Shown in pieces: positions 1-42,550 of a stretch of 42,550 bases of DNA. The stretch comes from a virus. The notes beneath the pieces are model-generated. The model saw only the letters and a program-made list of their open reading frames with translations, ran no database searches and was not told the origin of the DNA. Within the stretch, counting starts at the first letter, position 1, and every line of letters starts with the position of its first letter. The position numbers and the translations under genes are program-made. The stretch lies in IMG/VR virus record IMGVR_UViG_3300044627_002343, positions 1-42,550 of that record; one strand, given 5' to 3'.

Positions 1-59
1 ACTATCAACTTTGGGGTTATTTTGCGAACGCATAGACCCATAACCCCAAAGTTGATAGT
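1..59. repeat. 20-bp perfect inverted repeat at the left edge
   Basis: Bases 1-20 are the exact reverse complement of bases 40-59, with a 19-base loop between. Each outer arm end is the nonamer ACTATCAAC/GTTGATAGT that recurs at other boundaries of the early region. The left arm starts at base 1, so the palindrome may extend outside the window. It lies just upstream of a promoter at 85-113. It could be a replication, packaging or regulatory site; nothing in the sequence decides which. Confidence 0.85.
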
Positions 60-84
60 ATTCCCTAAATTCTTTCTTTACGCC

Positions 85-113
85 TTGACCCTGAGTGACC
101 TTTTTGGTACAAT
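85..113 (+). promoter_or_regulatory. sigma70-like early promoter with a leader
   Basis: TTGACC (85-90), 17-bp spacer ending in TTTGG, TACAAT (108-113). Expected start near base 120. Unlike most promoters here it leaves a leader of about 24 bases containing AAGGAG before the ATG at 144. Confidence 0.8.
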
Positions 114-143
114 GGCGTCTCACCCCGAACCAAGGAGACTGCC

Positions 144-386
144 ATGCAAGACGAAGTTTTCGATCGTATTATCAATCGCATCGACCTCGCCATCAAGAAC
201 CTTGCGACAGGACAGCACAGGCTCTCAACTCAGCACGATTTGCAGTTGGCCCTCTCTCGCATTCACGGGATGATTGACGCATTGGAGGACGGAGGTGACT
301 TCTCCAAGGAGTTCTTTCACAACACTCGTTGTAGTGCGACAGACGCATACTTCGCAGGACTTGATCTTGTTCATAGGCGTTCATAG
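144..386 (+). CDS. small early protein, unknown function
   Basis: 80 residues, predicted mostly helical and rich in charged residues, with no domain I recognise. The start is supported by AAGGAG eight bases upstream and by the promoter at 85-113. This is one of the few early genes here with a normal Shine-Dalgarno leader instead of a leaderless start. The long antisense frame over it lacks such signals. It ends near a hairpin at 425-442 that may terminate it. Confidence 0.75.
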   Translation: MQDEVFDRIINRIDLAIKNLATGQHRLSTQHDLQLALSRIHGMIDALEDGGDFSKEFFHNTRCSATDAYFAGLDLVHRRS

Positions 387-424
387 TGACGCTCAGAGGG
401 TGGCCGTGACATCTCACTCCACCC

Positions 425-442
425 AACTTCCGCAAGGAAGTT
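425..442 (+). terminator. possible weak terminator hairpin
   Basis: AACTTCC - GCAA - GGAAGTT forms a 7-bp perfect stem with a tetraloop, 38 bases after the stop of the gene at 144-386. It is followed by GATAGTTTTGG, only a modest T-rich tail. Its right arm runs into a GTTGATAGT repeat, so it could also be part of an operator region. Confidence 0.4.
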
Positions 443-556
443 GATAGTTTTGGTGTTTTATCACATTATTGTGACATTTTATAGAGTCAGAATGACTTTC
501 CGATAATAATTTAGCGATTGTGACGTACTATCAACGCTGTGACCAGCACTATCAAC
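440..556. repeat. cluster of GTTGATAGT and TGTGAC repeats
   Basis: GTTGATAGT occurs at 440-448 on plus and at 527-535 and 548-556 on minus. TGTGAC occurs at 470, 519 and 538 on plus. No gene is visible between 387 and 615. The arrangement looks like a protein-binding or origin region. The same two motifs cluster again at 13.77-14.47 kb. Confidence 0.65.
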
Positions 557-589
557 CCCCGCAGGACAGCCCACCTGTCCTTTGGGGGT

Positions 590-619
590 ATTCTACCACG
601 TCACACGGGAGGCTGTCAA
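590..619 (-). promoter_or_regulatory. minus-strand promoter into a noncoding region
   Basis: On minus: TTGACA (619-614), 18-bp spacer, TAGAAT (595-590), then six bases (ACCCCC). The start is expected at 583, but no ATG follows there. The TGA stop of the 616-870 gene lies inside this -35 box. The transcript would begin at a GC-rich hairpin (about 545-588) and run across the repeat cluster toward the left. Confidence 0.6.
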
Positions 620-870
620 GCCACCTGTGCGGTGTATTCTGAAAATTCTTGAATTCGTTCCTCTCGCATGGATCGCCACTCCTTTGCGGCGACATCCCAA
701 ACCCGAATCTGTGCCTTGTCGTACTGCATGGGATTCTTTGCAGGATGATTCTCTTTCGGAATCATGTGAAAGTTTTGAGTGCAGATCATGTGACGGATTG
801 AACCATCCGCCTTCTCAAACCGCACGAAGACCGTCTTGCCTGACTTCAGAAGTTGTCGTAGTTGACTCAT
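616..870 (-). CDS. SH3-like small phage protein (WYL_2/DUF2693-like)
   Basis: 84 residues. The order of motifs 'VFVRFEKADGSIRHMICTQN', then a 'IPKENHPAKNP' stretch, then 'RVWDVAAKEWRSMREERI', matches the small Sm/SH3-like barrel proteins (WYL_2, formerly DUF2693) common in phages. Their biochemical role is not established. The start at 870 lies exactly six bases after a TAGAAT -10 box, so the mRNA is predicted leaderless. The stop TGA is embedded in the -35 box of the next minus-strand promoter. Confidence 0.8.
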   Translation of the reverse strand: MSQLRQLLKSGKTVFVRFEKADGSIRHMICTQNFHMIPKENHPAKNPMQYDKAQIRVWDVAAKEWRSMREERIQEFSEYTAQVA

Positions 871-876
871 GGTGGT

Positions 877-905
877 ATTCTACCTTTCTTTTTTCCTCTT
901 GTCAA
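877..905 (-). promoter_or_regulatory. leaderless-type promoter
   Basis: Minus strand: TTGACA (905-900), 17-bp spacer ending in AAAGG, TAGAAT (882-877), ACCACC, then ATG at 870. No Shine-Dalgarno sequence fits. A weaker plus-strand pair, TTGTCG (853-858) and TATTCT (876-881), overlaps it and could serve the plus-strand gene at 927. Confidence 0.85.
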
Positions 906-926
906 TACATAAAGAGGGAGATTTCT

Positions 927-1172
927 ATGCCTGAATATCCGATTGTCGAAGTCATTTGGGTAGACGCTGAAGAGGTTGGTCAGGTTGGTTGGAATGACCT
1001 TGATGAAATGCTTGAGGAGGCTGCGAAGCCATGCCCAACGGTAAAATCTGTTGGTTATTTGGCATTTGTCTCTGAATCGCATATAAGCCTCATACGGGCG
1101 TTCCATTCGGAGGGCTGCTCAACCGTGGAAAAGATACCAAAACGGTTTATAGAGGATCTACGCTACCTCTAA
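927..1172 (+). CDS. conserved hypothetical small protein
   Basis: 81 residues beginning MPEYPIVEVIWVDAEEVGQ and ending FIEDLRYL. It resembles small hypothetical proteins of phages and bacteria that share a 'VEVVW..A...GDVGWNDL...' start and a 'CSTLEKIP' end. No function is known to me. GAGGGAG seven bases upstream supports the ATG at 927. The frame is open further upstream, but there it only covers the antisense of the 616-870 gene. Possible terminator hairpin at 1321-1353. Confidence 0.75.
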   Translation: MPEYPIVEVIWVDAEEVGQVGWNDLDEMLEEAAKPCPTVKSVGYLAFVSESHISLIRAFHSEGCSTVEKIPKRFIEDLRYL

Positions 1173-1320
1173 AAATTATTTGAGTGTGTCTGCGGGTGGG
1201 AAGTTTATGCCAACACCCCTCTACACTTTCCCCCACTTTGCCCCACTCTGACCCCTATACCGTCATTCTGACCACACCTGTCATTATGGCAGTAGGTGCA
1301 TATTTTATTCAAATATGCAA

Positions 1321-1353
1321 ATCATAAAGTTTCACAAAGATTTCTTTATGATT
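1321..1353 (+). terminator. putative terminator hairpin
   Basis: ATCATAAAG (1321-1329) pairs with CTTTATGAT (about 1344-1352), followed by TCTTTACTTTTTCC. It lies about 150 bases after the gene ending at 1172. The 1173-1320 stretch holds no gene that I can support. Confidence 0.5.
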
Positions 1354-1390
1354 CTTTACTTTTTCCTTGACAAGAAGCCGATATTACTGT

Positions 1391-1486
1391 TCGGCAAACA
1401 CAGGGATTCATAACCCTTCCAAGGTTGAATAGGCTGCGACGAGGTGGTATACAACCACGGTATCTTCCCTATGGGAAACCAGCCGA
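1391..1486. ncRNA. compact structured element, possible RNA
   Basis: Nested perfect stems: ATTCA/TGAAT (1406-1410/1426-1430) and GGCTG/CAGCC (1432-1436/1480-1484). The second encloses two hairpins, GTGGT/ACCAC (1444-1448/1454-1458) and TTCCC/GGGAA (1465-1469/1473-1477), giving a three-way junction. TCGGC/GCCGA (1391-1395/1482-1486) is an alternative outer stem. Identical 13-bp repeats AAAGATTTCTTTA flank it at 1336-1348 and 1507-1519. I find no clear promoter or known RNA family, and the strand is uncertain. Confidence 0.45.
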
Positions 1487-1544
1487 CTTACTCTTTACCT
1501 ATTCGTAAAGATTTCTTTACTTGTCCAAGACTCTCTCTCTCTAC

Positions 1545-1694
1545 TCACTCTTCCTCATCATCCCAATCATCATGGATGAAGATGTCGTACTCCCAATCCC
1601 CATCCTGAATGTAGTCCTCATACCCATCAGGGATGAGTTCATCAGACTGAATCTGCGTGTCGAAATGGTCGAAGTTGTTTGATTGGTTGCTCAT
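1545..1694 (-). CDS. 49-residue acidic protein
   Basis: MSNQSNNFDHFDTQ... ending in a run of D, E and W (IHDDWDDEEE). Strongly acidic and probably a soluble mimic-like or regulatory early peptide, but the function is unknown. The start at 1694 is six bases after TACAAT, with TTGACA upstream, so leaderless. It is alone in its unit. Confidence 0.7.
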   Translation of the reverse strand: MSNQSNNFDHFDTQIQSDELIPDGYEDYIQDGDWEYDIFIHDDWDDEEE

Positions 1695-1700
1695 GGTGGT

Positions 1701-1728
1701 ATTGTACCTTTGTTGGTTTTTTTGTCAA
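1701..1728 (-). promoter_or_regulatory. leaderless-type promoter (16-bp spacer)
   Basis: Minus strand: TTGACA (1728-1723), 16-bp spacer, TACAAT (1706-1701), ACCACC, ATG at 1694. Confidence 0.85.
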
Positions 1729-1738
1729 GTCTTTTTGG

Positions 1739-1858
1739 TCAGAAGATCCAACAGACGAGGAATGCAATAATGATTCCTACTGGAACACCAATAATTGTGA
1801 TCCATTCGATGTTCTTTGGATCATCACCGTCGATGAGTGGTCGATATCGTCGTGCCAT
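1739..1858 (-). CDS. 39-residue single-pass membrane protein
   Basis: MARRYRPLIDGDDPKNIEW followed by a hydrophobic helix (about residues 21-39, ITIIGVPVGIIIAFLVCWIF). The N-in topology is suggested by the basic N-terminus. No family recognised. It has its own leaderless-type promoter and an ATG six bases after TAGAAT. Confidence 0.7.
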   Translation of the reverse strand: MARRYRPLIDGDDPKNIEWITIIGVPVGIIIAFLVCWIF

Positions 1859-1864
1859 CGTGGT

Positions 1865-1893
1865 ATTCTACCTTTCCAGTTGGTTTACGTCAA
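1865..1893 (-). promoter_or_regulatory. leaderless-type promoter overlapping a stop codon
   Basis: Minus strand: TTGACG (1893-1888), 17-bp spacer, TAGAAT (1870-1865), ACCACG, ATG at 1858. The TGA stop of the upstream gene (1892-1890) is inside the -35 hexamer. Confidence 0.85.
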
Positions 1894-2342
1894 GCGACTT
1901 TCCGTGGGTATTCGTTCTTGTACGCACGAATGAGTTCGTGGAATCCGTAGGTTCCCTGCGAGCAGAAATTGTTCGCAAACTCATCCCACCACACACGCTT
2001 GTCCCCGTTGAGCGGATTCGCAATCACATCCTGCGGGATATGTCCCTTCGCCTTGCGGGAAAGCCAGTCTGCACGGGCCGCTTCAAGACTGCCAAATGAA
2101 CTGCCCATCGTCCGTCGCCAAGTGCCATCGGAGGAGAGAATCCAGTCATAGAAACGAACTTCGGTGGGATGCCAAGGGTTCGGTGTGTAGACCCGTGCGA
2201 ACTTCATGTTGTATTCCGAATTGGTTTCGATCAACGCATAGACGAGAGGCATGGCGAAATCCTCAAACGTGTGGTGCGGCATCGGGATCTCACCCGCACG
2301 GTATTGAGTGGAACGCATGGAATTGTGTTGAGTCGTTGGCAT
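1890..2342 (-). CDS. early protein of unknown function
   Basis: 150 residues, soluble. It contains an aromatic-rich segment (VRFYDWILSSDGTWRRT) and a C-terminal 'WWDEFANNFCSQGTYGFHEL' region. No family recognised. An in-frame upstream ATG exists, but the ATG at 2342 is chosen because it sits six bases after TACAAT of a TTGACC promoter. Single-gene unit. Confidence 0.75.
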   Translation of the reverse strand: MPTTQHNSMRSTQYRAGEIPMPHHTFEDFAMPLVYALIETNSEYNMKFARVYTPNPWHPTEVRFYDWILSSDGTWRRTMGSSFGSLEAARADWLSRKAKGHIPQDVIANPLNGDKRVWWDEFANNFCSQGTYGFHELIRAYKNEYPRKVA

Positions 2343-2348
2343 GGGTAC

Positions 2349-2377
2349 ATTGTACCAAAATGGTTCGTGGTGGTCAA
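2349..2377 (-). promoter_or_regulatory. leaderless-type promoter
   Basis: Minus strand: TTGACC (2377-2372), 17-bp spacer ending TTTTGG, TACAAT (2354-2349), GTACCC, ATG at 2342. Confidence 0.85.
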
Positions 2378-2382
2378 TGACT

Positions 2383-2577
2383 TTACAGCGATTCCTCAAG
2401 CCTTTCCAGTTTTTCATGGATAGACTCAAGTCGATAATAGATGTCATTTTGACTGATATTACCCTCATCAATCAAAAACATGATGTGGTCGAGGGCTTCA
2501 CGAATGCCCCAAATCTTGTCTGTAATTGATTTGTTCGTCTTTGACTTGGTTGATGTGTTTTTTGTGTTCTTTTTCAT
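2383..2577 (-). CDS. 64-residue basic/coiled-coil protein
   Basis: A lysine/threonine/serine-rich N-terminus (MKKNTKNTSTKSKTNKSI) is followed by two amphipathic helices (IREALDHIMFLIDEG and IYYRLESIHEKLERLEESL). No family recognised. Its ATG overlaps the TGA of the preceding gene (ATGA), so it is the third gene of a translationally coupled operon. Confidence 0.65.
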   Translation of the reverse strand: MKKNTKNTSTKSKTNKSITDKIWGIREALDHIMFLIDEGNISQNDIYYRLESIHEKLERLEESL

Positions 2578-2684
2578 TTTAGGTATACCACAAGGTTGAG
2601 AAGAATGAGAGTTGCCACAACCATCCACAGCAGAAACCGTGGATTCGTGTAGAACTCAAATGTTTTGTCAATGAAATCTCTCAT
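2574..2684 (-). CDS. 36-residue single-pass membrane protein
   Basis: MRDFIDKTFEFYTNPRF then a hydrophobic helix (LLWMVVATLILLNLVVYL). Joined at both ends by ATGA overlaps to the genes at 2681-2986 and 2383-2577, which strongly supports it despite its small size. Function unknown. Confidence 0.65.
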   Translation of the reverse strand: MRDFIDKTFEFYTNPRFLLWMVVATLILLNLVVYLK

Positions 2685-2986
2685 CCGTTGACTCCCAATG
2701 TCATGGTCGATGCCATGTAAATGAACCTTGCCACATCGTCAGAGGTGAGATGCCCAAGCACGTCGTTGTCGTAGTAGTTGAAACCAATGACATGAACCCA
2801 AGCATGGTTATCCGCATTCCACGCGGCACACTCTGCCGTGGTCTTGCCATCGGAGTAGTTGCAACTACCCCAACGAATCGAAACCGTGATGCGATTCTGA
2901 AACGTCATCGTGAATCCCTTGTTGTAGGTGTTGTCGATGAGATTGATGCGTGAGAGCGAATCGGAGATGGTATTGGTGTTGCTCAT
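2681..2986 (-). CDS. early protein of unknown function
   Basis: 101 residues, soluble, beginning MSNTNTISDSLSRINL. The middle looks like beta strands (NRITVSIRWGSCNYS). No family recognised. First gene of a three-gene operon. It starts six bases after TACAAT of a leaderless-type promoter and overlaps the next gene by ATGA. Confidence 0.75.
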   Translation of the reverse strand: MSNTNTISDSLSRINLIDNTYNKGFTMTFQNRITVSIRWGSCNYSDGKTTAECAAWNADNHAWVHVIGFNYYDNDVLGHLTSDDVARFIYMASTMTLGVNG

Positions 2987-2992
2987 GGTGGT

Positions 2993-3021
2993 ATTGTACC
3001 AAATTGGTTCGTGGGTGTCAA
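2993..3021 (-). promoter_or_regulatory. leaderless-type promoter overlapping a stop codon
   Basis: Minus strand: TTGACA (3021-3016), 17-bp spacer, TACAAT (2998-2993), ACCACC, ATG at 2986. The TGA stop of the gene at 3018-3437 lies inside the -35 hexamer. Confidence 0.85.
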
Positions 3022-3437
3022 CCCATATCCGTGCTACGGAAGTCCTGATTGTTTGCGTTTGCGTCGATCATCTCACAGCACTTGCGGCACGTCGTTGCCG
3101 ATTCTCCCTTGTTCGCACTCGCAATGTCCTGCGGGAGTGCATTATAGAAAACAACATTTCGAGAGTCAATGGCATCCCCGCAATGATCGCAGAAATAGTT
3201 GATTATCTCATCCTCGTTGGCGATATCCCATCCACGCTCGATTGCCACCCGTGATGCGGAGTCGATTGACCCATTGCTCGTCAACTCACAGACTTCCCAT
3301 CGTGCGGAGTTGCGTTCTTCGATCAGGTTTTCGATCTCATTTGCCGCATTGCGGAGCATATGAAGATGCCACTCTTCAAACGAGTCGATGTTCGCATTCG
3401 CAAAATCACGAAGAAACTTTGTGTTTTCGTTGCTCAT
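3018..3437 (-). CDS. zinc-ribbon early protein
   Basis: 139 residues. The N-terminal half is helical and acidic. The C-terminal half has CDHCGD and CRKC pairs about 40 residues apart, suggesting a zinc-binding domain. Start at 3437 by ATGA overlap with the upstream gene, which begins with the same residues MSNENT. That shared beginning may reflect duplication of the 5' ends. Function unknown. Confidence 0.75.
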   Translation of the reverse strand: MSNENTKFLRDFANANIDSFEEWHLHMLRNAANEIENLIEERNSARWEVCELTSNGSIDSASRVAIERGWDIANEDEIINYFCDHCGDAIDSRNVVFYNALPQDIASANKGESATTCRKCCEMIDANANNQDFRSTDMG

Positions 3438-3847
3438 TTCATTTTCCCAAAGCAGTCCCATTCCCGTTCCCGTGCGACCAAATGCGGATCGTCGTAAGAC
3501 GCATTGCAGAAATCTCGTCGTGCCGCATCACGCTCTTCCTTGAGTCGAGCAATCTCCTTGCGAAGAGTGTCGTTGTCCGCTTCGACCCCTGCAACCCACC
3601 CCGAAAGATCATCCACCATTTCGTGGAGTTCCTTTGCTTCGGCCTTGAGTTTTGCGTTCTCCTCAAAGATTTTCTGAATCTCAATCTGATACGCGGTCTG
3701 CATTGCACGAAGAACAACGATCTCGTCCGCTGCCTTTACGAGATCCATATTCGTAAGGATGTGTAGCGGAGGCTTGGTAAGCAGTCGATCCACAATGTCG
3801 AGTTCGGGGTGCTGCATTTCGGAAGCGGTGGTGTTCTCGTTGCTCAT
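3434..3847 (-). CDS. coiled-coil early protein
   Basis: 137 residues with a long heptad-like helix (about residues 45-115: EIQKIFEENAKLKAEAKELHE and ADNDTLRKEIARLKEERDAA). Probably a dimeric coiled coil. Ead/Ea22-like early phage proteins have a similar look, but I cannot assign the family. First gene of a two-gene operon from a leaderless promoter. Confidence 0.75.
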   Translation of the reverse strand: MSNENTTASEMQHPELDIVDRLLTKPPLHILTNMDLVKAADEIVVLRAMQTAYQIEIQKIFEENAKLKAEAKELHEMVDDLSGWVAGVEADNDTLRKEIARLKEERDAARRDFCNASYDDPHLVAREREWDCFGKMK

Positions 3848-3853
3848 GTGGGT

Positions 3854-3882
3854 ATTCTACCTTTGGTTGGTCGTCAGGTCAA
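3854..3882 (-). promoter_or_regulatory. leaderless-type promoter
   Basis: Minus strand: TTGACC (3882-3877), 17-bp spacer, TAGAAT (3859-3854), ACCCAC, ATG at 3847. The upstream gene's stop TGA follows directly on the -35 box, so the -35 is within coding sequence. Confidence 0.85.
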
Positions 3883-4242
3883 CACGGAATAGCCATGTTC
3901 GCTCTGAATTTCATTCACAAGATTTTGTGCATTCGCACACATCTTGTCGGTTCGTGTAAAACTCATCCCGTACAATGGCTTATTCGTGATGAGGCAATTC
4001 CACACACGCCGAATCGTCTGAATCGGGTATGATAACTTTGATGAGATCACAAGGGTATGTCCCTCGTCCCGAATCATGAAGTCATCACACATCTCGTTGT
4101 GTTCATCGAAAAATTCAACAACCGTGCCGCTGTGCGGCTTTCCATCCTGATCATGTTCGATCAGGAAAAGCATCTCACTACGCTTGGAGGCCTGATTGCT
4201 TTTGTTTGCCTCACTAACAAGAGTATAGCACTTGGTGTTCAT
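3874..4242 (-). CDS. early protein of unknown function
   Basis: 122 residues, MNTKCYTLVSEANKSNQ... No recognisable domain. It contains an acidic segment (VVEFFDEHNEMCDDFMIRDE) in the middle. It starts three bases after the stop of the gene at 4246-4578, so it is the second gene of that operon. Confidence 0.75.
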   Translation of the reverse strand: MNTKCYTLVSEANKSNQASKRSEMLFLIEHDQDGKPHSGTVVEFFDEHNEMCDDFMIRDEGHTLVISSKLSYPIQTIRRVWNCLITNKPLYGMSFTRTDKMCANAQNLVNEIQSEHGYSVLT

Positions 4243-4245
4243 TTT

Positions 4246-4578
4246 TCAACCTTTCTTCAGGAATTGTTCAACGTCACGCATGGTACGGTAGTCCTCGACC
4301 GAAAGATCGTCACGATCAATCATATCGTTGAACATTGCATGAAATCGTTCATACAGAGGCTTTTCCTCAACCTCCTGAATGTCCATCTCAATGAATCGAC
4401 ATGGAACACTTCCGAACTTGGATTTTGACCAAACTTCAGCCTCTTCAATCGGATACCCATTCTCCACCAACCAGTTGGTGATATCGTGGAAATCCATTTC
4501 ACGAAGATTTGATGGTGCTTGCTTGGGAAAGCCGTACTTCCACCCCGAAGGTGGGTCAACGAAGAGTTTGTTTGCCAT
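4246..4578 (-). CDS. conserved hypothetical phage protein
   Basis: 110 residues. The 'DPPSGWKYGFPKQAP' start followed by 'WLVENGYPIEEAEVW' and a short basic-aromatic region matches a recurrent phage/bacterial hypothetical family. No function known. First gene of a two-gene unit. ATG six bases after TAGAAT. Confidence 0.8.
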   Translation of the reverse strand: MANKLFVDPPSGWKYGFPKQAPSNLREMDFHDITNWLVENGYPIEEAEVWSKSKFGSVPCRFIEMDIQEVEEKPLYERFHAMFNDMIDRDDLSVEDYRTMRDVEQFLKKG

Positions 4579-4584
4579 GTGTGT

Positions 4585-4613
4585 ATTCTACCTTTGATGG
4601 TTGTTGAAATCAA
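4585..4613 (-). promoter_or_regulatory. leaderless-type promoter overlapping a stop codon
   Basis: Minus strand: TTGATT (4613-4608), 17-bp spacer, TAGAAT (4590-4585), ACACAC, ATG at 4578. The TGA stop of the gene at 4610-5143 is inside the -35 hexamer. Confidence 0.85.
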
Positions 4614-5143
4614 GCCAAAGTTTTGGTTTTTGGAGTTCGGTAGGTGATTCGATTGTACTCAGCACATGGTGCAAAGTGGTAGACCACATCAACAACGTCC
4701 TGTGCGTGTAGGTTGCCATCAGAGAACGTCCAACGCCATTCCTCGCCAATCTCCCCCTTGACATGAAGGAATGACTCAGGCTCAATCGTAGGGGCTACAA
4801 CGGCAAAGAGAACTTCCTCGTTGCCGATCTTGTACGATGAGTGGCTTGAATGGCGAATCTCAACGACCTCGTACTGAGAGTCGTTATCACCCAACAGGAC
4901 ATTATAACCCCATTGGGCGAAGAAGTCAACGATGTCGCGGTTGAGGATGGCCTTGCGAGCCTTTTCGGTATCAACCCACGCATACCAAACGTCCGCCTTC
5001 TTGCCACTCACCCATGATCCACCAGTACCGTTCTCAACGATGATTTCATCAGTCATCAGGTGGGTTGCGAGTTCCCAAAACTTGTCAAGATTGGCCTTGG
5101 GGATGCGAAACGATGAATTTGTGATTTCGATGTAGTAGCCCAT
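4610..5143 (-). CDS. conserved hypothetical phage protein (MGYYIEIT family)
   Basis: 177 residues. The opening MGYYIEITNSSFRIPKANLD, and near the C-terminus 'GEEWRWTFSDG', are hallmarks of a widespread phage protein family of unknown function. Upstream in-frame codons exist, but the ATG at 5143 is fixed by the promoter (six bases after TACAAT) and by the family start. Monocistronic. Confidence 0.85.
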   Translation of the reverse strand: MGYYIEITNSSFRIPKANLDKFWELATHLMTDEIIVENGTGGSWVSGKKADVWYAWVDTEKARKAILNRDIVDFFAQWGYNVLLGDNDSQYEVVEIRHSSHSSYKIGNEEVLFAVVAPTIEPESFLHVKGEIGEEWRWTFSDGNLHAQDVVDVVYHFAPCAEYNRITYRTPKTKTLA

Positions 5144-5149
5144 GTGCGT

Positions 5150-5178
5150 ATTGTACCTTTTTGGTTCGTGGCCGTCAA
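5150..5178 (-). promoter_or_regulatory. leaderless-type promoter
   Basis: Minus strand: TTGACG (5178-5173), 17-bp spacer ending AAAGG, TACAAT (5155-5150), ACGCAC, ATG at 5143. Confidence 0.85.
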
Positions 5179-5182
5179 TCAC

Positions 5183-5434
5183 TTACTCGAAAATGTCGTC
5201 CAAATAGACTTCGCATTGAAAGCGTCGTGCGAGGTCACGACCAACGAGGTCGAAATGGTTGTCGGGGTCAACCTCATCCTCATCAACCTCACAGGTGATG
5301 TTGAACCATGTGCTTTCATCAATTTGAACAACGTCGGTCGCCTCAACACCCGTCAGGATGCGGCACTCCTCCTGAAACTTGTCCATTGGGAGGGTGAGAA
5401 AGTCTGCAACGTATTGTGCGGTAAAGGTCTTCAT
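5183..5434 (-). CDS. small acidic early protein
   Basis: 83 residues, acidic, MKTFTAQYVADFLTLPMDKF... No family recognised. The ATG overlaps the stop of the gene at 5431-5679 (ATGA). A TAGAAT box six bases upstream with a poor -35 (TGGAAA) could also make it independently leaderless. Confidence 0.75.
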   Translation of the reverse strand: MKTFTAQYVADFLTLPMDKFQEECRILTGVEATDVVQIDESTWFNITCEVDEDEVDPDNHFDLVGRDLARRFQCEVYLDDIFE

Positions 5435-5679
5435 GCTGTAATTCTACACCTTTCCTCTGAAGTTTTCCAACAGTTTTTTCGTAAATATCTCCACTCATTC
5501 CTGAGTAGGGATACTGGGTAAGAGACGTTGTAGTGAAATGGCATGGTGTAACCAGTACCATTAGCATTATTTTCACCACCTTCGTTCTGTGTAACACATC
5601 CAGTACCATCCGAATGGATGGCGAAAAGGATCATGATATCACCTTGTGGTGAAAAAAGACTGTGTAGTTTGACTCCCAT
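5431..5679 (-). CDS. early protein, paralogue of the next gene
   Basis: 82 residues. Its C-terminal 'LLRNEWRYLRKNCWKT' resembles 'ELRKEWKSLRENGWQE' in the neighbouring gene at 5684-5944, so the two are probably diverged duplicates. Function unknown. First gene of a two-gene unit. ATG six bases after TAAAAT. Confidence 0.75.
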   Translation of the reverse strand: MGVKLHSLFSPQGDIMILFAIHSDGTGCVTQNEGGENNANGTGYTMPFHYNVSYPVSLLRNEWRYLRKNCWKTSEERCRITA

Positions 5680-5683
5680 GTGG

Positions 5684-5944
5684 CTATTTTACCTCAACTG
5701 GTATCTCTTGCCAACCATTTTCCCTGAGAGATTTCCATTCTTTACGAAGTTCGGTGATATCCATGTAATCACCACGAAGGTACTGCCTTCCAGTAGTACC
5801 TTGGCACATAGCAAAGAAATCCTCTCTGTCATGGTTGTAGGCCCATATTGTACCACCACGACTACCGTTTGGATAGGTATGAACCCGAAAAAGGTAATCA
5901 AATTTATGGCAAGTTTTTGACCTGATGCGAAATTGCTGAGTCAT
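5684..5944 (-). CDS. early protein, paralogue of the preceding gene
   Basis: 86 residues with the C-terminal LR-x-EW-x-x-LR-x-N-x-W motif shared with the 5431-5679 protein. Start codon overlaps the stop of the upstream gene as TAATG. Fourth gene of the operon that begins at 6811. Function unknown. Confidence 0.75.
   Translation of the reverse strand: MTQQFRIRSKTCHKFDYLFRVHTYPNGSRGGTIWAYNHDREDFFAMCQGTTGRQYLRGDYMDITELRKEWKSLRENGWQEIPVEVK
5686..5714 (-). promoter_or_regulatory. leaderless-type promoter
   Basis: Minus strand: TTGGCA (5714-5709), 17-bp spacer, TAAAAT (5691-5686), AGCCAC, ATG at 5679. The -10 box overlaps the last codons and first stop base (TAG) of the upstream gene. Confidence 0.8.
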
Positions 5945-6201
5945 TATGCCTTCTTCTTAGGCTTGGGCTTTGTCTCAAGTGCCTCAATGCGAGACAATAC
6001 CAAATCCATGTCAGAGTACATTTGGTTCACATCCTCACGAATGTGGTTGATGTCTTGCCGAAGTGCTTCCTTGTCGATGTCATTGGTCTTTGTAACCAAG
6101 TTCAGGTCAATCTTACGCACACGATTGACGCTATAGAAAAGGTATGCGGTAGCACACATTCCAACGCCAAAGAAAATTCCTGCAACGAGTTCGTAGTTCA
6201 T
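5944..6201 (-). CDS. membrane-anchored coiled-coil protein
   Basis: 85 residues: an N-terminal transmembrane helix (about residues 5-24, LVAGIFFGVGMCATAYLFYS), a helical coiled-coil body and a lysine/proline-rich tail (KPKPKKKA). Joined to its neighbours by ATGA (upstream) and TAATG (downstream) overlaps. Possibly an inner-membrane early protein; function unknown. Confidence 0.75.
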   Translation of the reverse strand: MNYELVAGIFFGVGMCATAYLFYSVNRVRKIDLNLVTKTNDIDKEALRQDINHIREDVNQMYSDMDLVLSRIEALETKPKPKKKA

Positions 6202-6575
6202 GATTGTTCCTTTTTTTGTTCTTCTGTAAAAACCTTGCCATTGCCGTCGAAGAACACGGCAGAGGCACTATGCACGGCATTACCACTCACATCGACAAAG
6301 GTTGTGGTGGTGTACGGATTATACCGTACTGGACTCCATGAGTCAATGGTTGAACAGTCAGATGTCAGCATACCAACCACACCCGCATGAACATACTTTT
6401 TGCGTTCGCGGATGACTCGCTGCCGTCCTGCCTCAGACACCTTGAACCTACAGTTGACCAAGCGAATTGAATCCGCATGGCCGATAACACGGTTGGTCTT
6501 GGTATCCTTGATCGACCAACAGCCTTTGGTGAGATTGCGGTAGATGAACACGGGGTTGGTGGTTGATGTACTCAT
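6198..6575 (-). CDS. conserved hypothetical phage protein
   Basis: 125 residues. The region 'YRNLTKGCWSIKD', followed by 'LVNCRFKVSEAGRQRVIRER' and 'KYVHAGVVG', is typical of a small protein family found in many tailed phages and of unknown function. ATG overlaps the upstream stop as TGATG. Second gene of the 6811 operon. Confidence 0.85.
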   Translation of the reverse strand: MSTSTTNPVFIYRNLTKGCWSIKDTKTNRVIGHADSIRLVNCRFKVSEAGRQRVIRERKKYVHAGVVGMLTSDCSTIDSWSPVRYNPYTTTTFVDVSGNAVHSASAVFFDGNGKVFTEEQKKEQS

Positions 6576-6811
6576 CAGTAGATCCTCAAACCAGTACGGT
6601 ATTGAATGTCTTGGCCCATGTCCTTGCGGATCGTGTCCAAACAGCCCTCGACGTAATTATCATCGACGGTGATGCGAAAGTCAATCCCATTTTTACTCTC
6701 TTTGAGAATAACTGGTTTGACACCAACCGTATCACGAACCATGTAAATGAAATCGTGAAGAGGAATCTCTGCGGGAAGATTGCCGACGAAGTAATTGAAT
6801 GAGTGGGTCAT
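6575..6811 (-). CDS. small early protein
   Basis: 78 residues, MTHSFNYFVGNLPAEIPLHD..., alpha/beta-looking. No family recognised. First gene of a four-gene chain linked by stop-start overlaps. The ATG is six bases after TAGAAT, but the -35 (CATCAC) is poor, so this promoter may be weaker or may need an activator. Confidence 0.75.
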   Translation of the reverse strand: MTHSFNYFVGNLPAEIPLHDFIYMVRDTVGVKPVILKESKNGIDFRITVDDNYVEGCLDTIRKDMGQDIQYRTGLRIY

Positions 6812-6817
6812 GGTGGT

Positions 6818-6846
6818 ATTCTACAAAGATTTACTTGTAGGTGATG
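6818..6846 (-). promoter_or_regulatory. leaderless-type promoter with weak -35
   Basis: Minus strand: CATCAC (6846-6841), 17-bp spacer, TAGAAT (6823-6818), ACCACC, ATG at 6811. The -10 block is identical to the strong promoters; the -35 is not. Confidence 0.6.
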
Positions 6847-7001
6847 AACATTCTGAAGAGATTTGGAAAATTTCCATTCTCATCAGTATCATCCACATCA
6901 CACTCGTTCACAATGAAATCCTCAACCATGTTGAGTTCATCGGGTTCGAGTTCGTCAAGCATAGCGTTCAGGGATTCGTGTATGCGTTTCATTTGGTTCA
7001 T
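6831..7001 (-). CDS. 56-residue acidic early protein
   Basis: MNQMKRIHESLNAMLDELEP..., mostly helical and acidic, ending in an aromatic tail (NLFRMFITYK). ATGA overlap with the zinc-finger gene upstream. Last gene of the operon from the promoter at 7521-7549. Function unknown. Confidence 0.65.
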   Translation of the reverse strand: MNQMKRIHESLNAMLDELEPDELNMVEDFIVNECDVDDTDENGNFPNLFRMFITYK

Positions 7002-7210
7002 CTTGCCCTCGTATACTCACGGTTGAGTCGTTCGGCATCACCCTTTGACTTGGCTACGAAAAGATCCCCACCCGTCTTGTGTGGGTAGATCATTCGTGCC
7101 ACATACTTGAAGGTGTGCTTGTCTGAGCAGTTGATACAATACTCTGTATCAGGCAAAAAATCAAGCCGTGCCTGTGGAATTTCGTCGCCGCAGTCATTGC
7201 ACTTGCACAT
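6998..7210 (-). CDS. DksA/TraR-like zinc-finger protein
   Basis: 70 residues. C3-x-C6-G-x-E-I-P-x-A-R-L...C25-x-x-C28 (CNDCGDEIPQARLDFLPDTE then YCINC) is the four-cysteine zinc finger of the DksA/TraR family, which acts in the RNA polymerase secondary channel. Here the finger is N-terminal, so it may only share the finger. It could modulate host transcription or be a plain zinc ribbon. Coupled upstream by TAATG and downstream by ATGA. Confidence 0.7.
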   Translation of the reverse strand: MCKCNDCGDEIPQARLDFLPDTEYCINCSDKHTFKYVARMIYPHKTGGDLFVAKSKGDAERLNREYTRAR

Positions 7211-7350
7211 TATTTCATCTTCCTGTTCATGATGTCAAGATAACGAATGATCTTGGCGGTATCTGAACGAATCCCGCTGAGGTAGACCGTACACATGACA
7301 AAGCAGACAAAGAAGATGAAGGTGAGGAAACACCAAAGAAGTTCGGTCAT
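7210..7350 (-). CDS. 46-residue membrane protein
   Basis: MTELLWCFLTFIFFVCFVMC followed by a polar tail (SGIRSDTAKIIRYLDIMNRK): one N-terminal transmembrane helix. ATGA overlap with the upstream gene and TAATG overlap with the downstream gene support it. Function unknown. Confidence 0.65.
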   Translation of the reverse strand: MTELLWCFLTFIFFVCFVMCTVYLSGIRSDTAKIIRYLDIMNRKMK

Positions 7351-7493
7351 GCGAATGCCCTCCGAAGTTCGGCCTTGGAATCACGTCGATCCCGAATTGG
7401 GTCACGATCCTTGTTCGCCCATGTCTTTGGGCGTTGGTGGTGGTGGCCCTTGCGGGTACTTGTACTTGTAGATGTCTTGATGGTAATTTTCAT
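7347..7493 (-). CDS. 48-residue basic protein
   Basis: Very basic, with an STSTSTRKGHHHQRP stretch and an RDPIRDRRDSKAELRRAFA tail. Possibly nucleic-acid binding. First gene of a four-gene operon. AAGGA lies about ten bases before the ATG, and the promoter at 7521-7549 gives a short leader, so this operon is not leaderless. Confidence 0.6.
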   Translation of the reverse strand: MKITIKTSTSTSTRKGHHHQRPKTWANKDRDPIRDRRDSKAELRRAFA

Positions 7494-7520
7494 CCTAGTT
7501 TTCCTTATACCAGACAGTTT

Positions 7521-7549
7521 ATTTTACCAAGGTTTTGAAATCTTGTCAA
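7521..7549 (-). promoter_or_regulatory. early promoter with a leader
   Basis: Minus strand: TTGACA (7549-7544), 17-bp spacer, TAAAAT (7526-7521). Start near 7514; leader of about 21 bases with AAGGA before the ATG at 7493. Confidence 0.75.
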
Positions 7550-7586
7550 GCCCCTTCAGAACGCCAAAAAAACGGTTTGTAGGTAC

Positions 7587-7615
7587 TTGACATGGAAACC
7601 AACTACTTATACAAT
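7587..7615 (+). promoter_or_regulatory. leaderless-type promoter of a noncoding RNA
   Basis: TTGACA (7587-7592), 17-bp spacer, TACAAT (7610-7615), CCGCCC, then ATG at 7622, which is followed at once by TAA. Same geometry as the mRNA promoters but no open frame follows. Confidence 0.8.
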
Positions 7616-7621
7616 CCGCCC

Positions 7622-7842
7622 ATGTAAGTTCTATATTACATGGTTCCTCCACCAACGGAGGCAGAGGGATGCGTATTCTGTAATTTCGCATACACCCGTC
7701 AAAGTGTTCATTTTGGCTGCAAGACAGATACACTCATCATATCTGTCTAAGATTATAGGGTTATGGGTGAGTGCGAAAGTGAATATTTGCCATCGTAGAT
7801 GGTCTACCTGTATTCACGATCAACCACACAAGGTAGATGTCT
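7622..7842 (+). ncRNA. putative structured noncoding RNA
   Basis: No gene with start signals lies here, but perfect stems follow one another: 7621-7627/7636-7642 (7 bp), 7646-7650/7657-7661, 7669-7673/7687-7691, 7722-7730/7740-7748 (9 bp), 7779-7785/7811-7817 (7 bp) enclosing 7790-7794/7798-7802. Two more pairings would be pseudoknots: loop CACTCA (7731-7736) with TGAGTG (7768-7773), and TCTACC (7803-7808) with GGTAGA (7832-7837). The 3' end is uncertain; the inverted repeat at 7843-7864 may mark it. It does not match tRNA, tmRNA, RNase P or a group I intron as far as I can tell. Confidence 0.6.
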
Positions 7843-7885
7843 GATTGTACTTGACGGTACAATCGGGCTTTGGTAAGATACAAAC
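7843..7885 (+). promoter_or_regulatory. leaderless promoter inside an inverted repeat
   Basis: TTGACG (7851-7856), 17-bp spacer ending TTTGG, TAAGAT (7874-7879), ACAAAC, ATG at 7886. The -35 hexamer is exactly the loop of an 8-bp perfect inverted repeat GATTGTAC/GTACAATC (7843-7850, 7857-7864). This could be an operator or the end hairpin of the upstream RNA. Confidence 0.8.
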
Positions 7886-8119
7886 ATGGAAACACATCCA
7901 TCAAATCACTACAAACCTTTCATGGGATCGTCATTTGACATTCCAACACTTGATCAGTCCGTTCGGTTGATTGTGTGTTTGGATGACAACAACACAAGCA
8001 ATGTCACGCTGAATGTTTATTCAGCCGACAAACAAAAACACGAAATTGTAGTCAGTCGTCATGACCTGATTCGTGTTGCCGAAGCCATGAAAATTCTTGA
8101 CCCATTCAGGAACATCTAA
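7886..8119 (+). CDS. early protein of unknown function
   Basis: 77 residues, METHPSNHYKPFMGSSFDIP... with a beta-rich middle (LIVCLDDNNTSNVTLNVYSA) and a C-terminal helix. No family recognised. First gene of a small plus-strand operon. Leaderless start fixed by the promoter. Confidence 0.75.
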   Translation: METHPSNHYKPFMGSSFDIPTLDQSVRLIVCLDDNNTSNVTLNVYSADKQKHEIVVSRHDLIRVAEAMKILDPFRNI

Positions 8120-8217
8120 TGGAACTTAGCATCATCGTCACAATCTGTGTTGCCGTGATCGCCACGGTAATGGTCGCACGGTACTTCATTCACAACATTT
8201 TCGGAGACAACGATTGA
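8119..8217 (+). CDS. 32-residue membrane peptide
   Basis: MELSIIVTICVAVIATVMVARYFIHNIFGDND: one transmembrane helix and a short polar tail. Coupled upstream by TAATG and downstream by a TTGA overlap. Function unknown; one of several such micro-membrane proteins here. Confidence 0.6.
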   Translation: MELSIIVTICVAVIATVMVARYFIHNIFGDND

Positions 8218-8462
8218 GCAACAGTCAAGAAGTCTACTTCAATTACCTCAAGCCTCTCATTGGCGGCAAGATCAAGAAGATCGTTGTCGATCCTGATAAG
8301 TATGGTGATACTTACATGGGGCTGATCGTTGAGAACGGCAAGCGTACCTACGAGGTTATTGCAAATGCAGACCCCGAAGGAAATGGTGCAGGATTCCTGC
8401 AAGTCACCAAAATCTCAGACTTCACGACAAAGAAGATTGACAGCAAGGCAGTAGCGGAGTAA
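8214..8462 (+). CDS. early protein, TTG start
   Basis: 82 residues with a strand-rich pattern (KIKKIVVDPDKYGDTYMGLI, then TYEVIANADPEG), perhaps a small beta barrel. The start is a TTG overlapping the upstream TGA (TTGA), parallel to the ATGA junctions. The stop TAA forms the first half of the -10 box TAAAAT of the next gene, and the -35 TTGACA (8437-8442) is coding sequence here. Confidence 0.75.
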   Translation: MSNSQEVYFNYLKPLIGGKIKKIVVDPDKYGDTYMGLIVENGKRTYEVIANADPEGNGAGFLQVTKISDFTTKKIDSKAVAE

Positions 8463-8465
8463 AAT
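8437..8465 (+). promoter_or_regulatory. leaderless promoter inside the upstream gene's end
   Basis: TTGACA (8437-8442), 17-bp spacer, TAAAAT (8460-8465), ATGAGC, ATG at 8472. The TAA of the -10 box is the stop codon of the 8214-8462 gene. Confidence 0.85.
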
Positions 8466-8471
8466 ATGAGC

Positions 8472-8717
8472 ATGACACAGCAACTCAAAGTCCTCAAGCA
8501 CACCTACACAAACATGAATCTTGGTCGCTGCTACAATCGTGAGAACCACACGATCCTCATCGAAGGTACTCACCCCAAGGAAGTGATCGACTCGTATGGT
8601 GAGAACTATGTTCAGACTCACCAACGAGGTCAGATGAACAGTTACGATGGCTTCAAGGTGCGTGATGATGGCAACACCGAAGTCTACATTTCACATACCA
8701 TCGACAGCGGCGACTGA
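8472..8717 (+). CDS. conserved-looking early protein
   Basis: 81 residues, MTQQLKVLKHTYTNMNLG..., with 'ILIEGTHPKEVIDSYGENYV' in the middle. No family recognised. An in-frame ATG six bases earlier (8466) exists; 8472 fits the leaderless spacing shared by all other genes. The 13517 gene shows the same ATGAGC-ATG arrangement. Confidence 0.75.
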   Translation: MTQQLKVLKHTYTNMNLGRCYNRENHTILIEGTHPKEVIDSYGENYVQTHQRGQMNSYDGFKVRDDGNTEVYISHTIDSGD

Positions 8718-8719
8718 GC

Positions 8720-9017
8720 CGATCTCGACTAGACGAGTAACAAATGGGATTAGGTCTAGTGCGGGGAGGGTAATCCTCCCATTCCCCAATGGCTTTACTA
8801 TGGTGGTTTGCTTCCCCATAGTATCGTAAAATAAAAGGAATGATATCACCTTTTACTATTGGCCTTGATCTGTTATATGATCCAATCTACAGATCATTGT
8901 AATAAATAATACGCTCATGGATTGGAGGCGCAGATTCACCGTATGACTTGACTTGTTGCAACTGGTCAAGAAACAGCGGTGATATCTGTTTCTAAATATA
9001 GACAAGGAGTTTTTATT
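8720..9017 (+). ncRNA. long structured leader or noncoding RNA
   Basis: 298 bases without a gene before the ORF at 9018. Perfect stems: ACTAGAC/GTCTAGT (8728-8734/8754-8760), GGGAGG/CCTCCC (8764-8769/8775-8780), TACTATGG/CCATAGTA (8796-8803/8816-8823), and a 9-bp closing stem GATATCACC/GGTGATATC (8842-8850/8978-8986). Inside it are TGATCTGT/ACAGATCA (8866-8873/8889-8896) and CTTGAC/GTCAAG (8947-8952/8965-8970). Loop TCCAATC (8881-8887) can pair with GATTGGA (8920-8926), a pseudoknot. AATGGGA (8743-8749) can pair with TCCCATT (8777-8783), competing with the GGGAGG stem. Promoter not identified. Confidence 0.55.
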
Positions 9018-9155
9018 ATGGCACGAAATTATCGTAAGGGTAAGGGTGCAGGCCCAATCCCACACTCATCACGCGGCAAGAAGTATTTGTTGTTTTTGAA
9101 GTCTGTGAATCGAAAGCGAAATTACTCTCAGAAAGTTGATAGTAAAAACCAATAA
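9018..9155 (+). CDS. 45-residue very basic protein
   Basis: MARNYRKGKGAGPIPHSS... then RGKKYLLFLKSVNRKRNY: high in lysine and arginine, probably nucleic-acid or ribosome binding; function unknown. Supported by AAGGAG eight bases before the ATG and a strong terminator just after the stop. A GTTGATAGT repeat (9135-9143) lies inside the reading frame. Confidence 0.65.
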   Translation: MARNYRKGKGAGPIPHSSRGKKYLLFLKSVNRKRNYSQKVDSKNQ

Positions 9156-9157
9156 AA

Positions 9158-9185
9158 AAATCAGGGGGCGTAAGCCCCCTGATTT
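9158..9185. terminator. bidirectional intrinsic terminator
   Basis: AAATCAGGGGGC - GTAA - GCCCCCTGATTT: a 10-12 bp GC-rich stem with a tetraloop between the convergent genes ending at 9155 and 9185. The U-run is best on the minus strand (TTTTTTATT), so it mainly terminates the 9185-9583 gene. Confidence 0.9.
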
Positions 9186-9583
9186 CATTCATCATCCTCA
9201 ACCTCATCATCGAAGTCGTAGTCATCGACATTCACGATGATGTAGTCAGGACAATAGTCCTCACCCTCAACCCCATCCTCATCCACAGGCCATTGCATAT
9301 CGTAGATGGCCCTGTCGAGTCCATTGTCAAGCCCAAAGATTTCATTCTCGTCCATCAGTCCGCTCTCAAGGAGCATCTTGCAGAATTCTGCATCAATCTG
9401 TGCATTGTCCCGAAGTGCATCCCAAAATGAAACTAGGTCATCAGTCATGTAATCATCGAACATGAGATCGACCATCTCCATAACGTGGTTTGCGTCATCA
9501 ACCTTGTACCCATTGCTGCGCGAAAACTCATAGAAGAGTTTTCCAAGTTGGTACACGCGAGTTTCATCGGATTCGTAGTTCAT
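9185..9583 (-). CDS. acidic early protein
   Basis: 132 residues with helical N-terminal two-thirds and a very acidic C-terminus (VNVDDYDFDDEVEDDE). No family recognised. An acidic tail could mimic DNA, but that is speculation. Monocistronic, leaderless start six bases after TAAAAT, terminator directly after the stop. Confidence 0.8.
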   Translation of the reverse strand: MNYESDETRVYQLGKLFYEFSRSNGYKVDDANHVMEMVDLMFDDYMTDDLVSFWDALRDNAQIDAEFCKMLLESGLMDENEIFGLDNGLDRAIYDMQWPVDEDGVEGEDYCPDYIIVNVDDYDFDDEVEDDE

Positions 9584-9589
9584 GTGCGT

Positions 9590-9618
9590 ATTTTACCCTT
9601 TTTGGATTGAGCGGTCAA
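9590..9618 (-). promoter_or_regulatory. leaderless-type promoter
   Basis: Minus strand: TTGACC (9618-9613), 17-bp spacer, TAAAAT (9595-9590), ACGCAC, ATG at 9583. Confidence 0.85.
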
Positions 9619-9623
9619 GAAAT

Positions 9624-9651
9624 ATCCTAGTGAACTTTCGCTCACTAGGAT
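9624..9651 (-). terminator. terminator hairpin
   Basis: ATCCTAGTGA (9624-9633) and TCACTAGGAT (9642-9651) form a 10-bp perfect stem with an 8-base loop, followed on minus by ATTTCTT. It ends the 9677-9901 gene just before the next promoter. Confidence 0.75.
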
Positions 9652-9676
9652 CATTTGGCGAGTTCAAGGCTCGCTA

Positions 9677-9901
9677 TTAGTTGGCGAGGAGGATACCCCC
9701 CGTTCGGCCTCGCTTGAACTGAACGCGAGTTCCAAACACTTGGATCAGCGTCTTGCGAGCCTCAACCACGCTCATGTTTCCTGCGGATGCAAGATCCGAC
9801 AGGGTAACACGCTCATTGTTGCTGAGGCGAGTCTCAAGAAGGGATGCGATAATGTGAGTCGAGGCCGTGGCCGTCGCCGTTTGAATGGTGCTTGTGTCCA
9901 T
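9677..9901 (-). CDS. small HTH-type DNA-binding protein, paralogue 1
   Basis: 74 residues. The second half (ERVTLSDLASAGNMSVVEAR then KTLIQVFGTRVQFKRGRTGG) looks like a winged or simple helix-turn-helix with a basic RGRxGGI end. It aligns without gaps to the 74-residue protein at 13517-13741. Likely a transcription regulator of this phage. Start chosen at 9901 rather than 9907 because it sits six bases after TAAACT. Confidence 0.75.
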   Translation of the reverse strand: MDTSTIQTATATASTHIIASLLETRLSNNERVTLSDLASAGNMSVVEARKTLIQVFGTRVQFKRGRTGGILLAN

Positions 9902-9907
9902 GTGCAT

Positions 9908-9936
9908 AGTTTAGTTTCTTTTCCTTCGTGAGTCAA
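9908..9936 (-). promoter_or_regulatory. leaderless-type promoter
   Basis: Minus strand: TTGACT (9936-9931), 17-bp spacer, TAAACT (9913-9908), ATGCAC, ATG at 9901. Confidence 0.75.
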
Positions 9937-9973
9937 CACCTTTGAAGAGTTTTTCAGATTTTTTTCCATGCCA

Positions 9974-10002
9974 TTGATTTTACATGGGTGGTTTGGTATA
10001 AT
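9974..10002 (+). promoter_or_regulatory. leaderless-type promoter with extended -10
   Basis: TTGATT (9974-9979), 17-bp spacer ending TTTGG, TATAAT (9997-10002), GACCTC, ATG at 10009. TGG before TATAAT is an extended -10 element. Confidence 0.9.
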
Positions 10003-10008
10003 GACCTC

Positions 10009-12102
10009 ATGCACACGCAAACGAACAAGCAATCCAAGTCCGTTCTGTCAAGGCTTCTCGCTTCTGAGAATATCACCGTGATCCATGACAACAAGGCTCG
10101 CACAGCGTCATTCGACGTTCGCAATCGTGTTCTCACGCTTCCCGTGCTTGGTGAGATGTCCAACGAACTCTACGACATGATCGTGGGGCATGAGGTTGGT
10201 CATGCTCTTTACACTCCATATACGGAGAAGGATGAGGAGTCCATCAAGAATGGCAAGCCAATGGCAGCAGCCGTGGAAATTGGTGGTGAGGAACACGCAA
10301 ACCATGCTATGGGATACCTCAACGTGGTTGAGGATGCCCGTATCGAAAAGTTGATGAAGGAGAAGTTCGGAGGTCTTCGACGCGACTTCTACATCGGTTA
10401 CAAGGATCTTGATGAACGTGATTTCTTCGAGATTCGTGGTAAGGATGTGTCCAAGATGGGATTCATCGACCGAATCAACCTTCACTACAAGGTTGGCACA
10501 TACCGACACAACTTCATCAAGTTCTCCGATGAGGAGATGCCATTCATCGAAGAGATTGATCAGGCTCGTACCTTTGAGCAAGTCATTGCCGTGACCAAGA
10601 AAATTTGGGAATACTGCAAGGACAAGAAGCGTGACAGCCGTGAGGATGGAGAGGGTGGAAAGACCGCTGTCGGTTTTGGCAATGGTACGGGTAATGCCAC
10701 CTCTGTGAAGGGAGAGGAATCGGAAAACAAGAACAGCGAAAATCGCCTTGATGGATACAGCAATCAGGGTATTCTCCCTGATCAATGCTCGACACAGCAG
10801 ATCCTTGAGAGCCACCTTCGCAAAATGGCATCCAACACATACGATAATTATTTTTACCAAACGATTCCATCGTTGAAGAACAATGTTATCGTTGACTACA
10901 AGGGTGTGATGCGTTATTATCACGGTTACGACACTCGTCATCGTGATGCCTATGACATGGCAAACAAGGACTACCAAGAGTTTGCGAACAAGTCAAAGGC
11001 CGCTGTGAACATTCTGTGCAAGCAGTTCATGACAAAGAAAGCGGCCCGTGACAGTTTCCGTTTGTCGGTGAACAAGACAGGCGTAATTGACACGGTACGC
11101 ATGATGAACTTCCATTTCACGGATGATATCTTCATGCGTCAAACGACGATGAAGAAGGGAAAGTCTCACGGTCTTGTCTTCTTCATGGATTGGTCAGGCA
11201 GCATGGCAGTATGCCTTGAGGATACGCTGAAGCAACTCTTTCAGATTGTTCTGTTCTGCAAGCGATTGAACATTCCGTATGAGGTTTACGCTTTCACATC
11301 TCGTTTCGCAGAACTTGACAACAACAAGTCTGACTTTGAGTATCCATCAGACATGAAGGGTTCCAAGATGGGTTTCAACAACTTCAGTCTGTTGAATATT
11401 CTTTCATCACGGATGAATGGTGTTGACTTCAACACGATGATGCGAAATCTGTTTGTGCAGATCAACGGATACTCACGACGAAGCCAGTACAACTACAGCA
11501 TTCCTCCACAGATGGAGTTGTCATCAACCCCACTCAATGAGGCGGTCGTCGCCGCCATGAAGATTGTCCCCAAGTTCAAGCAGGATAACAACTTGGACAT
11601 TGTTCATACGGTGTTCCTTACTGACGGGGAAACAACTGGTTCAAGCATCTGTGGCTCATCGGCCTACATGAAGTCTTTCATCATTGTCGGCAAGAAGACG
11701 TATCAGGTGATGGAGGGTACATCATCCACCGACGCACTCTATACGGCATTCTCCGACATTACTGGATGCCGCAGCATCGGTATCTTCCTCGACTCACGCC
11801 GACGTGGTGGAATGTCGAACAACGTAACCACGCGATTTTTCAAGAACAATCAAGTACTTGAAAAGGCAAAGAGTACCTACGACAAGGAAGGTTTTGCGGT
11901 TGCAGACAAGTCATGCCACGGACATGACGAACTCTTCATCATTCAGGGAAATGCTTCGATTGAGGATGATGATCTTGACGAAATTCTTTCCGATAAGAAG
12001 TCGAACGTCGGTATTCGGAATGCGTTCATCAAGACGATGGATAAGCGTACATCATCCCGCGTCATGCTCAACCGATTCATCGACCTGATCGCGGTCGAGT
12101 AA
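10009..12102 (+). CDS. metallopeptidase-like/VWA-domain protein (CobT-like partner of AAA+)
   Basis: 697 residues. HEVGHALYTPY (residues 61-71) is an HExxH zinc-protease motif. A polar, glycine-rich linker follows around residues 220-260. The C-terminal half is a von Willebrand A domain with the MIDAS motif DWSGSM (from D394). Such proteins occur beside a MoxR/CobS-like ATPase in marine T4-like phages, and the next gene encodes one. By family knowledge, MoxR-VWA pairs act as ATP-driven chaperones or remodelers; the phage target is unknown. Start 10009 is set by the promoter; a GTG at 9988 would overlap the -10 box. Confidence 0.9.
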   Translation: MHTQTNKQSKSVLSRLLASENITVIHDNKARTASFDVRNRVLTLPVLGEMSNELYDMIVGHEVGHALYTPYTEKDEESIKNGKPMAAAVEIGGEEHANHAMGYLNVVEDARIEKLMKEKFGGLRRDFYIGYKDLDERDFFEIRGKDVSKMGFIDRINLHYKVGTYRHNFIKFSDEEMPFIEEIDQARTFEQVIAVTKKIWEYCKDKKRDSREDGEGGKTAVGFGNGTGNATSVKGEESENKNSENRLDGYSNQGILPDQCSTQQILESHLRKMASNTYDNYFYQTIPSLKNNVIVDYKGVMRYYHGYDTRHRDAYDMANKDYQEFANKSKAAVNILCKQFMTKKAARDSFRLSVNKTGVIDTVRMMNFHFTDDIFMRQTTMKKGKSHGLVFFMDWSGSMAVCLEDTLKQLFQIVLFCKRLNIPYEVYAFTSRFAELDNNKSDFEYPSDMKGSKMGFNNFSLLNILSSRMNGVDFNTMMRNLFVQINGYSRRSQYNYSIPPQMELSSTPLNEAVVAAMKIVPKFKQDNNLDIVHTVFLTDGETTGSSICGSSAYMKSFIIVGKKTYQVMEGTSSTDALYTAFSDITGCRSIGIFLDSRRRGGMSNNVTTRFFKNNQVLEKAKSTYDKEGFAVADKSCHGHDELFIIQGNASIEDDDLDEILSDKKSNVGIRNAFIKTMDKRTSSRVMLNRFIDLIAVE

Positions 12103-12128
12103 ACTTTCTCTTCTGATAAGGTTTCATA

Positions 12129-12172
12129 AAATTCACGGTAGTCTTCTTGACTTGCCGTGAATTTTTATTTTC
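12129..12172 (+). terminator. intrinsic terminator
   Basis: AAATTCACGG (12129-12138) and CCGTGAATTT (12155-12164) form a 10-bp stem followed by TTATTTTCATTTTG. It ends the VWA gene and separates it from the ATPase gene, which has its own promoter. Confidence 0.85.
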
Positions 12173-12231
12173 ATTTTGTTTGTTGGTCATACAAGTATCT
12201 ATGAAAATTTTTGGAAATCATTCCATGTGCA

Positions 12232-12260
12232 TTGATTTCTTTCATGGTCATTGATATAAT
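12232..12260 (+). promoter_or_regulatory. leaderless-type promoter
   Basis: TTGATT (12232-12237), 17-bp spacer, TATAAT (12255-12260), ATGCGT, ATG at 12267. Confidence 0.9.
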
Positions 12261-12266
12261 ATGCGT

Positions 12267-13442
12267 ATGAACCTCACCACGGAACAACAAAAATTTATCG
12301 ACAGCCTTCGCACCAACGGCATCAAGACCACCTCTGTCAGCCGTGCAGAACTTATTCGTGCGGCGAACATGATTGGCCTCTCAAATCCACCATCGTGGTG
12401 TCTTGAAAAAGATCGAAAAATCTCTCACGGTGTCTACCACATCCCTGAGATTTCTGATACAATGATTGAAACAAAGGAAAACACAATGATTGAAACTTCC
12501 ACGACAACGCTCAATATGGCATCAGCAGTCCTTGGCATGACGATGGGTGATCGCACCTCCCTCGTCCCCGACGTAAACCCTGAGTATGTCGCATGGGGTC
12601 ACTACGAGGACATTCACCGTCTTCTCTCGTCCAAGGATTTCTTCACGATCTACCTTACTGGTATGTCGGGCAACGGCAAGACAACCATGATCGAACAGAT
12701 TTGTGCGAAGTTGAAGCGAGAGTGCTACCGCGTCAACATCATCGGAACGACCGATGAGGATGATCTGATCGGTGGTATGCGTCTTGTGAATGGAAGCACC
12801 GTGTGGCAGGATGGCCCTGTTGTCGAGGCCATGAAGCGTGGTGCGGTTCTTTTGCTTGACGAGGTTGACCTTGGCACGGAGAAGATCATGTGCCTCCAAA
12901 GCGTCCTTGAGGGAAAGGGTGTGTATGTCAAGAAGCAGAATGTTTGGGTGACTCCTGCCAAGGGCTTCTGTGTGGTGGCAACGGCAAACACCAAGGGCAA
13001 GGGTTCTGACGATGGTCGATTCATCGGCACGAACGTGATGAACGAGGCATTCCTTGATCGTTTCGATTACACCTACGAACAGTCCTACGCACCGAAGAGT
13101 ACTGAGAAGAAGATCATCGTCAAGGCACTCTCCAAGTATGGAATTGACGATCACCAGTTCGCTGACAACCTTGTGACTTGGGCAGAGATGATCCGCAAGT
13201 CATTCAATGAGGGTGCGGTTGATGAGATCGTGTCTACTCGTCGTCTGCTGAACATCGTCAAGGCATACTCCGTGTTCAAGGACAAGCCAAAGTCTGTGCA
13301 GATGGCACTCGCACGATTCGATCGTGACACGCAGGACGGGTTCTATTCCCTCTACACGAAGATTGATGAGACTGTCAATCCTCCTGTGAACAAGAACACA
13401 GCACCCGCTACCGCAGTCGATCCAAATGAACCACCGTTCTGA
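12267..13442 (+). CDS. MoxR/CobS-like AAA+ ATPase
   Basis: 391 residues. Walker A GMSGNGKT (about residues 132-139) and Walker B VLLLDEVD (about residues 193-200), with the sensor region VVATANTKGKG after it, identify a MoxR/CobS-type AAA+ ATPase. Marine phage copies are often named CobS, but no cobalamin pathway is visible here. It is probably the motor for the VWA protein encoded just upstream. The N-terminal 80 residues are not AAA and may bind a partner. Start 12267 preferred over 12261 on promoter spacing. Confidence 0.9.
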   Translation: MNLTTEQQKFIDSLRTNGIKTTSVSRAELIRAANMIGLSNPPSWCLEKDRKISHGVYHIPEISDTMIETKENTMIETSTTTLNMASAVLGMTMGDRTSLVPDVNPEYVAWGHYEDIHRLLSSKDFFTIYLTGMSGNGKTTMIEQICAKLKRECYRVNIIGTTDEDDLIGGMRLVNGSTVWQDGPVVEAMKRGAVLLLDEVDLGTEKIMCLQSVLEGKGVYVKKQNVWVTPAKGFCVVATANTKGKGSDDGRFIGTNVMNEAFLDRFDYTYEQSYAPKSTEKKIIVKALSKYGIDDHQFADNLVTWAEMIRKSFNEGAVDEIVSTRRLLNIVKAYSVFKDKPKSVQMALARFDRDTQDGFYSLYTKIDETVNPPVNKNTAPATAVDPNEPPF

Positions 13443-13451
13443 GTAAACGTC

Positions 13452-13480
13452 GGGGAGGGTAAGGTGGTCTTACCCTCCCC
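13452..13480. terminator. 12-bp perfect hairpin after the ATPase gene
   Basis: GGGGAGGGTAAG (13452-13463) and CTTACCCTCCCC (13469-13480) with a 5-base loop. It would be a very strong hairpin but has no U-run; the -35 TTGACA of the next gene starts two bases later. Its first arm repeats GGGGAGGGTAA of the 8763 hairpin. Confidence 0.6.
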
Positions 13481-13481
13481 A

Positions 13482-13510
13482 TTGACAGCAAGAGAGAAAG
13501 GAAGTACAAT
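13482..13510 (+). promoter_or_regulatory. leaderless-type promoter
   Basis: TTGACA (13482-13487), 17-bp spacer, TACAAT (13505-13510), ATGAGC, ATG at 13517. The spacer contains GAAAGGAAG. Confidence 0.9.
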
Positions 13511-13516
13511 ATGAGC

Positions 13517-13741
13517 ATGAACAACAACACAGTCGTTAGTGGCAATCTCAACACAGATCAGTACAAGTCGATTTGCGTTGATGCAGAAAATCGTTTCAAT
13601 TCGGGTGAAAAGGTTACGGTTCTTTCACTCTCAAAACAGTTTGGTGTCACGACCAACGAAATGCGAAAGATTCTTGTCGATCATTTCGGATCACGGATTA
13701 CTTTCACTCGCGGTCGCAACGGAGGCATTCGCATCGTTTGA
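13517..13741 (+). CDS. small HTH-type DNA-binding protein, paralogue 2
   Basis: 74 residues. EKVTVLSLSKQFGVTTNEMR then KILVDHFGSRITFTRGRNGG: a helix-turn-helix with a basic RGRNGG end, matching the 9677-9901 protein over its length. Candidate binder of the GTTGATAGT or TGTGAC repeats that begin 28 bases after its stop. An upstream in-frame ATG (13511) is possible, but 13517 fits the leaderless spacing. Confidence 0.75.
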   Translation: MNNNTVVSGNLNTDQYKSICVDAENRFNSGEKVTVLSLSKQFGVTTNEMRKILVDHFGSRITFTRGRNGGIRIV

Positions 13742-13768
13742 TGCGAGTGTCCTCTTTTTTTTGCCAAA

Positions 13769-13819
13769 GTTGATAGTATTTGTTGATAGTTAGTTATAGG
13801 ACGTGAGGAAGTTGATAGT
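13769..13819 (+). repeat. three GTTGATAGT repeats at the early/late boundary
   Basis: Copies at 13769-13777, 13782-13790 and 13811-13819, the last ending directly at the ATG of the next gene. They coincide with a sharp change to AT-rich sequence. Probably regulator-binding sites or origin iterons. Confidence 0.75.
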
Positions 13820-14440
13820 ATGGCAAATGAGTTATTACCACTTAATCGTGTGACTCCCGAAATGAGTTATAATGACATTGATGATGTTTATTTGCATATA
13901 CCATTTCGTAACAAATTATCAATAAATTATAGGACTTTTGTAAAGGGTTTTGGGAGTCTTTTTGACTCAATAGAACAGAGATGGTATGTGAAGTACAATA
14001 TATTATCAGAAAATGTAAAAAGCGAAATCAACAGACTGAAATTATATGACGGTCTTAGATATGTTGTGAGACAGGACAATCCTTTCTACATGTCATCTGA
14101 TTATACTGAATTTAAAATTCCTATCTTGAGAAAATACAAAGATAATGTTGTAATCTCAAAACAAATTAATTTTGATCGAAGAATTGCTGTGCAATATTTT
14201 TCATTTAACAATACTGATCAAATTTTAGAAATTTTTGTTGACCGTTTTTATGATGAAGACTATACTACACTACCACAAAAGCTTATCCAATCAAAAATTT
14301 TGAGAATGAAGTTTTTACCAGCGTCATATGCAAGAGCAAATTGGAAACATTACGCAGCAAAGAAAAATGATAAGATGATCACTGACATACATGTGACGGG
14401 GCTTCAAAAAATTTGTGACAGTTTTGTATGGAATGTGTGA
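13820..14440 (+). CDS. hypothetical protein
   Basis: 206 residues, MANELLPLNRVTPEMSYNDI..., soluble, rich in aromatic and basic residues. No family recognised. GAGGAA precedes the ATG by about nine bases, overlapping a GTTGATAGT repeat, so translation or transcription may be controlled there. First gene of the AT-rich plus-strand block, with codon use unlike the genes to its left. Confidence 0.75.
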   Translation: MANELLPLNRVTPEMSYNDIDDVYLHIPFRNKLSINYRTFVKGFGSLFDSIEQRWYVKYNILSENVKSEINRLKLYDGLRYVVRQDNPFYMSSDYTEFKIPILRKYKDNVVISKQINFDRRIAVQYFSFNNTDQILEIFVDRFYDEDYTTLPQKLIQSKILRMKFLPASYARANWKHYAAKKNDKMITDIHVTGLQKICDSFVWNV

Positions 14441-14471
14441 CAGGTTTGAATTCATGTGACAAGGTTGTGAC
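14392..14471 (+). repeat. five phased TGTGAC repeats
   Basis: Starts at 14392, 14414, 14436, 14455 and 14466: steps of 22, 22, 19 and 11 bases, roughly whole helical turns. The first three lie in the 3' end of the 13820 gene, the rest before the ATG at 14474. Iteron-like or operator array. Confidence 0.65.
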
Positions 14472-14473
14472 CT

Positions 14474-14761
14474 ATGGAAAATACACCTAACTTTACAAAC
14501 GTAGCGTATTATGTTCAAACAATTTATAACATCGTTGAGATGGAAAGAGAAATTGAACTAATGTTAAAGGATAATGTTCTAGATGTATTTGTAGATACAG
14601 ATGGAACATTCTCATATCAAATCACAGATCATTACTATAACCAACTAACAAGTATTGATACAAAAATCGAAAGAAAGAATTCAACATTTAAAGAAATGTG
14701 CATGTTGAGGGGAATCAATCAAAAAATTTATGATGAGTATCATAAAACAAAAATTTCATAA
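14474..14761 (+). CDS. hypothetical helical protein
   Basis: 95 residues, MENTPNFTNVAYYVQTIYNI..., alternating helices, no family recognised. It follows the TGTGAC array directly and no Shine-Dalgarno is seen, so its expression signals are unclear. Confidence 0.7.
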   Translation: MENTPNFTNVAYYVQTIYNIVEMEREIELMLKDNVLDVFVDTDGTFSYQITDHYYNQLTSIDTKIERKNSTFKEMCMLRGINQKIYDEYHKTKIS

Positions 14762-14780
14762 ATATGACTACGGAGTAAAA

Positions 14781-14984
14781 ATGTCAGACTCAGAATCAAT
14801 TTTTATTATTACTCAAGGAATTACTGATGAAGATCCAAACAAAAACCCTAAACCACGGGTGGATGAAGAAACTGAATACGACTTTGACGAAGAATTCGAA
14901 GATCTCCCCAGTGAAGACGATGAAATTGAGGACATCTTTGTTTACCAAAACAGTAAGACCCGTTTCATCCAACACTTCTATTGA
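14781..14984 (+). CDS. acidic hypothetical protein
   Basis: 67 residues, strongly acidic (ETEYDFDEEFEDLPSEDDEI) with a basic-aromatic tail. ATG at 14781 chosen because CGGAG lies seven to eight bases upstream; the longer upstream frame overlaps the preceding gene. Function unknown. Confidence 0.7.
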   Translation: MSDSESIFIITQGITDEDPNKNPKPRVDEETEYDFDEEFEDLPSEDDEIEDIFVYQNSKTRFIQHFY

Positions 14985-14996
14985 TGGATACCAATA

Positions 14997-15209
14997 ATGA
15001 TGATATCTGATCGAATCAATACCGTACATGATTTAATTCAAAAATCATACGAATTGGCAGATCAGGGAAAATCATCTCAGTCTAATGAAATTTATAGCAG
15101 GGCATTTATTATAGCAGAAAACTTATTGAAGACACATGACAATACAATGTTTTCTGATGAAGAAATTGACTTTTTAAAAAAAATTATTACAACATTTGAT
15201 TATGAATAA
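14997..15209 (+). CDS. hypothetical helical protein (TPR-like)
   Basis: 70 residues. 'LIQKSYELADQGKSSQSNEI' followed by 'YSRAFIIAENLLKTH' resembles one tetratricopeptide hairpin. Overlaps the next gene by 8 bases. Function unknown. Confidence 0.65.
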   Translation: MMISDRINTVHDLIQKSYELADQGKSSQSNEIYSRAFIIAENLLKTHDNTMFSDEEIDFLKKIITTFDYE

Positions 15210-15588
15210 CGAACTACAAATCTTTCTTAACGAAGAATATGGATATCGCACATATAATTGGAAGCCAGGTATGACTGAAGAACAGTTTGTATCTTGGTGG
15301 CAGAATCTTTCAGATTCTGATATTATCAAGTATTATTTTAATATTAATACTCTTCCTGGAACTTTAAAGTTGATTAAAACATCACAACATGGTGATGCAA
15401 AGACACGAATGTATAACGATCCACGTGATGTGCGACCATCACATTACTGCCATCTTCATGATGTAGATGATTCTTTCCTTGAAATTAACGATATTAAATA
15501 TCCTTACAAGAGGACATCTCGAAAGGATTGGAAGGACTACTGGCTAGATTATCAACTTAGGAATCGAAAGCCAGAAGAAGTGGCTTAA
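15202..15588 (+). CDS. hypothetical protein
   Basis: 128 residues from MNNELQIFLNEEYGYRTYNW. Tryptophan-rich with a 'PGMTEEQFVSWWQN' motif. No family recognised. Last gene before a strong terminator. Confidence 0.75.
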   Translation: MNNELQIFLNEEYGYRTYNWKPGMTEEQFVSWWQNLSDSDIIKYYFNINTLPGTLKLIKTSQHGDAKTRMYNDPRDVRPSHYCHLHDVDDSFLEINDIKYPYKRTSRKDWKDYWLDYQLRNRKPEEVA

Positions 15589-15616
15589 TAAGAGGGCGAG
15601 TAATCGCCCTCTTATT
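15587..15616. terminator. bidirectional terminator
   Basis: AATAAGAGGGCG (15587-15598) and CGCCCTCTTATT (15605-15616): 12-bp perfect stem between convergent genes ending at 15588 (+) and 15615 (-). Confidence 0.9.
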
Positions 15617-15758
15617 ACGTTTTAGCTGAATATGGTTTAGTATTAGGTGAAGGTCTTTTTATTCTATTTCGTAATGTTTCTACATGACGCAAAATATTTA
15701 CTGCATTTCCAGATCCACTCTGTTCGTGAATTTTAGATAATAATTTCTTAAATTTCAT
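15615..15758 (-). CDS. 47-residue late basic protein
   Basis: MKFKKLLSKIHEQSGSGNAV... with an arginine/lysine-rich tail. The amphipathic N-terminus followed by polar residues resembles the capsid-targeting starts of T4 internal proteins. Exact late promoter TATAAATA five bases upstream of the ATG, so probably a leaderless late gene. Confidence 0.65.
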   Translation of the reverse strand: MKFKKLLSKIHEQSGSGNAVNILRHVETLRNRIKRPSPNTKPYSAKT

Positions 15759-15763
15759 AAAAA

Positions 15764-15771
15764 TATTTATA
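15764..15771 (-). promoter_or_regulatory. T4-type late promoter
   Basis: TATAAATA on minus, then TTTTT and ATG at 15758. Recognised in T4 by the gp55 late sigma factor. Confidence 0.8.
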
Positions 15772-15783
15772 ATAAATAGAAAT

Positions 15784-16023
15784 ATGAGAATAAAAGCTAA
15801 ACAGATTATCGATAAGTTGAGACAATTGAAGGGAAAGAGAAATGTAAATCCCATCAAAAAAATAACTGAGGAAACTGATAGACCTCATATATCTACTGCA
15901 CCTCAACATATACAAGATCAGCATGATAAAATGATGGATCGTGGTGATCATCCTGAACAAGCAGCAAAAAAATTAGGATATACCACCTTAGATCGTAATG
16001 TAAATACAAAGCCAAATAAATAA
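15784..16023 (+). CDS. basic hypothetical protein
   Basis: 79 residues, lysine-rich, MRIKAKQIIDKLRQLKGKRN..., with a C-terminal 'DRGDHPEQAAKKLGYTTLDR' segment. Divergent from the gene at 15758. A late-like TATAATAAATA lies just upstream. Possibly a small virion protein; function unknown. Confidence 0.7.
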   Translation: MRIKAKQIIDKLRQLKGKRNVNPIKKITEETDRPHISTAPQHIQDQHDKMMDRGDHPEQAAKKLGYTTLDRNVNTKPNK

Positions 16024-16027
16024 TTAC

Positions 16028-16114
16028 ATGAACATCGATGGTCTGCAAGGTCCATACGAAATACCAGAAGATCCTGATGATGTTTTATCTGGAGGTTATC
16101 ATGAATCACTTTGA
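16028..16114 (+). CDS. possible 28-residue peptide
   Basis: MNIDGLQGPYEIPEDPDDVL plus eight residues. No ribosome-binding site is seen, but it overlaps the next gene's start and contains that gene's GGAGG, as coupled phage genes do. Weak call. Confidence 0.35.
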   Translation: MNIDGLQGPYEIPEDPDDVLSGGYHESL

Positions 16115-16268
16115 GGATAAATTATTTCGCTGTCTTAAAAGAGAAAAGAAGTTGACTGTTAACAAATATTTAAGATCTGGATTAAATAAATCTGGTGATC
16201 CACTTATTCAAAAATGCACATCACATAAGTGTAGAAAATATAAAGAAAGAAATCTGAATGATTGTTGA
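16101..16268 (+). CDS. small basic Cys-containing protein
   Basis: 55 residues, MNHFEDKLFRCLKREKKLTV..., with CTSHKC and a basic C-terminus (RKYKERNLNDC). GGAGG five bases before the ATG. Overlaps the next gene by 11 bases. Function unknown. Confidence 0.65.
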   Translation: MNHFEDKLFRCLKREKKLTVNKYLRSGLNKSGDPLIQKCTSHKCRKYKERNLNDC

Positions 16269-17067
16269 AGATAAGAAATATATCGCAGAGGTTGATCTTA
16301 AGTCACTTGCAAAAGGTCTTGCTACTGGTGTGATCGTAGGTGGTAGTCTTGTAAGTGGTATGGCAGCTGGTGCAAAGGCTCTTGGTATTGGTAGATTTGC
16401 ACCACAGGAGCCAATTGTTCAACCTAGTGTTCCAACACAACCTACAACATCTACAGTTCAACAACAAAAACCTGTAAATACTCAGCAGACAACAAATACA
16501 CAACAAAAAGTTACTCAAAAAGCTCCACAGACCACAAATGAAAAGGCAAAAGAATTTGATTATGGTTCTGAACATGCGAAAAGACTTTATGGTGCGATTG
16601 TATCTGCTGAACATCGTGGAGTAGTCGGAAAAGATCCATATGCGTATGATCCTAAAATTCATGTTAGAAACAGAGTATCTACTAATTCATCTGCTTATGG
16701 TCCAGCACAATTAACAAGATCAACTGTGGAAGGATTTGTTAATCAAGGTAAAATTGAAAAAAGTGAATTTGTTACTAAATTTCTTCAACAAGGAAAAAAA
16801 CTTTTGACCCACGGTAAAAAACATCCAACATATGGGTTTAATGGAATGGGTGATCTTGGTGGTGAAGAACATGCTGATAAACACACAGAATTAATACTTA
16901 AGGTTATTAAAGCAAAAGGTGATGAATTAGGTATTGATATTCATAAACCATTATCAAAAGATGATTTGTATAGATTCACTAAACACTGGAATGTTGGGAT
17001 AGGGTCAAAAGAAGAACCAAAAAAATGGTATGTAGATACTATACATAATTTTTATTACGGAAAATAA
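16258..17067 (+). CDS. lysozyme/transglycosylase-like protein with membrane segment
   Basis: 269 residues. A hydrophobic glycine/alanine-rich segment (about 20-45, GLATGVIVGGSLVSGMAAGA) is followed by a Q/T/P-rich linker and then a lysozyme-fold-like domain. That domain has 'YGAIVSAEHRG' (candidate catalytic Glu) and 'SSAYGPAQLT' (the S-x-x-G-x-x-Q type motif). It probably cuts peptidoglycan during entry or lysis. The membrane-like segment suggests a signal-anchor or virion-associated form. Family assignment is moderate. Confidence 0.65.
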   Translation: MIVEDKKYIAEVDLKSLAKGLATGVIVGGSLVSGMAAGAKALGIGRFAPQEPIVQPSVPTQPTTSTVQQQKPVNTQQTTNTQQKVTQKAPQTTNEKAKEFDYGSEHAKRLYGAIVSAEHRGVVGKDPYAYDPKIHVRNRVSTNSSAYGPAQLTRSTVEGFVNQGKIEKSEFVTKFLQQGKKLLTHGKKHPTYGFNGMGDLGGEEHADKHTELILKVIKAKGDELGIDIHKPLSKDDLYRFTKHWNVGIGSKEEPKKWYVDTIHNFYYGK

Positions 17068-17068
17068 A

Positions 17069-17173
17069 ATGAAAAAAGAAACTAAAAAAGAAACACCAAA
17101 ACCAACTTCTAAATTTCAACCAAGAAGAGTTGTAAATGTGAAAAGAACATTTGGAAAGAAAAAAGATGCCTAA
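17069..17173 (+). CDS. 34-residue very basic peptide
   Basis: MKKETKKETPKPTSKFQPRR then VVNVKRTFGKKKDA. Highly charged, probably DNA-binding, like small internal virion peptides. It starts just after the stop of the previous gene and overlaps the next start by 8 bases. Confidence 0.55.
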   Translation: MKKETKKETPKPTSKFQPRRVVNVKRTFGKKKDA

Positions 17174-17462
17174 TTACGGATATATCTGTCAAAATTGTAA
17201 TCATGAATTTGATCGTTTTTGTTCTATTGACGACAGAGAGAAACCACTATCTGAAGCATGTGAAAAATGCACAGAACATAAAATTGTAAGAAATTATACT
17301 GGATTTGTTCAAGGCGTTGCTTCTGATATTAACATGACACCTAATAAAAAAACAGGCGGTCAATGGAATCAACTTATGAATAGAATGAAAAAAGGTATGC
17401 CAAAGCGATTTCATAAAAATCTTGATATCGCATCAAATAGATCGGGTAAAAAATGGAATTAA
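17166..17462 (+). CDS. FmdB-type zinc-ribbon protein
   Basis: 98 residues. MPNYGYICQNCNHEFDRF followed by a CEKC pair about 24 residues later is the FmdB-family zinc ribbon (a putative regulatory domain, also common in phages). The basic C-terminus is extra. ATG at 17166 fits the conserved MPxYxYxC start of the family. Confidence 0.8.
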   Translation: MPNYGYICQNCNHEFDRFCSIDDREKPLSEACEKCTEHKIVRNYTGFVQGVASDINMTPNKKTGGQWNQLMNRMKKGMPKRFHKNLDIASNRSGKKWN

Positions 17463-18010
17463 AATCATTCAAAACATATCTCGCAGAACAAGAACAATTA
17501 GATGAGTTCATTGCTCCTTTACTTGCTGCTGCTGCACGGTTAGTACCAAGTGTAGTAAGAGCAGGAGGAGGAGTTCTTTCTAGGACTGCATCATCAGCAG
17601 CAAGTGCTGCTGGTAGAAGTGCTGCTTCATCTCGTGCCGCTATGGGAACGGCTCAAACAGCAGTTAAAGCAAAAGTAGGAAATATTCTTACTAGATCAAG
17701 AACATTTGGACGTACACCAATTGGAAGGGCCACAGTAGGTGGTGTAGCACAAGCAGTGGCTGGTCGAGCCATGAATGGATCTGGGGCGAATAATCAAACG
17801 CAAGATGAAGCACTACCAGTAGATCCTGGAGTGTCCGATGTTGAAACTATTAGACCACAATCTGCAAGTTCTATGGGAACAACACCAGAGGCAGTTAGAT
17901 CTATAAATCCAACCAATAGACCACCAGTTACTTTAGCTGGTTCTATTGCTACACCATCATCGCTTCAAGCAATGCTTGGAGGCTTTCGAGCAAAATTTAG
18001 GGGAACGTAA
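17453..18010 (+). CDS. probable capsid internal protein (Ala/Ser-rich)
   Basis: 185 residues. The N-terminus MELKSFKTYLAEQEQLDE resembles the capsid-targeting sequence of T4 internal proteins (MKTYQEFIAE), which is cut by the gp21 prohead protease after LxE/IxE-type sites. The rest is rich in A, S, R, G (SRTASSAASAAGRSAASSRA), low complexity and basic. Probably packaged in the head and injected. Function otherwise unknown. Overlaps the preceding gene by 10 bases. Confidence 0.65.
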   Translation: MELKSFKTYLAEQEQLDEFIAPLLAAAARLVPSVVRAGGGVLSRTASSAASAAGRSAASSRAAMGTAQTAVKAKVGNILTRSRTFGRTPIGRATVGGVAQAVAGRAMNGSGANNQTQDEALPVDPGVSDVETIRPQSASSMGTTPEAVRSINPTNRPPVTLAGSIATPSSLQAMLGGFRAKFRGT

Positions 18011-18597
18011 TGGAAAACGAAGATCTATCAGAATTTATTAATTTCATATCACTTCAAGAGAATATAAAACAATCTAAATCTTCATTAAATGAAAAGAAAA
18101 ATACTTCTCAAAAAGAAAAAAATGATGAAGATGAAGATGAAGAAAATGAATTAACATATCCAGATACAACATCCGATACTGGCAGTTCATCTATTGAATC
18201 AAAGCCAACACAAGACGACGTTAAAAAAATAAGATTAAATACATTGCAGACTCCAAAAGCAGCAGCATCAACACAAGCATCACCTCTAGCTAGTTTTAGT
18301 GGTTCGCTAACTCCAACACAAATGGCAGCAATGGGTTATGCAACAAACACAGTTCAGTCAGCAAGAACAAGAAGTGCTGGTGTACCATTTGCATCCCCAC
18401 AAGTAAGTCCTTTGAGATCAATGGTTGGTGGATTTCAAAGAATGCCTATAGCCGCCTCATATGATCCATTTTCATCAAATAAAGAAGAATTAACCGAGAA
18501 TGTAAAACTCATTCGTAAAAGAGTTTTATCATTACTGAATAAAGAACCTCATAAAACTGAGATAAATAAAATGAGAAGTGAAATATCTGGTGAATAA
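18010..18597 (+). CDS. probable capsid internal or structural protein
   Basis: 195 residues. MENEDLSEFINFISLQENIK is a candidate packaging signal; then a highly charged EKNDEDEDEENE tract, an S/T/P/A-rich middle, and a basic tail. The segment 'LRSMVGGFQRM' echoes 'LQAMLGGFRAKF' at the end of the preceding protein, suggesting shared processing or interaction. Coupled upstream by TAATG. Confidence 0.6.
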   Translation: MENEDLSEFINFISLQENIKQSKSSLNEKKNTSQKEKNDEDEDEENELTYPDTTSDTGSSSIESKPTQDDVKKIRLNTLQTPKAAASTQASPLASFSGSLTPTQMAAMGYATNTVQSARTRSAGVPFASPQVSPLRSMVGGFQRMPIAASYDPFSSNKEELTENVKLIRKRVLSLLNKEPHKTEINKMRSEISGE

Positions 18598-19268
18598 TGA
18601 TTATTTGTGGTAATTTTAAACATAACTTTTTATATAATCCAACTGAAGAGATAAGCAAAGTAGAAGAGGATGGAAGACGATTCTATTCTACTCCAGAAGG
18701 TATGCTTCCATCTGTTACAACAGTAACTGGATGGGAAAAGCGTGCCTTCTTTGCTTCTTGGAGAAAAAATAATATTCAAGAATCAAATAGAGTCTGTGCT
18801 AGAGGAAACACAATACATTCTTTAGCAGAAAAATATCTACTTAATGAACAATTAGATTTATCTGAAATTTCAGAAACAGAATTAAAATTATTTGAACAAT
18901 TAAAACCAGAGATCGATAAGATAGAAGAAGTCTATGCTTTAGAGACAATGTTGTGGGGAGAACGAACAGGATTGGCTGGTAGAGTTGACTGTATAGCAAA
19001 ATATAATGGTAAGACATGTATCATAGATTTTAAGGGTTCTACTAAACCAAAATATAAGGATGATATTGATAATTATTTTATGCAAGCAACTGCATATTCC
19101 TTATTATGGGAAGAACGCACAAATAAAAAGATTAAAGATATAGTTATTTTAATTGCAACAGAAACGGGTGAACTGCAAATCTTTGAAGAGAAGGCATCTA
19201 AATATTTGAAAAGATTGGCAGACTGTGTAAAGAAATATTATAAGGATAATTTTGATGATTCCATTTAA
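18597..19268 (+). CDS. PD-(D/E)XK exonuclease (MGME1/Cas4-like)
   Basis: 223 residues. 'RGNTIHSLAEKY' (conserved H), 'GLAGRVDCIAKYNGKTCIID' followed by FKG (D...DxK catalytic core) and 'QATAYSLLWEE' (QxxxY) are the motifs of RecB/MGME1-type nucleases frequent in marine T4-like phages. A role in DNA recombination or end processing is inferred. Start overlaps the upstream stop (TAATG). Confidence 0.85.
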   Translation: MIICGNFKHNFLYNPTEEISKVEEDGRRFYSTPEGMLPSVTTVTGWEKRAFFASWRKNNIQESNRVCARGNTIHSLAEKYLLNEQLDLSEISETELKLFEQLKPEIDKIEEVYALETMLWGERTGLAGRVDCIAKYNGKTCIIDFKGSTKPKYKDDIDNYFMQATAYSLLWEERTNKKIKDIVILIATETGELQIFEEKASKYLKRLADCVKKYYKDNFDDSI

Positions 19269-19602
19269 AAAAGAAGATATAAATCGTAAATATTCTCCAA
19301 CATGGGTTTATTGTAATGACAATTCTAAATCAAGATTATTTCGTGAAAGATTTATTCAACAATTTGGTGGAGAATTTGTAAAAGAAAAATATAATTGTTT
19401 TAGATGGAAAGAAATAACTCGTCTTGAAAGAAGACGTAAATTCATCATAGAGGATAAAAATGGTGTCTTATACACAGTCGATAACATGTATGAATTTTGT
19501 AAGAAAAATAAACTAAAAAGAGCTGCTATGTATGAGTGTATAGCGGGTAAAAGAAAATCACACCATGGCTTTAAATTTGTAGCCGAAATACCCTGGAAGT
19601 GA
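19255..19602 (+). CDS. NUMOD-like DNA-binding protein without a nuclease domain
   Basis: 115 residues. The C-terminal part 'YTVDNMYEFCKKNKLKRAAM' then 'YECIAGKRKSHHGFKF' resembles the NUMOD helix-turn-helix that homing endonucleases use for DNA binding. The N-terminal region has no GIY-YIG or HNH motif. It may be a homing remnant or a regulator. ATG 19255 overlaps the nuclease gene's end. A terminator follows directly. Confidence 0.6.
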   Translation: MIPFKKEDINRKYSPTWVYCNDNSKSRLFRERFIQQFGGEFVKEKYNCFRWKEITRLERRRKFIIEDKNGVLYTVDNMYEFCKKNKLKRAAMYECIAGKRKSHHGFKFVAEIPWK

Positions 19603-19606
19603 TTCC

Positions 19607-19630
19607 AAAAACCCTCTTCGGAGGGTTTTT
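19607..19630 (+). terminator. intrinsic terminator with UUCG loop
   Basis: AACCCTC - TTCG - GAGGGTT followed by TTTTT. A classic tetraloop terminator right after the stop at 19602. Confidence 0.95.
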
Positions 19631-19636
19631 TAATAT

Positions 19637-19644
19637 TATAAATA
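19637..19644 (+). promoter_or_regulatory. T4-type late promoter
   Basis: TATAAATA eight bases before the ATG at 19653; leader near zero length. Confidence 0.8.
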
Positions 19645-19652
19645 TTTAAGCT

Positions 19653-22202
19653 ATGAATGAAAACTTGAATATTTTACCTGAAGATTGGTTAAGTTCTGGA
19701 GATTTTGAAGAATTTTCTCAAAATTTAAATGAAGCCGCTTCCGTTCGCACCAGAATGAAGTTGGCTATTGCCGCACGTAGAACATCAAAACGTAGAGCAT
19801 TTCTACGAAAAATGAGAGCAAAAAGACGTAGATCAAGTACTCAACTCAAAAATAGAGCCAGAAGAATTGTTCGAACAGAACTAAAAAAGAAGCTCTATAA
19901 GGGTAATTGGAAAGATTTATCATACTCACAAAGAATGAGAATCGACAGCACAGTGAATAAAAGAAAAAAATTCATCAATAATGTTGTTAAGCAAATAATG
20001 CCAAAAGTAGTTAAAGGTGAATCAGAAAGATTGAAAAAATTAAATCTTCGTGAAGAAAAATCACCAGCAGAGATGCGTATAGAGGCAAGAAGAAGAAAAC
20101 AAAAGCAGAGGGCAAAAGAGCAAGAAGTTCGTCAAATGGACCCAGCAAGACTTGCTATGGTTGTCCGTGATGAAAAGGGAAAACTTCTTATTGTTGATAA
20201 GAATTCATTTGAATCAGATAAGCATACCGTTGTTATTCCTTCATCTGATATGAGTTATGAAGTCGCAATGAGAATTTCAAAAGATGAAAACTTCAAAAAT
20301 ACTTTAACATCTCAAAGAATTTTGGGTGATAAAGTCACAAAACCAAAAGAAGAAAAAGAAGAAACAACTCAAAAGGCTGACAAGAAAGTTTCTTCGGCTG
20401 GTGAAGTTCGTCAAGATATTGGTATGCCATCTGCACCAATACAAGACACTACACAAATTGATCACTCTATGGCCAAGTGGGTTCCATTTGTTGCATTGAA
20501 TGCAATGAAGGGTATTGATCCAAAGAATGCTGTCAAAAATAATTCCATTTCTAATGATCAGGCAAATCAATATGCATTTTCTGATAACATGAAAGAATTT
20601 GGTGATAAGGTTGCCGCAAATTTCATGGATTCGTTCATGAAAATGACAGGTAGAAATATAACTGAATATGATATTCAGATATTACAACCACAGGCTTATC
20701 CTACTTCAGAGACATGGAAAAATTTTGCACTTCCTAAAGATAATGCAATATCAGATGTAGTATTTTCTCATATATGCACAAAAGGTTCAAAGGATGGATC
20801 AGCATGTATGGCATCTGGTCTTGCACCAGAAGAACAGTTTATCAAATTTAATATTAAATATGGAAATACAACACTAATCGCTGGAAAAACAAATAATAAT
20901 TCTAAGGCTATATTCTCTACAGTTGTGCAAAAAATAAACTCATTGTTGTTGGGTAGCGAAAGAAATATATTTGGAAATGAAATTTCAATATCAGATTCTG
21001 ATAAGAAATGTCTTGAAGATATTGTGAAGAAGTTAAATGATTATGGTAATCTTTTGACAAATAAATTAAAAATGTATGAAGGTAATACAGTTCCACAAGT
21101 TGCAGCAACTACAACGCAAACTGATATTCGAAATCAAATAGAACAAAATCTTTTGAAGATTCATGAAATTAAATCAGAAACAAATTTTAAATTGAGAGAA
21201 ATATTCAGTACAAGAATTGCAAAGAAACTATTCTTACATGAGTTGCTAACTGGATCTTTAAAATTTGATAATTCAATAGCATCAGCGACTCATATGATGA
21301 CTATTGATCCAGAAACTTTTGATGTAAAATTAAATGCAATATCTGAAGCTTATATCGATCAAATTATAGATTCAAATCTATTTAAATTTGATATTAACTT
21401 TAAATTAGATCACTGTGGAACCATAAGTGAACAAGTTGCATTTGATAATGCGTCTAAAAATATAATGTCACAGGGAATACCAGTTCCAGAATCTTTAGAT
21501 AGCCTTCGATTCTGTGGTAGAGATAGTATTAAAGTAAAATTAAAAGAAAACAGATTTAAATATTCAATTCTGTCAAAACTATTTGAACAACCTGAGCCAA
21601 CACCACAACCAGAAATTGAAATAAAGGTAAAAGAAGAACAAGCATCTTCACAAGATCAATTTGAAAATATTTACCTCAAAAATTATTTAAGTGAATTATA
21701 TAAGTTAAATAAGACTGTAAATAAACCATTGGAAAGATACCAATTAATATTGAACATATTTAGAACCAATGTAGATACTATTGAGGCAAGTCCAATAAAT
21801 CTTCATGATGTTTCAGATGAGAGAGATGGTGCAAAAGTAACAACTGTTTATATAAACGGTAAACAAAGAAATATTCATATCATGAATATTCCGTTCTTTG
21901 ATTCTGATGATACAAAAGCGAATGAAAATCCAATGGAATCATTGGTATATGCAAAAACATTCATAGCAGAGAAAAAAGCAAGAAACTACAGAAGAGAATA
22001 TGATAATTATCATTCAAAAGCAAAACAAAGAGCAAATAGAGTCAAGCGTGTTCTTGCCAGAAGAAAATTAATGAAGATGGGAAGAGTTCGTAAAGGTGAT
22101 GGCAAGGACGTGGATCATAAAGATGGAAACCCACAAAATAATTCTGTTAAAAACTTGAGAGTCAGAGATAAATCTGAGAATAGAGCTGATAATGGACATT
22201 AA
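19653..22202 (+). CDS. large late protein with C-terminal HNH motif
   Basis: 849 residues. N-terminus MNENLNILPEDWLSSGDFEE... NLNEAASVRTR is a candidate packaging signal and cut site, followed by a very basic region (about 30-130, RRTSKRRAFLRKMRAKRRRS) like those of cyanophage virion proteins. The middle is uncharacterised. The last about 40 residues, VDHKDGNPQNNSVKNLRV and SENR, form an HNH nuclease motif. The combination suggests a packaged DNA-binding nuclease. Exact late promoter upstream; ends overlapping the DUF5872-like gene. Confidence 0.75.
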   Translation: MNENLNILPEDWLSSGDFEEFSQNLNEAASVRTRMKLAIAARRTSKRRAFLRKMRAKRRRSSTQLKNRARRIVRTELKKKLYKGNWKDLSYSQRMRIDSTVNKRKKFINNVVKQIMPKVVKGESERLKKLNLREEKSPAEMRIEARRRKQKQRAKEQEVRQMDPARLAMVVRDEKGKLLIVDKNSFESDKHTVVIPSSDMSYEVAMRISKDENFKNTLTSQRILGDKVTKPKEEKEETTQKADKKVSSAGEVRQDIGMPSAPIQDTTQIDHSMAKWVPFVALNAMKGIDPKNAVKNNSISNDQANQYAFSDNMKEFGDKVAANFMDSFMKMTGRNITEYDIQILQPQAYPTSETWKNFALPKDNAISDVVFSHICTKGSKDGSACMASGLAPEEQFIKFNIKYGNTTLIAGKTNNNSKAIFSTVVQKINSLLLGSERNIFGNEISISDSDKKCLEDIVKKLNDYGNLLTNKLKMYEGNTVPQVAATTTQTDIRNQIEQNLLKIHEIKSETNFKLREIFSTRIAKKLFLHELLTGSLKFDNSIASATHMMTIDPETFDVKLNAISEAYIDQIIDSNLFKFDINFKLDHCGTISEQVAFDNASKNIMSQGIPVPESLDSLRFCGRDSIKVKLKENRFKYSILSKLFEQPEPTPQPEIEIKVKEEQASSQDQFENIYLKNYLSELYKLNKTVNKPLERYQLILNIFRTNVDTIEASPINLHDVSDERDGAKVTTVYINGKQRNIHIMNIPFFDSDDTKANENPMESLVYAKTFIAEKKARNYRREYDNYHSKAKQRANRVKRVLARRKLMKMGRVRKGDGKDVDHKDGNPQNNSVKNLRVRDKSENRADNGH

Positions 22203-22851
22203 AGAAGATCTTCGTAGATGGTTTAAAGAAAAATGGAAAGACCAATATGGTAAAGAATGTGGATCTGGTGAATCTTATAAAAGAGGTAAATATCCAAAGT
22301 GTAGACCATCAAGAAAAATATCTAGAAAGACACCAGAAACCTGGGGACAAATGACTAAATCTCAAAAAATAAAAGCCATACGCAGAAAACAAAAAAGCAG
22401 AGAACGTGTAAGTTCTCATTTAAGTGAAGAAAACGTCCCAACCAATCCATCTCTATGGGCAAGAATAAAAGCACAAAATGCACATCAAAAACATGGCGCA
22501 TTAAAAATGGGAAGATTGGTTGGAATTTATAATAGTAAGGGTGGAAAATGGAAATCAGTAAATGAATCAAAAGATTCAATGAAATGTAATAAACCTGTTC
22601 CATCCACAAGTCCTGGAAAAAAGATGATGGTAAAGGCATGTGAAGGTGGCAAGGAACAAATCGTACATTTTGGTGCTAAAGGTTATGGTCACAATTACTC
22701 GTCTGCTGCTAGAAAATCATTTAGAGCCAGACATAAATGTGATGAAAAGAAATCAAAATTATCTGCTCAGTATTGGGCATGTAAAAAACTATGGGCTGGC
22801 CCAAAAGGATCGAAGGCATCATGCCCTGCTGGAAGACAATGTAAATATTAA
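22192..22851 (+). CDS. DUF5872-like basic phage protein
   Basis: 219 residues. 'KEDLRRWFKEKWKDQ' near the start, then 'YPKCRPSRKISRKTPETWG' is the DUF5872 pattern seen in T4-like cyanophages. The C-terminal half has 'FRARHKCDEKKSKLSAQYWA' and CxxGRQC cysteines. Basic and probably virion-associated; activity unknown. Overlaps the upstream gene by 11 bases. Confidence 0.8.
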   Translation: MDIKEDLRRWFKEKWKDQYGKECGSGESYKRGKYPKCRPSRKISRKTPETWGQMTKSQKIKAIRRKQKSRERVSSHLSEENVPTNPSLWARIKAQNAHQKHGALKMGRLVGIYNSKGGKWKSVNESKDSMKCNKPVPSTSPGKKMMVKACEGGKEQIVHFGAKGYGHNYSSAARKSFRARHKCDEKKSKLSAQYWACKKLWAGPKGSKASCPAGRQCKY

Positions 22852-22870
22852 ATAAATATAGAGGAAAACA

Positions 22871-23788
22871 ATGAAATCAAAAAAAGAACTAAAATCAAAA
22901 GCAAGAGAAAACGCTAATGTCTATGAGCGTGTTGAGCAAGCACTATTGAATTCTGGAATAGTCTCTGAAGAAATCGAATATGCAGATGATAAACATAGGG
23001 AAATGCTTATACACGTTAATAGATTATTTGGTAGAGGAAATTCACCAGCAAAAAGGAATTATGTAAACCAATTAATTGCTAGAGGAGTTCTACCTAAAAA
23101 TGCACATAAGATTATTCGTGATAGGCAATTAATTTTTCGGAAAAAATATCGGACAGAATCAAATAATTCTGGAATAGTCTCTGAAGAAATCGTAAATAAA
23201 CCACCTGTAGATCCTAAGGTTTTAACACCAAAAGAGATTAAACAAAGAAACCGAGATGCTAGTCTTGTTAGAGGTTATATTTATCAACAGATTAAATCAT
23301 TGAGAAAAAATAATTCAAAACGAAAATTACCAAAAAAAGGTATTGTTGAGAAAGCATTATTGAATTCTGGAATAGTCTCTGAAGAAATCGTAAATCCAGA
23401 TAATCGTGGCACTATGACAAAGGCTGAGATTATTAAAAGAGATAGAATTGCTCGCAGCAGAAAAGTAAAAGCAAAAATAAGAGCAACCAAGGGCAATGAT
23501 ACTGATGAAAATGCTCGCTATCGATATGCCACATTTATAACCATGATGATGCGTGGTGGTAAGAAGGGTGCTGCACAGCCAGGTGAAAAGCGCAGAACCA
23601 AGAAGTCAAAGAAAGCAAAAGCTGCACCAAAGAAAAAAGAAAAAACAGCAGAACAAAAACTCAAGGATCAAAAGAAATTGATCAGATCCTTAGATAGAGG
23701 CAGAGATGAAGCAAAAAAGAAAGCTAGAAAAGCAGAAGCTGCTGCAAAAAAAATAACAAAATCAAGAAAATCTAAAGGGAGAGCATAA
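22871..23788 (+). CDS. basic internal-type protein with repeated SGIVSEEI module
   Basis: 305 residues, lysine/arginine-rich with a long KKSKKAKAAPKKK-type tail, histone-like. NSGIVSEEI occurs three times (about residues 29, 101 and 167), each between basic segments, and is encoded by identical 28-bp DNA repeats. The repeated module may be a prohead-protease site that cuts the protein into basic peptides, or a packaging signal. GAGGA before the ATG; late-like AATAAATATA upstream. Confidence 0.7.
   Translation: MKSKKELKSKARENANVYERVEQALLNSGIVSEEIEYADDKHREMLIHVNRLFGRGNSPAKRNYVNQLIARGVLPKNAHKIIRDRQLIFRKKYRTESNNSGIVSEEIVNKPPVDPKVLTPKEIKQRNRDASLVRGYIYQQIKSLRKNNSKRKLPKKGIVEKALLNSGIVSEEIVNPDNRGTMTKAEIIKRDRIARSRKVKAKIRATKGNDTDENARYRYATFITMMMRGGKKGAAQPGEKRRTKKSKKAKAAPKKKEKTAEQKLKDQKKLIRSLDRGRDEAKKKARKAEAAAKKITKSRKSKGRA
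22949..23390 (+). repeat. three identical 28-bp direct repeats
   Basis: Copies at 22949-22976, 23165-23192 and 23363-23390, starting AATTCTGGAATAGTCTCTGA. No synonymous differences between copies although the sequence between them is unrelated, so recent duplication/gene conversion or selection on the DNA itself. Confidence 0.9.
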
Positions 23789-24621
23789 TGAGTCTTTTCA
23801 AAAAACTATTATCAAGATTAGTTGAAAATGAACAAACCGTTGACGGTTCTGGATTCGATAAATATCTTACTCAGACACCAAGATCAGCACATAGTGATTT
23901 TGGCCTTTTCCGTGACGATCCAGACCAACTAAAGAGAATGCAGGCATTCGTCAATGCTTATCTCGGAGGTTCTTATATTGAACCAGAAGCCGCAATAAAT
24001 CTACTTAGATCTAAACTTAACCATGCTGGACTTGATTTTGATTTTAATTCCAAAACTAAATTATCAACAGGAAGTCATTCCTTTCAACTCAATCGTTATG
24101 GAGAAATCTTCGGAACTACACCTACCCATGATTTATTGAAGAATGGATTTGACAAAGGTAAAGAATATGTTCCTCTAAATCTTTCCTTTACTTTGACAGG
24201 TACACCAACTGGAAAGATGTACTTCACAGATATACAGATCACTAAGTCTGGTTTAATTGATCAGGCAGAAAATAACACTCCAACACCACAAGTTGAAGAA
24301 CAATATGATGAATCTGGTGAAATGCTTATGGAATCAAAGGACATGGGTCTTTCCGTGATGAACATGATCATGAAAAATCCAAAAATCAAGACAAAGGTCA
24401 TAGAGCCAGTATTCAGAAGTTTGGTTGTAATGAAGGGTAAGAAAAAACTTACTCATGAGGAAGCAACAACAAGATTAACCTTTGCAGCAAAATCAGCTGT
24501 TCGTAAATTGGCTGGTATGGGTAAAATAAATAAGAATAAGGTAGATGACGCACTCATCAAGCGTGTTTCTAATCATCTGATGAAGAAGTTTAAAGGAATG
24601 AAAACACTGAGTGGCGAATAA
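23788..24621 (+). CDS. probable virion/internal protein
   Basis: 277 residues. MSLFKKLLSRLVENEQTVDG is a candidate capsid-targeting start with an LVE cut site. The middle has a beta-rich domain (FTLTGTPTGKMYFTDIQITK), the C-terminal part is basic and helical. The C-terminal end 'SGE' matches that of the 18010 protein. TAATG coupling with the gene upstream. Function unknown. Confidence 0.65.
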   Translation: MSLFKKLLSRLVENEQTVDGSGFDKYLTQTPRSAHSDFGLFRDDPDQLKRMQAFVNAYLGGSYIEPEAAINLLRSKLNHAGLDFDFNSKTKLSTGSHSFQLNRYGEIFGTTPTHDLLKNGFDKGKEYVPLNLSFTLTGTPTGKMYFTDIQITKSGLIDQAENNTPTPQVEEQYDESGEMLMESKDMGLSVMNMIMKNPKIKTKVIEPVFRSLVVMKGKKKLTHEEATTRLTFAAKSAVRKLAGMGKINKNKVDDALIKRVSNHLMKKFKGMKTLSGE

Positions 24622-24626
24622 TTTGA

Positions 24627-25007
24627 ATGTTTGGTGAAAAGTTAACATCAGATACTTTTATAATGTTTACAATGAAGGCATATGAAAACCCGAGTTGTGT
24701 GGGTTTTCATGAATTTAAAGAAGATTTAAATAGAATCAAATATATTAAAAGATTGTTATTAAAATATAAAAAAGATCAAATATTAAAAGAAAGATTATTA
24801 TTAAATCATATCATAACTCTTCAAAATATGTTTGGTGCTTACAATATATCAAGAATACTATTTTTTAAAATACCATCTAATCTTCATTCATATTTAAAAT
24901 CTTTTTTATATCATTTAAACTATCTTCCATCATATATTCCAGAAGTAAATATAGAAACTATACCAATTGATAAAAATATATTAGAGATATTAAAAGATGT
25001 TAAATGA
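24627..25007 (+). CDS. conserved T4-like phage protein (DUF7207-like)
   Basis: 126 residues. 'MKAYENPSCVGFHEFKEDLN', 'RIKYIKRLL', 'LKERLLLNHIITLQNMFGAY' and 'LPSYIPEV' follow the pattern of a small helical protein present in most marine T4-like phages near baseplate or structural genes. Function unknown. Confidence 0.8.
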   Translation: MFGEKLTSDTFIMFTMKAYENPSCVGFHEFKEDLNRIKYIKRLLLKYKKDQILKERLLLNHIITLQNMFGAYNISRILFFKIPSNLHSYLKSFLYHLNYLPSYIPEVNIETIPIDKNILEILKDVK

Positions 25008-25476
25008 ATCAACAAATATAAATCAACTAATAAATTCATTTACTCTTTTTAAATTTATTAAAGATATTACCACACCATACAATAAAACAAAATTATTCAT
25101 GGATGGTATTATAGATGAAAGCGGTGAAATATTAATTGACACTAAAATAAATCCATATGATCAATTGATATTAAACATCAAAAAACTTCTTGCTCAGATT
25201 CCAAATCCAAATACAAAAGCAAAACTTAAAAATTTAACCACGGCTATTTCCTTATTTTCTGAGGATGTTGAAAAACTTGGTGGTGATAAAGATATTGTTT
25301 TTGAAAATATAATGAATTATTTAAATGAAGAATTGTCTGTTGGTGGTGGTGGAATATCTGGAGTATCACCAAATCCAGAAAATGTTAATGATTTACCAGA
25401 TACTTTTCTGAGCAAATCAGCACAGAAAAAATATACCAGAGCACAAAAAATATTGAGGAGAAAACGTGTTAATTAA
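24997..25476 (+). CDS. conserved T4-like late protein
   Basis: 159 residues. 'LFKFIKDITTPYNKTKLFMD' then 'GIIDESGEILID' and 'LILNIKKLLAQIPN' resemble a virion-associated family of T4-like cyanophages; the C-terminal part is Gly-rich then basic. Overlaps the preceding gene by 11 bases, as in related phages. Confidence 0.75.
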   Translation: MLNESTNINQLINSFTLFKFIKDITTPYNKTKLFMDGIIDESGEILIDTKINPYDQLILNIKKLLAQIPNPNTKAKLKNLTTAISLFSEDVEKLGGDKDIVFENIMNYLNEELSVGGGGISGVSPNPENVNDLPDTFLSKSAQKKYTRAQKILRRKRVN

Positions 25477-25516
25477 GATTTATATTGTATTTTACACTTT
25501 CATAGGTCTAATATGA
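25466..25516 (+). CDS. possible 16-residue hydrophobic peptide
   Basis: GTG start with GAGGAG five bases upstream, encoding (M)LIKIYIVFYTFIGLI and ending in an ATGA overlap with the next gene. Good signals for so small a frame, but no other evidence of expression. Confidence 0.4.
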   Translation: MLIKIYIVFYTFIGLI

Positions 25517-25713
25517 AAAAAAATAAAATAAAAAAAGGTAATGAAGCACTTGAATATGTCTTTTGTACACATGTCAGTTCTGATGGTTTTCAATATGAAT
25601 TGCTTTTGACTAAAAGAGAATTTGAAGCAGCCGTCAAAAGAGCAGAAATGAATCCAGAAGATATTCCTCAAAATTATATTGTCTTACAGGGAGTCAAAAA
25701 GAAATGCCAATAG
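25513..25713 (+). CDS. hypothetical protein
   Basis: 66 residues, basic N-terminus, then a compact alpha/beta-looking domain (YVFCTHVSSDGFQYELLLTK). No family recognised. Overlaps the 25704 gene by 10 bases; it lies in the lysis-like cluster. Confidence 0.7.
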   Translation: MKKNKIKKGNEALEYVFCTHVSSDGFQYELLLTKREFEAAVKRAEMNPEDIPQNYIVLQGVKKKCQ

Positions 25714-26138
25714 AACTTCTAACACTTATCGGTGGATCTGCTACTGGATTCTTGTTTCGCTATATGGCAGAAAAACGCCAATCAGAACAAGAAAACTTTA
25801 AAAGACTATTAGATATTAATAACTTTAACGAAAAGACAAGAGAAACCGCTGCTAAAAGAGTACCGATTGATGCTGGTAAAGCAGTACGACAAATCATTGT
25901 CTTGGCAGTTTTGTTTGGTACAATAGCAGCACCATTCGTTCTTCCATTCTTTGGAATACCAACAGTTGTTGAAATCAATCAAACACATCCAGAAATTTTA
26001 TTTGGTTTGATTCCACAAACATCAGAAACTATTTTTCAAACGGTGAATGGATATTTGTTTACCCAAGAGAATCGCCAGATTTTATTAGCGATTGTTGGGT
26101 TCTATTTTGGTAGTGCTACAGCAGGAAATAAATCATGA
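25704..26138 (+). CDS. three-helix membrane protein, possible holin
   Basis: 144 residues with hydrophobic segments near residues 3-20, 62-85 (IIVLAVLFGTIAAPFVLPFF) and 125-141. Resembles a membrane protein common in marine phages near lysis genes. It is followed with a 4-base overlap by a spanin-like gene, which makes a holin role plausible; not proven. Confidence 0.65.
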   Translation: MPIELLTLIGGSATGFLFRYMAEKRQSEQENFKRLLDINNFNEKTRETAAKRVPIDAGKAVRQIIVLAVLFGTIAAPFVLPFFGIPTVVEINQTHPEILFGLIPQTSETIFQTVNGYLFTQENRQILLAIVGFYFGSATAGNKS

Positions 26139-26662
26139 AAAAACTATTAATTTTAATACTATGTGTATTAGCATCTTGTAAGTCTGTATGTAAAACAAAT
26201 GGTGTGGAAACGACTCCAGATGTTCTTAATAAAACAACTGACACAGTTATAGCAAAAGATACTACTGCTGATCTTCCAAAAGGATCTCATATTAAAACAG
26301 ATTCAGAGAAAAAGACCGAAGTAACTCTAGAGCATGATACTGTGGTTATAATAAAACCAGAACCATCTGAAGAACCAATTATTGAAAAACCACAAGAAGT
26401 TATTATTCCTAAAAATACTACTGTAATTCTACCAGAAAATACTAGTATTCAAACTGTTGATACAACAAAGATTAATATTGAAGCACAGACCGAAGTTAAA
26501 TTACCTGTAGGCACAGAAGTAAAGATGAGCAGAGTGAATTGGTATGCTTTATTATTTTACTTAACACTTGTCTTTGGATTAGCGTGGTATTACCTTCAAG
26601 GCAAAGGTGAAGATAAAAATGGTGATGGTTTTGTAGATGAAAAAAAGACTAAGAAATCTTAA
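26135..26662 (+). CDS. putative unimolecular spanin
   Basis: 175 residues. A short basic start and lipobox (VLASC, Cys15) indicate an outer-membrane lipoprotein. A P/T/E-rich extended periplasmic stretch follows, then a transmembrane helix (about 136-154, WYALLFYLTLVFGLAWYYL), then a short cytoplasmic tail with an EF-hand-like DKNGDGFVDE. Lipoprotein N-terminus plus inner-membrane C-terminus is the architecture of u-spanins (T1 gp11 type), which fuse the two membranes at lysis. Next to the holin-like gene. Confidence 0.7.
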   Translation: MKKLLILILCVLASCKSVCKTNGVETTPDVLNKTTDTVIAKDTTADLPKGSHIKTDSEKKTEVTLEHDTVVIIKPEPSEEPIIEKPQEVIIPKNTTVILPENTSIQTVDTTKINIEAQTEVKLPVGTEVKMSRVNWYALLFYLTLVFGLAWYYLQGKGEDKNGDGFVDEKKTKKS

Positions 26663-27203
26663 GCTGTAAAAAAAGATTTTTACAAATATAATAAGAATCA
26701 ATGATATCGGAAACTGGATTTCCGATATCTTTTTTATTTGGGGATATTATATCTTTCAATGGGACAGAAGTTTCTTTCAAAAAAGCCTGATACATTTGAA
26801 GTTTATCAGCATTGCCTTTACCCGTGGCTATTTTCTTCACATGCGAAGGTGAAACAACCTCAAGTGGTATAGAATTCTGATAACATTTATATTTTAATAT
26901 TCCAGTATTTTCTGCTATATGAAATACTCTTCCTTGAGCATTAAATGCATAATCCTCTAATGCTACCTGTTCACAGCCTATTATTTTATTCATCACCCAA
27001 TCTGATATTGTGTCATATCTTTCACACTCTTCTTCATAATCGTCAAATAGTTTACCATGAATATTTTTTAAAAATATAGTAGCATTCTTTTTTACATCGG
27101 TTAAAAAATAAAATTGACATTTTTCAAATGTAAAATATTCTTTTCCTTCGAATACACAGATTGCTGGACCATTTAAAGAATAATCAATTCCTGCTATTAA
27201 CAT
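26649..27203 (-). CDS. RuvC-like Holliday junction resolvase
   Basis: 184 residues. RNase H-like fold: MLIAGIDYSLNGPAICVF (first catalytic Asp), VALEDYAF (Glu), and 'ISPNKKDIGNPVSDIIDSYY' (Asp pair). Phage RuvC-like proteins resolve branched DNA before packaging. ATG 27203 fits the fold start and lies five bases after the late promoter TATAAATA. The 3' end overlaps the convergent spanin gene by 14 bases. Confidence 0.85.
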   Translation of the reverse strand: MLIAGIDYSLNGPAICVFEGKEYFTFEKCQFYFLTDVKKNATIFLKNIHGKLFDDYEEECERYDTISDWVMNKIIGCEQVALEDYAFNAQGRVFHIAENTGILKYKCYQNSIPLEVVSPSHVKKIATGKGNADKLQMYQAFLKETSVPLKDIISPNKKDIGNPVSDIIDSYYICKNLFLQLKIS

Positions 27204-27208
27204 ATCAA

Positions 27209-27220
27209 TATTTATAAATA
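27209..27220. promoter_or_regulatory. bidirectional late promoter (palindrome)
   Basis: TATTTATAAATA contains TATAAATA on both strands (minus 27216-27209, plus 27213-27220). On minus the RuvC ATG follows after five bases; on plus the ATG at 27236 follows with GGAGA in a short leader. One 12-bp site for two divergent late genes. Confidence 0.8.
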
Positions 27221-27235
27221 TGTCTGGAGAAATAT

Positions 27236-27949
27236 ATGAAAGAGCAAATAAATGAAATCGGAGACACCCCAAGAGGACGAGGAATATTAAATAGATATAT
27301 TGACAAACGGATGTCACAAGCTAAAGATTTAAATCGTAAAACTAGAGGAATTCTAGATAGTAGCGAAAAAACTGATGATCCTAACAGAAGAAATAATGCA
27401 AGAGAACTAGCTCGAAGAAATATTGCAAGATTGACTAGGTGGATAACTGGAATGAATAGAGCAGATAATATAATAATGGGTGAAAGTAATTATACTGCTC
27501 AAGATTTAAAAAATCATTATAAATCAATATTATCTGAAATGATAGGAGCAGACTATCCAGACACTAAAGAAGGTAGAGCTATGTTGGCTAGACACCACAA
27601 AAAGCTTTTTAACATTTTAGGAAAATCTTCAGATCGAGAAAAAGCTGCATTATTAGCAAGATCTAGAGGAATGAATATTAATACAAATCCAGAAACTGGA
27701 GAATTATTTCTAAATGTTCCTACAACAAAAATAACAGGAACTAAGGTATCATCAGTAGTAAGAGGAGTTCCTTTTGGATCAAATCCAACCGATAAAACAT
27801 TAGCTGGAGATTTAAAATCAGCTTTGGGTGGATCACGTGGAGAAGTAAGAATACCAAATCAACCACCACAAGTGGCCACACAAATAGATGCTATTCTTAA
27901 ATTGCGTGGACCAGACGCTTACACAGGACCAAGACGCAAAAGAGGTTAA
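27236..27949 (+). CDS. late protein of unknown function
   Basis: 237 residues, basic. The N-terminal half is helical and rich in R and N (RNNARELARRNIARLTRW); the C-terminal half is S/T/G/P-rich and ends with RRKRG. Probably a virion or internal protein. GGAGA six bases before the ATG; terminator after the stop. Confidence 0.7.
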   Translation: MKEQINEIGDTPRGRGILNRYIDKRMSQAKDLNRKTRGILDSSEKTDDPNRRNNARELARRNIARLTRWITGMNRADNIIMGESNYTAQDLKNHYKSILSEMIGADYPDTKEGRAMLARHHKKLFNILGKSSDREKAALLARSRGMNINTNPETGELFLNVPTTKITGTKVSSVVRGVPFGSNPTDKTLAGDLKSALGGSRGEVRIPNQPPQVATQIDAILKLRGPDAYTGPRRKRG

Positions 27950-27965
27950 AGATCAAGATAAATGA

Positions 27966-27996
27966 AAACCCCCCATTTCTGGGGGGTTTCTTTTTT
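27966..27996 (+). terminator. intrinsic terminator
   Basis: AAACCCCCC (27966-27974) and GGGGGGTTT (27981-27989) followed by CTTTTTT. Confidence 0.95.
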
Positions 27997-28120
27997 ACTT
28001 ATTCCAAGGTAGTTTGGAATCAATCCATTTCCAAAGTGGACCACCGATGAGTGCTCCTGCTACAAAGACGACAACAGTATAAAAAACAGTACCTAAAGTG
28101 CTTGACATTAAAAGTTCCAT
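27995..28120 (-). CDS. 41-residue late membrane protein
   Basis: MELLMSSTLGTVFYTVVVFV then AGALIGGPLWKWIDSKLPWNK: one transmembrane helix. Perfect AAGGAGGT Shine-Dalgarno and an exact late promoter at 28138-28145. Could be a lysis accessory protein or small virion membrane protein; unknown. Confidence 0.7.
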   Translation of the reverse strand: MELLMSSTLGTVFYTVVVFVAGALIGGPLWKWIDSKLPWNK

Positions 28121-28137
28121 AGGAACCTCCTTTATAG

Positions 28138-28145
28138 TATTTATA
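28138..28145 (-). promoter_or_regulatory. T4-type late promoter
   Basis: TATAAATA on minus, 17 bases before the ATG at 28120 with AAGGAGGT between. Confidence 0.8.
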
Positions 28146-28168
28146 GCAAAAAACTATTTTATAAGATC

Positions 28169-29212
28169 TCAGATTCTTTTAGTATTATTTGGATCTATTG
28201 GAGTAACCGTAGTAGTATAATGAACTGCACTAGAAGATAAATCATAACTACCCCACTTAGAAAGAAGTTCTGACATATCTTCAGCATCAACTTTTCCATC
28301 TTTGTTAAAATCAGCGATTTCACCATTTACTTCCCAATTAGACATAAAGATACTCAAATCTACACTGTCTATTTTTCCATCTTGATTTAAATCCTGTGGA
28401 AGTGCTGTCATTTTTTCTAAACTGACACTATATCCGTGTGGATTTAGTTTTGCATTAATATTATCAATTGTCTTTTGTGGGAAATTAGGTCCACCATACA
28501 TTAAACCTAATAGAAGTGTTTCTCCTTCTGAATTAACAACAAATGCGGGAGAACCAGAATCACCGACGAATATTGCAGGATCTCCACTTGTATGAGGACC
28601 ATCATTTATACCATCAATACATGGATCACTTTGCCACGCTGTTAATTTTCCATCAACAAATATTGCCTTTTTGAAAATTCTTTTATAAATTTTTCCATTA
28701 GAATCTTGAACCCATATATGTGTTCCATTAGGAACATAAGCAGGATCAGCGATCTTATTGTAAATATAAAATTCTCCTTCTGGAACTGGTTGATCAAACT
28801 CAAGTAGTGTTTGGTCGGAACCTATACTTAAAGTTACAGCAACAACTTTAACAGTATGACGAATACCAGATTTACCAAGAAGAACAATTCCAGATGTATT
28901 ATCATTTGGATCTGGTCTTGGTCCACGGAAATGTTCACAAATAATCATATGTTTTGGAGAGATAAGAACTCCTCTGTATGCACAACAATTCCAAAAATTA
29001 ACATTTTCACGATCAAATTGAACACCATATGTAATTCCAATTAAAGTACAAAAATGTCGATTTCTGGCACAACAACCAGAAAAATCAGCAATTCCATATG
29101 ATTGGCAATCTGGATTATATCCAACAGGAATAGATGACTGAGTTGTGGTTGCTAAACGATCATAAAGATAAAGATCATGTATTTTTGAGTTGTAGTATTT
29201 TAGTAGTGCCAT
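28169..29212 (-). CDS. trypsin-fold protein with C-terminal type I dockerin
   Basis: 347 residues, no signal peptide. Trypsin-like region: VLISPKHMIICEHF (candidate His94), GSDQTLLEFDQPVP (Asp133), VGDSGSPAF (Ser219), so a complete catalytic triad can be proposed. Then two dockerin-type Ca-binding loops, DLNQDGKIDSVDL (274-286) and DFNKDGKVDAEDM (301-313), each followed by a helix ending NW or KWG. This dockerin style is common in planctomycete surface proteins. Late promoter plus AAGGA indicate a virion component, for example a host-binding or cleaving tail protein. Confidence 0.8.
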   Translation of the reverse strand: MALLKYYNSKIHDLYLYDRLATTTQSSIPVGYNPDCQSYGIADFSGCCARNRHFCTLIGITYGVQFDRENVNFWNCCAYRGVLISPKHMIICEHFRGPRPDPNDNTSGIVLLGKSGIRHTVKVVAVTLSIGSDQTLLEFDQPVPEGEFYIYNKIADPAYVPNGTHIWVQDSNGKIYKRIFKKAIFVDGKLTAWQSDPCIDGINDGPHTSGDPAIFVGDSGSPAFVVNSEGETLLLGLMYGGPNFPQKTIDNINAKLNPHGYSVSLEKMTALPQDLNQDGKIDSVDLSIFMSNWEVNGEIADFNKDGKVDAEDMSELLSKWGSYDLSSSAVHYTTTVTPIDPNNTKRI

Positions 29213-29241
29213 GAGATTTTCCTTTTGATAATTTGTTAAAA

Positions 29242-29249
29242 TATTTATA
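29242..29249 (-). promoter_or_regulatory. T4-type late promoter
   Basis: TATAAATA on minus, about 30 bases before the ATG at 29212; AAGGA lies in the leader. It overlaps the terminator of the upstream operon. Confidence 0.8.
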
Positions 29250-29279
29250 AAGAAACAACCCCCACTAGTAGGGGGTTGT
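29246..29279 (-). terminator. terminator of the nucleotide/replication operon
   Basis: On minus: ACAACCCCC - 7-base loop - GGGGGTTGT, then TTTCTTTAT. Follows the reductase gene and merges into the next late promoter. A smaller TGAGAT/ATCTCA hairpin lies between. Confidence 0.85.
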
Positions 29280-29313
29280 CGGACCTGAGATGCTATCTCA
29301 AGTGGGGTTATTG

Positions 29314-31239
29314 TTATGTAGTAAGATCAACAAGTTCACATTTATCACCACTACACGCATATGTCTGTGTACCTACAGTCTTATCTTCTTTTTCATAATT
29401 CTTGAGAAGCGACCAATCTACATTCTTAGGCATTTCCACAGATAATGTAGTATATGCGATCTCAGTGCATTCCTGATATGGTGCTTGACGATATGAGTGA
29501 TCGGAGTGTGGTAAGAAAGAAATACCGCTAATCTCATCGAAGTGCTTATATACCCAAGCACCAACCTCCATCCATTCATGTTCACGAACAGTTATGGTAA
29601 TGGATGGTTTATGTTCACACCAATGACGTTGATATGTCAACCACAATTCAAGATGTTCAATTGCAGTCAAATCATTACGAGTAATTGAACCAACTGCCTT
29701 CATTGGGAATGAGAATACCATTGTATGATCTGGTTTCATTACGCATGGTTCTGCGGGGAATCCAAGATCAATCATCATCTGACACAATGGATCCTTACGA
29801 TCCGCACGAACTGTACGAATGTAATATTCGCTGTGACGAGCATGAATACCAGACGCAGCATCGGTCAATTGACTAACTGTTCCCGAAGGCTTTACACAAG
29901 TAATTGCAGCAGCAGGATTTATACCAAGTTTATCAGACCATTCCTTGTTTGCATCAATTGCTACTTTCTTAAGATCTTCTAGAACTCCAGATAATAGACG
30001 GTGATCCTTACTACCCATTAATGGATTATCTAAAATACCTGTAAGAGAAACACCAAGGAGTGCTTCTTCTTCACAATTCTTCTTCCATGTAGAAGAGAGA
30101 TACGGGAAGTGGGTAAGTGATGCTTGCCAAGTACCAAGAATACTTGCAATTCGTATCTTGCGAGCAACACTATCTTGTGTATCATCCGCACGAATTACAA
30201 CTTCTGTAAGATTACAGAATTCACGATCACGAAGAATAATTTCTGAACATGGATTCGTTCCGAAGTCATAGGAAGAATCACGACGATCACCTAGTTTTGC
30301 AACAGTTTTCTTTGCCGCTTCTCTATTGAAGATGCCTCTTTCACCACTTTTGGACTTATAGAGAGAGATCCATTCTTCCATGAAAATTCCAATTTCTGGC
30401 TTCTCTTTATAGGCAACTGAATTATTTGCCAAGGCTCGTTGAGGGTTTTGTTCCCACCAAGCACCGCTTTTAGCATCTCGCATTCGTTCGTCCGTGAGAT
30501 TGGACAAAGAAATAAGCGCAGAGCGTCTAACGCCTCCGACAACGACAATCTCTGCGATCTTGCAAACAATATCGTGACATTCGATGGAAGTAAGCTTTCT
30601 TCCTGCCGCTCTCTTAAAAGTATCAACGGTGAATTGAAAGAGATCAACGAGGGGTCTTGGCCCCGAAGCTCGACCACCAAATGTTTTGAGTCTTGCACCA
30701 GCAGGACGTACTTTAGACACATCCCATTTTGGAATTTGACCTCCAATAAGTAGGGATACGAGTTCCCGATATGCTTTAGCCCAACCAACTTTGCTGTCCT
30801 GAACGATAATAGTGGTATCTGAATTAGTAAAGTGTTCAGCGATTGTAGGAAGTTTCTCAACATATTGTCTCTCCACACTAAATCCAACGCCAGTACCACA
30901 CATGAGGACGTATAGAATTTCATCAAAGGCACGAATATTATTTACGGCCACATAAGAGCAATTATATCCTGCTACGTTATCTCGTTTCAAAGCCTCTCCT
31001 GCGGTCATTAAAGCCCGCATGGATGGCATTACCTCTAAATTTAGAACCGCTGATTCGAGTTCAGAACGAAGTTCTGCTGATAAGATATAACTTTGATTTT
31101 CCTTAAGATGTGACTCAAAAAAATCAAAATAACGCTTTACTGTCTCTGGCCACTCTTCTCGTCTATTTTCTGATTCTATCCAGCGAGAATAACGTGACTT
31201 GTAAATAAATTCCTGATACTGACTTGGTAAATTATTCAT
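29314..31239 (-). CDS. nrdJ: class II (B12-dependent) ribonucleotide reductase
   Basis: 641 residues. 'NCSYVAVNNIRAFDEILYVL' followed by CGTGVGFSVE, then 'VVVGGVRRSALISLS', 'FGTNPCSEI' and a C-terminal CSGDKC pair match monomeric adenosylcobalamin-dependent ribonucleoside triphosphate reductases (Lactobacillus RTPR type). It makes deoxynucleotides without oxygen or a second subunit, but needs host-supplied B12. T4 itself uses class I enzymes. Last gene of the minus operon with thyX and the replication genes. Confidence 0.88.
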   Translation of the reverse strand: MNNLPSQYQEFIYKSRYSRWIESENRREEWPETVKRYFDFFESHLKENQSYILSAELRSELESAVLNLEVMPSMRALMTAGEALKRDNVAGYNCSYVAVNNIRAFDEILYVLMCGTGVGFSVERQYVEKLPTIAEHFTNSDTTIIVQDSKVGWAKAYRELVSLLIGGQIPKWDVSKVRPAGARLKTFGGRASGPRPLVDLFQFTVDTFKRAAGRKLTSIECHDIVCKIAEIVVVGGVRRSALISLSNLTDERMRDAKSGAWWEQNPQRALANNSVAYKEKPEIGIFMEEWISLYKSKSGERGIFNREAAKKTVAKLGDRRDSSYDFGTNPCSEIILRDREFCNLTEVVIRADDTQDSVARKIRIASILGTWQASLTHFPYLSSTWKKNCEEEALLGVSLTGILDNPLMGSKDHRLLSGVLEDLKKVAIDANKEWSDKLGINPAAAITCVKPSGTVSQLTDAASGIHARHSEYYIRTVRADRKDPLCQMMIDLGFPAEPCVMKPDHTMVFSFPMKAVGSITRNDLTAIEHLELWLTYQRHWCEHKPSITITVREHEWMEVGAWVYKHFDEISGISFLPHSDHSYRQAPYQECTEIAYTTLSVEMPKNVDWSLLKNYEKEDKTVGTQTYACSGDKCELVDLTT

Positions 31240-31259
31240 TCATGCTCCTTAAATGCTTC

Positions 31260-31958
31260 TTATTTAGTTGTTTCTGTTAATGTTTTCCATGACACTGGAA
31301 ATAGTGGCCCAATTAGTTCTCCCATGGCCTTAGCATACTGCTGTACCTCCCATTGAGCATGGGAATCAATTCTTTGGGCGTATACGCGGCTGTAGGCCGA
31401 TAGGGAGCCTGTCCACCACCATTCGGTGTACATGGACTGTGGAAGGGCTGCACGGGCCTGTTCTGGGGCTACTCCTGCGTGTAAAAGTTCCTTGTATAGA
31501 TCCAAGGCATCATCACAGAAATTTTCAAATTTCTGGGTAAGATCTCCTGGGTATTTCATGACACCAGAACTACCCTGTTTTGCACCATTGGTTGGTGCAT
31601 TTCTCCATAATGGAATATAGAATTGTGGTTCATCCGTAACATATCTACGGGAAACCTCATTCATTACAAGACCAACTTGGTGTTTTCCTAGTTGAGCACG
31701 AACAAAAATAGGAGCCTTGATTCGAAGCGTAATCTGTGGATGTGCAAATGGAGTCCAATGTTGATGTTTTGCCAGATAATTGATAAGTTTCTTGTCCTTT
31801 TCTGACAGGATATTGCAAGGGACATGACTATCTGGGTGATCCCATTCACTTTCCTTGTTGAAAGAAACACGTGCTGAATTTACAACAGTAAGATCATCTC
31901 CCATATGGGAAATCAACTCAACATGCCCATAATCTAAAACATCAATCTTATTGTTCAT
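31260..31958 (-). CDS. thyX: FAD-dependent thymidylate synthase, divergent motif
   Basis: 232 residues. 'SFNKESEWDH', 'HWTPFAHPQITLRIKAPIFV', 'NEVSRRYV' and the C-terminal 'RVYAQRIDSHAQWEVQQYAK' identify ThyX, which makes dTMP from dUMP with FAD. The hallmark RHR-x7-S is changed to KHQ (92-94) with one extra residue before Ser103. Start 31958 chosen: GAGGAG precedes it and it overlaps the upstream gene by 11 bases. Confidence 0.85.
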   Translation of the reverse strand: MNNKIDVLDYGHVELISHMGDDLTVVNSARVSFNKESEWDHPDSHVPCNILSEKDKKLINYLAKHQHWTPFAHPQITLRIKAPIFVRAQLGKHQVGLVMNEVSRRYVTDEPQFYIPLWRNAPTNGAKQGSSGVMKYPGDLTQKFENFCDDALDLYKELLHAGVAPEQARAALPQSMYTEWWWTGSLSAYSRVYAQRIDSHAQWEVQQYAKAMGELIGPLFPVSWKTLTETTK

Positions 31959-32145
31959 TTGGCTCCTCATCAACATAGTTGAAAACAATACCACTTACAT
32001 CTTCTTCAGTATAGGTCTTTGCATAATCAACAGCCCTTTTGAAAAGATCAATATCGTTTTCCTTTACATATTTTGAAAAGAGAGATGTGAATGACATAAA
32101 CGCTTCCATCATCTTTTCATCTTCATTATTATCATCGTTTTGCAT
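31948..32145 (-). CDS. small acidic hypothetical protein
   Basis: 65 residues, MQNDDNNEDEKMMEAFMSFT..., acidic and helical. Overlaps primase (14 bases) and thyX (11 bases) in the same operon. No family recognised. Confidence 0.7.
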   Translation of the reverse strand: MQNDDNNEDEKMMEAFMSFTSLFSKYVKENDIDLFKRAVDYAKTYTEEDVSGIVFNYVDEEPNEQ

Positions 32146-33130
32146 ATTTTTTCCAGTTATTAAATACTAATCTAGCTTCCAATCCACTATAAGTATGTTC
32201 GTCTATTATATCGTTTGGTTTCAAATTTGCAAGAACCATATCATTAATATCTTTTTCCTTGATATTTTCTGGAAATATGCAAACCTTTTTGCCATTTTCA
32301 ATTAAATATTCAATTGTATCAACAACCTCTTTGTTATAAGGCTGATTATCTACAACATACACCGCATTTGTATCGTCTATCTTTTCATTCAATGTCTTAA
32401 ATCCGCTCATTCCAAGTGTTGCTATAGAATTATCAATAAACATAGAATCAATTGGACCTTCAAGAACATAAAATTTTTTTGATTTATCAACCATATCGTA
32501 GTTGTAAAAACATGATCTATTTTCTTTCTTTAAGGTTATATACTTCATTCGGTTATTCGAAAATGAACGTCCTTGTATTCCACAGATACCCATCTGACTA
32601 CGAATAAGAATTATGATTCTTTCTTCATCAGCAAATCTATTTTTATATGACGAATCGAATTCTTCTGCAATTTTTGCAAAATTCTTTGCAAATCCGATAT
32701 TTTTCCAATGTTCTACTGGAATCTTTCTGTCCTGAATAAATTTCCTTGCCTTATGGGATTCTTCCAGTTCTGTGATTGGAATAATATTTAAATGATGTTT
32801 AATCTCAATGGGGGCTGGAATTTCTACACGAACAGTATCTTTCTTAAAATTATTTCTTTCAAGAAAGTTTTCTGCGTTATATTCTTTACTCAATGAAGGT
32901 GAGACTTCATTGATTATGCTATAAAGACTATAACCAATATTACAATTATGACACTTGTAGAAAAAACTATTATTTTTTACATAAAAATAACCACGTGCCT
33001 TATTTTTGTTTGTGGTTGAATCACCACAAAATTTACATCTACAATTTGCTAACTTATCACTTTTCCATTTAAATTTTTCAAAGTGACCAGATATTAAATT
33101 AATATATTTTTTATCAACAAATATTGACAT
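32132..33130 (-). CDS. DNA primase (T4 gp61-like)
   Basis: 332 residues. N-terminal zinc finger CRCKFCGDS...CHNC (about residues 28-60), then TOPRIM elements 'YVLEGPIDSMFIDN' and 'VYVVDNQPYNK'. Makes RNA primers with the gp41-type helicase encoded directly upstream. The start at 33130 overlaps the helicase stop as TGATG; an ATG 12 bases upstream is also possible. Confidence 0.85.
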   Translation of the reverse strand: MSIFVDKKYINLISGHFEKFKWKSDKLANCRCKFCGDSTTNKNKARGYFYVKNNSFFYKCHNCNIGYSLYSIINEVSPSLSKEYNAENFLERNNFKKDTVRVEIPAPIEIKHHLNIIPITELEESHKARKFIQDRKIPVEHWKNIGFAKNFAKIAEEFDSSYKNRFADEERIIILIRSQMGICGIQGRSFSNNRMKYITLKKENRSCFYNYDMVDKSKKFYVLEGPIDSMFIDNSIATLGMSGFKTLNEKIDDTNAVYVVDNQPYNKEVVDTIEYLIENGKKVCIFPENIKEKDINDMVLANLKPNDIIDEHTYSGLEARLVFNNWKKYAKR

Positions 33131-34527
33131 CAGAAATTCCATTCAGAAACATTTGTTTTATTCAATGATGGCTTTTTTGGTTTTTCTATAAAGAAAGTAT
33201 CAGGAGTTTCTTTTTTCTTCATTACAACAGCTGTTGATTTTTCAACATCAAACAATTTCATCTTTGGTCGATTGATTCCAATGATAAATTTACGATTCTG
33301 ATAAGTATCATTATAACGGTTCTTTAATTGTTTTACCATTACTTGATTCATTTCTTCTAGTTCTTCTGTGCTAATTAAAGCAAACATAAAATCTGCTGTT
33401 GCTGGAAGACCAAAAGATTCAGAAGTATTTGTAAGATCAGGATCACTGTTAGAATAACCATCACGATTTGTCTGTGTAGCCGTAAATAACGGTACATTAT
33501 ACTCAACTGCAATACCACGTAATTCTTCAGCAATTGCTTTTACATAAGTATAAGAATTTACATTAGAACCACCCTTGATTCGTGATGACGCACAAATATT
33601 TAAGTAATCAATAAATATAACATCTGGTTTAAATTTTTTCTTTAACCAAAGTTCATCCAATAGAAATCTAAAATGATTTGCACTTGCGGTTGCTGTTGGA
33701 TATTCTTTAATAATTAATTTACCCTTAAACCCAGAACAAGCATTCTGAATTTTCTTCTCATAAAGTTGTAATGGTAGGGTTTTTAATTCGTCCATAGTAA
33801 TATCAAGAATATTTGCGTCAATTCGTTCTGCAATCTTTTCTTCTGACATTTCACATGTGATATACAACACATTTTGATGATTCTTCAGACAATTAGCAGC
33901 ATGGTGACACAAGAACAATGATTTACCCACACCAGTTCCTGCCATGACGACAGATAGTGTTTTTGAAGGCATACCACCCCGTGTGATCATATTAAAATAT
34001 TCTAGATCAAATGCAATTCGTTTTTCTTCTGTGTGATAAAAATCAAATCGCTTTCCATAATCCTCATAATAATCATGACCAATATGAGAATCAAAAGATA
34101 CTGCCAGTGCTTTCGAGAGAATATCTGGGATAGCCGTTTTAGGTGTTTCCTTTTTCCCATCGATGATATGGATAGATTCCATGATCGCATTATAGACTGC
34201 CTTCTCTTTACAGAAGTTTTCTGTCTCTTCATACAACCATGTTAAATCAGACTCTTCTCTTGTTTGATCAATTTCATATATCAATTCAAGAATCTTATCA
34301 TGATCATCTTCATTCAATGACTTATTCTTATCTACAATAACCAACAAAGCATCCTTTGATGGCAAATTATTATATTGCAGAATGAATTCTGTAATGATTC
34401 CAAATAGAATTTTATCTATACGATTGTGAAAATAATCTTTAGATAAAAATGGAGTAATCTTTCGTGAATATACTTCATTTTTAATTAGATTATGTAAGAT
34501 GATTTTTTCAAAGTTCACTTGAGCCAT
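33130..34527 (-). CDS. replicative DNA helicase (T4 gp41/DnaB-like)
   Basis: 465 residues. Walker A GTGVGKS, Walker [14 protein letters not shown], and downstream '[13 protein letters not shown]' are RecA-fold DnaB-type motifs. The 5'-3' replicative helicase of the primosome. C-terminal basic tail. Overlaps uvsX (20 bases) and primase. Confidence 0.9.
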
Positions 34528-35536
34528 ATTTAAATTCTTTACTTGCTGCTTTTTCCAATTTTTCTAGAACTTCTTTTGTGAAATACTTTTCTGGATTTTC
34601 GTAGATGTTCTTTTCAAATGCAGTGCTTCCATCTGGTAGTGTAATACGAGTACTTGTCTTTGTAAAGACACCAGATTCAAGAGCAAGGTCAACTAATCCA
34701 TAATAACGATCAAGACCAGTTTCGTAATTCAGTTTAACCGAAACAGTTTTATTTTCTTTAGTGAAGCGTGATTTATACAACTTACAATTAATGATATTAC
34801 CAACAATATCACCTTCACTATCCTTATCCTTCTTCTTACTCAAATATACAATTGTTGATGCAGCATACTTAAGACCTGTACCACCACCCATTTCAGAGGT
34901 AGGAACATAAGCACCCACGATGGAGTACGTATGATTAGTCATAATCATTGGAATCTTTGCCTTTCCAAGTTTTAGAGTCAAGACTCGGAAAGTAGACTTG
35001 ATAACTTGAGCACGTGTCATATCACGAACTTCTTTACCTTCTGTTGTATCATTGATTTCTTTAGAGGTTGACAACATACCAAGAGAATCAAGAACAATCA
35101 TCATAGGCTTCCTATTAGATTCTTCTTCATTCAAATAATCATCTACGATTTTAATTGATTGGAATCTAAATTCTTCGATTGTTGCTACAGGAAATACAGC
35201 AACACGTTTAGGATCAACACCACGACTCTTGAACATATCAGATGTCACTGCTTGTTCTGTATCAAAGTATACTACAACGCCTTCAGGATTATCTTGAAGG
35301 AACTTTGAAAGAATACCGATGGTAAAATAAGTTTTACCAGTGGCGGCTTCTCCTGCCAATGCTACGATTTTGTTGTTTGCCATACCACCATAAAGTGATC
35401 CTGACAGAAGTGCATTTAGCATCATACTACCAGTATCAGTGAAACCAGTAACATCGCTTCCATCAAGACCATCATCAACGATAGATGCGAATTTATTACC
35501 AGAAGATTTAATCATTTTGCTTAAAAAATCAGACAT
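34508..35536 (-). CDS. uvsX: UvsX recombinase (RecA-like)
   Basis: 342 residues. Walker A GEAATGKT, '[20 protein letters not shown]', Walker [12 protein letters not shown], and '[10 protein letters not shown]' identify the T4 UvsX/RecA family. It forms strand-exchange filaments for recombination-dependent replication. Operon with polymerase fragment, helicase and primase. Confidence 0.9.
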
Positions 35537-35544
35537 GTTTTACC

Positions 35545-36672
35545 TCATATAAAAAGTGATTCTAGAGTGTTTGTTTTTTCTGCCTTCCATCCAATGATAT
35601 CTAGAATCTTTATCAGTGGATCAAGAAATGCTTTTTCAAATTGTTTTTCACGATCAATAAATTTGTCAAGATCAAACTCTTTTGGCATTTTATTCGGGAA
35701 TCCAATTACACAATCTTCTCCCTGTGTTCCTGCCAATGGATTGGGCTTTTTAAGATATACAAATTTAATCTTTTCACCTTCTGAAATTTTAGTATATTTC
35801 ATACTCAATTTCATTTCCTTGATGTAATGATTATACAACAAAGCAGCCTTTACCTGAATAGGAGTCTTCAATTTATAAATTTGAGAAGAATCTCTATACT
35901 TATCAAGTCCATTTACACTACGTGGAAAAGAAATTTCCTCTACACTCATTTTCATGAATTTAGATTTGAATTTTGCAACAAAGTCAATCAATTCATTTTC
36001 ATCTTTGTTGAGAATAATGCTGATGGCATTCTTTAATTCTTTACGAACAACCTCTGGAGTAGATGATCGTGAAGTTTCAATTCCCATGATTTTTTGTTTA
36101 GGTTGACTATAACGAACGCCTTCTGAATCCCAGACATTTAACATATATCTCTTTTTTGCAGTCCATACACCCTTGTCTGCAATAACTTCTCTTGCCATAA
36201 CAATTCTATTTTCAAATGCATTCATCATATTTGCTAGACTGTCGAACTGCTTTTCAATATATGGCAAAATGATATTTTTAGATGATGAATCAATATAATC
36301 AATTTTTTCTATAATTGATTTATTAGATGCATATTGATTTACGACATCATCAATTTTAAGATAAATTGAATCTGTGTCTGATGCAATGATAAAATCCTTA
36401 TTATCTGAATTAGTTACTTTATTAATTAATTCATTTAATCTATTTCCAATCCATTGAATAGACAATTGGCCTGACAATGTGATTGCCTCGGCCAAATCAG
36501 TATTATAGAATCTAAAATACGCATTACCAATAGCACCGTAAGCTGAATTCAATTGAATTTTACGGACTAACTGAAAATTATGATACTTTGAAATATCTAA
36601 TTCTGTTTTATGCTTCAATGATAACAATTCATTATCACTCAATTTTGAAAGATCGTTCATTGTTACTTCCAT
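35545..36672 (-). CDS. C-terminal half of a family B DNA polymerase (gp43-like)
   Basis: 375 residues. Motif B KIQLNSAYGAIGN and motif C IASDTDSIYL of T4 gp43 are present, followed by the palm/thumb up to a normal C-terminus. The exonuclease domain and motif A (DxxSLYPS) are missing. By alignment memory, it starts in the fingers region, where some Aeromonas T4-like phages also split gene 43. The N-terminal half is not in this window. Start at 36672 or 36660. Confidence 0.85.
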   Translation of the reverse strand: MEVTMNDLSKLSDNELLSLKHKTELDISKYHNFQLVRKIQLNSAYGAIGNAYFRFYNTDLAEAITLSGQLSIQWIGNRLNELINKVTNSDNKDFIIASDTDSIYLKIDDVVNQYASNKSIIEKIDYIDSSSKNIILPYIEKQFDSLANMMNAFENRIVMAREVIADKGVWTAKKRYMLNVWDSEGVRYSQPKQKIMGIETSRSSTPEVVRKELKNAISIILNKDENELIDFVAKFKSKFMKMSVEEISFPRSVNGLDKYRDSSQIYKLKTPIQVKAALLYNHYIKEMKLSMKYTKISEGEKIKFVYLKKPNPLAGTQGEDCVIGFPNKMPKEFDLDKFIDREKQFEKAFLDPLIKILDIIGWKAEKTNTLESLFI

Positions 36673-36862
36673 ATTTTTCTTGATCTTCTTTAATTATTTT
36701 TGGCGTTACTTTTTTAACATCATAAATCTTAGGATTTACTGTATGTTTCTTACGCCAATCATCTGCTTCATCAGCACTATTCCAAATACATATAGACTTA
36801 TCTGATTCCCTGAGCCAATCTTCTTCTTTCGAGGTATTGGTAAAATGCAGACCATATTTCAT
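36635..36862 (-). CDS. hypothetical protein before the polymerase fragment
   Basis: 75 residues, MKYGLHFTNTSKEEDWLRES..., with 'ICIWNSADEADDWRKKHTVN'; no family recognised and no polymerase-like or intein motif. Overlaps the polymerase fragment's start by about 38 bases. It occupies the place where the N-terminal polymerase half might be expected. Confidence 0.65.
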   Translation of the reverse strand: MKYGLHFTNTSKEEDWLRESDKSICIWNSADEADDWRKKHTVNPKIYDVKKVTPKIIKEDQEKYGSNNERSFKIE

Positions 36863-36910
36863 GTCTGCATTATATCAGAATTAATTGTGGTGTCAATTAT
36901 TTTATTAAAA

Positions 36911-37954
36911 TCATGGGCCAGTTGGATTTAATTTTTTATCATATATTTCTATGATTCGTTCTTTTCTGGCAAGTTCAAAATCATGATCTGTCATCATGTC
37001 AATCAATTCATTGATATTAACCTTTGGTGTCCAAGCTAATTTACTTTTAGCTTTAGTTGAATCTCCCAATAATTGATCTACTTCTGCTGGACGATAATAT
37101 TTTTCATCAACTTCAACATAATCCAAATAATTCATACTATATCTTGCAAAAGCTTTTTGACAGAATTCTCTTACGGTAATCATCTTACCAGTTGCAACAA
37201 CATAATCATCTGGTTTATCTTGCTGTAGCATCAGCCACATGGCTTCAACATAATCTCCAGCAAATCCCCAATCACGATATGCATCTAAATTACCAAGATA
37301 TAGTTTCTTTTGTAATCCTTGATAAATTCTACCAACTGCTCTTGTGATTTTTCTTGTTACGAATGTTTCTCCTCTACGCGGACTTTCGTGGTTAAACAAA
37401 ATTCCACATGAAGCATGTAGATCATAACTTTCACGATAATTCACAGTGAGATAATGTGCATAAGCTTTTGCACATCCATACGGTGAACGAGGATAAAACG
37501 GTGTTGTTTCTTTTTGAGGAACTTCTTGAACCTTACCATACATCTCCGAACTGCTGGCCTGATAATATCGAATCTTTTTACCAGTTTGTTCTTCAAATGT
37601 TCGTATGGCTTCTAAAAGATTTAATGTTCCGATTCCAGTTGTCTCTCCAGTAAATACTGGCATATCGAATGAAACTTTAACATGGCTTTGAGCACCAAGA
37701 TTATAAATTTCATCTGGAGAATATTTTGTTATAATTTTTTGAAGACTATTGAAGTCTGTCAAATCACCAAAATGTAAAAATAATTTTTTATTATAAATTT
37801 CTGGATCATTTATAAGATGATCGATTCTTCCAGTATTAAAAGAAGAAGATCTTCGAATAATACCATGAACCTCATATCCCTTGGATATCAATAATTGACT
37901 TAGATATGATCCATCCTGTCCACAAATTCCAGTAATCAGTGCCACTTTACTCAT
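36911..37954 (-). CDS. gmd: GDP-mannose 4,6-dehydratase
   Basis: 347 residues, full length. '[20 protein letters not shown]' (NAD(P) binding), '[20 protein letters not shown]' (S-x-E), '[20 protein letters not shown]' (Y-x3-K) and '[18 protein letters not shown]' are Gmd motifs. Converts GDP-mannose to GDP-4-keto-6-deoxymannose, the precursor of fucose-type sugars. Found in several marine T4-like phages; may modify host surface sugars or phage glycans. AAGGA before the ATG. Confidence 0.92.
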
Positions 37955-37989
37955 ATTAAATATTCCTTATAATTTAAATTTTAGTATTA

Positions 37990-38331
37990 TTACATACTAA
38001 TGTCAATATTTATCTTACCATTTTTTGTCTTTAATTTCTTGGATACAAAATCATAGACTAATTCTAATGTTTTCAACCCAATAAATCCCATTATAAATGC
38101 AGCACCGTATTTACCATTATTCTGTATGGATTCTGGCATGAAATGAAGAGCAATTGGTGTCAAATAGTTGGCGCATAATGCTCCAGCAAATATAGAAGTT
38201 ATTGCCCTTCCAGGAGTCTGATTTTTTGCTGTTAATGCTAAAATTAACGCACCAAAAAATCCTGCCATCATAAGACCAAGATCTATACCAATTCCTAAAA
38301 AATTATCAGTATTATTGCTTTGTCCCTGCAT
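37990..38331 (-). CDS. multi-pass membrane protein, holin-like
   Basis: 113 residues with about three hydrophobic helices (LGLMMAGFFGALILALTA, ITSIFAGALCANYLTPIAL, YGAAFIMGFIGLKTLELVY) and a charged tail. Similar in layout to a small holin-like family of tailed phages. AAGGA seven bases before the ATG; late promoter about 57 bases upstream. A second holin candidate besides 25704. Confidence 0.65.
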   Translation of the reverse strand: MQGQSNNTDNFLGIGIDLGLMMAGFFGALILALTAKNQTPGRAITSIFAGALCANYLTPIALHFMPESIQNNGKYGAAFIMGFIGLKTLELVYDFVSKKLKTKNGKINIDISM

Positions 38332-38367
38332 TTATGGTTCCTTATATTCAGTTATACTTAACACATC

Positions 38368-38505
38368 TTATATAAGGTTTACTAATATATTTATAATTTG
38401 AAATATTGCATGACCAATCCAATAACAATATACTGCGGTTGGTCCCCCTAAGACCACAAGACCTATGAATTCATCTAAATCCCAAGACCTATCGGGTGAT
38501 TTCAT
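38368..38505 (-). CDS. 45-residue membrane protein
   Basis: MKSPDRSWDLDEFIGLVVLG then a hydrophobic region (AVYCYWIGHAIFQIINILVNLI). It starts directly after the stop of the 38506 gene. A late promoter for the next gene lies inside its 3' end. Function unknown. Confidence 0.6.
   Translation of the reverse strand: MKSPDRSWDLDEFIGLVVLGGPTAVYCYWIGHAIFQIINILVNLI
38388..38395 (-). promoter_or_regulatory. T4-type late promoter
   Basis: TATAAATA on minus inside the 38368-38505 gene, upstream of the holin-like gene at 38331. Confidence 0.75.
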
Positions 38506-38997
38506 TTATTTCTTTTTCCAAACGATGTTTTTGAAACTATCCTTTTTGCCAGAAACAGTCACATCATCGGTTGGAATCTTTAAATTCGTATTGTCAATAC
38601 TTCCAGTTCTATTGACTGTTCTATTTCCGATCATTGTTCTAGAAGCAACTGCTGTCCCATCTGGTCCTGTTTTTGTTACTTTAAACTTAGATGTGCTGGG
38701 AACATCACGCACAAGAGTATCGACCACTTCTCTGTCCTTTGTATCGAAGAATCCGCGGTGTATGTGTCTTGCATTTTCTCCTGCTTTCATCGCACCAGTT
38801 CTTATCAGTTCCGATGTTCTTGTTTCGTCACCAGATTTTTCAACGGTCTTTGATGTTTGTGAACTATTTGGCACAGGATCGTGTCTCATGGCTCCTGCTT
38901 GAAGCCCACCGATTATTGCTAATCCTAGCATTGTTTTTGCAAGTTTATTTTCTTCCAGTTCTTCTTGCTCTTTGATAAATTGCTTAAATGTTTTCAT
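38506..38997 (-). CDS. probable capsid internal protein (T4 IP-like signal)
   Basis: 163 residues. MKTFKQFIKEQEELEENKLA closely follows the T4 internal-protein targeting sequence MKTYQEFIAE, with candidate gp21 cut sites. A short hydrophobic stretch (MLGLAIIGGLQAGAM) and a polar basic body follow. Predicted to be packaged in the capsid and delivered with DNA. Coupled upstream by ATGA. Confidence 0.7.
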   Translation of the reverse strand: MKTFKQFIKEQEELEENKLAKTMLGLAIIGGLQAGAMRHDPVPNSSQTSKTVEKSGDETRTSELIRTGAMKAGENARHIHRGFFDTKDREVVDTLVRDVPSTSKFKVTKTGPDGTAVASRTMIGNRTVNRTGSIDNTNLKIPTDDVTVSGKKDSFKNIVWKKK

Positions 38998-39095
38998 ATC
39001 TTTTTCTTTAATTCAAGTATTCGTCCAACTAAAGTTCCAACCCAGAAACTAAGAGCAAGTGGTAAAAAGAATAATGTGAATATTATCAGTTCCAT
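38994..39095 (-). CDS. 33-residue membrane peptide
   Basis: MELIIFTLFFLPLALSFWVG followed by TLVGRILELKKKI: one transmembrane helix, positive C-terminus. Overlaps the dehydrogenase-like gene by 10 bases and the next gene by ATGA. Confidence 0.6.
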   Translation of the reverse strand: MELIIFTLFFLPLALSFWVGTLVGRILELKKKI

Positions 39096-40105
39096 ATGTT
39101 TTGTGGATATCCTTGAATTGCTGTTATCATATTTTGAATCCATATTCTCTTTACATTTGCTCTAGACTCATCAGAATCAAAGGAGCATGGAGAAATATGA
39201 ACTTGCTTGTATTTTCTTAGTTTTTCTGTAACTTTTCTTCCAGGTTCTACCGAATAACCAACGATCTTTCCAGTATTTAGTGCCGATATTATTGAATCAG
39301 AATCCACAATAATATCAGTTGCAAGATTGACTAATATTGTACCTTTACATAGGTTTAATAATTTAGAATCAATAAATCCTATATTGTTATTGGTGGTTCT
39401 TGGTAAAAGAGCAGGAATATGAATGCTAATGACATCAGCCTGACTGAATATTTTTTCAAGTGAAGTATTCTCTGACTGAGATGATTTTATATCATTGAAC
39501 AATACTTTCATTCCTATTCCAGACAACATCTCTCCAAGTGCCGAACCTATATGACCCTGGCCTATGATCCCTGCGATCTTTCCATGCAGATTCAGGGTTT
39601 TATTGCAATTTTCATCATTCGCATAAGAATTATGTCTTTGCTTGGCATGAAGCATAATTTCACACAAAGCAGATTCAGCAACACTTCGTGTCACCGCATT
39701 TGGACTAGTCTGGAGAAATATTCCTTTTTGTCTTGCTAAGTGTGGACTAAAAAAATCACCATCGGTCATATCAACATTGATACCTTTGAGATTTTTGATA
39801 CCAGGATGGTTGTAGAACTTCTCTGTCAATTTATCCATCTTATTTGGATCGGGAAATGGAAGAAAATCCATATTTAACATCAAATAATCATATCCTTCAC
39901 ACTTCTCTGCCAATTTCTCCTCTGTCATTGAATCTAATGTTATGACATCAATATCAGAAAGTTGTTTCAATTGTGCTAAATCGTTTGGTTTAATTTTCCA
40001 GATATCGTTTATCATACTGGTCTTACCAATAAATAAAACTTTGGGTTTCTTAATATTTAAGACTTCTGTTAAATACGATTTTGATACAGAGTGAATCCAA
40101 TTCAT
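39086..40105 (-). CDS. D-2-hydroxyacid dehydrogenase-like protein with altered active site
   Basis: 339 residues. NAD-binding motif 'GIIGQGHIGSALGEMLSGIG' (179-198) and 'NAVTRSVAESALCEIMLHAK' are clear. The usual catalytic Arg in 'N-x-ARG' is replaced ('VNLATDIIVD', 259-268) and the catalytic His ('PHIGG') reads ISPCSFDS (304-311). It may be a pseudoenzyme that binds NAD or another ligand, or use other chemistry. Late promoter five bases before the ATG. Confidence 0.75.
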   Translation of the reverse strand: MNWIHSVSKSYLTEVLNIKKPKVLFIGKTSMINDIWKIKPNDLAQLKQLSDIDVITLDSMTEEKLAEKCEGYDYLMLNMDFLPFPDPNKMDKLTEKFYNHPGIKNLKGINVDMTDGDFFSPHLARQKGIFLQTSPNAVTRSVAESALCEIMLHAKQRHNSYANDENCNKTLNLHGKIAGIIGQGHIGSALGEMLSGIGMKVLFNDIKSSQSENTSLEKIFSQADVISIHIPALLPRTTNNNIGFIDSKLLNLCKGTILVNLATDIIVDSDSIISALNTGKIVGYSVEPGRKVTEKLRKYKQVHISPCSFDSDESRANVKRIWIQNMITAIQGYPQNIWN

Positions 40106-40110
40106 ACTAA

Positions 40111-40118
40111 TATTTATA
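40111..40118 (-). promoter_or_regulatory. T4-type late promoter, leaderless spacing
   Basis: TATAAATA on minus followed by TTAGT and ATG at 40105. Confidence 0.8.
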
Positions 40119-40130
40119 ATATATAATAAT

Positions 40131-40541
40131 ATGGAATCATTTAAAAATCGTTTGAAAAAACAAATATACAGATCATTATATGAAGAAAATGAAGTAGAAA
40201 ATATTCATAATATGATTAAATCTCATGGTATAAGGTTGAATTCTATGGCAATTGGACCCCATGGTGATGGTGATCCAGAATCAGAATCTAGTATGTTATT
40301 TTGGGATACACATAAAAATAAACTTCGTAATACTGATACACATTTAGCTAAAGCAGCATATCTTCTTCACGATGCATCTATAAATTCTTCAGATGAGGAA
40401 TTAAAAAGATCATTACATGATATGTCTACAAAAATAATTGATAATCATTTAAATCATCTTACAGGAAGAGTAGATCCCAACCATCCTATTATAAGAAAAG
40501 CAAATGAAAGAAATAATATAATCAGATCACAAATATACTAA
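40131..40541 (+). CDS. probable internal or late protein
   Basis: 136 residues. MESFKNRLKKQIYRSLYEEN resembles a capsid-targeting start. The body is polar with many histidines ('MAIGPHGDGDPESES', 'IDNHLNHLTGRVDPNHP'). Divergent from the dehydrogenase-like gene, in an AT-rich spacer. Function unknown. Only a weak hairpin follows it. Confidence 0.65.
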   Translation: MESFKNRLKKQIYRSLYEENEVENIHNMIKSHGIRLNSMAIGPHGDGDPESESSMLFWDTHKNKLRNTDTHLAKAAYLLHDASINSSDEELKRSLHDMSTKIIDNHLNHLTGRVDPNHPIIRKANERNNIIRSQIY

Positions 40542-40592
40542 CCACCCACCATTGCTGGTAGGTCGTCATTAGATCAAAATTAACATTCTTAT

Positions 40593-41018
40593 TTATTCAT
40601 CTTTTCCCTTACCCCAACCATTCACAGAATTAATATTACATCGTGTACAATCAAATTGATTTTTACTGACACATCCACAAGCTTCACAAGTATTTTTACT
40701 GATCTGTTCCGCAAATCTTACCATTCCACGAAACATTGTACTGCCACCATGAAAATAGAATCTGAGTGATCCATATTTTTCTTTGATCTGGTCAATCACG
40801 ATTTTATCTTCAATATTGCACTTCTCATTCCATACGTCTGCTTCATGTAGAAGAGTTTCAATAATAGGAATCCAACCAATTCCATTTAATTCAAGATATG
40901 GAATTTTAATATTCTTATATTGCTTCTCAAGACGCTCTTGTTGTGCTAATAGTTCCATACATTTTCCATATTTGTCAAAAACTCTATTCTTGGCATCATC
41001 AAAATCAATCGGCTCCAT
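40593..41018 (-). CDS. conserved hypothetical phage protein with zinc ribbon
   Basis: 141 residues. 'GWIPIIETLLHEADVW' and 'IDQIKEKYGSLRFYF' belong to a family found in many phages; the end has CEACGC...CTRC, a likely zinc site. Function unknown. Third gene of the operon from 41393. Confidence 0.75.
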   Translation of the reverse strand: MEPIDFDDAKNRVFDKYGKCMELLAQQERLEKQYKNIKIPYLELNGIGWIPIIETLLHEADVWNEKCNIEDKIVIDQIKEKYGSLRFYFHGGSTMFRGMVRFAEQISKNTCEACGCVSKNQFDCTRCNINSVNGWGKGKDE

Positions 41019-41184
41019 TTGTTACGGAATCCCAATCAATAGAGTGTTTAGTCTCATCATTTTTCTTTACCTTTTTCTTTTTCTTTTTCCCAAATATACG
41101 ATCCCAGTTCTCTGACCATTTTTTATAATCTACTGGTCTTCGTGAATCGCCTTTTCCCGCCGAATGAATTCTTGAATCTTTCAT
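41005..41184 (-). CDS. 59-residue basic phage protein
   Basis: MKDSRIHSAGKGDSRRPVDY then KKWSENWDRIFGKKKKKK: a 'GKGDxRRPxDxxxxxxNWDRIFGKK' pattern familiar from T4-like phages. Role unknown. ATGA overlap upstream, 14-base overlap downstream. Confidence 0.7.
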   Translation of the reverse strand: MKDSRIHSAGKGDSRRPVDYKKWSENWDRIFGKKKKKKVKKNDETKHSIDWDSVTNGAD

Positions 41185-41393
41185 GGATTTTGATCTTTAT
41201 ACATTCTTTCTACCCACGATAATGGTAATTGTTGTTCGATATCACGTTTATCTTCACCGATATCTCTACCAAACAACCAGCAATCATCATGCTCAATATT
41301 TATTCGTGTGATCTCGTATAGACCAGAATCATCTTCATCATTGAGATAAACCTGATCACCGATCTTCAATGTAGTTGATTTAGTTCTCTTCAT
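41181..41393 (-). CDS. small SH3-like hypothetical protein
   Basis: 70 residues: 'LKIGDQVYLNDEDDSGLYEI' suggests a small beta-barrel. No family assigned. First of three coupled genes, directly downstream of the tRNA genes. Confidence 0.65.
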   Translation of the reverse strand: MKRTKSTTLKIGDQVYLNDEDDSGLYEITRINIEHDDCWLFGRDIGEDKRDIEQQLPLSWVERMYKDQNP

Positions 41394-41398
41394 TTAAA

Positions 41399-41461
41399 TA
41401 CTCTAGTGGGATTCGAACCCACATACTCCAATCGGAGATAATCCCATTATATCATAGAGTA
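41399..41461 (-). tRNA. tRNA-like element lacking a normal anticodon arm
   Basis: 63 bases. Perfect 7-bp acceptor stem (TACTCTA/TAGAGTA), a D-arm-like GATA/TATC stem with GGG in the loop, and a perfect T-arm (GTGGG-TTCGAAT-CCCAC). Only 14 bases remain where the anticodon arm and variable loop should be; they form CTCC-GATT-GGAG, so no anticodon can be assigned. Either a degenerate tRNA or a deliberate tRNA mimic. Confidence 0.5.
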
Positions 41462-41476
41462 CGATTCTAATATCAG

Positions 41477-41558
41477 TGGATGATGAAGGACTTGCACCTA
41501 CGAAGTCTAAAGACAGGAGATTTACAGTCTCCCCCCGTTGCTGCTTGGGTAATCATCC
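41477..41558 (-). tRNA. tRNA-Tyr (GTA)
   Basis: 82 bases. Acceptor GGATGAT/ATCATCC, anticodon stem GGAGA/TCTCC with loop CTGTAAA (anticodon GTA), long variable arm (class II) and T-loop TGCAAGT; discriminator A, CCA not encoded. One mismatch in the T-stem. Confidence 0.85.
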
Positions 41559-41559
41559 C

Positions 41560-41832
41560 TTAATTTCTACTATTGTCGTAATAGTTACGAAGATCATCAA
41601 ACTTATAATAAAGATCAATGTAAGCCTTACGAGCAATATTATACTTATCAATATTCTTCATGTCAACATCTACAAAATCTTTTAATTCTTTCATGTCACC
41701 AAGCAATTCAACAACTTCTTTATTGAATTCTTTCATTTTATGCAGCATATAATTTACATCACCAGAAAGATTTTCAAAAGCCTCATTTATATTTTCAGGA
41801 TTTGTATTTTCGTAATCTGTAATGTCTGCCAT
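41560..41832 (-). CDS. helical hypothetical protein
   Basis: 90 residues, MADITDYENTNPENINEAFE..., coiled-coil-like. GAGGT five bases before the ATG at 41832 decides the start. It ends two bases before the tRNA-Tyr. Function unknown. Confidence 0.7.
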   Translation of the reverse strand: MADITDYENTNPENINEAFENLSGDVNYMLHKMKEFNKEVVELLGDMKELKDFVDVDMKNIDKYNIARKAYIDLYYKFDDLRNYYDNSRN

Positions 41833-41840
41833 ATGATACC

Positions 41841-42086
41841 TCATGAATGTTCTATTCTATGACAATTAGCACAGACAACCACGCATTTTTTAATTTCTTC
41901 TTCAAGAATATTTGCTGGTACTCCTGAACGTGCTATACGGGAGATATTATGCTTTTTGTCTTGTAGATGATGGAATTCTAACGCGGCTGGGTGTAAATTA
42001 TAACCACATTTAGAACAGCCTCGTTCTGTTTTGATCTTTGCAATATATTCGCAATTCTTTTTTGCTTGCTTTAGATCTTTTTTCAT
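41841..42086 (-). CDS. HNH endonuclease, homing type
   Basis: 81 residues. CSKCGYNLHPAALEFHHLQD and CVVVCANCHRIEHS: the H-N-H core with two zinc CxxC pairs. Typical small free-standing homing endonuclease of phages. Late promoter TATAAATA at 42105-42112 upstream. Confidence 0.85.
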   Translation of the reverse strand: MKKDLKQAKKNCEYIAKIKTERGCSKCGYNLHPAALEFHHLQDKKHNISRIARSGVPANILEEEIKKCVVVCANCHRIEHS

Positions 42087-42104
42087 AGATTAAACATCTA
42101 TGAT

Positions 42105-42112
42105 TATTTATA
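42105..42112 (-). promoter_or_regulatory. T4-type late promoter
   Basis: TATAAATA on minus, 18 bases before the HNH ATG at 42086; overlaps the end of the 42108-42281 gene. Confidence 0.7.
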
Positions 42113-42281
42113 ATAGTCCATTCTCTTCATCGAAGCGAGTGATCGCTTCCAGAGCGTATTTGCTTACTTGACTACGAAGTTCCACAATCTCAGCATATGC
42201 CTCTGAAATTGTACGAATTACATCGGGTGGAAGATCTTGCCTTTTGGTCAGAACGCGAAGTTCATAGGCAATATCTTTCAT
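42108..42281 (-). CDS. 57-residue helical protein
   Basis: MKDIAYELRVLTKRQDLPPD then two helices; no family recognised. Its ATG overlaps the stop of the PEP-CTERM-like gene (ATGA), which ties that gene to the phage operon. Confidence 0.7.
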   Translation of the reverse strand: MKDIAYELRVLTKRQDLPPDVIRTISEAYAEIVELRSQVSKYALEAITRFDEENGLL

Positions 42282-42550
42282 CGTCGCCGCCTTCCAACCG
42301 CACCAGCAATCGCAAGCAGGGCAAGTGCCGATGGTGCAGGAACCACCGTGTAGTTGAGATTATCGATAGCGAGATGGGAACTAAATGTGTTGGTGTAGAT
42401 TTTGATCTCTGTGATGTTGTTAAGCGGACCAGGATATCCAGAGGAGATGTTTAGTTTTACCCGCTGTGCTGCTGTGAGTTGTGTAGTATAGGTAAACACA
42501 CCCTCCCCGTATCGGTATCCCTCTATAACTACTGCGGTCGAATTCCAAAC
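42278..42550 (-). CDS. PEP-CTERM-like surface protein, 5' part outside window
   Basis: The last 90 residues only; the frame is open to the window edge. The C-terminus PAPSALALLAIAGAVGRRRR is a VPxP-type motif, a hydrophobic helix and an arginine cluster. This is the PEP-CTERM sorting signal of exosortase systems, in the form usual for Phycisphaerae. The segment before it (HLAIDNLNYTVV) is also typical. Coupled to the next phage gene by ATGA and more GC-rich than its neighbours, suggesting acquisition from a host. Confidence 0.75.
   Translation of the reverse strand, partial: VWNSTAVVIEGYRYGEGVFTYTTQLTAAQRVKLNISSGYPGPLNNITEIKIYTNTFSSHLAIDNLNYTVVPAPSALALLAIAGAVGRRRR

Follow-up and report, generated by a model that had tools for sequence, protein, structure and literature searches.

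A fixed promoter-to-ATG distance points to leaderless early genes in an uncultivated T4-like phage

The classic single leaderless mRNA of a phage is that of lambda cI, which is transcribed from PRM. The cI transcript is also cited as leaderless in PMC9031893. In bacteria, the layout analysed here is found in TA-led genes (PMC3160421), and in Deinococcus a -10 motif is located 6–7 bp before ORFs (PMC12340547). For the Thermus phage phiYS40 it has been reported that most middle and late mRNAs are leaderless (Sevostyanova 2007, as summarised in PMC3594737). Here we describe the IMG/VR virus record IMGVR_UViG_3300044627_002343, which was analysed over its whole length of 42.5 kb (42,550 nucleotides, the window). 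The window very probably contains the early block of an uncultivated T4-like phage in which most units are placed on strong sigma70-type promoters, with the transcription start coinciding with the A of the start codon, so that the mRNAs would be leaderless.

The early region and its promoters

The gene content of the record is that of a T4-like phage. The window, which is only a fragment of the phage genome, encodes a CobS-like ATPase, a phrog_459 peptidase, a RecA-like recombinase, a DnaB-type helicase, a DNA polymerase, ThyX and a B12-dependent ribonucleotide reductase, and homologues of CobS, the phrog_459 peptidase, the gp41-like helicase, UvsX/RecA and the DNA polymerase place it among the T4-like phages (relatives of the Kyanoviridae). 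The homologues of the ribonucleotide reductase came from mixed taxa and were uninformative as a pointer to the host. The GC content is 0.44–0.50 over the first 13.8 kb and elsewhere mostly 0.28–0.38, reaching up to 0.42 around the reductase. The step at 13.8 kb does not stem from a chimeric assembly: it is real since an independent contig (L001, 98% identical to the window) spans the boundary, and relatives have similar GC differences. The complete sigma70-type promoters and the small genes found in the first 13.8 kb point to an early expression of this region, which we call the early region (Table 1).

Table 1. Putative leaderless units and related features of the window
Feature	Position	Strand	Promoter and start codon	Product or remark
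Early region	1-13800			GC 0.47 vs 0.33 in the rest; GC3 0.56 vs 0.22; TTA/AGA/ATA codons nearly absent; boundary also in L001
Putative leaderless unit	616-905	-	877-905 TTGACA-N17-TAGAAT; ATG 870	WYL_2-domain protein, 84 aa
Putative leaderless unit	1545-1728	-	TTGACA-N16-TACAAT-ACCACC-ATG 1694	49 aa
Putative leaderless unit	1739-1893	-	TTGACG-N17-TAGAAT-ACCACG-ATG 1858	39 aa
Putative leaderless unit	1890-2377	-	TTGACC-N17-TACAAT-GTACCC-ATG 2342	150 aa
Putative leaderless unit	2681-3021	-	TTGACA-N17-TACAAT-ACCACC-ATG 2986	101 aa
Putative leaderless unit	3434-3882	-	TTGACC-N17-TAGAAT-ACCCAC-ATG 3847	137 aa; homologue in G030
Putative leaderless unit	4246-4613	-	TTGATT-N17-TAGAAT-ACACAC-ATG 4578	110 aa
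Putative leaderless unit	4610-5178	-	TTGACG-N17-TACAAT-ACGCAC-ATG 5143	177 aa; phrog_38862
Putative leaderless unit	5431-5714	-	TTGGCA-N17-TAAAAT-AGCCAC-ATG 5679	82 aa
Further case beyond the 16	5434	-		Weak -35
Probable further unit	6575-6823	-	TAGAAT-ACCACC-ATG 6811	78 aa; no recognisable -35; repeat copy D4
Strong promoter, start-stop	7587-7624	+	TTGACA-N17-TACAAT; predicted +1 AUG 7622	UAA follows at once; identical in L001
Putative leaderless unit	7851-8119	+	TTGACG-N17-TAAGAT-ACAAAC-ATG 7886	77 aa
Putative leaderless unit	8437-8717	+	TTGACA-N17-TAAAAT-ATGAGC-ATG 8472	81 aa; promoter replaced in L001, geometry identical
Putative leaderless unit	9185-9618	-	TTGACC-N17-TAAAAT-ACGCAC-ATG 9583	132 aa
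Putative leaderless unit	9677-9936	-	TTGACT-N17-TAAACT-ATGCAC-ATG 9901	74 aa
Putative leaderless unit	9974-12102	+	TTGATT-N17-TATAAT-GACCTC-ATG 10009	T4-like "peptidase" phrog_459, 697 aa; putatively leaderless clade-wide
Putative leaderless unit	12232-13442	+	TTGATT-N17-TATAAT-ATGCGT-ATG 12267	CobS-like AAA ATPase, 391 aa
Putative leaderless unit	13482-13741	+	TTGACA-N17-TACAAT-ATGAGC-ATG 13517	74 aa
Putative leaderless promoter, low-GC part	36635-36896	-	TTGACA-N16-TATAAT-GCAGAC-ATG 36862	75 aa; upstream of DNA polymerase ORF

The initial annotation had listed 16 ATGs with a promoter at constant distance, and every one of them could be verified. At each, a TANNNT motif ends exactly 6 nt upstream of the ATG and is preceded by a -35 element (at least four of six matches to TTGACA), with a spacer of 17 nt between the two, except at 1694, where it is 16 nt. 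The additional sites also have their TANNNT at 6 nt, so that the whole set falls within the distance of about 6–7 bp before the start codon that characterises TA-led genes. Overall, 14–17 cases of TTGAC-N17-TANAAT located exactly 6 nt before an ATG are present in the first 13.8 kb and almost none at other distances. With a -35 match of at least 5/6, distances of 3 to 12 nt between -10 and ATG gave counts of 0, 0, 0, 14, 0, 0, 0, 0, 0 and 0 in positions 1–13800, and 200 dinucleotide shuffles of the same sequence, a control suggested together with the list, gave a mean of 0.06 and a maximum of 2 at distance 6. The low-GC part (13.8–42.5 kb) showed no distance peak, with counts of 1, 1 and 1 at distances 5, 6 and 7, and its single convincing site is the one at 36862 on the minus strand. 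The architecture had been described as genome-wide; it is in fact limited to the 47%-GC early region and this one site.

At four genes (8472, 9901, 12267 and 13517) a second in-frame ATG is located two codons upstream and overlaps the -10 element. Programs that choose the longest ORF therefore begin these four genes two codons too early; in environmental phages, the motif could aid start calling.

Several of the minus-strand promoters are diverged copies of each other (eight copies of 43 nt, 60–77% identical to the reference), thus the 16 promoters are not fully independent. The constant spacing might then reflect common descent only, one promoter-plus-start cassette having been copied through the region with a 6-nt distance that has no function. 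The eight members of the repeat family would fit such a history, but their spacers have diverged whereas the 6-nt distance and the C at position -1 have remained constant. Furthermore, at the plus-strand sites and in the relatives the distance is the same although the spacers are unrelated, a promoter that has been replaced in L001 keeps the geometry, and the distance is shared by distant T4-like phages and by unrelated phages. Copying as the sole explanation is very unlikely, and it is largely refuted by L001 and the relatives.

Position of the transcription start

Sigma70 promoters start transcription about 7 nt after the -10 element, and at the sites described here +1 would thus be the A of the ATG. 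The nucleotide at -1 is a C in 42 of 45 putative leaderless sites (15/17 in the window, 18/18 in the relative G016 and 9/10 in the relative G030), and a pyrimidine followed by a purine is the expected initiator. Genes with a Shine-Dalgarno sequence showed no comparable bias towards C at -1. The listed genes had been annotated as having no usable Shine-Dalgarno sequence, which follows from the geometry: nothing lies between the predicted start and the ATG, and where GG or GGAG is found upstream it falls in the promoter spacer. The genes regarded as leadered do have such sequences, as the annotation had stated; Shine-Dalgarno sequences are present before 144, 927 and 9018, and the gene at 7493 has AAGGA, and its promoter would produce a leader of about 27 nt.

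The first codons are also unusual. According to a crude gene caller, which in the early region selected some ORFs in antisense orientation and underlies our codon and composition figures, codons 2–8 have an A+C content of 0.73 in the window and about 0.79 in G016 and G030 (range 73–80%), compared with about 0.51 over the remainder of these genes. In the relatives, runs such as ATGACCACCACC follow the ATG. CA repeats downstream of the AUG enhance leaderless translation (PMC9031893). The fixed 6-nt geometry, its conservation, the C at -1, the lack of a transcribed Shine-Dalgarno sequence, the CA-rich starts and the control with phiYS40 (see below) together give good, if indirect, support to the earlier proposal that transcription would start on the A of the ATG, although at individual genes the actual start may be 1–2 nt off.

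The AUG at +1 could alternatively be a 5´-terminal upstream AUG of a leadered mRNA, the real gene being located downstream with its own Shine-Dalgarno sequence. This arrangement was seen in G017, in which eight promoters have an AUG at +1 that opens an ORF of 8–16 codons followed by GGGAGTAGGAAAATG or a similar sequence; with an AUG at +1 plus a Shine-Dalgarno sequence, G017 was dropped as a leaderless phage. The AUG-UAA at 7622 in the window may be such a case. The other +1 AUGs of the window, however, open ORFs of 39–697 codons rather than a short ORF followed by a Shine-Dalgarno sequence, the peptidase aligns with its homologues from the first residues, and the longer ORFs show a low dN/dS in the comparison of the window with L001. 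An upstream AUG is thus a very unlikely explanation for the set.

Recognition of the motif by an RNA polymerase or a sigma factor of the phage itself, with the start point elsewhere, is likewise very unlikely. A late sigma factor is known from T4-like phages, and the window covers just part of the phage genome, but TTGACA-N17-TATAAT is the standard sigma70 layout, and among those window proteins that were scanned none was recognised as an RNA polymerase. In addition, T4-like late promoters differ in sequence (TATAAAT, PMC9004378). In the reading that we prefer, the host sigma70 RNA polymerase would transcribe the early genes as leaderless mRNAs, 70S ribosomes would recognise the 5´-terminal AUG, and the CA-rich first codons would help this 70S initiation.

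Conservation in relatives

A scan of relatives had also been suggested, and the same layout was found in G016, G030 and G003. G016 is syntenic with the window (146 kb, reductase 80% identical) and carries 18 promoters of this type within its last 16 kb; the early-type regions of G030 (n=9) and G003 (n=5) show the same 6-nt peak. L001 lacks the gene at about 8214–8462, having lost it or never had it. Its promoter before the gene corresponding to 8472 is TTGACA-AGGAAAACGAAATGGGG-TACAAT-TCAAAC-ATG, which differs in sequence from that of the window and has the same 17-nt spacer and 6-nt distance.

The peptidase gene has the layout in the window, L002, L003 and G016, and with 7 nt in L075; these group together in a midpoint-rooted tree (support 93/97). 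Three scattered members outside this clade have it as well. In most of the other relatives a Shine-Dalgarno sequence takes its place, and the two cyanophages that the tree includes show neither feature. Orthologues that are apparently leaderless in one clade and led by a Shine-Dalgarno sequence in most others, as well as a promoter that was exchanged without a change in geometry, are natural experiments that make the reasons for leader loss in some mRNAs testable.

More distant uncultivated phages (for example L610, L645, L622 and L632) contain clusters of TTGACA-N17-TATAAT-ACACAC-ATG. Even among contigs that had been selected with the N7 pattern, an enrichment was seen at distance 6, with 23 cases compared with mostly 0–13 at other distances. 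An unrelated sample of 94 viral stretches showed no 6-nt peak, thus the layout is not universal, and allowing one mismatch no clear enrichment was found in the cultivated phages S-SSM7, S-CAM7, HTVC008M and T4.

Codon usage and comparison with known systems

In the early region, TTA makes up 0% of the Leu codons, AGA 4% of the Arg codons and ATA 6% of the Ile codons, compared with 33%, 53% and 29% in the rest of the window (crude gene calls). The same codon split is present in G016, G030 and G003. The tRNAs of these three relatives include Arg(TCT), Ile(TAT) and Lys(TTT), with Leu(TAA) in G016 and G003, and they read AGA, TTA and ATA, the codons avoided in the early region. This is most simply explained if the early genes are adapted to the tRNA pool of the host, at a stage when there are no phage tRNAs yet. 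Codon differences between early and late genes are known from about half of the phages studied (PMC5683454); new is their combination with leaderless starts. It is possible, though on the doubtful side, that the two form a two-stage translation programme: early genes with leaderless starts and host codons would need neither a Shine-Dalgarno sequence nor phage tRNAs, while the remaining AT-rich genome, with Shine-Dalgarno sequences in many genes, would be translated later using codons that phage tRNAs such as those encoded in the relatives can read. If true, the mode of initiation and the codon usage would be switched together between infection stages.

Leaderless architecture as such is already known from Deinococcus, Actinobacteria and phiYS40. 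What would be new is that a T4-like clade uses it for its early programme, and this T4-type lineage would have leaderless early genes as a rule. Our search, confined to the open-access literature, found no paper reporting such an early leaderless set for a T4-like phage. The initial annotation had gone further and knew of no phage with a uniform leaderless set, which was too strong considering phiYS40, as summarised in PMC3594737, and the several other uncultivated phages found here. Lambda cI is likewise leaderless, but is one gene compared with a uniform set. The T4-like marine phages S-SSM7, S-CAM7 and the Pelagibacter phage HTVC008M share homologous CobS, peptidase, helicase and DNA polymerase genes with the window; they differ from it in that the genomes tested have no 6-nt enrichment and the peptidase genes of S-SSM7 and S-CAM7 are not leaderless. 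The leaderless genes of Deinococcus-Thermus and Actinobacteria resemble those described here in having TANNNT 6–7 bp upstream of the ORF and no Shine-Dalgarno sequence (PMC3160421; PMC12340547), but they are cellular genes, whereas here a phage early block is concerned, with a strong -35, an almost invariant 17-nt spacer and a C at -1. The phiYS40 genome has its peak at the same distance of 6 nt (16 cases compared with 0–7 at other distances, and with 1 in T4) and, according to the summary cited, a large leaderless set. In phiYS40, which is not T4-like, the leaderless class is described there as middle and late, whereas in the phage presented here it appears to be early, has full -35 and -10 elements and is confined to one region with host-like codons.

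Repeated intergenic motifs and an inverted repeat

Two short motifs, GTTGATAGT and AGTTAT(A/C)GGACT, are repeated between the early genes in the clade of the window, often directly downstream of terminator-like T runs and ahead of the next promoter. AGTTAT(A/C)GGACT was not found in T4, and a single copy was detected in G012. Possibly, both repeats serve as operators or iterons. The window itself opens with a perfect 20-nt inverted repeat (loop of 19 nt), the ends of which carry AGTTGATAGT.

Coordinates of the features described here
Feature	Genome	Position
GTTGATAGT / AGTTAT(A/C)GGACT	window	8, 52, 441, 534, 555, 9136, 13770-13822, 13927
GTTGATAGT / AGTTAT(A/C)GGACT	G003 (relative)	149-153 kb
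GTTGATAGT / AGTTAT(A/C)GGACT	G016 (relative)	3.6-4.2 kb and 133-146 kb
GTTGATAGT / AGTTAT(A/C)GGACT	L002/L075 (relatives)	immediately upstream of peptidase gene
Inverted repeat	window	1-59
Start-stop promoter region	window	7587-7885
Dockerin protein gene	window	28169-29212
DNA polymerase ORF	window	35545-36672
GDP-mannose 4,6-dehydratase	window	36911-37954
2-hydroxyacid dehydrogenase	window	39086-40105

DNA polymerase, dockerin and probable host-derived genes

The DNA polymerase ORF encodes just 375 amino acids and matches the C-terminal half of a DNA polymerase family; the gene is likely split, with the remaining half located beyond the window. A 347-amino-acid protein contains a dockerin type I domain, which is uncommon for a phage. 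The GDP-mannose 4,6-dehydratase and 2-hydroxyacid dehydrogenase genes are probably metabolic genes of host origin.

AUG codons at position +1

One perfect promoter has AUG as its +1 codon, directly followed by UAA and by approximately 260 nt that are apparently non-coding. This region is nearly identical in L001, an independent contig, and gave no match in Rfam. The unrelated phage G017 (L368) contains eight near-identical promoters, each with an AUG at +1 that opens a tiny ORF of 8-16 codons followed by a Shine-Dalgarno-led gene, an arrangement that is a repeated upstream-AUG leader.
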